Positions 1-38,082 of a DNA stretch of 38,082 nt are shown here, one piece after another (the stretch's first letter is position 1; each line of letters opens with the position of its first letter). The notes below the pieces were generated by a model that was not told where the DNA came from, did no database searches, and saw only the letters and a list, made by a program, of their open reading frames with translations. The position numbers and the translations under genes are program-made. Source of the stretch: Nevskia sp. (GTDB taxonomy: Bacteria; Pseudomonadota; Gammaproteobacteria; Nevskiales; Nevskiaceae); the NCBI GenBank assembly GCA_028291645.1, contig JAQGNU010000004.1, positions 1 through 38,082 on the forward strand, read 5' to 3'.

Positions 1-3098
<3,098 letters not shown>

Positions 3099-3106
<8 letters not shown>

Positions 3107-4235
3107 CGGCGACCTCCATCATCGACACGAAGCGGTCGAACAGATACCCGACGTCGTGTGGCCCGGGGCTCGCCTCGGGGTGTCCCTGGAAAGTGAACAC
3201 CGGCGCATCGTTCAGGCGAAAGCCTTGGTTGGAGCCGTCGAACAAGGAGCGGTGCGTAATCGTCACGTTGGCCGGCAGCGTTGCTTCATCGACTGCAAAG
3301 CCGTGGTTCTGGCTGGTGATCAGCACGCGCCTGGATTCGAGATCCTGCACCGGGTGATTGGCGCCGTGATGGCCGAACTTCATCTTCAGCGTCTTGCCGC
3401 CGGCGGCCAGCCCTAGAATCTGATGGCCCAGGCAGATGCCGAAGGTCGGCAGCTTGCGTGCGATGAACTCGCGTGCGCTGGTCACCGCATAGTCGCAAGG
3501 CTCGGGATCGCCGGGGCCGTTCGACAGCATGATGCCGTCGGGTTTGAGCGCCAGCGCTTCGCTCGCCGGCGTCTGCGCCGGCACCACGCTGACGCGGCAG
3601 CCGCGGTCGACCAGCATGCGCAGGATGTTGCGCTTGATGCCGAAGTCGTAGACCACCACATGATGCGGACCCGGTGCCGGCTCGGTTTCGGCATTGCTGC
3701 TCAATTCCCAGGAGCCGCGCGTCCATTGATACGGCGAGGTCACGCTGACGACCTTGGCGAGGTCCAGGCCTTTCAGCCCCGGAAATGCGCGGGCGCGCTT
3801 CAGCGCGTCCTTGAGGTTGACGCTACCGGCGACGATGCAGCCGTTCTGCGCGCCCTTGTCGCGCAGGATGCGGGTCAGCCGGCGCGTATCGATGCCGGCG
3901 ATGGCGACCACGTTCTGCTGCTGCAGGAATGCACCAAGGCTCTGGCGCGAACGCCAGCTGCTTGGCGGACGCGGCACTTCGCGCAGCACCAGCCCGGCAA
4001 CCTGGCTTTCACCGGATTCGGCATCTTCCGGATTGACGCCGACATTACCGACATGCGGATACGTCAGGGTAACGATCTGCTGGCGATAGGAAGGATCGGT
4101 CAGGATCTCCTGGTAACCGGTCATCGCGGTATTGAAAACGACTTCACCGACGGTGGCGCCTTCAACGCCGATGGCAACGCCGCGGAACACGCTACCGTCG
4201 GCGAGAGCGAGCAGGGCCGGGGTGGCTGTAGACAT
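3099..4235 (-). CDS. carA: Carbamoyl-phosphate synthase small (glutamine amidotransferase) subunit
   Basis: The 378-residue small subunit hydrolyses glutamine and channels ammonia to CarB. The N-terminal CarA-specific domain starts [19 protein letters not shown], and the C-terminal class I amidotransferase domain carries the nucleophile elbow FGICLGHQ and the His/Glu pair in [12 protein letters not shown] start it at the ATG ending at 4235 because the protein aligns with the family from there. Upstream in-frame codons run into a perfect inverted repeat and look like untranslated leader. It is the first gene of a carA-carB unit and is divergent from cytochrome b561. The leader holds two strong hairpins (4267-4322), which may matter for pyrimidine or arginine control. 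No defect is seen. Confidence 0.96.
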
Positions 4236-4266
4236 GATGCGAGTCGGCTCGATGGGCGGGTGAATC

Positions 4267-4322
4267 ATGTGCGCGATCCGTTTCGGATCGCGCACATGCG
4301 AAGGGGGGCTTGCGCCCCCCTT
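4267..4322 (-). promoter_or_regulatory. Tandem hairpins in the carA leader
   Basis: Two perfect inverted repeats lie back to back upstream of carA. The first (4267-4297) has 14-bp arms, ATGTGCGCGATCCG and its complement, with a TTT loop. The second (4301-4322) has 9-bp arms, AAGGGGGGC and its complement, with a 4-base loop. Neither is followed by a proper T-tract in the carA direction, so they do not look like a classic attenuator. They could be an RNA control element, an operator, or a weak terminator for antisense transcription. The structure is directly visible; its role is inference. Confidence 0.45.
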
Positions 4323-4560
4323 TCAGGATTAAGACGGTAGTTTACCGGCGTGCGGGGCGAGCGTCCACGACACTGCATAAATAAACTGCGAATGCCGGCC
4401 GCGTGCGGTCCGTCGGCCTCGGTTCGCCGGCCTTGCGCAGCGCAACCAAAGGATCGTCTGCGACTGCGCCGCAAGCGTTAAACTTTCGTCGACGCTGCGG
4501 CATCGAAGCCCCATGCCGGCGCAGTCGAAAAGCCCACGAGACACCGCGAGACGCGAACCA

Positions 4561-5118
4561 ATGCCCAAGCCTGCAAGCGCTGTACTGTCGGCAGCGACCC
4601 GCTACACGCGCCCGGCCATCGCGCTGCACTGGCTGATCGCGGGCCTGATCGTCTGCGGCTTCGCGCTCGGCTGGGTGATGACCGACCTGCCGTTCAGCCC
4701 GCAGAAGCTGAAATTCTATTCCTGGCACAAATGGATCGGCATGACGGTGCTGGCCCTCGCCGCGCTGCGCGTGCTGTGGCGCCTGACCCACCCCGCGCCG
4801 CCGCCCGAGCCGATGCCGTTGTGGCAGCACACGCTGGCCGAGTTCGTTCACGGCATGCTGTACGCGCTGATGTTCGCGCTGCCGTTGTCCGGCTGGCTTT
4901 ACAGTTCGGCGACCGGCTACCCGGTGGTGTACCTGGGTCTATTGCGTTTGCCCGACCTGATCCCCAAGAACAAGGAGTTGGCCAAGGCGCTGGTTCAGAT
5001 TCATGAAAATTTCGGCTATCTGCTGTTGGCGAGCTTCGGCCTGCACGTGCTGGGCGCCCTCAAACATCACTTCGTCGATCGCGACGCCACGCTGCGGCGC
5101 ATGCTCAGCTGGCGCTGA
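4561..5118 (+). CDS. Cytochrome b561 family protein
   Basis: A 185-residue inner-membrane b-type cytochrome of the prokaryotic b561 (YodB/CybB) family, expected to pass electrons between quinone and a periplasmic partner. Four hydrophobic segments are visible. Candidate haem-ligand histidines sit in ALHWLIAG (about residue 23), SWHKWIG (about 56), FVHGMLYA (about 97) and GLHVLGALKHH (about 162), the usual pattern for two b haems. The start is uncertain: an in-frame ATG at 4513 would add 16 residues, and neither ATG has a good ribosome site. The ATG at 4561 gives the usual family length. It lies 28 bp ahead of the first YceI gene; b561-YceI pairs are common in proteobacteria and suggest a shared periplasmic redox or isoprenoid-quinone role. 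Confidence 0.9.
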   Translation: MPKPASAVLSAATRYTRPAIALHWLIAGLIVCGFALGWVMTDLPFSPQKLKFYSWHKWIGMTVLALAALRVLWRLTHPAPPPEPMPLWQHTLAEFVHGMLYALMFALPLSGWLYSSATGYPVVYLGLLRLPDLIPKNKELAKALVQIHENFGYLLLASFGLHVLGALKHHFVDRDATLRRMLSWR

Positions 5119-5146
5119 TCGGCTCCACTCAATCTAAGGAACAATC

Positions 5147-5704
5147 ATGCATATGCGTGGCAAAGTTTTGATCGGCGCGCTGGCCGTCGTGGCGCTGACC
5201 GCAGCCGTTATTCCGGACGCACCGGTCGACGGCACCAAGAGCACCGTCACCGCCGAGTTCAAGCAGATGAGCGTGCCGGTCGCGGCACCATTCAAGAAAT
5301 TCACCGGCAGCGTGCACTACGATCCGAAGCGGACCGATACGGTGCGCGCGCACCTCGAAATCGACATGAGCAGCTTCGACATCGGCGACGACGACTACAA
5401 CGCCGAAGTGCGCAAGAAGGAATGGTTCGACAGCAGCACCTATCCGGTGGCGATCTTCCAGGCCAGCAGCATCACGCCGGCCGGTACAAACAAGTTCCAG
5501 GCCGCCGGCGAGCTCAGCCTGAAAGGCAAGACCTTGCCGCTGGTGGTGCCGGTGACGCTGGTCAGCGCGGGCGGCTTCGATACTTTTGAAGGTTCAGTGC
5601 CGATTTCCCGCAGCAAATACAGGATCGGCGATCCGAAGTGGGAAGACACCGTCGCCGACGAAGTTCTGATCAAATTCCATATCGTTGCGCCGGCGGTTCG
5701 ATAA
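5147..5704 (+). CDS. yceI: YceI family periplasmic lipocalin-like protein (first copy)
   Basis: A 185-residue protein of the YceI family, periplasmic lipocalin-like beta-barrels that bind isoprenoid or other amphiphilic lipids. Residues 1 to about 22 ([20 protein letters not shown]) look like an export signal. Family features follow: [27 protein letters not shown], a [16 protein letters not shown] stretch, and the [16 protein letters not shown] strand. The start is supported by AAGGA a few bases upstream. It sits between the cytochrome b561 gene and a second YceI gene in one apparent operon. The exact ligand is unknown. The two YceI copies are diverged, so this is not a recent duplication. 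Confidence 0.9.
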
Positions 5705-5769
5705 CCGGCTATAACACGCACCTAGCCGCATCCATCATTCGCCGCAATCTTTCGAAAAGGAGTTCACGC

Positions 5770-6366
5770 ATGTACAAGTCTGCACTCTGCAGCGCAGCGC
5801 TGTTGTTGACGATCAGCTCGGCCGCCAGCGCCGCGGTCGATCACTACACCATCGATCCGAACCACACCTACCCCAGCTTCGAAGCGCCGCACATCCAGGG
5901 CATCTCGATCTGGCGCGGCAAGTTCGATAAATCGTCCGGCACGGTGACGCTGGATCGCGCCAACAAGACCGGCACCGTCGACATCACCATCGACACCAGT
6001 TCAATCGATTTCGGCCATGCCAAGATGAACGAGCACGCCAAGAGCGCGGAGATGTTCGACGTGGCGAAATATCCGACCGCGACCTACAAGTCCGACAGCA
6101 TCAAGTTCGACGGCGACACGCCGGTGGCGATCGACGGCCAGTTGACGCTGCACGGCGTCACCAAGCCGGTGCCGCTGAAGCTCAACAGTTTCAAGTGCAT
6201 CACGCATCCGATGCTGAAAGTGGAAGATTGCGGCGCCGATGCCTCGGCCGAATTCGACCGTGCCGATTTCGGCATCGATTACGGTGCCAAGCTGGTCGGC
6301 AGCACCAAGGTGAAGCTGCAGATTCAGGTCGAAGCGCTGAAAGACGCCGCGCCCGCCGCCAAATAA
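5770..6366 (+). CDS. yceI: YceI family periplasmic lipocalin-like protein (second copy)
   Basis: A 198-residue YceI family protein with a clean signal peptide ([21 protein letters not shown], cleavage expected after ASA at about residue 21). The mature protein opens with the classic YceI beginning [19 protein letters not shown] and continues with [36 protein letters not shown] and [16 protein letters not shown]. The ATG at 5770 is chosen because AAAGGAG lies about 9 bases upstream; longer in-frame readings would bury the signal peptide. It is the last gene of the b561-YceI-YceI unit, which ends at the strong terminator at 6410-6442. Lipid or quinone binding is known for the family; the ligand here is not visible. 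Confidence 0.93.
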
Positions 6367-6409
6367 ATCACCGGCGCTCACGCGCCCTGCGGTAACGAAC
6401 GTAGCAGCG

Positions 6410-6442
6410 ATCGGGCGGGACTGGCTCCCGCCCGATTTTTTT
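6410..6442 (+). terminator. Rho-independent terminator after the YceI operon
   Basis: A perfect 11-bp stem, ATCGGGCGGGA paired with TCCCGCCCGAT, with a 5-base loop CTGGC, is followed directly by a run of Ts on the plus strand. It is a textbook intrinsic terminator 44 bases after the second YceI stop and just before the convergent ppiB stop at 6448. On the minus strand no T-tract follows, so it mainly serves the plus-strand operon. Confidence 0.88.
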
Positions 6443-6447
6443 GCCGC

Positions 6448-6960
6448 TCAGACCAGGCTGACTTTGACGATCGCGACCGGCTCCACCGGCACGTCTTGAC
6501 CGAACGGCCGGATACGACCGGTCTGCGTCGCGGCGATCTTGTCGACCACGTCCATGCCGGCGGTGACTTTGCCGAACACCGCATAGCCCCACTGCCCGGC
6601 GCCGCGTCCATCGAGGAAATCGTTATCGGCGTGATTGATGAAGAATTGGCTGGTGGCCGAATGCGGATCGTTGGTGCGCGCCATCGCAACGGTGCCACGC
6701 TTGTTTTTCAGTCCGTTGTTGCATTCGTTCTCGATCGGCGTGCGCGTGCTGCGCTCTTTGTAAGCATCCGCCGAATAGCCGCCGCCCTGAATCATGAAGT
6801 CGCGGATCACGCGATGAAACGCCAGGCCGTCGTAATGGCCGCTCTTCACGTACTCGAGGAAATTGGCCACCGACTTCGGCGCTTTGTCGGCATCGAGTTC
6901 GAGGGTGATGTTGCCGAGGCTGGTTTCCAGCAGCACGTTGGGATTGGTGGCAGTCGTCAT
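6448..6960 (-). CDS. ppiB: Cyclophilin-type peptidyl-prolyl cis-trans isomerase
   Basis: A 170-residue single-domain cyclophilin that speeds prolyl isomerisation during folding. Family landmarks are all present: [23 protein letters not shown], the active-site stretch [15 protein letters not shown] with the catalytic Arg, the [16 protein letters not shown] block, and the WGYAVFGKV motif. There is no signal peptide, so it should be cytoplasmic (PpiB type). It is monocistronic, convergent with the YceI operon. Ribosome binding upstream of the ATG is weak (AAAGAT). No oddities are seen. Confidence 0.95.
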
Positions 6961-7117
6961 ATCTTTATTTGTGGAAATTGGAAAAGGAGCGCGCGCATGG
7001 TAGCGCGTGGCGCGTGAATCGGGGAACTAGAAATGCGGCGCTCGGATCGCCCCACGGGACTTGCTCGGCGCCGAGCCGGCTTGCAGCGGCGTGCCCATCA
7101 GAAGCTGCGCCTGCGCC

Positions 7118-8017
7118 TCACTTGCCGACATTCAGGAATGGAATCGGCGCGCCGGCATAGATCGCCTCGGGCAGTTTGCCGTCCCATTTTTCCGCCTTGG
7201 TCTGTTCGACCTGGATGCGGCGCAGTTCGAGCACGTCTTTGCTCTGCGCCAGCGCGGTGTTCTGCACCTTCAGCGCATCGGCCTGCGCCGTCGCGATCTT
7301 CAGATTGGCGTAGGCCTCGCCGTCGGCTTTGGCGCGCGCAGCGCTGGCCTCCGCTTCCGCAACGGCGACCTTTTGCTTCTGCTCCGCCTCCACCGTCTTC
7401 AGCTTGTTTTCCGCGCCGAGGCGCAGCTGCTCCTGCGTCACCTTCTCGTTGATCGCGTCCATGTAGGTCTTCGAGAACGAGAAACTGCGCATGTCAATAT
7501 TGATCACCATCGCGCCATACAAGCTCAACTTGGCACGCAGCGCCTCGCCGATATCGTTCGATACCAGTGCGCGCTGGCCGATCAGCTCGGGTGCGCTGTA
7601 TTTCGCCGTTACCGCCTTGAACACTTCTTGCGTCGCGGTCTGCACGTAGGACGACAGATCGCCGTTGTGCGAGTACTTCTCGTAAACCTCGGCGACGCGA
7701 TCGGTGGCGATGGCGTAGCGCACCGTCATGCTCACTTTCACCGGCTGCGTGTCCGAAGTGCTGCCCTCGGCGTCCTCGATATCCGCCTGCTCGGCGCGGA
7801 TGCTGAACACGCTGAGCCGTTGCCACGGCCACAGCACCGCCAGCCCTTCGTTTTCGATGCCGGTGATTTTGCCAAACGTGGTGACGACGCCGCGGCTGCC
7901 GGTCGGTACGCCGCGGAACGGCCAGATCGATATCAGCACAATCAGCAAGACCACAGCTACGACCAGCCACTTGATCGAGCGGCCATACGCGCTCGTCGGC
8001 CGAGTTTCCAGTTGCAT
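7118..8017 (-). CDS. SPFH domain / prohibitin-like membrane protein
   Basis: A 299-residue protein anchored by one N-terminal transmembrane segment (about residues 17-33, LVVAVVLLIVLISIWPF). An SPFH/Band 7 domain follows (GSRGVVTTFGKITGIENEGLAVLWPW and the VSMTVRYAI strand). An alanine- and glutamate-rich coiled coil (about 205-260) matches prohibitin and HflK/HflC architecture. Such proteins form large rings in the inner membrane and scaffold proteases or microdomains. The start is supported by AGGGAGA upstream of the ATG. It is a single gene rather than an hflKC pair, so a stand-alone prohibitin homologue is more likely than HflC. Its target is unknown. Confidence 0.88.
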   Translation of the reverse strand: MQLETRPTSAYGRSIKWLVVAVVLLIVLISIWPFRGVPTGSRGVVTTFGKITGIENEGLAVLWPWQRLSVFSIRAEQADIEDAEGSTSDTQPVKVSMTVRYAIATDRVAEVYEKYSHNGDLSSYVQTATQEVFKAVTAKYSAPELIGQRALVSNDIGEALRAKLSLYGAMVINIDMRSFSFSKTYMDAINEKVTQEQLRLGAENKLKTVEAEQKQKVAVAEAEASAARAKADGEAYANLKIATAQADALKVQNTALAQSKDVLELRRIQVEQTKAEKWDGKLPEAIYAGAPIPFLNVGK

Positions 8018-8202
8018 ACGTATTCTCCCTTGGGCATGCGGCCTTGAATCGTCGCGGACTCAGGCAATTCTCACGGTGTCCTGCGCTGTTCCCCGATTCG
8101 CGCTGCAGGCTCGACCCGGCTATTTGAGCATTTCGCTGCAATCGATGGCGAGTCGCGAGCGCTGCATGCCCACACAGGAGTTGAGTGAAAGCCGCTAAAA
8201 CA

Positions 8203-8240
8203 GCGCGCCGCACGTGCCATGATCGGCATGCGCGGCGCGC
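8203..8240 (-). terminator. Probable terminator of the small membrane protein gene
   Basis: A 9-bp perfect stem (GCGCGCCGC paired with GCGGCGCGC) encloses a further 4-bp inner stem, and on the minus strand is followed by TGTTTTA. It begins 11 bases past the stop of the minus-strand gene at 8251. The short T-tract makes this probable but not certain. Confidence 0.5.
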
Positions 8241-8250
8241 TTCCTGCCCT

Positions 8251-8388
8251 TCATCCCTGCAGTCCCGCCTCCACCATCTTTGCAATCAACAGCAGCAACG
8301 AGCCGGCAACGGCTAACCGTATAGCCCAGGCGTAGGGCGCTTTGAGACGCGTCAGCCGGGTGAACTCGTCGTAGTACGTCACACGCAT
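8251..8388 (-). CDS. Small single-span membrane protein, 45 residues
   Basis: A 45-residue protein, MRVTYYDEFTRL onwards, with one hydrophobic helix (about residues 22-38, IRLAVAGSLLLLIAK) and a basic juxtamembrane stretch (TRLTRLK) before it. I chose the internal ATG at 8388 because AAGGGAG lies 7-8 bases upstream; the longer in-frame reading has no ribosome site. It ends just before a hairpin with a T-tract and is followed by the SPFH gene on the same strand, so the two may be related, but about 230 bp separate them. I do not recognise a family. Its clean start site and terminator argue that it is real. Confidence 0.55.
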   Translation of the reverse strand: MRVTYYDEFTRLTRLKAPYAWAIRLAVAGSLLLLIAKMVEAGLQG

Positions 8389-8628
8389 AGCAACTCCCTT
8401 TGAGAATGTCGCGCTCGACGCGGATTCAACGTCGCGGAGTGATCCTGCCGCGCGGACTGCAAGACGCAAACCCGTTTCCGGACGACCGGCACCGCCAACA
8501 GGACGAACGAGTCAGGAGTCGGGTCGGGATGCTTCCAAACGGCCTACAAGGACACTGGCTAGTCCCATCGGATGATGACTGCTTCGGCCGAATCTCAATA
8601 ATGCAGGTCCATTCGCGCACGCCCTGCC
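8389..8628. other. Divergent intergenic region before the steroid island
   Basis: These 240 bp separate the minus-strand small membrane gene from the first steroid-type gene at 8629. It should hold the promoter of the plus-strand unit A. I see an AT-rich CAATAAT at about 8596 that could be a -10 element but no convincing -35, and no clear gene. Confidence 0.3.
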
Positions 8629-10338
8629 ATGCCCGATTCACTGACTTCATCCGTCGACTTCAGTTCGCTGCGGGCGGATACAGCTAGCGACGGCACGCTG
8701 CCGATCGTGGCACCGCTGGCGGTCGACGATGCCACCGTGCAGTGGTCCGAGCGCTGCGACGTATTGGTGGTCGGCTGCGGTGCGGCGGGTGCAGCGACGG
8801 CGATCTCCGCACGCGAAGGCGGCGCCGCGGTGATCGTGGTCGACCGTTTCGACGGCGGCGGTGCCAGTGCCAAGAGCGGCGGCGTGGTCTATGCAGGCGG
8901 CGGCACCCGGCATCAGCTCAAAGCCGGCTATGAAGATACGCCGGCGGCGATGTTCCAATACCTGTGCCGCGAAGTCGGCGATGCGGTCAGCGAAGCCACC
9001 CTGCGGCGCTTCTGCGACGACAGCCGCGGCCTGCTCGAATGGCTCGAATCGATCGGCGCGGCCTTTGAATCAAACGCGCCGCCGCCGAAGACTTCGTATC
9101 CGAAGAATGGCGTCTATCTGTATTACTCCGGCAACGAATCGGTCGGCGGCTACGCGGAATACGCCAAGCCTGCGCCGCGCGGCCATCGCATGAACGACAC
9201 CGGCATGTCCGGCAAAGCGCTCTATGCGGTGCTGCGCCGCAAGGTCGAAAGCTTGCAGATTCCGATCCTGCTGCAGAGCGCCGTGCAACGTCTGGTGACG
9301 GACGCGAAAACCGGCGCAGTGATCGGTGCCGAGGTGCTGCGTTTCACCGCAGGCTCGGCCGCCGAGACCCGGCACCGCAAGCTGATGCAGCGTGCCGAGA
9401 ACCTGCATAACGTCGCACCCGGCGCGGCCGATCGTGCACGTGCACGCGCACTGGCACTGATGCTGGCGGAAGCCAAGCCGCAACTGCTGCGTGCCGCGCG
9501 CGGCGTCGTGCTCGCCACTGGCGGCTTCATCTTCAATCGCACGCTGGTCGAACGTTACGCGCCGAAATATCTGAAGACGATGCGCCTCGGCGCGACCGGC
9601 TGCGACGGCAGCGGCCTGCGTCTGGGTCAGAGCGTCGGCGCCGGTTCCGCGCGTCTGGACAAGGTTTCGGCCTGGCGCTTCATCAATCCGCCGACGCCGT
9701 GGGCGCGCGGCATGGTGGTGGATGCGCAAGGCCAGCGCTTCTGCAACGAACAATCCTACGGCGCGCGTCTGGGGGTGGAGATGTGCGAACGTCACGGCGG
9801 CCGCGCCTGGCTGGTGCTTGATGCCAAGCTGCGCCGGCAGGCCTTCCGCGAAGCCTTGTTCGGCAGGCTGTGGGCGTTTCAGAGCATTCCGGCGATTTTT
9901 CTGATGCTGTTCGCGCCGCGCGCGCGCGGCATCGAACAGCTCGCACAACGCATCGGCGTACCGTCGGCAGCCTTGCAAAAAACCTGGCAGGACTACAACG
10001 CCGCGGCGCAGGGCAAGCACAGCGATGCGCTCGGCAAGACCGCACCCATGATGCAGGCGCTGCAACAGCCACCGTTCTTCGCGTTCGAGATTTCGGCGCA
10101 CAGCAAGAGCTTCCCCTGCCCGGCGATCACGCTCGGCGGGCTGCGCGTCGACGAGCGCAGCGGCGCGGTGCTCGATACGCAGGGACATGCGATCAGCGGT
10201 CTCTACGCCACCGGTCGTGCGGCGGTCGGCATCGCGTCGAACAACTACGTCAGCGGTTTGTCGCTGGCGGATTGTCTGTGGTCGGGACGCCGCAGCGGCC
10301 GCCATCTGGCAGCAGCAGTTGCGTCGAAGCAGATTTAA
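8629..10338 (+). CDS. 3-ketosteroid Delta4-(5alpha)-dehydrogenase-like FAD protein
   Basis: A 569-residue FAD-dependent dehydrogenase of the fumarate reductase/KstD superfamily. The dinucleotide motif VVGCGAAGAA is at about residues 46-55, GASAKSGG follows at the flavin-contact region, VLATGGF marks the second FAD segment, and the C-terminal GLYATGRA block is present. The C-terminal catalytic stretch reads NNYVSGLSLAD (Tyr540, Ser542). The Y-x-S spacing is that described for Delta4-(5alpha)-ketosteroid dehydrogenases (Tyr466 and Ser468 in the Rhodococcus enzyme), while the Y-A-G-x-G of Delta1-dehydrogenases is absent. So I infer it desaturates ring A of 5alpha-3-ketosteroids to 4-ene-3-ones, as TesI does in Comamonas. 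It opens a tight plus-strand operon with SDRs and a CoA ligase. It has about 45 extra N-terminal residues. A different steroid-like substrate is possible. Confidence 0.68.
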   Translation: MPDSLTSSVDFSSLRADTASDGTLPIVAPLAVDDATVQWSERCDVLVVGCGAAGAATAISAREGGAAVIVVDRFDGGGASAKSGGVVYAGGGTRHQLKAGYEDTPAAMFQYLCREVGDAVSEATLRRFCDDSRGLLEWLESIGAAFESNAPPPKTSYPKNGVYLYYSGNESVGGYAEYAKPAPRGHRMNDTGMSGKALYAVLRRKVESLQIPILLQSAVQRLVTDAKTGAVIGAEVLRFTAGSAAETRHRKLMQRAENLHNVAPGAADRARARALALMLAEAKPQLLRAARGVVLATGGFIFNRTLVERYAPKYLKTMRLGATGCDGSGLRLGQSVGAGSARLDKVSAWRFINPPTPWARGMVVDAQGQRFCNEQSYGARLGVEMCERHGGRAWLVLDAKLRRQAFREALFGRLWAFQSIPAIFLMLFAPRARGIEQLAQRIGVPSAALQKTWQDYNAAAQGKHSDALGKTAPMMQALQQPPFFAFEISAHSKSFPCPAITLGGLRVDERSGAVLDTQGHAISGLYATGRAAVGIASNNYVSGLSLADCLWSGRRSGRHLAAAVASKQI

Positions 10339-10401
10339 CCAGCGTCCACCAGAACCTACGACCGGCCCCTCAGTGCCGGCGATCAACCAGGAGCGAGCAG
10401 C

Positions 10402-11172
10402 ATGGGGCGAGTGCAGGACAAGGTGGCGATCGTCACCGGTGCGGCCAGTGGCGTCGGCAAGGAAGACGCGATATTGCTGGCGCGCGAAGGCGCGCGCGTG
10501 GTGCTGACCGACATCAACGAAGAACTCGGCCGTGCAGTCGCCAAGGAGATCGGCGACAGCGCGCGGTTCGTCAAGCACGACATCGCCTCCGAAGACGGCT
10601 GGATCGAGGTGATGAAGCAGACCCACGACCAATTTGGCGGCCTCGACATCCTGGTCAACAACGCCGCGATCCTGGCGTACGGCACCATCGAAGACACCAC
10701 GCTGGAGCTGTGGCAGAAGATCCAGCGGGTCAACTCCGACGGCTATTTCCTCGGCTGCAAGCACGCGTTCGCGGCGATGAAGCAGCGCGGCGCCGGCTCG
10801 ATCGTCAACATGTCGTCGATGGCGGGCATCGGCGGCGTGTCCTCGTTCTGCGCCTATAGCGCGTCGAAGGGCGCGGTGGCGGCGCTGACGCGCAGCATCG
10901 CCGCACATGCGCGCATGAACGGCATCAAGATCCGCTGCAACTCGATTCATCCGGACGGCATCAAGACGCCGATGGTGTTCAATCTGCATTCGTCGATGCC
11001 GAAAGGTGCGAAGAGCGCGGTACGCGAAAAGGACGCCAAGCAGGTTCTGGCGCGCTTCGCCGAGCCGACCGATATCGCCAATCTGGTGCTGTTCCTCGCC
11101 TCCGACGAATCGCGTTTCATCCAGGGCGCGGAGATGCGCATCGACAATGGCTACCTGATGTGGGCGGATTAA
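10402..11172 (+). CDS. Short-chain dehydrogenase, hydroxysteroid dehydrogenase-like
   Basis: A 256-residue classical SDR. The cofactor motif TGAASGVG is at residues 12-19, the acidic residue after beta-2 (LTDIN) predicts NAD preference, NNAA follows, and the catalytic Ser139-Tyr152-Lys156 (YSASK) is complete. An ordinary C-terminal GAEMRIDNGY block closes the fold. AGGAGCGAGC precedes the ATG. Only 4 bp separate its stop from the next ATG (acyl-CoA synthetase), so the two are co-translated. In a steroid operon the natural guess is a 3- or 17-hydroxysteroid dehydrogenase, but SDR substrate cannot be read from sequence. Confidence 0.85.
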   Translation: MGRVQDKVAIVTGAASGVGKEDAILLAREGARVVLTDINEELGRAVAKEIGDSARFVKHDIASEDGWIEVMKQTHDQFGGLDILVNNAAILAYGTIEDTTLELWQKIQRVNSDGYFLGCKHAFAAMKQRGAGSIVNMSSMAGIGGVSSFCAYSASKGAVAALTRSIAAHARMNGIKIRCNSIHPDGIKTPMVFNLHSSMPKGAKSAVREKDAKQVLARFAEPTDIANLVLFLASDESRFIQGAEMRIDNGYLMWAD

Positions 11173-11176
11173 TGTA

Positions 11177-12751
11177 ATGAGCCTAACCGCTCCGCGAGCT
11201 TTTGCAGAATCGGTTGCGCGCCATGGCGCGCGCATCGCGGTGATCGGCGAAGACGGCGTTGCGCTCAGCTACGACGAACTCGACGCGCTGCGCCTGCGTG
11301 CAGCGCGTGCGCTGATCGCGTGCGGCATCGAGCACGGCGATCGCGTTGCGATCTGGGCGCAGAACGGTGTCGAGTGGATCGTCGCCGGTCTGGCGATCCA
11401 CAGTGTCGGCGGCGTGCTGGTGCCGATCAATACGCGCATGCGCGGCAATGAAGCCGGCTATGTGCTGCAGAAGAGCGGCGCGCGTCTGCTGTTCTGCACC
11501 GGCAAATTCCTCGGTCAGCACTACCCCACTCTACTGGCGCCGCACCGCCCGGCGAACCTGCGCTCGATCGTCGTGTTCAAGGATGCGGCTGCCGACGAGC
11601 TCGGCTGGAACGAGTTTCTCGCCTGCGGCGAGCGCATCGACGCGCAGGCCGTCGAGCAACGCAGCGCTGCGATCAAGCCGGACGACCGCCTCGACATCCT
11701 GTTCACGTCCGGCACTACCGGCCTGCCCAAAGGTGTCGTTAGCGGACACCAGCAGAATCTGCGCGTGATCGCCGACTGGTCGGCGCACATGGGCCTGGTG
11801 CCGGAAGATCGTTACCTCGTCGTCAACCCGTTCTTCCATTCGTTCGGCTACAAGGTCGGCTGGCTCGGCGGCCTGCTGGCCGGCTGCACGGTGCTGCCGC
11901 ATGCGATCTTCGATGCCGCCGCGGTGATGAAGCGCATCGCCGCCGAGCGCATCTCGGTATTGCCGGGACCGCCGACGCTGTTCATCAGCCTGCTCGCCGA
12001 TGGCGAACGTGCACACTACGACCTGTCGTCATTGCGCGCGACGATCACCGGTGCCGCGGCCATCGCGCCGTCGCTGATCGAACGCATCCGCGCCGAACTC
12101 GGCTTCAAGATCGTGCTGACCGGCTACGGCTTGACCGAGACCTGCGGCATCGTCTCGCTGTGCAAGCCGGACGACAGTGCCGAAACCATCGCATTGACCA
12201 GCGGTCGCGCGATTCCGGATGTCGAACTGCATTGCATCGATGGCGACGGCCGTGCGCTGCCGCCGGGTGAAGCCGGCGAAATCGTCGTGCGCGGCTACAA
12301 CGTCATGCAGGGCTATCTCGACGACGAGCAGGCGACGCGCGAAAACATCGACGCCGATGGCTGGCTGCATACCGGCGACATCGGCGTGCTCGACGCGCGC
12401 GGCTATCTGCGCATCACCGATCGGCTCAAGGACATGTACATCGCCGGCGGCTTCAACTGCTATCCGGCCGAAATCGAGCGCATCATCGCCGCGCATCCTG
12501 CGATTGCGCAGGTGGCGGTGATCGGCGTACCGGACGAGCGTCTCGGCGAAGTCGGCAAGGCCTGCGTGGTGCTGCGGCCGCAGGCGATGCTGGAACCCGC
12601 CGCGCTGATCGCCTGGTGCCGCGACAACATGTCGAACTACAAGGTGCCGCGCCAAGTGCAAGTGATGGCCGCGCTGCCGCTGAACGCATCCGGCAAGGTG
12701 CTCAAGTTTCAGTTGCGTGCGGAAGCCGTCGCCGCAACGCAGACCATATAA
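11177..12751 (+). CDS. Acyl-CoA synthetase (AMP-forming), FadD family
   Basis: A 524-residue ANL-superfamily ligase that activates a carboxylic acid with ATP and CoA. Motifs are in order: the P-loop-like LFTSGTTGLPKG (about 175-187), YGLTETCG (about 316), GWLHTGDIG (about 394), DRLKDMYIAGGFNCYPAEIE (about 414, the hinge region), and NASGKVLK (about 505) with the catalytic Lys. The length is typical of medium- and long-chain FadD proteins. Lying between SDR genes in a steroid unit, it is likely to activate a steroid side-chain acid or a ring-degradation acid such as a HIP-type propionate. That assignment is inference. No fault is visible. Confidence 0.92.
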   Translation: MSLTAPRAFAESVARHGARIAVIGEDGVALSYDELDALRLRAARALIACGIEHGDRVAIWAQNGVEWIVAGLAIHSVGGVLVPINTRMRGNEAGYVLQKSGARLLFCTGKFLGQHYPTLLAPHRPANLRSIVVFKDAAADELGWNEFLACGERIDAQAVEQRSAAIKPDDRLDILFTSGTTGLPKGVVSGHQQNLRVIADWSAHMGLVPEDRYLVVNPFFHSFGYKVGWLGGLLAGCTVLPHAIFDAAAVMKRIAAERISVLPGPPTLFISLLADGERAHYDLSSLRATITGAAAIAPSLIERIRAELGFKIVLTGYGLTETCGIVSLCKPDDSAETIALTSGRAIPDVELHCIDGDGRALPPGEAGEIVVRGYNVMQGYLDDEQATRENIDADGWLHTGDIGVLDARGYLRITDRLKDMYIAGGFNCYPAEIERIIAAHPAIAQVAVIGVPDERLGEVGKACVVLRPQAMLEPAALIAWCRDNMSNYKVPRQVQVMAALPLNASGKVLKFQLRAEAVAATQTI

Positions 12752-12768
12752 CCATAAGAGGACGTGTG

Positions 12769-13650
12769 ATGAGCGAGCCAGGATCCACTGCGAATCTGAA
12801 GGGTGTCATTGCGGTCGTCACCGGCGCGTCGCGCGGCGCCGGCAAGGGTATCGCCATCGCACTCGGTGCGGCGGGCGCCACTGTCTATGTCAGCGGCCGC
12901 ACACAGAAGGAAGGCGCAGCGCCGCTGCCCGGCACCATCGCCGGCACCGCCGACGCGGTGACCCAGGCCGGCGGCAAAGGCATCGCCGTCGCCTGCGATC
13001 ATGGCGACGACGCGCAGGTGAAAGCACTGTTCGATCGCGTCGCCAAGGAACAGGGCGGCCTCGACATCCTGGTCAACAACGCCACCACGCTGCACGACAA
13101 GCTGATCGAGCAAGGACCGTTCTGGCAGAAGCCGCTGGAACTGGTCGACATCCTCGACGTCGGCCTGCGTTCGGCCTACGTCGCCAGCTGGTATGCTGCA
13201 CCGCTGATGGTCGCGAAGAACGATGGCCTGATCGCGTTCACCTCGTCGTTCGGCGCCAGCTGCTACATGCACGGCCCCGGCTATGGCGCGCAGAAAGTCG
13301 GCGTCGACAAGTTCGCCAAGGACATGGCGGTGGATCTAAAACCCTATAACGTCGCCGCGGTGTCGATCTGGATGGGCATGCTGAAGACCGATCGCACCAA
13401 GCGTGTGATGGACGCCGATCCGGCCAAGTACGCCGGTTTCTGGGACATCGCCGAAAGCCCGGACTTCACCGGCCGCGTGCTCGCAGCCTTGTATCGTGAT
13501 GCCAAGCGCGCGGAGAAATCCGGCCTGGTCTTGATCGGTGCCGAAATCGCGCTCGAATACGGCATCAAGGATCTGCAAGGGCAACAACCGCCGTCGCATC
13601 GGCCGATGCTCGGCGGCCCGACGCAGGCACATCCGGCCATCGTGCAGTAG
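12769..13650 (+). CDS. Short-chain dehydrogenase, DHRS1-like
   Basis: A 293-residue SDR, longer than the classical 250, resembling the DHRS1-like group. TGASRGAG is at residues 18-25, an Arg in the SGRTQ segment after beta-2 suggests NADPH, NNAT follows, and the catalytic Tyr172 and Lys176 lie in YGAQK with Ser in TSSFGAS. The ATG at 12769 has AAGAGGA upstream and lies 17 bp after the CoA ligase stop; a longer in-frame reading into the ligase gene is spurious. Substrate unknown; probably a steroid hydroxyl or keto group, or a degradation intermediate. Confidence 0.84.
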   Translation: MSEPGSTANLKGVIAVVTGASRGAGKGIAIALGAAGATVYVSGRTQKEGAAPLPGTIAGTADAVTQAGGKGIAVACDHGDDAQVKALFDRVAKEQGGLDILVNNATTLHDKLIEQGPFWQKPLELVDILDVGLRSAYVASWYAAPLMVAKNDGLIAFTSSFGASCYMHGPGYGAQKVGVDKFAKDMAVDLKPYNVAAVSIWMGMLKTDRTKRVMDADPAKYAGFWDIAESPDFTGRVLAALYRDAKRAEKSGLVLIGAEIALEYGIKDLQGQQPPSHRPMLGGPTQAHPAIVQ

Positions 13651-13677
13651 ACGCCTGCCCCAAGCGGAAGCGCGAGA

Positions 13678-14514
13678 GTGGATCTGAGCGGGCGCGTTGC
13701 ACTGGTCACCGGAGCCTCGCGCGGCATCGGCCGCGCAATCGCGCAACGGCTGGCCGCGCATGGCGTCGCGGTGATCGTCAGCGCCAGCCCGCGTTCGCTC
13801 AACGGCTTGCAGGAAGTCTGCAAAGTGATCCGCGACTGCGGCGGCCGCGCCGCATTCGTAAGCACCGATCTGACCGATGTCGCTGCACGCGCACAACTGC
13901 TGGCCAAAGCGGCAGCGGCATTCGGACCAATCGATATTCTGATCAACAATGCCGCCGGCATCGCCGCCTACGCGCCACCAAGCCGCATCGATCTGGCGGC
14001 ACGCCAGGCGACGTTCGAACTCAACCTGCAGGCGCCGATCGATCTGATCCAGCAGGCATTGCCGAGCATGCGCGAGCGCCGTTGGGGCCGCATCGTCAAT
14101 ATCAGCAGCGAGGCCGCGCGACAGCCGCAGATTCCGTACATCGGCCCCGCCAAATTCGTGCACGCGCTGACCGTCTACGGCGCGTCGAAGGCGGCGCTGG
14201 AGCGCTACACGCTGGGTCTTGCCGCAGAACTGCAGGGCAGCGGCGTGCATGTCAATGCGGTGGCGCCGAGCCAGATCGCCAACACCGAGAGTGCGGCCAG
14301 CGTCGCGCGCCTGACCGCAGTCACGCGCCCGGAATCGATCGAGCCGCTGGAGTTGATGGCGGAAGCGGTGCTGCTGCTGATCGGCGGCAACTACAACGGT
14401 CGGCTGTGCAAGAGCCGCGAGCTACTGCAGCAGGCGCAACAAGTACTGCATGCATTGGACGGCAAAACCGTGATCGGCGATGCGCTGACGCTGGTGGATT
14501 TCGACAACGAATAA
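13678..14514 (+). CDS. Short-chain dehydrogenase with extended Ser-Tyr spacing
   Basis: A 278-residue SDR starting at a GTG with GGAAG upstream. TGASRGIG (about residues 10-17), NNAAG and a C-terminal tail are present. The catalytic Tyr167-Lys171 pair (YGASK) is intact, but the Ser of NISSE (about residue 144) is about 23 residues before the Tyr, against about 13 in classical SDRs, because of an insertion containing QPQIPYIGPAKF. The insertion should sit by the active site and may shape substrate specificity. The C-terminus ends in an unusual EPLELMAEAVLLL to DALTLVDFDNE segment rather than the standard VDGG tail. It is part of the plus-strand unit, 19 bp before the next SDR. Confidence 0.8.
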   Translation: MDLSGRVALVTGASRGIGRAIAQRLAAHGVAVIVSASPRSLNGLQEVCKVIRDCGGRAAFVSTDLTDVAARAQLLAKAAAAFGPIDILINNAAGIAAYAPPSRIDLAARQATFELNLQAPIDLIQQALPSMRERRWGRIVNISSEAARQPQIPYIGPAKFVHALTVYGASKAALERYTLGLAAELQGSGVHVNAVAPSQIANTESAASVARLTAVTRPESIEPLELMAEAVLLLIGGNYNGRLCKSRELLQQAQQVLHALDGKTVIGDALTLVDFDNE

Positions 14515-14532
14515 CTCAACAAGGAGAACCGC

Positions 14533-15312
14533 ATGGCTCGATTGAAGGACAAGGTCGCAATCATCACCGGCGGCGCACGCGGTATGGGCGCGGCGACGGT
14601 GCGTCTGTTCGTCGCCGAAGGCGCCAAGGTGGTGATCGGCGATGTACTCGACGCAGATGGCGCCAAGCTCGCGGCCGAGCTGAACGGCAACGCGATTTTC
14701 CTGCATCACGACGTCACCGACGAAGCCAGCTGGAACACGCTGATCGAGACCACGCTGGTAAAATTTGGTGCGGTCGACGTGTTGGTCAACAACGCCGGCG
14801 TGCTGCTGTTCCGCAGCATCGCCGAGACGGCTAAGGCCGATTTCGAGAAAGTGCTGGCGGTGAACCTGGTCGGCACTTTCCTCGGCGTGAAACTGGTCGG
14901 CGCGCAGATGGTCGCACGCAAGCGCGGCTCGATCGTCAACATCTCTTCGGTCGACGGCATGAAGGCCGCGAACGGTCTCAGTGCCTATTGCTCGAGCAAA
15001 TGGGGCAGCCGCGGCCTGACCAAAGTGGCGGCAATGGAATTCGGCCATCAGGGCGTGCGCGTCAACTCGGTGCATCCGGGCGGCGTCGACACCGCGATGG
15101 GCAATCCCTATGGCGAGTCGCGCGACGACGTCAACAAACGCTACGCGATGGTGCCGCTGCAGCGCGTCGCCGATCCGATCGAGGTCGCGCGCACCAGCCT
15201 GTTCCTTGCCAGCGACGATTCGTCCTATTTGTGCGGCGCCGAAATCGCGGTCGATGGCGGCATGCTGACCGGCCAATACTATGTCGGCTTTCCCGGCGCG
15301 CCGGGCGTCTAG
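14533..15312 (+). CDS. Short-chain dehydrogenase, 3alpha/20beta-hydroxysteroid dehydrogenase-like
   Basis: A 259-residue classical SDR. TGGARGMG is at residues 12-19, Asp in IGDVLDAD after beta-2 predicts NAD, NNAG is intact, and Ser, Tyr152 and Lys156 (YCSSK) form the catalytic set. The C-terminal AEIAVDGGMLTGQ is standard. The strong AAGGAGA site fixes the ATG. Overall it resembles 3alpha,20beta-hydroxysteroid dehydrogenases of the classical family, which fits the operon, but the actual position and stereochemistry cannot be stated. Confidence 0.85.
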   Translation: MARLKDKVAIITGGARGMGAATVRLFVAEGAKVVIGDVLDADGAKLAAELNGNAIFLHHDVTDEASWNTLIETTLVKFGAVDVLVNNAGVLLFRSIAETAKADFEKVLAVNLVGTFLGVKLVGAQMVARKRGSIVNISSVDGMKAANGLSAYCSSKWGSRGLTKVAAMEFGHQGVRVNSVHPGGVDTAMGNPYGESRDDVNKRYAMVPLQRVADPIEVARTSLFLASDDSSYLCGAEIAVDGGMLTGQYYVGFPGAPGV

Positions 15313-15330
15313 TCTAAAGACCAGCACAGC

Positions 15331-16170
15331 ATGACACGCAGCTCTGCGGCGATCAGTCCGACGGCCTACGCCACCGGCAATTTCTGGTATCGACACGGTC
15401 TGTCGACCGCGGCCTTGTCGACGCCGCAGGGACGCCGCCTCGATCGCGGCTTCCGCCTGCTCAACAGCGGCATCAAGCTGGCGAGCGGTGTTTCGATCGA
15501 TGCGCTGATGCTGGCGCGACATCTCGGCATCAACGAAGTGCTGGCACGTGCAATCGACGCTGGGCGCGTGCGGCAGGTGATCGAAATCGCGGCCGGATTG
15601 TCGCCGCGCGGCTGGGAGTTCTCGCGCCGCTATCCCGATACGCTGAGCTACATCGAAACCGATCTGCCGGCGATGGCGGCGACCAAGGCGCGCATGCTCG
15701 GCGCTGCCGGGCTGCTGTCGCAGCGTCATCGCGTAGTGACGCTGGATGCGCTGGCCGACGATGGTCCTCAATCGCTGGCTGCGATCGCCGCCATGCTCGA
15801 TCCGACCCTCGGCACTGCGATCATCACCGAAGGCCTGATGAACTACCTCGATCCGGCGGCCGCACGCGGCGTCTGGCATCGCATCGCCAATACGCTCGGA
15901 CGCTTTCCGGAAGGCATCTACCTGGCCGATGTCTATCCGCAGAAGCGCGAGTTGTCGAGCGGGCTGCGCCTGCTCGGTGCCACGCTGTCGATCTTCGTGC
16001 GCGGCCGCATGCACATCCATTTCGACAGCGATGAAAGCGTCGTCAAGACCATGCTCGATGCTGGTTTCACCAGCGCGCTGATACATGCGCCGGCGCAACT
16101 CAACACCACTCGCGAGTTCGCCCGCGTAGCCGGCGGCAATCGCGTGCGCGTGCTGGAGGCATCTACTTGA
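15331..16170 (+). CDS. SAM-dependent O-methyltransferase family protein (LCM/COG3315 type)
   Basis: A 279-residue class I methyltransferase of the leucine carboxyl methyltransferase-like group. SAM motif I reads VIEIAAGLSPRG (about residues 83-94) and is followed by IETDLP (about 108-113), the pairing typical of COG3315 proteins, many of them annotated as polyketide or fatty acid-related O-methyltransferases. The ATG at 15331 lies 18 bp after the preceding SDR stop, with a weak ribosome site. A methyltransferase is unexpected in a catabolic steroid operon. It might methylate a carboxylate or hydroxyl to protect or mark an intermediate, or be a passenger. Function is unknown. Confidence 0.72.
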   Translation: MTRSSAAISPTAYATGNFWYRHGLSTAALSTPQGRRLDRGFRLLNSGIKLASGVSIDALMLARHLGINEVLARAIDAGRVRQVIEIAAGLSPRGWEFSRRYPDTLSYIETDLPAMAATKARMLGAAGLLSQRHRVVTLDALADDGPQSLAAIAAMLDPTLGTAIITEGLMNYLDPAAARGVWHRIANTLGRFPEGIYLADVYPQKRELSSGLRLLGATLSIFVRGRMHIHFDSDESVVKTMLDAGFTSALIHAPAQLNTTREFARVAGGNRVRVLEAST

Positions 16171-16253
16171 AGTCTGCATCACACAATAAGAACATCATCT
16201 GGCAATCAAGCCGTGTTGTACCGATCTCTGCAGCGGGGAAGCCTTGCATCGAA

Positions 16254-17162
16254 ATGAACAAGAAATGGACAACCGCCGATTTGCCGCGGCTCGACGGCAA
16301 GCTGGCGCTGGTGACGGGCGCCAATCGCGGACTGGGTTTCGAAATCAGCACGGCGCTCGCCACCGCCGGCGCGACCGTCGTCATGGCCTGCCGCGATACC
16401 GCGAAAGCTACTGCGGCGTGCCAGCGCTTGCGCCAGCAGGTGCCGAAAGCGCGCGTCGAACCAGTCACACTGGACCTGGCTTCGCTGGCTTCGGTGCGGC
16501 GTTTCAGCGAGGCGTTTCGCGCGCGCTTCGCGAGTCTCGATCTGCTGTGCAACAACGCCAGCGCGATCATGGTGCCGCTGCAGAAAACCGCCGACGGCTT
16601 CGAGATGCACATCGGCACCAATCATCTGGGCCATTTCGCGCTGACCGGCTTGCTGATGGAAATCCTGCGCGCCGCGCCGGCCGCACGCATCGTCAACACT
16701 GCCAGCATCGCGCACAGGCTGACGCCGGGCCTCGATCTCGACGATCCGCATTTCGCCAACAAGCCATACAAGGAGATGGACGCCTACGGCAAGAGCAAGC
16801 TGGCAGCCTTGCTGTACACCTTCGAACTCGACCGGCGCCTGCGTGCGAGCGGCAGCCGCATCACCGCGGCGGCGGCGCATCCGGGTTACTCGGCAACCAA
16901 CCTGGACCTCGGCAGCCTGTTCATGCGGATCAGCACGCGGCTGTTCGCACAGGCGCCGGCGATGGGCGCCCTGCCCGCGCTGTATGCGGCGACCGCGCAC
17001 GAAGTGCAAGGCGGCGACTATCTCGGACCCGGCGGCTTTAAGGAATTGAAGGGACATCCGGCGCGTGCGAATGCACGCGCGGAAGCGAAAGATCCAGCGC
17101 TGGCGACGCGGCTGTGGAACTGGTCGGAGCAGTTGACCGGCGTGCGTTATCTCGATTCCTGA
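16254..17162 (+). CDS. Short-chain dehydrogenase, retinol dehydrogenase-like
   Basis: A 302-residue SDR of the retinol dehydrogenase/WWOX-like group. TGANRGLG is at about residues 21-28, ACRD after beta-2 suggests NADP(H), a CNNAS motif replaces NNAG, and catalytic Tyr178-Lys182 (YGKSK) are present with the Ser in NTASIAH. The C-terminal part carries the family's AHPGYSATNL and GGDYLGPGGF blocks. I start it at the ATG at 16254. A TTG 87 bases earlier overlaps the methyltransferase stop but adds sequence without family similarity. It is the last SDR of unit A. The substrate may be a hydrophobic alcohol or steroid. Confidence 0.82.
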   Translation: MNKKWTTADLPRLDGKLALVTGANRGLGFEISTALATAGATVVMACRDTAKATAACQRLRQQVPKARVEPVTLDLASLASVRRFSEAFRARFASLDLLCNNASAIMVPLQKTADGFEMHIGTNHLGHFALTGLLMEILRAAPAARIVNTASIAHRLTPGLDLDDPHFANKPYKEMDAYGKSKLAALLYTFELDRRLRASGSRITAAAAHPGYSATNLDLGSLFMRISTRLFAQAPAMGALPALYAATAHEVQGGDYLGPGGFKELKGHPARANARAEAKDPALATRLWNWSEQLTGVRYLDS

Positions 17163-17240
17163 AGCATTGCGCTTCGACGTCGATCCATGCACATTGCCAC
17201 CCGATTTAATCTAGCAGCGTCATTCAAGGGAGAACGCAAC

Positions 17241-17678
17241 ATGGGTCTACTGGATTCGGTACTGAGCAACATGCTCGCCGGCGGCGCACAAGCCAACAGC
17301 AGCGGCACTGCGGCGGCAGGCAGTGGCGGTGCAGCGCTGCTGCAGGCTGCGATCGGTCTGCTCAACAGTCCGCAGGTCGGCGGCTTGCCCGGCCTGGTGC
17401 AGAAATTTGAACAGGCCGGCCTCGGTCAGCAGATCAGTTCCTGGATCGGCACCGGCGCAAACCTGCCGATCAACGCCGGCCAGTTGCAGCAGGCCTTGAG
17501 TCCCGAGCTGATCAACGGGATCGCACAGAAGATCGGCATTGCGCCCGACCTGGTCACGCAAGGTCTGGCGCAGATCCTGCCGCATGTCGTCGATCATGCG
17601 ACTCCGAACGGTCAACTACAGACCACGGCCTTGCTCGATGAAGGCCTCAGCCTGTTGAAGGGCAAACTGTTCGGCTGA
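17241..17678 (+). CDS. yidB: YidB-like DUF937 protein
   Basis: A 145-residue protein opening with MGLLDSVLSNMLAGG, the conserved start of the YidB (DUF937) family. A glycine- and alanine-rich linker (about residues 15-35) is followed by a helical domain (QKFEQAGLGQQISSWIGTG, LSPELINGIAQKIGI, LVTQGLAQILPHVVDHATPNG), with the HATPNGQ motif typical of the family. The ATG at 17241 has AAGGGAGAACG upstream; the longer reading is not needed. The family's role is unknown. It follows the steroid SDRs on the same strand but shows no obvious link to them, and is convergent with kynA. Confidence 0.85.
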   Translation: MGLLDSVLSNMLAGGAQANSSGTAAAGSGGAALLQAAIGLLNSPQVGGLPGLVQKFEQAGLGQQISSWIGTGANLPINAGQLQQALSPELINGIAQKIGIAPDLVTQGLAQILPHVVDHATPNGQLQTTALLDEGLSLLKGKLFG

Positions 17679-17689
17679 TTCGCGCGGGA

Positions 17690-17726
17690 GCGATCCGGCG
17701 CGCGCTTACAGCCGCGCGCGGATCGC
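17690..17726. terminator. Hairpin between yidB and kynA
   Basis: An imperfect inverted repeat (GCGATCCG paired with CGGATCGC, then 6 further GC pairs after a one-base bulge) spans the end of the convergent kynA gene and the gap after yidB. No T-tract follows on either strand, so it is a weak candidate for a shared terminator. Confidence 0.3.
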
Positions 17727-18494
17727 CCACAAATCTGGAAATAAGGGACGGAACAGTGTCTCGCGCAAATACGCGGCACCGGCCGAACCGCCGGTTCCGG
17801 CCTTGAAGCCGATCGTGCGTTCGACCATCTTGACGTGGCGATAGCGCCATTCCTGCAGACCTTCATCGAGATCGACCAGGCGTTCGCATAACTGTGCTTC
17901 GAGCGGGCGCTCGCGATAGACCTGCAGCAACGCATCCTGCACCAGCGGATCGGCCACGGTGGCCTGCACGGGATCGCGACTCAATGCCGCAGCCGGAATT
18001 GCCACGCCGCGCAATGCGAGCCAGCGCAGGAAGGCGTCATAGATCGACGGTTCGGACAACAGCCGGCTCAGCAGCGTGTGCTCGTTACTGCCGGCAAGGT
18101 AACTGCCGAGCACGGCATCGCGCTTGTGCCCCAGCAGCAGTTCGATAGCACGGAACTGATGCGACTGAAAGCCGCTGGATGCCTGCAAACGCTGGCGAAA
18201 TGCGGAGAACGACAACGGCGTCATCGTCTCCAGCACATCGATCTGTGCAACCAGCGTCTTCAGAATCGTCAGCACGCGCTTCAGCGCCGCGAGCGCGCGT
18301 GGCGCATCGTCATCGAGCAAGGCGGTGCGCACTGCGTATAGTTCGTGCAACTCCTGCTTGAACCACAGTTCGTACACCTGATGGATCACGATGAACAGCA
18401 GTTCGTCGTGCTCTTCGGATTGCGGCTGCTGCAGATTCAACAATTGATCGAGCTGCAGATAGCTCGCATAGGTCACAGCTTTGGGATCGCTCAT
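17706..18494 (-). CDS. kynA: Tryptophan 2,3-dioxygenase
   Basis: A 262-residue haem enzyme that opens the indole ring of L-tryptophan to N-formylkynurenine, the first step of the kynurenine route. Family landmarks are HDELLFIVIHQVYELWFKQ near the N-terminus, FQSHQFRAIELLLGHK in the middle, and RYRHVKMVERTIG with the haem-ligand His followed by GTGGSAG near the C-terminus. No formamidase or kynureninase gene is in the window. It sits 49 bp behind the Old Yellow Enzyme gene on the same strand, so it may be the tail of the steroid unit or an independent gene. Its ribosome site lies inside a hairpin (18503-18526). Confidence 0.93.
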   Translation of the reverse strand: MSDPKAVTYASYLQLDQLLNLQQPQSEEHDELLFIVIHQVYELWFKQELHELYAVRTALLDDDAPRALAALKRVLTILKTLVAQIDVLETMTPLSFSAFRQRLQASSGFQSHQFRAIELLLGHKRDAVLGSYLAGSNEHTLLSRLLSEPSIYDAFLRWLALRGVAIPAAALSRDPVQATVADPLVQDALLQVYRERPLEAQLCERLVDLDEGLQEWRYRHVKMVERTIGFKAGTGGSAGAAYLRETLFRPLFPDLWAIRARL

Positions 18495-18502
18495 CGACGC
18501 AT

Positions 18503-18526
18503 TCCTGCGGAAGTATTGCCGCAGGA
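18503..18526 (-). promoter_or_regulatory. Hairpin covering the kynA ribosome binding site
   Basis: Perfect 8-bp arms (TCCTGCGG and CCGCAGGA) with an 8-base loop lie in the 49-bp gap upstream of kynA. On the minus strand the 3' arm contains AGGA about 8 bases before the kynA ATG, so folding would hide the ribosome site. It may alternatively act as a weak terminator of the preceding gene. Structure seen; function inferred. Confidence 0.4.
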
Positions 18527-18543
18527 TAACGTCAGCACAGCTT

Positions 18544-19773
18544 TCAGTGTGCCGCGGCAGGCATGCGATTCATCGCGACGTCGTTCGGCGGATGCAGCAC
18601 GCAGGAGGTCCCGGCATCGCTGTACATCATCACCACGCACTGATTGCAGGCGGTGCAGCCGGAAACCGTCGCGGTGCCGTCGCGGAATTTGTTGATCAGT
18701 TGCGGATCGTGCAGCAGCGCACGGCCCATGACGACGCAATCGAAACCTTCGTCCATCAACTGCTGCACGCCGGCCAGCGATTTCGCGCCGCCGAGATAGG
18801 CCAGCGGCAGATTGACCGCCGCGCGCAGCTTGCGCGAGTGCTCGAGGAAATACAGTTCGCGAAAATTCACTTTCGGTTCCCACAGGCGCATCAGCCGCGT
18901 GGCGAACTTCACGACCGGATTCTGCATCGTCTCCACCGCAGCGGCCGGCATATTGCTGCCGAAGATGGCCCAGGGCGCTTCGACATTCATGCCGCCGCTG
19001 AGCACCAGCAGATGCGCGCCGCTACGTTCCAGTACGCGTGCGACTTCCACCGCATCGTCATCCGTCGCGCCGCCCTTGAAGCCTTCGGTGACGCAGATCT
19101 TGCAGCTCACCGCGAGCTTATCGCCGACCGCGTCGAGCACGCGCTGCAGCACCTGCGCCGGATAGCGTGCACGTTGTGCCGCGGCACCGCCGTATTCGTC
19201 GCGGCGCCGATTGTATTTCGGCGACAGGAACTGGCTCAGCAGATAGCCGTGGCCCATATGTAGCTCGACCGCATCGAAGCCGGCTTGTTGTGCGCGGCGC
19301 GCGGCGGCGACGAACTCCTCGGCGATGCGATCGAGATCCGGCGGCGTCATCGCCGTCTTCAACAGGCGTCCGCTGATGACGCCGGCGGCATTGAAACCGC
19401 CGGACGCGCTCAACGGGTAGCGCGTCGACAGCGACGGCAGGAAATTGAACGCACCGCCATGCGTCAGCTGCGCGCAGGCGGCGGCGCCTTCGCGATGCAC
19501 CGCATCGCTCAGCACGCGCAGGTGCGGAAGGCTGGCGTCGTCGAGCGTAACCTGATCGACGAAGGTGCGGCCGTCGGCACTGATCGCGCAATACGCCACT
19601 GTCGTCATCGCCGCGCCACCGGCGGCGATACGGCGGTGATGTTCGACCAACATCTGCGACGGCACGCCGCCCTTGGCCATGCCCTCGTTGGTGGCGGATT
19701 TGATGAAACGGTTGCGCAGCTGCAGCGGTCCGATCCGGATTGGGCGGAACGACGCAGCGGCATTGCCAAACAT
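18544..19773 (-). CDS. Old Yellow Enzyme / NADH:flavin oxidoreductase
   Basis: A 409-residue TIM-barrel flavoprotein of the OYE/2,4-dienoyl-CoA reductase family (COG1902). Visible: an opening PIRIGPLQLRNRFIKSATNEG, AQLTHGG, the substrate-side H-M-G-H-G-Y-L-L-S-Q-F segment, YNRRRDEYGG, and the late FMN-phosphate region VMGRALLHDP. The C-terminus has CTACNQC with a fourth Cys 11 residues later, resembling the iron-sulfur loop of 2,4-dienoyl-CoA reductase but one residue shorter between the second and third Cys. It is a single-domain protein without the FAD/NADPH half. The start at 19773 puts it 13 bp behind the upstream SDR; longer readings overlap that SDR. It probably reduces an enone or dienoyl intermediate of steroid breakdown. 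Confidence 0.88.
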   Translation of the reverse strand: MFGNAAASFRPIRIGPLQLRNRFIKSATNEGMAKGGVPSQMLVEHHRRIAAGGAAMTTVAYCAISADGRTFVDQVTLDDASLPHLRVLSDAVHREGAAACAQLTHGGAFNFLPSLSTRYPLSASGGFNAAGVISGRLLKTAMTPPDLDRIAEEFVAAARRAQQAGFDAVELHMGHGYLLSQFLSPKYNRRRDEYGGAAAQRARYPAQVLQRVLDAVGDKLAVSCKICVTEGFKGGATDDDAVEVARVLERSGAHLLVLSGGMNVEAPWAIFGSNMPAAAVETMQNPVVKFATRLMRLWEPKVNFRELYFLEHSRKLRAAVNLPLAYLGGAKSLAGVQQLMDEGFDCVVMGRALLHDPQLINKFRDGTATVSGCTACNQCVVMMYSDAGTSCVLHPPNDVAMNRMPAAAH

Positions 19774-19786
19774 CAGCCTGGCCTCA

Positions 19787-20545
19787 TCAACCCAGATAAG
19801 CCTGGCCGCCGTCGACCGCGATGCTCTGGCCGTTGATATAGCGGCAATCGTCCGAGCATAGCGTCGCGACGAAGCGGCCGATGTCGGCCTCGCAATCGCC
19901 GACGCGCTGCATCGGCACGGTCGCGATAAAGGCAGCAGCTTCCTCGGGGCGTGCGCGTGTCCAACCCGCCATCGCCGGCGAATTGCCGAGCGGCAGAATC
20001 GCATTGGTGCGGATGCCGTCGTGCGCCCACTCGCAGGATGCGGCACGCGTGAGCTGGCGGATCGCTTCTTTCACCGCGCCGTAGGCACCGTACCCGCTCG
20101 CATCCCAGCGATATGCCGCCGACGAGGCCAGATTGACGATGCAGCCATCGCCCTGCAGATGCGGATGGCACAGCTTCATCAAACGGAACGTCGCCAGCGG
20201 ACCCGATTCCCAACCGGTTTCGAACTCCGCATCGGTGACGCTCAGCAAAGCGCCGAGCGGCACTTCCTGTGCATTGTTGACGAGGATCTGCAGTCCGCCG
20301 AGTTTGCCGACGACTGCGGCAACCGTTGCCGCCAGCGCCGCATCGTCTTTGACGTTACAGGCAAGCGCCAGCGCCGTACCGCCGCGCCTGACGATCTCCG
20401 CTGCAGTGGCCTCGACTTTCGCCAGCGTGCGACCGGTCACCGCAACCGCAGCGCCTTCGGCGGCGAGCGCATAAGCGATGCCCTGACCGACACCCTGCCC
20501 CGCGCCGGTGACGAGCGCGACCTTGCCTTTGAGTCTCTGCGTCAC
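19787..20545 (-). CDS. Short-chain dehydrogenase
   Basis: A 252-residue classical SDR starting at a GTG with GGGGGAG about 7 bases upstream. TGAGQGVG is at residues 13-20, TGRT after beta-2 suggests NADP(H), NNAQ replaces NNAG, and the catalytic Ser142, Tyr155 and Lys159 (YGAVK) are complete. The C-terminal INGQSIAVDGGQAYLG is standard. It lies between kstD and the Old Yellow Enzyme on the minus strand with short gaps, so it should be co-transcribed with them. Substrate likely a steroid hydroxyl; not determined. Confidence 0.84.
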   Translation of the reverse strand: MTQRLKGKVALVTGAGQGVGQGIAYALAAEGAAVAVTGRTLAKVEATAAEIVRRGGTALALACNVKDDAALAATVAAVVGKLGGLQILVNNAQEVPLGALLSVTDAEFETGWESGPLATFRLMKLCHPHLQGDGCIVNLASSAAYRWDASGYGAYGAVKEAIRQLTRAASCEWAHDGIRTNAILPLGNSPAMAGWTRARPEEAAAFIATVPMQRVGDCEADIGRFVATLCSDDCRYINGQSIAVDGGQAYLG

Positions 20546-20590
20546 TCTAGTACTCCCCCAGCTAATTCTTGTTTTGGCGGAACGCTTTGT

Positions 20591-22348
20591 TCAAGCCGCC
20601 GAACGCACGTCGACCGCTGCTGCGCTGGTTTCTGTCGCGGCGGCGAGATTGCGTGCGGCGATGTAGGCGAATGTCATCGCAGGCCCCAAGGTCGCACCCG
20701 GTCCGGCGTAGGTTTTGCCCATTACCGCGGCCGAGCAGTTGCCGACCGCATACAGGCCTTCGATGCGACTGCCATCGGCACGCAGCACGCGCGCGAATTC
20801 GTCGGTGACCAGTCCGCCCTTGGTACCGAGTTCGCCCGGCTCGACGCGCACCGCGTAGAACGGCGCCTTCGCAATCGGCGCGAGACAGCTGTTCGGTTTG
20901 CAGTTCGGATCGCTGTAATAACGATCGAACACGGTGTCGCCCTTGCCGAACTGCGTGTCCTTGCCGGTCCTGGAAAACTCGGCGATGTCGGCCACCGACT
21001 TGTTGAGGCCGTGAATATCGACGCCGATCTTCTCGGCCAGGGCTTCGAGCGATTCGGCGCGGTAGTAGACCTTGTCGAGCCAGTCCTTCGGCAGACGCGA
21101 ATCCGGCTGGATGCTGCCGGGCAACATCGGACCCATCGGATATTTCTTGCGGAAATCGGCATCGAACACCAGCCAGCACGGCACCGTCTTAGCGGTCCTG
21201 GCCTGGTCGGCGTAGATCGCATTGACGACTTCGGTATACGGTGCGGCTTCGTTGACGAAACGCTTGCCCAATTGATTGACCAGCACGCATCCCGGTAGCC
21301 CGCGCTCGACGAACAGGCCCGACGCGGCGCCGCCACCCGGTGCGGCCATCGTCGGCGTGCCCCAGGTCAGGTTCATGAACTTGAGGTCGGCGCCGAGCGC
21401 GGTGCCGGCACGGATCCCATCGCCATGATTGATCGGCGGTGCTGCAGTCCAGGCGCTGCTGGTCGGCTTCGGCAGATATTGTTCGCGCATCTGCTGGTTC
21501 GATTCGAAGCCACCGCTGGCGAGCACCACGCCACGCTTCGCATCGAAGCGCAGCTTGCGGCCGTTCTGCGTGGCAGCGACGCCGACGACTCTGCCGTTCT
21601 CTTCGATCAGCGAATCGAGCCCGGTCGACAGCAGCAGCGGAATGTTGTTGTCGAGCAGCGCGCGACGCAGGCTGCCGACCATCGCCTGACCGAGCGTCGA
21701 ACGGCGATCGCGCGTGCTGCGGCGACGCCATGCGAAGTCGAACCAGTACTTCGCCATCATCTTGATCATCAGCCAGATCCAACCCGGCCCACGCGTGAAC
21801 AGCGTGTGTGCTTCGACCTGGTTCATCGACACGCGACCCATCAGCAAGGTGCCCTTGTAAGCTTCGCGTTGCTGGTTCAGCGTATCGCCGAGCGCAGCCA
21901 GATCGAACTCGCCCGGCTCCATCGTGCGATAGCCCGGCTTGCCACCCGGCTTGTCCGGGAAGTAATCCGGATAGCGCTTCACCGCGCTGAACTTCACACC
22001 GAATTTCTGCGCCATGTAGCGCACCATCTCCGGCGCATTGCGCAGGTAGGCCTCGATGCGTGAGGCCGGCACTTCGCCGCCGGTGAGGAAGTTCATATAG
22101 GTCAGCGCTTCGGCATACGAATCGCTGCCGCCAAGCCCGGCGATCTGATCGTTGCACGGAATCCAGATGCCGCCGCCGGATACCGCCGTGGTGCCGCCGT
22201 ACAGATCGGATTTCTCCAGCACCACCGCCGACAGTCCATGCGCTTGCGCGCACAGCGCCGCGGTCATGCCGCCGGCACCGGAGCCCACCACGACAACGTC
22301 GAACTGTTGATCGAACTTCTGCGGACGCTGTACTGCTTGGTTATCCAT
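20591..22348 (-). CDS. kstD: 3-ketosteroid Delta1-dehydrogenase
   Basis: A 585-residue FAD enzyme that introduces the 1,2 double bond in ring A of 3-ketosteroids, the step that together with 9alpha-hydroxylation breaks ring B. The FAD motif GSGAGG is at residues 22-27, GGTTAVSGGGIWIPCN follows, then VVLASGGFE, and the C-terminal block GLYAVGNCSA leads into TYAGPG. Tyr547 and Gly551 in that Y-A-G-P-G stretch match the catalytic Tyr487/Gly491 of the Rhodococcus enzyme. It is 12 bp behind the HsaA-like gene and 45 bp ahead of an SDR, all minus strand. The unit A paralogue (8629) lacks this signature, so the two probably act on different ring positions. Confidence 0.85.
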   Translation of the reverse strand: MDNQAVQRPQKFDQQFDVVVVGSGAGGMTAALCAQAHGLSAVVLEKSDLYGGTTAVSGGGIWIPCNDQIAGLGGSDSYAEALTYMNFLTGGEVPASRIEAYLRNAPEMVRYMAQKFGVKFSAVKRYPDYFPDKPGGKPGYRTMEPGEFDLAALGDTLNQQREAYKGTLLMGRVSMNQVEAHTLFTRGPGWIWLMIKMMAKYWFDFAWRRRSTRDRRSTLGQAMVGSLRRALLDNNIPLLLSTGLDSLIEENGRVVGVAATQNGRKLRFDAKRGVVLASGGFESNQQMREQYLPKPTSSAWTAAPPINHGDGIRAGTALGADLKFMNLTWGTPTMAAPGGGAASGLFVERGLPGCVLVNQLGKRFVNEAAPYTEVVNAIYADQARTAKTVPCWLVFDADFRKKYPMGPMLPGSIQPDSRLPKDWLDKVYYRAESLEALAEKIGVDIHGLNKSVADIAEFSRTGKDTQFGKGDTVFDRYYSDPNCKPNSCLAPIAKAPFYAVRVEPGELGTKGGLVTDEFARVLRADGSRIEGLYAVGNCSAAVMGKTYAGPGATLGPAMTFAYIAARNLAAATETSAAAVDVRSAA

Positions 22349-22360
22349 GGTGAGCGCGCC

Positions 22361-23557
22361 TCAGAGGAAGAAATCGGTATTGGTGCGACCCAGCAAGACG
22401 CCGCCGAAATTGCGGCCGAATTGCTCCGGATTGTTGGCGTAGTGGCCACGCGCGGCGTAGATGTCGAACATGTAGCGATGCATCGGGAAGTCGGTGAAGG
22501 TGCCGCGGCCGCCGCAGGCCGAGAACAGCTGATAGACATGGCGTGCGCAGCGATCAACCACCTGCGCGGCCTGATGCCGGAACAGCAGGCGCTGGTTGAT
22601 ATCGTCGAGCGGCTGGCCGGCGCGGACCTTATTCATCAGCACGTCGAAGTTGCGGTTCAGCACCAGCTTCATCTCGTCGATCGACACCGCAGTTTCGGCG
22701 GCGGCGAGCTGCGCCGGCGCCTGCTCCGAAGTCTTGTTGCCCATGTCGCCGACGCGCACCTTGGCGAACTCGAGGAAGCAGTCGAGCGCGCCCTGCAGAG
22801 CGCCGATCGCCGCCGACGACACTGCGCGCACGAAGATCTGGCCGAACGGCAGCTTGTACAGATCGGCGGTGAAGGTGTCGCGGCCGGGATTGGTCCCCAT
22901 GAAACCGTCGGTGGCTTTGTGCGTGCGGTACTCCGGCACGAACACATCCTTGACCACGATGTCGTTGGAACCGGTGCCCTTCAGGCCCATCGTGTGCCAG
23001 GTGTCGATCACTTCGAAATCCGCGCGCGGCAGCAGAAAGGTGCGGTACTCCGGCGGTTTGCCTTCGCTGAAGATGAGGCCGCCGAGAAATACCCACTGGC
23101 AGTGATCGATGCCGCTGGAGAAACCCCAGCGACCGCTGAAGCGGAAACCGCCTTCGACCGGCTTGACCTGTCCTTTCGGCATGTAGGTTGATGCGATCAG
23201 CACCGACTGGTCGTCCTTCCAGACTTCCGCCGCGGCGCGCGGATCGAATAGCGCGATCTGCCAGTTGTGCACGCCGATCACACCATAGATCCAAGCCGTC
23301 GACATGCAGCCTTCGGCCAGCGTCATGCAGACGTCGTAGAACACCTGCGGGTCCATCTCAAAGCCGCCATAGAGTTTCGGCTTGAGCACGTCGAACAGAC
23401 CGGCGGCCTGCATGTCGGCGATGGTTTCGGCAGGCACGCGGCGTTCGCGCTCGGCCTGTGCGGAGCGTTGCGCCAGCACCGGCACCAGCGCGCGCGCCTG
23501 CTGCACCAGCGACTCGGCGGTGGCGATCGTGGTGACCTTGTGGCGTTGGGTCTGCAT
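22361..23557 (-). CDS. HsaA-like flavin-dependent monooxygenase (acyl-CoA dehydrogenase fold)
   Basis: A 398-residue protein of the acyl-CoA dehydrogenase-fold hydroxylases. It matches features I know from HsaA, which hydroxylates the aromatised A ring of the seco-steroid: GVHNWQIALFD followed by AAEVW, the YMPKGQV strand, GRWGFSSGIDHCQW, and the GLKGTGSNDIVVKDVFVPEYR block. The start at 23557 has GAGGA upstream; a longer in-frame reading across the intergenic region is not supported. These enzymes need a separate flavin reductase (HsaB), which is not in this window. It heads the minus-strand unit that continues to kstD. Related hydroxylases acting on other phenols cannot be excluded. Confidence 0.78.
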   Translation of the reverse strand: MQTQRHKVTTIATAESLVQQARALVPVLAQRSAQAERERRVPAETIADMQAAGLFDVLKPKLYGGFEMDPQVFYDVCMTLAEGCMSTAWIYGVIGVHNWQIALFDPRAAAEVWKDDQSVLIASTYMPKGQVKPVEGGFRFSGRWGFSSGIDHCQWVFLGGLIFSEGKPPEYRTFLLPRADFEVIDTWHTMGLKGTGSNDIVVKDVFVPEYRTHKATDGFMGTNPGRDTFTADLYKLPFGQIFVRAVSSAAIGALQGALDCFLEFAKVRVGDMGNKTSEQAPAQLAAAETAVSIDEMKLVLNRNFDVLMNKVRAGQPLDDINQRLLFRHQAAQVVDRCARHVYQLFSACGGRGTFTDFPMHRYMFDIYAARGHYANNPEQFGRNFGGVLLGRTNTDFFL

Positions 23558-23847
23558 ACCTGTTCCTCGTCTCGTTTTCGTACTGGCGGGTGGCAGCGCG
23601 CGTTCGCCCGGACGGGGCCTTTGGGCTGCTCGTGCACTTTCACCAAAAGCAGCCGCCGCGGCATCGTCCGAAATGAGTAGCCAGATGAACGATTGCAGCC
23701 AGCGATTGCAGGCCGATATGCAGGTATCGGCATCGCCGGCAGCGAGTTCACTCAAACGGATGATGTGTTGCTGTTGCCGCGTTCACACACTGATGGCGAG
23801 CCGTAAGGACCGGACGTGAGTCCTGCGGCCAACCGGAGTTCACAGGT
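23558..23847. promoter_or_regulatory. Divergent promoter region of the HsaA-like and Rieske genes
   Basis: These 290 bp separate two outward-facing catabolic genes and should hold both promoters. The clearest structure is an inverted repeat, GGCTGCT at 23624-23630 and AGCAGCC at 23648-23654, around a GTGCAC palindrome, which could be an operator. I cannot place a confident -10/-35 pair, and no gene is visible. Confidence 0.4.
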
Positions 23848-24966
23848 ATGGCAACCAGCAAAGAATACGGCCTCGGCGATTACAGCTTCCCGCGCGGCTG
23901 GTTCATGATTGCGAACGGGTCCAAAGTCGACAGCAAGCCGCAGTCGGTGCGCTTCTTCGGCCAGGACTTCGCGCTGTACCGCGGCGCCAGCGGCCGCGTC
24001 GTGCTGCTCGACGCCTATTGCCCGCACATGGGCACGCATCTGGCGTGCGAGACCACCTCGTTCGTCGTGCAAGACGGCCGCGTCGAAGGCGATTCGATCC
24101 GCTGCCCCTATCACGGCTGGCGCTTCAATGCCGACGGCAAGTGCGACGACATTCCCTATTCCGATGCGCCGATCCCGCGTGCGGCCAGGGTCAAATCCTG
24201 GCCTATCGAGGAACGTCTCGGCGGCGTCTTCGTCTGGCACGATCCAGAAGGCGGCGAACCCGAGTGGGCAGCGCCGGATCTCGGCGAATGGGCCGACACC
24301 TCCTGGGTACGCTGGCAGTTCGACGATCTCGGCAAGCTGGTGTGCCATCCGCAGGAGATCATCGACAACATCGCCGACTGCTCACATCTCGGACCCTTGC
24401 ATGGTTCGACCGTGAAGTTCTTCGAGAACGAGTTCCGCGGCCATCTGGCGATCCAGCGTCAGGGCGGTGGACACCGCACGCTGGTGGTCGAAGGCGGCAA
24501 GAGCCCGATGCTGATCACCGATACGGTCTATCACGGCCCCGGCGTGCTGCTGTCGCATCTCACCGGCATGCACGACTCGATCATCTTCATCGCGCATACG
24601 CCGATCGACGATGGCGTGGTTTACGTCTGGCACGCGCTGCTGGTGAAGTCCGCCAGCGGTGCAGCGGTTGCGACCGCCGCCGATGTCGTCGCGGCGCACG
24701 CGTATCAGCAGAGCGCGCTGTGGTCGTTCGCGCAGGATTTCGGCATCTGGGCCAACAAGCGCCCCAACCTGCACGGCATGTATGTCAGCGGCGACGGCCC
24801 GCACCGGAAAGCGCGCGCCTGGTACAAGCAGTTCTACAACCCGCGCGCGCGCAAGCAGGAATTCCTCGCCGAAGCGGAAGGTGTCTATACACCGCAGGGT
24901 CTGCCGGGCGCACCGGCCAGCGCGCGTGGCGAAATGTCGCTGGCGGCGGCGGTCGCGGCCGGTTGA
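23848..24966 (+). CDS. KshA-like Rieske oxygenase, terminal oxygenase component
   Basis: A 372-residue Rieske non-haem iron oxygenase. The 2Fe-2S ligands are Cys58-x-His60 and Cys86-x-x-His89 (CPH...CPYHGW), and the mononuclear iron site is DCSHLGPLH (His180, His185) preceded by Asn174 and Asp177. Size and the KshA/DAF-36-like domain order suit a steroid hydroxylase such as 3-ketosteroid 9alpha-hydroxylase. The loop between the two Rieske motifs is 25 residues, about 8 longer than in KshA (ETTSFVVQDG region), so it may belong to a sister group with another position of attack. The reductase partner (KshB) is not present. It is divergent from the HsaA-like gene and convergent with the SnoaL-like gene. 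Confidence 0.75.
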   Translation: MATSKEYGLGDYSFPRGWFMIANGSKVDSKPQSVRFFGQDFALYRGASGRVVLLDAYCPHMGTHLACETTSFVVQDGRVEGDSIRCPYHGWRFNADGKCDDIPYSDAPIPRAARVKSWPIEERLGGVFVWHDPEGGEPEWAAPDLGEWADTSWVRWQFDDLGKLVCHPQEIIDNIADCSHLGPLHGSTVKFFENEFRGHLAIQRQGGGHRTLVVEGGKSPMLITDTVYHGPGVLLSHLTGMHDSIIFIAHTPIDDGVVYVWHALLVKSASGAAVATAADVVAAHAYQQSALWSFAQDFGIWANKRPNLHGMYVSGDGPHRKARAWYKQFYNPRARKQEFLAEAEGVYTPQGLPGAPASARGEMSLAAAVAAG

Positions 24967-25038
24967 GCGGATTCGACGGCGCCGCTCACATCAAAACGAT
25001 GCGAGCGGCGCTGGTATCCAGAGGTTCAAAGCAAAGCC

Positions 25039-25509
25039 TCAGATCTGCAGCGCTTTGCGCATCCACTCCGGCATGTTGTGGTTGTAGCACTTGCGCTCGA
25101 CGCGCTCGCTGATGCGCCAGCCCTGCGGGGTGCGGACGAAACGGTCGATGTACCACAGCCCCAGAAACATTACGTCGCTGCCGCCACTGCCATCGGCGCC
25201 CGGCGGCCGCGGCACTTCCATCGGATTGAAGCAGGCGGTGCTGCCGGTCGCGGTATCGCCCGCAATGACGCAGGAAAAATTACCGACGAAGTGCATGTAG
25301 GCCGGAAACGCCGCTAAGGCCTGCGGCAACCAGGCTTTCACTTTCGGATAGGCGCCGTCGATGCCGCCCATCGCGCGGTAGTCGATGTAGGCGTCCGGCG
25401 TGAACACCTGATCGAGCCGGTCGTAGGCACGTTCATCGATCGCATTGGCGTAATCCACCACCAGCTGTTGCAGCGACAGGCGATCGGAAATCTGTTCCAG
25501 CGTCATCAT
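25039..25509 (-). CDS. SnoaL-like / NTF2-fold protein
   Basis: A 156-residue protein of the NTF2-like superfamily (SnoaL type). It opens with the helix SDRLSLQQLVVDYANAIDERAYDRLDQVFTPDAYIDY, the usual start of SnoaL-like proteins, and ends in the sheet GLWYIDRFVRTPQGWRISERVERKCY. Proteins of this fold are small dehydratases, isomerases or hydrolases, and several are linked to steroid breakdown. AGGAG upstream of the ATG at 25509 supports the start. It lies 71 bp behind ksi on the same strand. No catalytic residues can be assigned with confidence. Confidence 0.75.
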   Translation of the reverse strand: MMTLEQISDRLSLQQLVVDYANAIDERAYDRLDQVFTPDAYIDYRAMGGIDGAYPKVKAWLPQALAAFPAYMHFVGNFSCVIAGDTATGSTACFNPMEVPRPPGADGSGGSDVMFLGLWYIDRFVRTPQGWRISERVERKCYNHNMPEWMRKALQI

Positions 25510-25580
25510 TGCTGCGCACTCCTATGCGATCAGATCGGCGGCGCAGAACCGCCACTGGGAATTCAGCTGTTCAGCAGCAT

Positions 25581-25961
25581 TCAGGCGAGCATCTGCATAT
25601 CGCTGCGCCCCCAATAGGCACGCATCGAAACAAACTGGCCGGCGTCATTGAACGTCATCACGTCGATCACGCGGATCACCGCCTTGCCCTGCGGCATGTT
25701 CAGCTGCACGTCGAACGCCATCGCCGCCGAACTGCCGTGCGAGGCACGGATCGGCGCCGCCAGTGCCAGACGCGCACCGCTCTTCATCGCCATCTGGTAG
25801 AACGCGGCTACCGCCGGCTTGCCGATTTTCGGCGCGGTACCGACCGGATCTTCGACCGTCGCATCGTCGGCGTACAAGGCCACGAGGGCATCCAGATCGT
25901 CGCGGTTGTACGCATCGATATAGGCCTGCATCTGCAGTTTCATCTGGTCTTCGCTCAGCAT
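25581..25961 (-). CDS. ksi: Steroid Delta5-isomerase (ketosteroid isomerase)
   Basis: A 126-residue NTF2-fold enzyme moving the Delta5 double bond of 3-ketosteroids to Delta4. The catalytic residues of the Comamonas enzyme (Tyr14, Asp38, Asp99) line up with Tyr14 (MQAYIDAY), Asp38 (VEDPVG) and Asp100 (VIRVIDVMTF). The ADDATVEDPVG stretch and the closing GQFVSMRAYWGRSDM block match the family strongly, and length is near the usual 125-131. GGGGAGTG precedes the ATG. It is followed by a SnoaL-like gene and divergent from the LuxR regulator. This is one of the firmest signs that the island handles steroids with a 3-hydroxy-5-ene or 3-keto-5-ene nucleus. Confidence 0.88.
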   Translation of the reverse strand: MLSEDQMKLQMQAYIDAYNRDDLDALVALYADDATVEDPVGTAPKIGKPAVAAFYQMAMKSGARLALAAPIRASHGSSAAMAFDVQLNMPQGKAVIRVIDVMTFNDAGQFVSMRAYWGRSDMQMLA

Positions 25962-26314
25962 TTCACTCCCCGGCCGACTGCCGCGTGCAAGGAATTCGGC
26001 GCGGCTGGCTGCGGGCTATATTCGGCTGCGTGCGGTCGCCGGTGATTCGTCCGGACGGACGACGAGAATGTTGGTCCGCTCCCAGCCGAGCGGCTTCTGG
26101 CCCGCACAGCGCCACTGCTTATTTCAGCAGTTGCCCCACACTGCAAGGGGGCTTGTGCAAGCCGGCGCGCATATCCCTATACTGCGGCCACAACAAAAAT
26201 ATTCGTCTTTCCAGGCGAATTGAACGGTACGGAGAGAATCCTGCGCGCGGACCGATCCGGACCGCCAAGTCAGCAGCCGGTGTCATGCGCAGGTCTGATT
26301 GAGGAGATTTTTGA
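25962..26314. other. Divergent region between ksi and the LuxR regulator
   Basis: This 353-bp non-coding stretch separates two outward-facing genes. It contains the candidate luxR promoter (26153-26183), a 10-bp palindrome CGTCCGGACG at 26048-26057, and a looser ATTCG...CGAAT repeat at 26201-26220. These are possible binding sites for the adjacent regulator. No further gene is supported. Confidence 0.45.
26153..26183 (+). promoter_or_regulatory. Candidate promoter of the LuxR regulator
   Basis: TTGTGC (26153-26158) and TATACT (26178-26183) are separated by 19 bp, somewhat long but acceptable for a sigma70 promoter. The -35 region overlaps the palindrome GCTTG-TG-CAAGC (26151-26162), which could be an operator. 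Assigned by eye only. Confidence 0.33.
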
Positions 26315-27493
26315 ATGGCAGTACAGGCCTTGTCGAAGCCGTCGATCGCCCCGCCGCGCGTGGACAACGTCCCCGGCGGTGATTTTGAAAAACTCGATCG
26401 TCTGGTCAGCGCGATCTACGACGGACCGCTGGAATCGCCGCCGTGGAACTCTGCGCTGCAGCTGATGCGCGACAGTCTGCAGGCCGCACACGTCACGCTG
26501 ATGCTGCGTCCGCCGTCGTCCGAGAATGCCGGCGTGATGATCAATTCCGGCTCGGTGATCGCACAGGAGACCGAATCCTACGAAACCCATTTCTTCGCGC
26601 TCGATCCGTTCGTGCGCTTGAAGGAAGGCGAAGTCAGCACCGCCGAAGAACAGATCGGCAAGCAATGGCTGCAATGCCAGGTCTACCTGGAATTTCTCAA
26701 GCCGCTCGACATCCGCCATCTGCTCGGCGCCGATATCTACACCAAGGACGGCATCGAATGCCGCCTGCGCGCGACACGCTCGCATAGCGCCGAATCGTTC
26801 AGCCCCGCGGACAAGGCGTTGATGCGTTACCTGCTACCGCATCTGAAGCGTTCGATCCAGCTGCACGCGCGGCTCGATCTGCTCGAATGCGACCGCCAGC
26901 TGTTCGCCGGTACCGTCAACCGCATGCAGCTCGGCATGGTCAGCTTCGCGCACGATGGTTCGATCGTCGAAATGAACCAGGAAGCGCGCCGCATCCTCGC
27001 CGAGAAAGACGGCATCAGGCTGGCCGGCAACAACCTGTGCCTCGACATCACTCCTGAAAGCCGCGAACTGCAGACGATGATGCGCCACGCGCTGGCCGGC
27101 AATAGCGGCGGCTCCGGTGTGGTCGAAGGCCTGTCGGTCACGCGTCCCTCCGGCCGCGCCAAGCTCGGCGTGCTGGTGCGCGCGATTCCATTCGGCCGCT
27201 GGTCGGAGAGCCGCCAACGTCCGGCGGTCGCCGTGTTCCTGCGCGATCCGGAATCGAACGCCGCGCCGCCGTCGAACGAACTGCTGCGCCGCCTGTTCGG
27301 GCTGACCCGCATGGAAGCTGCGCTGGCGATGCTGCTGGTCGAAGGCCTGACGCTGGATGAAGCGGCGGAAAAAATGGACGTGCGGCGCAATACCGCACGC
27401 ACGCACCTGCGCTCGATCTTCTGCAAGACCAACGTAACGCGTCAGACCATGCTGGTGCGCTTATTGCTGAACAGCGTCATCACACTAGGCTGA
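26315..27493 (+). CDS. LuxR-family transcriptional regulator, TeiR-like
   Basis: A 392-residue regulator with a C-terminal LuxR/GerE helix-turn-helix (about residues 325-385: LTRMEAALAMLLVEGLTLDEAAEKMDVRRNTARTHLRSIF). The N-terminal two-thirds (GPLESPPWNSALQLM, TLMLRPPS, VSFAHDGSIVEMNQEARRIL) looks like a PAS/GAF-type sensor. Its size equals TeiR, the LuxR-type testosterone-inducible regulator of Comamonas, and its site between ksi and the sulfatase unit fits a steroid-responsive activator. GAGGAGA before the ATG fixes the start. Ligand sensing is inferred; a Tyr/Trp-rich pocket cannot be shown by eye. Confidence 0.82.
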   Translation: MAVQALSKPSIAPPRVDNVPGGDFEKLDRLVSAIYDGPLESPPWNSALQLMRDSLQAAHVTLMLRPPSSENAGVMINSGSVIAQETESYETHFFALDPFVRLKEGEVSTAEEQIGKQWLQCQVYLEFLKPLDIRHLLGADIYTKDGIECRLRATRSHSAESFSPADKALMRYLLPHLKRSIQLHARLDLLECDRQLFAGTVNRMQLGMVSFAHDGSIVEMNQEARRILAEKDGIRLAGNNLCLDITPESRELQTMMRHALAGNSGGSGVVEGLSVTRPSGRAKLGVLVRAIPFGRWSESRQRPAVAVFLRDPESNAAPPSNELLRRLFGLTRMEAALAMLLVEGLTLDEAAEKMDVRRNTARTHLRSIFCKTNVTRQTMLVRLLLNSVITLG

Positions 27494-27518
27494 GTCTAGT
27501 CGCAGCCGCAAACTCACA

Positions 27519-27567
27519 AAGTCCCCTCGCCCCGCATCGCGGGGAGAGGGTTAGGGAGAGGGGACTT
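27519..27567. repeat. REP-like hairpin, probable bidirectional terminator
   Basis: Perfect 10-bp outer arms AAGTCCCCTC and GAGGGGACTT enclose a second hairpin CCCCGC-ATC-GCGGGG and the GAGAGGGTTAGGG stretch. This is the widespread CCCTCTCCCTAACCCTCTCCC type of intergenic repeat of proteobacteria. It lies between convergent genes, where such elements often act as terminators or mRNA-end stabilisers. Confidence 0.6.
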
Positions 27568-27606
27568 AGATTTTACCGGCGGTGAGTTGAGCCGCCTTCA
27601 CTCCGA

Positions 27607-28098
27607 TCAAGCCGCCGGCAATTTCCTGCCGTGTTTCGCCAGCCAATGCGCTGTGATGTTGGGCGTTTCCTTGACCGGCGTGACGATCTCGAAGATGCGC
27701 TCGTAGCTGGCGTGCTGGATCAACCACTGGCCATCGCGCTTGACGTAGCGGTCGCGATACAGCGAGCTGCCGTCGGTGATGATCTTCTCGCGCAGGTTGA
27801 GGAACCAGTCTTTCAGGTACCAGACCCCGGTCGCTTCGGTTGGTGATACCAGATCGATCTCGGGATGGTTGACGTGGTGAAACGCGATCGCCTCGGCATG
27901 GAAGGAGTACGCGATGCCTTCGAGAATCTGGTCGCGCCCCTTGGCTTCCCACAGATAGCTGCCGCCGACGTAGCGCACGCTGGCGTCTTCGGTGAACAGT
28001 TCCTTGAGTTCGGTGATGTTGGCGGTATCGATGCAGCGGCAGTAGCGGTACTTGAGCCGCTTGATTGCTTCCAGATCCTCGTACGGCGGGATGTTCAT
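27607..28098 (-). CDS. SnoaL-like / NTF2-fold protein
   Basis: A 163-residue SnoaL-like protein: YEDLEAIKRLKYRYCRCIDTANITELKELFTEDASVRY at the N-terminus, YSFHAEAIAFHHVNHPEIDLV in the middle, and a beta-sheet end GVWYLKDWFLN, DGSSLYRDRYVKRDGQWLIQHASYERIFE. Residues HHVNHPEI are a typical conserved patch of this subgroup. A strong AAGGAGG site precedes the ATG. It is the last gene of the sulfatase unit, 52 bp behind the degenerate SDR. It could be a dehydratase or isomerase for a ring intermediate; nothing more specific is supported. Confidence 0.76.
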   Translation of the reverse strand: MNIPPYEDLEAIKRLKYRYCRCIDTANITELKELFTEDASVRYVGGSYLWEAKGRDQILEGIAYSFHAEAIAFHHVNHPEIDLVSPTEATGVWYLKDWFLNLREKIITDGSSLYRDRYVKRDGQWLIQHASYERIFEIVTPVKETPNITAHWLAKHGRKLPAA

Positions 28099-28150
28099 GC
28101 CTTCCTCCTTGTCGTTATCAAACCGTCGTTTCTGAATTGATGCGCAGCTG

Positions 28151-28924
28151 CTAAATGCCGAAGCCGCCGGAGACGTTGAGCTGCTGACCGGTGATGTAGC
28201 CGGCCTGGTTGGATGCGAGGAATACTGCGGCGTAACCGATTTCTTCCGGCTTGCCCCAGCGCTTCAGCGCCAGCATCTTCTGCACTTCGTCGATCCACTG
28301 CTGGTCGAACACACCACGCTGCAGCAGCTCCAAAAACATGCCGGCCTCGATCACGCCGACCAGCACCGAGTTGGCGCGGATGTTGTTGCGGCCCTCTTCC
28401 TTGGCGAGGCCTTTAATCAGCGCTTCGTTGGCGGCTTTCGGCGCGACCGACAAGCCATCCTTGGGCGGCCACCAGACATGGCCGGCCGAGCCCAGATGCA
28501 CGTAGGAACCGCCGCCGCCGGCACGCAGCCGCGGCAGCGTCGCCTGAATCACGTTGAAGAAGCCATGCACCTCGGTATCGATCGAGCGCTTCCACAGCGC
28601 ATGCGAGGTCTCACCGAGCAGCACCTGCTCGACCACCGGGCCGGCGGCGAACACCACCGTATGAATGCGGCCGTGCGCTGCTTGCGCCTCGGCAACGACG
28701 GCTTCGACCTGCGCCGGATCGGTGACATCCGCGCGATGCACGCTGGCCTTGCGACCAAGCCCGCGCAGCTCGGTGGCGACGCTCTCGGCAACGGTCTGCT
28801 TGCTGCGGTAGATGATGGCGACATCGCTGCCGCCGTTGGCAAAACCGCGCGCGACGATCTGACCGATACCGCCGCTGCCGCCGAATACCAATACCGCACC
28901 TGTTGGAAACTGCTCGCCCTGCAC
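28151..28924 (-). CDS. SDR-fold protein lacking the catalytic Tyr
   Basis: A 257-residue protein with the SDR fold but an altered active site. The nucleotide motif reads FGGSGGIG (residues 14-21), NNAG is replaced by FAAGP (about 92-96), Ser146 is in place, Lys163 is in place, but residue 159, where Tyr is expected 13 after the Ser and 4 before the Lys, is Ser (codon TCG). The C-terminal AGYITGQQLNVSGGFGI is standard. The reading frame is otherwise intact, so it is not a pseudogene. It may be a non-oxidoreductase SDR, a binding or chaperone-like partner, or use different chemistry. It follows FGE and precedes a SnoaL-like gene on the minus strand. Confidence 0.8.
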   Translation of the reverse strand: MQGEQFPTGAVLVFGGSGGIGQIVARGFANGGSDVAIIYRSKQTVAESVATELRGLGRKASVHRADVTDPAQVEAVVAEAQAAHGRIHTVVFAAGPVVEQVLLGETSHALWKRSIDTEVHGFFNVIQATLPRLRAGGGGSYVHLGSAGHVWWPPKDGLSVAPKAANEALIKGLAKEEGRNNIRANSVLVGVIEAGMFLELLQRGVFDQQWIDEVQKMLALKRWGKPEEIGYAAVFLASNQAGYITGQQLNVSGGFGI

Positions 28925-29021
28925 GCGCGCTCCTCCCTCTCATTCTGATGCGGGATTATTCGCGCAAGATCGCGGTGCCGGCCTCGTCTGCGCAGACGAG
29001 ACGCAACACTGCAGGCTTACG

Positions 29022-30020
29022 TCAGAGCGCGGTTCTGAAACCGATATGCGCTGCCGGCAGATCCGCCTCCTGCGCCTGCCGCGAAGCAGCGCGGGCGCGC
29101 ACGCAGTAGTTGTCCGCGCACAGAAACGAGCCGCCTTTGATCACACGCCGATCCGGATTCGTATGCGGTGCGCCGATGTCGCGAAGTTCATCGGCGCTGG
29201 CGGCCGTCACCTCGCGACGCGCGCGATAAACATCGGCGGTCCACTCCCAGACATTGCCGACCATGTCGTGCAAGCCGTAAGGATTGGCCGGATAGCAGCC
29301 CACCGGCGCGCGACCGGCGAAGCCGTCTTCGGCACGATCCTGAACCGGAAACAGCCCCTGCCAGAAATTCGCCGATGGTTTCCCGCGCGCATCGCGCAAA
29401 GCTTGATCGGCGACTGCGTTGCTGCGACCGGCCTTCGCCGCCAGTTCCCATTCCGCTTCAGTTGGCAGACGCCGCCCGCGCCAGCGCGCGTAAGCGCCGG
29501 CGTCGGCGAACGTCACATCGACCACCGGTTCGTGTGCGCGGCCGCCGATGTCGCTGGCCGATCCATCCGGATGACGCCAGTTGGCGCCGGCCACCAATCG
29601 CCACCAGTGGCCGCTGGCCGGCGCATCCGAGCGCTCATCCAAGGGCTGGAAGACGACGGCGCCCGCGCCGCGCTCGGCGTCGGTGACATAGCCAGTCGCC
29701 GCCACGAAGCGTGCAAACTCGGCATTGGTAACCTCGGTGCGATCGATCCAGAACGATGCGATCCGCATCGGCATCAGCGGACGCTCGTCGGCATAGCCGC
29801 GTTCGCTGCCGAACTCGAACGAGCCGCCGGCGACGTGCTGCATGCCGGCGTGCAGATTCTTGCCCCAGGCCTGCGGCAAGCCGTCGTAAGCCGCGCACTT
29901 GGCGCGATCGCCGAGCGCCGGCAGCTGCGCAGTCACATCAATCGTCGGCGCTTGCAGTTTCCAAACTGCAGCACCGACTGCTATCAACAGTACGAAGCCG
30001 ACGACGGCACTGCATTTCAC
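29022..30020 (-). CDS. Formylglycine-generating enzyme (sulfatase-modifying factor)
   Basis: A 332-residue FGE/SUMF1-family protein. It oxidises the active-site Cys of a sulfatase to formylglycine. An N-terminal hydrophobic segment (about residues 5-20, AVVGFVLLIAVGAAVW) should export or anchor it. The C-terminal SUMF domain has GYADERPLMPMRIASFWIDRTEVTNAEFARFV, LPTEAEWELAAKAG, YGLHDMVGNVWEWT, and the catalytic Cys301/Cys306 pair in CADNYC (the C-x4-C of aerobic FGE) followed by HIGFR. The GTG start overlaps the sulfatase TGA (GTGA), so the two are translationally coupled. I take that GTG; a longer reading runs into the sulfatase gene. Both redox Cys are present, so it should be active. Confidence 0.9.
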   Translation of the reverse strand: MKCSAVVGFVLLIAVGAAVWKLQAPTIDVTAQLPALGDRAKCAAYDGLPQAWGKNLHAGMQHVAGGSFEFGSERGYADERPLMPMRIASFWIDRTEVTNAEFARFVAATGYVTDAERGAGAVVFQPLDERSDAPASGHWWRLVAGANWRHPDGSASDIGGRAHEPVVDVTFADAGAYARWRGRRLPTEAEWELAAKAGRSNAVADQALRDARGKPSANFWQGLFPVQDRAEDGFAGRAPVGCYPANPYGLHDMVGNVWEWTADVYRARREVTAASADELRDIGAPHTNPDRRVIKGGSFLCADNYCVRARAASRQAQEADLPAAHIGFRTAL

Positions 30021-31768
30021 TGATCGATCGGCGTCAGCAGCGGCGGCAGGATCGGCTGCTTGACGCCGACGCGCGTGACGTAGGCGCGCCATTCGTCGGT
30101 GAGCTGCGCGACGATGTCCGGATTCTGTGCGGCGACATCGGTGGTCTCGCCGCGGTCACTGTCGAGCTGGTACAACTGCCAGTCGTGATTGATCAGCAGT
30201 GCCGCTGATGGCACCAGATAGTTGACCACGCGCGTCATCTTCCACGATCCGCGCCGCACGTAACGGATGTCGTTGACCTCGTCGGCGAAGACTTCGCGAT
30301 CGTCGTGCACGCTGCTGCGCTGGCCATTCAGCAGCGGCAGCAGCGAGCTGCCTTCGAGCGGCGCCACCGCGTGCCCCTGGTACTGATCGCCTGGATCGGG
30401 CTGGCCGCTCACTGCCAGTATCGTCGGCACGACATCCTTGAGTGACGACAGCGCTGCACTCGGCGCCGCACCGCCGCTCTGCTGTGGCAAGCGCATGATT
30501 GCCGGCACGCCGATGCCGCCCTCGGCGGTGAAGCCCTTGAACAGACGAAACGGCGCGGTGCCGACTTCGGCCCAACGCGTGCTACGGAAAATGAACGAGC
30601 CCGGCTTGCCGTAGTTGGCGTAGGCATTGTCGATGTCGGTATTGCCGGTGCCGTCGACGTACGGAATGAAGCCGTAGCCCATGCCGTCCGCACCGTTGTC
30701 GGACATGAACACGATCAGCGTGTTGTCGTACGCGCCGATCTGTTTCAGGTAGGCGACCAGCTTGCCGACATTGTCGTCGAGATTGCTCAGCATGCCGGCG
30801 AACACTTCCATGATGCGCGCTTCGCTTTTCTTGTCGTTCGCCGACAGCGACGCCCAAGATTGATTGGTCAGCACGCCGGGCTGGCCGAACCGCGTGATCA
30901 GGGCCTCATCGCCTGGATTGGCTTTGAAGTCCTGCGGAATCAGGCCGAGGTCTTTCTGCTTCTGCATGCGCGCTGCGCGGATCGCGTCGTAGCCGGCATC
31001 GTAGCGGCCGCTGTAAAGATTCAGGTAGGCATCCGGCACCTGCAAGGGGAAATGCACCGCCTGGAACGCGAGGTAGGCGAAGAACGGCTTGCCGTCGCCA
31101 TGATCCTGGCCGATGTACCGCTGCAGCTTGCCGACGAAGTAATCGCTCGAATAGAAGTCGTCCGGAATCACCGCCTGCACGCCGTTCTCGAAATACGCAT
31201 GCGCGGCCGATTCGGCGCGCGACGCGGTCACCGCATAGTTGCTCGCAAACGCGGCGCTGTAGTCGAGCGCGAACGACTGCTCGAAGCCCTGCGCGACCGG
31301 GCCGCCGCCGCCGAGATGCCACTTGCCGGCCATGTAGGTGTGATAGCCGGCGTCGCGCAGCAGCTGCGCGACGGTGCGCGCCTGCGCATTGAGGCTGCCC
31401 TTGTAGTCGTCGTCGCCGGGGTAGAACACGTTGCTTTCCGGCAGCGTGCCGACGCCGACCAGATGATGGTCCGCACCGGTCAGCAGCTCGGCGCGCGAGG
31501 TCGCGCACAGCGGCGTGCTGTGGAAGTTGCTCAGCACGCGGCCCTGCTGCGCGAGCTGGTCGATGTTCGGCGTGCTGATCTCGCTGCCGAATGCACTGAG
31601 ATCGGAGTAGCCGAGATCGTCGACCAGAATCACCAGCACATTGGGCTTGCCGGCGCTGCCAACGCCGGCGACCGAAGTGGATTTTCCGCAAGCCGATTGC
31701 AGCAGCAAAGACGGCAACAACAGCAAGGTCACGGCTGCGCGAATGTGCGCACGAACTGCCTGTTTCAA
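30017..31768 (-). CDS. Type I sulfatase, exported, candidate steroid sulfatase
   Basis: A 583-residue arylsulfatase-type hydrolase. An N-terminal signal (MKQAVRAHIRAAVTLLLLPSLLLQ) ends at Cys27, perhaps a lipoprotein site though the lipobox QSAC is imperfect. Metal residues Asp50/Asp51 (LVDDLGYSDL), the modified-Cys segment PLCATSRAELLTG (Cys88), MAGKWHLGG and FMSDNGADG are visible. The signature is C-A-T-S-R, so the Pro of the canonical C-x-P-x-R is Thr, confirmed at the codon level. I start at the TTG ending at 31768 because GGGAGGGG lies 6-7 bases upstream; a GTG at 31807 would give 596 residues but leaves a worse signal peptide. FGE follows with a 4-base overlap. Neighbours suggest a steroid sulfate substrate, but a phenol or sugar sulfate is possible. 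Confidence 0.87.
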   Translation of the reverse strand: MKQAVRAHIRAAVTLLLLPSLLLQSACGKSTSVAGVGSAGKPNVLVILVDDLGYSDLSAFGSEISTPNIDQLAQQGRVLSNFHSTPLCATSRAELLTGADHHLVGVGTLPESNVFYPGDDDYKGSLNAQARTVAQLLRDAGYHTYMAGKWHLGGGGPVAQGFEQSFALDYSAAFASNYAVTASRAESAAHAYFENGVQAVIPDDFYSSDYFVGKLQRYIGQDHGDGKPFFAYLAFQAVHFPLQVPDAYLNLYSGRYDAGYDAIRAARMQKQKDLGLIPQDFKANPGDEALITRFGQPGVLTNQSWASLSANDKKSEARIMEVFAGMLSNLDDNVGKLVAYLKQIGAYDNTLIVFMSDNGADGMGYGFIPYVDGTGNTDIDNAYANYGKPGSFIFRSTRWAEVGTAPFRLFKGFTAEGGIGVPAIMRLPQQSGGAAPSAALSSLKDVVPTILAVSGQPDPGDQYQGHAVAPLEGSSLLPLLNGQRSSVHDDREVFADEVNDIRYVRRGSWKMTRVVNYLVPSAALLINHDWQLYQLDSDRGETTDVAAQNPDIVAQLTDEWRAYVTRVGVKQPILPPLLTPIDQ

Positions 31769-31865
31769 GTTGCTCCCCTCCCTGACCAAGCACCACTCTA
31801 AACTCACCCCATCCGTGCGGGGCGCATATTTATAGATCGATTACATCAAGCACCTGGCCTGAAGC

Positions 31866-32630
31866 TCAGTGTTTATTGGCATTCGCAGCATCCAGGAACG
31901 CCGGCCGCTCGCCGCCGCCATGCAGCAGCAGATTGGTGCCGGATGCATAGCTGGCCGCCGGCGACGCCAGCCAGACGCAGGCGTCGCCGATGTCGGACGG
32001 TTCGGCCATGCGCTGCAGCGGCACCGTCGCCGCTACCGCGGCGATGCCGGCGGCGTCGCCGTAATGCAGTTCGCTGAGTTCGGTCCGTACGAGTCCGGGA
32101 CTGACCGCGACCACGCGCACTTTCGGCGCCCATTCGACCGCCAGCGTCTGCGTCAGGCTGAGAATGCCGGCCTTGGCGGCGCCGTACGCTGCCGTGCCGG
32201 GCGAAGGCCGCAGTGCGCTGACGCTGGCGACGAACACGATCACGCCGCCGTCGTCCTGCGTCTGCATCAGCCGATTCGCCTGCTGTGCGAGATGCAAGGG
32301 CGCCAGCAGATTGAGTTGAATAATCGATTCATGAAACCGTGGCGAGGCCTTGTCGGCCAGCGCGAACGGCGCACCGCCGGCGTTGTTGACCAGCACATCG
32401 AGCCGGCCGTGGCGCTGCTGGATTTCGGCGAACAGTGCTTCGACGGCAGCACGATCGCGCACGTCGCAGGCGATAAATTCCGCATCGCGGCCATCGTGCG
32501 TCGGCAGTGTTTCCGGTGCCAGCCGGCCACAGACCAGCACCTGCGCGCCGCTCGCCAGGAAACGCTCGCTGATGCCGCGGCCGACGCCCTTGGCGCCGCC
32601 GGTGACGAGAACCACTTTTGCGCTGTTCAT
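31866..32630 (-). CDS. Short-chain dehydrogenase
   Basis: A 254-residue classical SDR. TGGAKGVG is at residues 10-17, an Arg after beta-2 (CGRLAPE) suggests NADP(H), NNAGG is intact, and Ser136, Tyr149 and Lys153 (YGAAK) are complete. The C-terminal YASGTNLLLHGGGERP is slightly altered from the usual VDGG. No Shine-Dalgarno motif is visible before the ATG. It leads the minus-strand unit that continues to the sulfatase after 97 bp. A 3- or 17-hydroxysteroid dehydrogenase acting after desulfation is a reasonable guess. Confidence 0.83.
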   Translation of the reverse strand: MNSAKVVLVTGGAKGVGRGISERFLASGAQVLVCGRLAPETLPTHDGRDAEFIACDVRDRAAVEALFAEIQQRHGRLDVLVNNAGGAPFALADKASPRFHESIIQLNLLAPLHLAQQANRLMQTQDDGGVIVFVASVSALRPSPGTAAYGAAKAGILSLTQTLAVEWAPKVRVVAVSPGLVRTELSELHYGDAAGIAAVAATVPLQRMAEPSDIGDACVWLASPAASYASGTNLLLHGGGERPAFLDAANANKH

Positions 32631-33000
32631 GGGAGGTTACTAGGCTCGACCGACGACGATTCAATACGACTGTGCGGTATCGCCAACGTGGCTGACAACA
32701 CCTGCTGCAGGTTGCCATCAATGGCGGGTCGTGATGGACCGCTGACAATGACTTTGAGTCATCCTCCGCTCTTAGCTCATCATTGCCATCCATGGCGCGA
32801 CACTCGCACATCTCCAACCCCCGGCCCCGCCATCCTGGCGGGTCGTGATGGACCGCTGACAATGACTTTGAGTCATTGCCAAGGCGCGGTCCATCACCCA
32901 AAAGGACGAAGCCGTGCGGGCGTGGTTCCGCGAGCATGGGCAATCCTCGCCGGCGCTGGGCATTCGCGTCGTCTCCACTTTGCTAGCGACCGCGCCGCCG
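32631..33000. other. Divergent intergenic region with repeats ahead of the meta-cleavage operon
   Basis: A 370-bp gap between the minus-strand SDR and the plus-strand hydrolase. It holds two copies of a 41-bp direct repeat (32722-32762 and 32836-32876) and a nested hairpin. Short open readings here show no family similarity. Promoters for both flanking units are expected, but I cannot place them with confidence. Confidence 0.55.
32722..32876. repeat. 41-bp perfect direct repeat, two copies
   Basis: Two identical 41-bp copies lie at 32722-32762 and 32836-32876, starting TGGCGGGTCGTGATGGACC and ending TTGAGTCAT, with starts 114 bp apart. Each copy contains the inverted repeat AATGACT-TTG-AGTCAT. 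The second copy is completed on its right by GCGGTCCATCAC (32886-32897), the reverse complement of GTGATGGACCGC (32845-32856), giving a nested hairpin over 32845-32897; the first copy lacks that arm. It could be a REP/MITE-like element or a regulator-binding region. Confidence 0.75.
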
Positions 33001-33831
33001 ATGACGACCAAACCCGTACCCGAAGGCCACTACGTCAAGCTCGCCAACGGGCATCGCATCCACTATCTTGATCAGGGCTCGGGCCCGGTGGTGGTGTGGC
33101 TGCACGGCTCCGGCTCCGGCGCCTGCGGCCACAGCAATTTCAAAGGCAACTACCCCTATCTGGTCGAACAGGGCTACCGCAATATCGTCATCGACCACCT
33201 CGGCTACGGCTACTCCGACAAGCCGGACAACATCGACTACCCGATCGAGCTGTTCGTCGAATGCGTTAAGCAGACGCTGGACCACATCGGTGTCGCCAAG
33301 TACACGCTGATCGGCAACTCGCTCGGCGGCGCGGTGGCGCTGCGCTTCGCGGTGGACCATCCGAGCAACGTCGAGAAGCTGGTGCTGATGGCGCCGGGCG
33401 GCATCGAGAACCAGCCGGATTATTTCCTGATGCCGGCGATGGCGAAGATGAAGGAAGTGTTCATGTCGCCCGAGCCGGTGACCGAGACCCGGCTGAAGGA
33501 TTTTTTCGAGACGGTGATGGTGGTCGACAAAAGTTACATCACCGACGCGCTGGCGCACGAGCGCTTCGAGCTGATGAAGCTGCAGAACCCGCAGGTGATC
33601 AAGACCATGAAGGTGCCGAACATGGCCGACCGCCTGGGCGAGATCAAGTGCCCGGCACTCGGCTTCTGGGGCATGAACGAACAGCTGATGCCGGAAACCG
33701 GCATCCTCAAGCTGGCCAAGGGCATGCCGCAGATGCGCATGATCCTGGTGCCGCAGGCCGGCCACTGGGTGATGATCGAGCACCGCGACTTGTTCAACCG
33801 CATGACGCTCGACTTCCTGCAGAACGGCTGA
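33001..33831 (+). CDS. Alpha/beta hydrolase, meta-cleavage C-C bond hydrolase (HsaD/MhpC/BphD-like)
   Basis: A 276-residue hydrolase that splits the vinylogous 1,5-diketone made by extradiol ring cleavage. HGSGSGACGHSNF is the oxyanion-hole region, GNSLGG (Ser107) the nucleophile elbow and GHWVMIEH (His255) the general base. The acid position, conserved Asp in BphD, MhpC and HsaD, is Glu227 here (WGMNEQLMP), and its 28-residue distance to His255 equals BphD Asp237 to His265. The ATG at 33001 is taken because homology begins there; an upstream in-frame start has no support. It starts the meta-cleavage operon and is 2 bp ahead of the hydratase ATG. Confidence 0.88.
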   Translation: MTTKPVPEGHYVKLANGHRIHYLDQGSGPVVVWLHGSGSGACGHSNFKGNYPYLVEQGYRNIVIDHLGYGYSDKPDNIDYPIELFVECVKQTLDHIGVAKYTLIGNSLGGAVALRFAVDHPSNVEKLVLMAPGGIENQPDYFLMPAMAKMKEVFMSPEPVTETRLKDFFETVMVVDKSYITDALAHERFELMKLQNPQVIKTMKVPNMADRLGEIKCPALGFWGMNEQLMPETGILKLAKGMPQMRMILVPQAGHWVMIEHRDLFNRMTLDFLQNG

Positions 33832-33833
33832 GC

Positions 33834-34631
33834 ATGAGCCTGCCCGTGCTGCGTATCATCGAACTCGGCGACGAACTGTTCGCCGCGCTGCGCAGCCGCC
33901 AGGTTCTGGACCCGCTGAGCACGCGCGAAACAGCGATCACGATCGACGACGCTTATCGCATTTCCCTGCGCATGCTGGAACGGCGCCAGGCCGATGGCGA
34001 GCGCGTCGTCGGCAAGAAGATCGGCGTCACCAGCAAGCCGGTGCAGGACATGCTCGGCGTGCATCAGCCGGACTTCGGCTTCCTGACCGATCGCATGCAC
34101 GTCGCCGACGGCGCCAGCGTCAGTCTCAGCAAAGCCGGGCTGATCCAGCCGCGCGCCGAAGGCGAGATCGCGTTCGTGCTGAAGAAAGATCTGCGCGGTC
34201 CCGGCATCACCGAAGCGCAGGTGCTGGACGCGACCGACTATGTCTCACCCTGCTTCGAGATCGTCGACTCGCGCATCCGTGACTGGAAGATCAAGATTCA
34301 GGACACCGTCGCCGACAACGCCTCTTGCGGCGTGTTCGTGCTGGGCGCCGCACGGATCGATCCGAATACGCTCGATCTTGCCGCGGTGACGATGGAAATC
34401 CGCAAGAACGGCGTGCAGGTTGCCAGCGGTGTCGGTGCGGCGGTGCAAGGCCATCCGGCGACCGCGGTGGCCTGGCTGGCGAACACGCTGGGCGCGTTCG
34501 GCATTCCGTTTCTGGCTGGAGAAATCATCCTCTCGGGTTCGCTGGCGCCGCTGTTGCCGGCGGTCCCGGGCGATTTCTTCGAGATGCGCCTGAGCGGCAT
34601 CGGCACGGCTTCGGTAGGCTTTGAGGCCTAG
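33834..34631 (+). CDS. mhpD: 2-hydroxypenta/hexa-2,4-dienoate hydratase
   Basis: A 265-residue hydratase adding water to 2-hydroxy-2,4-dienoates to give 4-hydroxy-2-oxo acids (MhpD/BphH/HsaE family). Family features: VGKKIGVTSKPVQDMLGVHQPDFGFLTD, a metal-site stretch IQPRAEGEIAFVLKKDL, FEIVDSRIRDWKIKIQDTVADNAS, and the end GEIILSGSLAPLLPAVPGDFFEMRLSGIG. The ATG is 2 bp after the hydrolase stop (TGA-GC-ATG), which implies co-translation; a longer reading into the hydrolase gene is spurious. In steroid breakdown it would act on 2-hydroxyhexa-2,4-dienoate. Substrate length cannot be told from sequence. Confidence 0.94.
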   Translation: MSLPVLRIIELGDELFAALRSRQVLDPLSTRETAITIDDAYRISLRMLERRQADGERVVGKKIGVTSKPVQDMLGVHQPDFGFLTDRMHVADGASVSLSKAGLIQPRAEGEIAFVLKKDLRGPGITEAQVLDATDYVSPCFEIVDSRIRDWKIKIQDTVADNASCGVFVLGAARIDPNTLDLAAVTMEIRKNGVQVASGVGAAVQGHPATAVAWLANTLGAFGIPFLAGEIILSGSLAPLLPAVPGDFFEMRLSGIGTASVGFEA

Positions 34632-34660
34632 CGAGCTCTCGCCCGAAACCGGAAGCGCCC

Positions 34661-35209
34661 ATGCACCCGATCCTCAACATCGCCGACGCCCAGACCGATC
34701 ACACGCTGACGCACGGCGCGCAGTTCGAAATGCGCATGGCGCAACTCACCGACAAGCTCGGCGCCGCTCAGATCGGCGCCAACCTGACGACGGTGCCGCC
34801 GGGCAAGGCGGCGTTTCCGTTTCATCACCACCACGTCAACGAAGAGCACTTCTTCATCGTCCGCGGCAACGGCGTATTGCGCTTCGGCGAGCAACGGCAC
34901 ACGGTGAAGCCTGGCGACTATGTTGTCGCGCCGGCCGGCGGACCCGAGCTGGCGCATCAGTTCATCAACACCGGCAGCGAGGAGCTCGCCTACCTGGCGA
35001 TCTCGACCAATCGCGCGCCGGAGGTGGTCGGCTATCCGGACTCGCAACGCACCGGCGTGCGCACGGTGCCCTATGGGGAGCCCGGCCCGGCCGCTTTTTT
35101 CATCGACGATCGTCAACGTGACGCGATCAGCTACTGGGATGGCGAAGACGGCAGCCCGGTGCGCGCGGTAATCGAACAGCAGCAGACAGGAAGCAGGTCC
35201 ACATCATGA
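34661..35209 (+). CDS. Cupin-domain protein in the meta-cleavage operon
   Basis: A 182-residue single-cupin protein. Cupin motif 1 is [19 protein letters not shown] with His/His/Glu metal ligands, and motif 2 lies around [21 protein letters not shown]. An unusual C-terminal tail ([19 protein letters not shown] to the end) follows the barrel. It overlaps the next gene by 4 bases (ATGA), so it is translated with the aldehyde dehydrogenase and is very likely part of the pathway. It could be a metal-dependent dioxygenase, isomerase or a sugar- or phenol-type cupin. It is not a standard member of hsa or mhp operons. Confidence 0.82.
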
Positions 35210-36117
35210 AAAAGATCAAGTGCGCCATCATCGGCCCTGGCAACATCGGCACCGACCTGCTGTACAAGCTGCGCCGCAGCACGCTGCTGGAGCCGGTGTG
35301 GATGGTCGGCGTCGATCCGACCAGCGAAGGCCTGGCGCGCGCGCGCGAATTCGGCCTGAAGACGACCGACAAAGGCGTCGACGGTCTGCTGCCGTTTGTT
35401 GCGGCTGACGGCGTGCAGATCGCGTTCGATGCGACCTCCGCCTACGCGCACAAGGAAAATTCCGACAAGCTCAACGCGCTCGGCGTGATGATGATCGACC
35501 TGACGCCGGCCGCGATCGGTCCCTACTGTGTACCGCCAATCAACCTGAAGGCGCACGCCGGCAAGCGCGAGATGAACGTCAACATGGTCACCTGCGGCGG
35601 TCAGGCGACAATCCCGATGGTGTATGCGGTATCGCGTGTGCAGCGCGTCAAGCACGCCGAGATCGTCGCCACTGTTGCCTCGAAATCGGTCGGCCCCGGC
35701 ACGCGCAAGAACATCGACGAATTCACCCGCACGACGTCCGGCGCGGTCGCCAAGATCGGCGGCGCGGATGTCGGCAAGGCGATCATCGTGATCAATCCGG
35801 CCGAACCGCCGATGATCATGCGCGACACCATCCACTGCCTGACGCTCGATGCACCCAAGCAGAAGGAGATCGAAGCCTCGGTACGCGACATGATCGCCGA
35901 GGTGCAGAAGTACGTGCCCGGCTACCGCTTGAACAACGGCCCGGTGTTCGACGGCATGCGCGTCACCACCTTCATGGAAGTCGAAGGCCTCGGCGATTTC
36001 CTGCCGAAATACGCCGGCAATCTCGACATCATGACGGCGTCGGCGACGCGTACTGCAGAAATGTTCGCAGAGGAAATGCTCGCCGGGCGGCTCAGTTTCG
36101 AACCGGTCGCGGCCTGA
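35206..36117 (+). CDS. mhpF: Acetaldehyde/propanal dehydrogenase (acylating)
   Basis: A 303-residue CoA-acylating aldehyde dehydrogenase of the MhpF/BphJ/HsaG family, making acyl-CoA and NADH from the short aldehyde released by the aldolase. The NAD motif [15 protein letters not shown] is at the N-terminus, the catalytic Cys130 lies in [12 protein letters not shown], and the VNINPAEPP-like segment reads [14 protein letters not shown]. Start overlaps the cupin by 4 bases. It precedes the aldolase by 17 bp, its channelling partner in this family. In a steroid context the aldehyde would be propanal. Confidence 0.95.
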
Positions 36118-36134
36118 AATCAGGAGACAGAACG

Positions 36135-37178
36135 ATGAATCTGAAAGGCACCAAGATCAAAGTGCATGACATGTCGCTGCGCGACGGCATGCACCCGACG
36201 CGGCACCAGATCACGATCGCGCAGATGCAGTCCGTCGCCCAGGGCATGGACGCCGCCGGCGTGCCGCTGATCGAAGTCACCCACGGCGACGGACTCGGCG
36301 GCGCTTCGGTCAACTACGGCTTTCCCGCCGCCAGCGACGAGGAATATCTGCGCGCAGTGATCCCGCTGATGAAGACCGCGAAAGTCTCGGCGCTGCTGAT
36401 CCCCGGCATCGGCACCATCGACCACCTGCGCATGGCCGCCGACTGCGGCGTCGCTGCGATCCGCATCGCCACGCATTGCACCGAGGCCGACGTTGCCGAA
36501 CAGCACATCAACCTCGGCCGCAAGATGGGCCTCGACACCGTCGGCTTCCTGATGATGGCGCACATGATCGAGCCCGAGCAGCTGCTGCAACAGGCGCTGC
36601 TGATGGAGAGCTACGGCGCCAACTGCCTGTACGCGGCCGACTCCGCCGGCTACATGCTGCCGGACGACGTCAGCGCGCGCATCCGCCTGTTGCGCGAAAA
36701 GCTCAAGCCGGAAACCGAGATCGGTTTCCACGGTCATCACAATCTGGCGATGGGCATCGCCAACTCACTGGCTGCGGTCGAAGCCGGCGCGCGCCGCATC
36801 GACGGTGCCTGTGGCGGCATGGGTGCCGGTGCGGGCAACACACCGCTGGAAGTGTTCGTCGCGGTGTGCAATCGCATGGGCATCGAAACCGGCGTCGACG
36901 TGTTCAAGATTTCCGATGTCGCCGAAGATCTGGTGACGCCGATTCTCGACTTCCCGGTGCGCATCGATCGCAATTCGCTGACGCTCGGCTATGCCGGCGT
37001 GTATTCCTCGTTCCTGCTGTTCGCCAAGCGCGCCGAAGCCAAATACGGCATCTCCGCGCGCGAGATTCTGCTGGAGCTGGGACGCCGCAAAATGGTCGGC
37101 GGCCAGGAAGACATGATCGAAGACACTGCGCTGACGATGCTGCGCGAGCGCGGACAGTTGAAAGCCGCCGCCGCATAA
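36135..37178 (+). CDS. mhpE: 4-hydroxy-2-oxovalerate/hexanoate aldolase
   Basis: A 347-residue aldolase of the MhpE/BphI/HsaF family, cutting 4-hydroxy-2-oxo acids to pyruvate and an aldehyde that is channelled to the partner dehydrogenase. [15 protein letters not shown] holds the catalytic Arg and metal-binding Asp, [15 protein letters not shown] holds the metal His pair, and [17 protein letters not shown] follows. C-terminal communication-domain sequence [24 protein letters not shown] is present. An AGGAGA site precedes the ATG. Together with mhpF and mhpD it completes the lower meta-cleavage route. Confidence 0.96.
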
Positions 37179-37199
37179 GTCATCGGCCGCGCTGCGCCG

Positions 37200-37733
37200 A
37201 TGAATCCGCGCGCCTGGGGGCCGATCAAGCAGCTGGCCTACGTTGTCGATAACCTCGATGCCAGCATCCAGCGCTGGATCGATCTGCACGGCGTCGGTCC
37301 CTGGACGGTCTATCGCAACGCCAGCATGCACGGGCATTTCCTCGATGTGGAGACGACGGTCAAGCTGAATGTCGGTCTCTCGTATCAGCACGACTTGCAG
37401 ATCGAACTGATCGAGCCGCTTGGCCTTGCGCCCTCGCCCTATCAGGATTCCAGCGGCCGAGCGCTGCTCGGCATGCATCACATCGCCTGGCATTCGGATG
37501 ATCTGGATCGCGATCTGATCGAGGCACGCGCACGCGGACTTCCCAGCGTATTCGAAGCCGGCAACGGCGCGGTGCGCATCGCCTATCTCGCATCGCGGCA
37601 GCAGGCGGGCATGCTGTTCGAGTTCATCGAAACCACGCCGCAGCTGCTCGCAGGTTTTGCCGCCGGTCTGCAGGCTTCGCGAGACTGGGACGGTATCAGC
37701 GCGCCGGTCACCGTCATCGACCTCGCGGCCTGA
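37200..37733 (+). CDS. VOC-superfamily (glyoxalase/epimerase-like) protein
   Basis: A 177-residue VOC-fold protein. Paired beta-alpha-beta-beta-beta modules are visible (IKQLAYVVDNLDASIQRWIDLHGVGPW, then GMHHIAWHSDDLDRDLIEARARGLPS), with possible metal ligands His in the second module and Glu in FEFIE near the C-terminus. It is far too short to be the missing extradiol dioxygenase (about 300 residues), so it is more likely an epimerase, lyase or isomerase, as in methylmalonyl-CoA epimerase-like proteins. It sits 21 bp behind the aldolase and 3 bp ahead of the last SDR, so it belongs to the operon. Substrate unknown. Confidence 0.78.
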   Translation: MNPRAWGPIKQLAYVVDNLDASIQRWIDLHGVGPWTVYRNASMHGHFLDVETTVKLNVGLSYQHDLQIELIEPLGLAPSPYQDSSGRALLGMHHIAWHSDDLDRDLIEARARGLPSVFEAGNGAVRIAYLASRQQAGMLFEFIETTPQLLAGFAAGLQASRDWDGISAPVTVIDLAA

Positions 37734-37736
37734 GCC

Positions 37737-38082
37737 ATGGCTGCGCTGCATCGCTTCCTGCGCGGGCGGTTCGTCGATGCAGTCTTCGCGCCGCGCATCG
37801 ACCTGCACGGCAAACGGATCATCGTCACCGGCTGCGCCGCCGGCTCCATCGGCTTCCAGACCGCGCGCATCCTCGCATCCTGGGGCGCAGACGTTATCGT
37901 CACCACGCGCAAGAATCCCGCAGCGATCGCCGCCGCACTGCGCGCGCAAATCGAGCGCGCGCCGCAGCACGGCCGCATCGACGCGCATGCGCTCGACCTT
38001 GCGGATGCAAGCTCGACCAACACTTTCGCCGCCTGGGTTCTGGAAAATCGCGGCGAGCGGCTCGACGTGCTGGTCAACAACG
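37737..38082 (+). CDS. Short-chain dehydrogenase (3' end beyond window)
   Basis: The N-terminal 115 residues of an SDR that runs off the right edge. TGCAAGSIG at about residues 31-39 is the cofactor motif, with one extra residue before the last Gly compared with TGxxxGIG, and LDVLVNN near the edge is the start of the NNAG motif. An N-terminal extension of about 20 residues (LHRFLRGRFVDAVFAPRIDL) precedes the fold. The ATG is 3 bp after the VOC stop. It is the ninth SDR of the island. Confidence 0.8.
   Translation, partial: MAALHRFLRGRFVDAVFAPRIDLHGKRIIVTGCAAGSIGFQTARILASWGADVIVTTRKNPAAIAAALRAQIERAPQHGRIDAHALDLADASSTNTFAAWVLENRGERLDVLVNN

Follow-up and report, generated by a model that had tools for sequence, protein, structure and literature searches.

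A sulfatase and its putative activating enzyme in a variable slot of a steroid degradation island of Nevskia sp.

Introduction

Many steroid hormones are excreted as sulfates or other conjugates, and a sulfatase gene lying amid genes for breakdown of the steroid nucleus raises the question of whether it belongs to that pathway and in what role. Such a gene, paired with a gene for a formylglycine-generating enzyme (FGE), is present in the stretch of 38,082 nucleotides of Nevskia sp. analyzed here (contig JAQGNU010000004.1), which we call the window.

Results

Gene content of the island

We confirmed that positions 8629–37733 encode a steroid degradation island of the 9,10-seco type, and all the gene classes named in the earlier note on this DNA were found with scores far above chance. 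The ring-A/B and upper-pathway genes, which include both the KstD and the KshA expected of a 9,10-seco cluster, are as follows.

8629–10338, +, FAD dehydrogenase, delta4-(5alpha)-ketosteroid dehydrogenase-like (best solved relative 4at0, 3-ketosteroid delta4-(5alpha)-dehydrogenase, 194 bits)
10402–17162, +, five short-chain dehydrogenase (SDR) genes, a FadD3-family acyl-CoA ligase (11177–12751) and a methyltransferase-family gene, in an order identical in the congener G024
18544–19773, −, old-yellow-enzyme-type flavin oxidoreductase (PF00724, 169 bits)
19787–20545, −, short-chain dehydrogenase
20591–22348, −, KstD2, 3-ketosteroid delta1-dehydrogenase-like (645 bits to 3-oxosteroid 1-dehydrogenase 7p18; NCBIfam model 599 bits, under its cut-off of 788)
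22361–23557, −, HsaA-like flavin monooxygenase (best NCBIfam match HsaA NF045629, 366 bits vs cut-off 450; 2rfq, 266 bits)
23848–24966, +, KshA-like 3-ketosteroid 9alpha-hydroxylase oxygenase (KshA_C, 188 bits, cut-off 23.3; KshA structure 4qdc, 180 bits)
25039–25509, −, second SnoaL-like ORF (fold judged by eye; 85% conserved in G024)
25581–25961, −, delta5-3-ketosteroid isomerase, KSI (90 bits to steroid delta-isomerase 1ocv)
26315–27493, +, LuxR-type regulator candidate (GerE 20.5 bits vs cut-off 23.5; 88% in G024)
27607–28098, −, SnoaL-like protein, not a KSI (PF13577, 88 bits)

The true KSI is that at 25581–25961, and the two SnoaL-like ORFs (27607 and 25039) encode different proteins. 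The acyl-CoA ligase at 11177 scored 721 bits as FadD3 type (cut-off 657) and 289 bits as steroid-24-oyl type (cut-off 750). A tryptophan-dioxygenase-family gene and several SDR genes are also held by the island. The genes of the lower meta-cleavage pathway run in the opposite direction to the sulfatase.

33001–33831, +, HsaD/BphD-type meta-cleavage product hydrolase (hsaD)
33834–34631, +, HsaE-type hydratase (TIGR03220, 401 bits, cut-off 409)
34661–35209, +, cupin
35206–36117, +, HsaG-type acetaldehyde dehydrogenase
36135–37178, +, HsaF-type aldolase
37200–37733, +, glyoxalase-fold protein

Hydrolase, hydratase, aldolase and acetaldehyde dehydrogenase were thus all found at the level of the enzyme family, and we assign them to family rather than to a steroid-specific type, because the best solved match of the hydrolase was BphD (142 bits) with HsaD itself at 127 bits, and because the hydratase stayed below its cut-off. 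The window showed no HsaC-type gene, and the best match lies on another contig, C44 (NF045631, 263 bits vs cut-off 450). Neither a transporter nor a TonB receptor turned up in the window ORFs that we scanned.

The sulfatase and the FGE

Between the two sets of genes lies the region in question, in which the sulfatase and FGE genes occupy what we call the slot, with an SDR gene on either side.

28151–28924, −, short-chain dehydrogenase, far flank of the slot
29022–30020, −, FGE, aerobic-type (PF03781, 241 bits; ORF 29022–30092)
30017–31768, −, PAS-like sulfatase (PF00884, 176 bits; ORF 30017–31807)
31866–32630, −, short-chain dehydrogenase SDR_31866, whose orthologue is conserved near hsaD
32631–33000, no strand, divergent promoter region separating hsaD from the sulfatase arm; an inverted repeat occurs in it twice

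The sulfatase probably starts at the TTG after GGGAGGGGAG. Its nearest solved enzyme is the Pseudomonas aeruginosa sulfatase PAS (AtsA; 1hdh, 394 bits), and its AlphaFold model superimposes on 1hdh with TM 0.84/0.89 at 39% identity, the S1, PAS-like fold of PF00884 spanning the full length. With the residue numbering of PAS that we assumed for this check, the expected residue was found at 10/10 positions examined, position +2 being left out, so that metal ligands, sulfate ligands and the modified Cys are all in place. The two enzymes share fold and catalytic residues; PAS, however, has S-P-T-R after the modified residue, where the window sulfatase has C-A-T-S-R. PAS is cytoplasmic and sulfur-regulated; the window sulfatase, unlike PAS, carries a lipoprotein-type signal (LLLQSAC, by eye) and is located in a steroid island.

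The activation motif CATSR has T at +2 in place of the canonical proline and does not fit the consensus C/S-X-P/A-X-R as worded in passages of PMC12421950 and PMC8746622. We therefore class the protein by fold and ligands only, and its activation by formylglycine is putative since the +2 proline is missing. Related variants recur: CATSR, CATTR and CSTTR in the close Nevskia-Solimonas clade, and CAITR and CAVTR in many Burkholderiales.

The FGE matches the solved FGE 6s07 with 219 bits over the FGE domain, and both cysteines of the CxxxxC motif, which we take to be those of the active site, are kept (CADNYC, aligned with CHESYC of 6s07). It likely starts at a GTG that overlaps the sulfatase stop by 4 bp, and this overlap, as GTGA or ATGA, was found in 7/8 genomes examined; the two genes may be co-transcribed. 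The whole arm SDR-sulfatase-FGE-SDR-SnoaL is on one strand, divergent from hsaD. A lipobox-like signal in 6/7 sulfatase copies examined and a hydrophobic anchor at the N-terminus of the FGE, both recognized by eye, indicate export of the pair, and to this extent favor the earlier proposal that sulfate is removed outside the cytoplasm.

Base composition gave no clear sign of recent import: the GC content of the sulfatase gene (0.641) is within the range spanned by the remaining genes of the island (0.591–0.673), and that of the FGE gene (0.677) is just over it.

The slot beside hsaD in the family

We compared 58 genomes of the family, 41 of which have hsaD, counting the sulfatase type at 61% identity or more. 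The type was present in 10/58 genomes, all 10 with hsaD (Fisher p 0.02, uncorrected for kinship). In seven of these 10 carriers, belonging to three genus groups, the sulfatase is 1.1–3.1 kb from hsaD and in every case divergent from it, the two genes being separated by the SDR_31866 orthologue. Solimonas marina, at locus L010, and S. soli, at locus L007, have the linked sulfatase. This orthologue is found at most 6 kb upstream of hsaD in 41/41 hsaD-bearing genomes, and the slot is without the sulfatase in 34 of them. In the congener G024, an almost identical island lacks the sulfatase-FGE pair. The pair is accordingly an accessory module and not a core steroid gene; the earlier view that it belongs to the island stands as regards its linkage to hsaD in several genera, in this accessory sense only, and the view that the island is built for sulfated steroids does not hold, given G024 and the 34 slots.

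A tree built from four proteins of the island places at least 4 changes of the sulfatase state on branches with good support, and we infer that the sulfatase was gained or lost repeatedly at the slot. The pair can also exist without the island, because in G023 and G026 it is located where the stretch read shows no island gene, and G056 and G057 have second copies of it at another place. No FGE was found in the slot of G040. In 18 other genomes the slot is filled with a DUF3604 cassette, and sulfatase and DUF3604 occur together in 0/41 slots, which is suggestive of mutual exclusion (hypergeometric p 0.011, uncorrected for kinship; a kinship-aware test had too few pairs). DUF3604 had no relative among solved chains by sequence, at E up to 1. 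The variable occupancy suggests that slot content decides which modified steroids a cell can use.

We also considered a TonB receptor beside the unlinked sulfatases and rejected it, the 721/722-aa neighbors in loci L005 and L006 being acetyl-CoA hydrolase C-terminal proteins. One TonB barrel fragment occurs near the L006 sulfatase, with no general link to transporters.

The two copies of the inverted repeat TGAC-NTTNA-GTCA in the promoter region first seemed specific to genomes with the linked sulfatase in the initial set of loci. We dropped the repeat as a sulfatase-specific operator because the family-wide scan found it in 42/58 genomes; it is also missing from G042 and G044 despite their linked sulfatase. 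No Rfam family reached its gathering score in the window, with only chance-level matches in the promoter region, and RNA folding was strong in 2/7 sequences (z −3.5 and −7.3), with z from −1.1 to 0.3 in the remaining five.

Discussion

We consider it probable that, ahead of ring attack, the pair takes the sulfate off steroid or sterol sulfates in the periplasm, a reading that builds on the gene content and order, the catalytic residues, the 4-bp overlap, the conserved linkage and the variable slot. The island would degrade steroid nuclei via the aerobic 9,10-seco route, and FGE and sulfatase would both be exported. The membrane-anchored FGE would oxidize the active-site cysteine, that of CATSR, before the sulfatase folds. 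The sulfatase, attached by its lipid anchor, would then strip the sulfate from steroid or sterol sulfates in the periplasm, delta5-3beta-sulfates such as DHEA sulfate being one example. The freed alcohol would enter the cell and pass, in this presumed order, through oxidation by an SDR, isomerization by KSI, desaturation by KstD and opening by KshA, followed by degradation by HsaA, HsaC (from another contig) and HsaD-G. PAS is reported to hydrolyze steroid sulfates in the text available from PMC8746622, which also has a counterexample within the sulfatase superfamily, PyuS, which failed on three steroid sulfates tested.

The enzyme might instead be a general sulfur-scavenging arylsulfatase that sits in the island by chance and frees sulfate from phenolic or other esters at sulfate shortage, with no special tie to steroids. 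This agrees with PAS, an arylsulfatase, being the nearest known enzyme, with the unlinked copies in four genomes, and with the window sulfatase being the only strong PF00884 match in the assembly (the others scored 38 and 24 bits), a finding that fits the preferred reading as well. A chance position accords poorly with its place beside hsaD in seven of the 10 genomes that carry it, drawn from three genus groups, with the repeated state changes on the island tree and with neighboring island genes on the same strand on both sides of the pair, and we regard this explanation as unlikely. Less likely still is that the sulfatase is inactive or differently activated, its cysteine staying unconverted without the proline and the protein having another role; the recurrence of proline-free motifs in two groups could be read in this way, but the Cys and the Arg are kept, as is every metal or sulfate ligand that we checked, and the adjacent FGE retains both cysteines and overlaps the sulfatase gene.

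A further possibility, which overlaps the desulfation of steroid or sterol sulfates preferred here and shares its mechanism, is that the targets are sulfated bile acids or animal sterol sulfates and not hormone sulfates. In Caenibius tardaugens the sulfatase EGO55_09215 is tied to steroid metabolism by its induction with cholate, and the authors suggest bile-acid desulfation for this arylsulfatase (PMC12882949). It is known by expression and is set beside the window sulfatase by description, neither an FGE partner nor a slot being described in the available text of that paper. Against bile acids, the window has no specific pointer to a C5 acid side chain, and its acyl-CoA ligase (11177) belongs to the FadD3 type, not to the steroid-24-oyl type; we hold this narrower choice of substrate to be possible rather than probable.

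Other known systems cover parts of the picture. Like the window, the tes/scd/ste genes of Comamonas testosteroni TA441 comprise an A/B-ring set with 3-ketosteroid dehydrogenases, tesA, tesD, tesE, tesF and tesG (PMC13101464); for this 120-kb cluster, which we liken by its figure legend, the legend names no sulfatase and the main text does not contain the word. Degraders of estradiol-3-sulfate show the phenotype that the window module would help to give, and no sulfatase gene is named for them in the consulted part of PMC8360860.

More speculatively, and in our opinion rather doubtfully, the islands of the family may share an exchangeable deconjugation slot in which sulfatase plus FGE, DUF3604 plus a PpiC-like protein, and a GH5 hydrolase are alternatives that remove different conjugating groups ahead of ring attack; DUF3604 would then be a new kind of hydrolase for steroid conjugates, assisted in folding by a partner of its own, and the sulfatases with CATSR would form a proline-free class of FGE substrates. 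A natural proline-free clade of this kind would matter for aldehyde-tag work, and the slot puts the uncharacterized DUF3604 family in a testable setting. Desulfation in sewage and rivers gives back active hormone, as stated for estradiol-3-sulfate in a passage of PMC8360860, and desulfation genes tied to ring breakdown in a single organism would mark those able to clear conjugated hormones with no release of the hormone. The variable slot offers a direct route to further deconjugating enzymes.

Layout of the island

Genes of the window were assigned by listing ORFs, by calling genes with a codon-based method and by scanning for protein families, the family scans leaving out the ORFs at 1–3106 and 6448–8017. 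By these three approaches, genes are densely packed from 8629 to the window end.

Features of the window
1–3106, −: long ORF
3099–4295: carA, left of the island
Left of the island: cytochrome b561 gene and two YceI genes
6448–8017, −: ORF
8629–17162, +: arm with an FAD dehydrogenase (from 8629; nearest solved enzyme, delta4-(5alpha)-ketosteroid dehydrogenase), a ligase of the FadD3 family (721 bits against a cut-off of 657) and five SDR genes (family scan)
Island centre: OYE and SDR genes, KstD (645 bits to 7p18), HsaA-like gene, KshA-like gene, LuxR-type regulator candidate (score under the Pfam cut-off)
25581–25961, island centre: true KSI
29022–30020, −: formylglycine-generating enzyme (FGE)
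30017–31768, −: sulfatase
31866–32630, −: short-chain dehydrogenase SDR_31866
33001–33831, +: hsaD (HsaD/BphD-type hydrolase gene)
Right end of the window: HsaD-, HsaE-, HsaG- and HsaF-type genes and a cupin gene

The best HsaC-like gene was found on another contig, C44 (NF045631, 263 bits vs cut-off 450), near an IpdE2-like gene (149 bits, cut-off 450), a thiolase-fold gene and an enoyl-CoA hydratase gene. The island also includes a tryptophan-2,3-dioxygenase-family gene (17706–18494; 294 bits, cut-off 391), whose counterpart in the congener G024 has 83% identity at the equivalent position; distant relatives (35–36%) adjoin PAS-like sulfatases in two other MAGs (loci L027 and L033).

The sulfatase–FGE pair

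The sulfatase likely starts at TTG, after GGGAGGGGAG, and its N-terminus has a hydrophobic signal ending in LLLQSAC; a lipobox-like end was present in six of the seven sulfatase N-termini inspected, the exception being G023. The protein is similar to Pseudomonas aeruginosa arylsulfatase (PAS) over the full length (394 bits), and PAS ranked first in Foldseek (TM 0.84/0.89) with the AlphaFold model of the window sulfatase (mean pLDDT 88.8). In PAS numbering, the expected residue was found at all ten active-site positions checked, position +2 being left out of this count and having T where P is expected. The FGE has a hydrophobic N-terminus and a CxxxxC pair, and its start overlaps the sulfatase stop (GTGA/ATGA) in 7/8 genomes examined, with G040 and G012 left out and G042 as the exception.

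Among sulfatases of the collected loci, those near the window's have CATSR, CATTR or CSTTR, and most of the more distant ones have CSPTR, as does the second copy in locus L005. In a sulfatase tree of 100 rows built by a quick method, the CATSR/CATTR proteins of the family form one clade (16 rows, SH-aLRT 99), the deeper order being unsure because of long branches outside it; CATSR was found also in two Bacteroidota rows. The Nevskia, Nevskiaceae and Solimonas genomes belong to the order Nevskiales.

A large clade of PAS-like sulfatases, from many Burkholderiales loci among L022–L080, has CAITR or CAVTR, another proline-free activation motif, with an FGE gene mostly adjoining. In Xylophilus sp. 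(L032, 9848–15518), a PAS-like sulfatase with canonical CSPTR and an FGE are followed consecutively by hsaE-, hsaG- and hsaF-like genes; here desulfation and meta-cleavage genes possibly joined independently.

Linkage to hsaD and contents of the slot

Among the 58 genomes of the family set, own genome counted, hsaD and hsaA were each found in 41, kshA in 31, the window-type FGE in 18 and a sulfatase hit with an E value no higher than 1e-50 in 19; identity was at least 61% in 10 of those 19, and all ten have hsaD. The sulfatase–hsaD gap is 1102–3098 bp in seven of these ten carriers (G000, G039, G040, G042, G044, G056 and G057), and FGE adjoins the sulfatase in six of the seven; G040 has two tandem sulfatases and FGE on a separate contig. 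The G012 sulfatase is interrupted by a contig end, and no island gene adjoins the pair in the 20 kb read in G023 or the 11 kb read in G026. Beyond the family, a class search of 369 genomes found one genome besides the own with a match at E 1e-150.

When the hsaD surroundings were read in all 41 family genomes with hsaD, an SDR_31866 orthologue was found within 6 kb upstream in every one. The cargo beside it is the sulfatase in 7, a DUF3604 gene in 18, GH5 in 2, a molybdopterin gene in 1 and none of these in 13. It lies between SDR and hsaD, not beyond SDR, in G005, G037 and G046, and is separated from SDR by another gene or 1–2 kb in G038, G040, G044 and G057; G057 has a GH5 gene also after FGE. 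A PpiC-like protein and a 323-aa-type protein were each found in 17 of the 18 DUF3604 slots; Pfam gave 29 bits for PpiC-like (cut-off 27; one copy scanned) and supported DUF3604 in three copies.

Sulfatase and DUF3604 occur together in the slot in 0/41 genomes; a kinship-aware test of exclusivity had too little power. The seven sulfatase-slot genomes showed no DUF3604 match in the assembly (four) or a weaker match on another contig (three). Because strong copies lie outside the slot in G008, G014 and G023, DUF3604 is not confined to it. In a phylogeny built from four island proteins, five changes are needed to explain where the sulfatase occurs, at least four of them on starred (well supported) branches, and six to explain where DUF3604 occurs.

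DUF3604 proteins in steroid-island slots include those at L131 6343–8367, L129 5203–7065 and L137 6024–7985. By sequence, no relative was found among solved structures, and a search by name in the open-licence PubMed Central literature gave a single match, a study of Chlamydia transposon mutants.

The divergent promoter region (32631–33000) has the inverted repeat TGAC-NTTNA-GTCA twice (32749–32761 and 32863–32875), inside a repeated stretch starting at 32722 and 32836. This 13-bp pattern was found in 42 of the 58 genomes of the family set, and the reversed pattern, used as a control, never matched more than once on a strand of any genome; a REP-like hairpin and a regulator site are candidates. 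Just before hsaD (about 32899–32912) lies a CAAAAGGACGAAGC-like stretch, found at the same place in L119, L121, L123, L126, L129, L130 and L132; it is common to genomes with and without the sulfatase, and a small hairpin is possible in some.

A congener without the pair

G024, of the same genus, retains the island order from the 8629 gene to HsaF (65–96% identity) without sulfatase and FGE, and serves as a natural control. LolA-like and molybdopterin oxidoreductase genes replace the pair, no sulfatase match at E 1e-50 was found anywhere in the genome, and an FGE relative (53%) is present elsewhere. The glyoxalase gene was not found after HsaF, and 2.5 kb of other sequence precedes a YidB gene. 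Since hsaD is only 65% identical to that of the window, whereas SDR_31866, hsaE and hsaG are 84–92% identical, this stretch may be mosaic.

Interpretation

The KSI within the island agrees with delta5-3beta-alcohols as substrates, and sulfation of these compounds is common. In one report (PMC8746622), PAS hydrolysed steroid sulfates, which suggests that a PAS-like sulfatase could be capable of the same; PyuS, another superfamily member, failed there on the three that were tried. Steroid sulfate is a putative substrate of the window sulfatase. Excerpts of the matches listed from the open-licence PubMed Central literature described no sulfatase inside a steroid gene cluster, the nearest precedents in them being an arylsulfatase of Caenibius tardaugens induced on cholate (PMC12882949) and estradiol-sulfate degraders (PMC8360860). 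Words beginning with sulfat, Solimonas and Nevskia are absent from the main text of two genome surveys of steroid degraders.

At a single site of this catabolic island, a module made of a probably exported hydrolase and its presumed maturase, the sulfatase–FGE pair, has repeatedly been gained or lost. Such a pattern is consistent with an entry step that differs according to which conjugate the cell meets.
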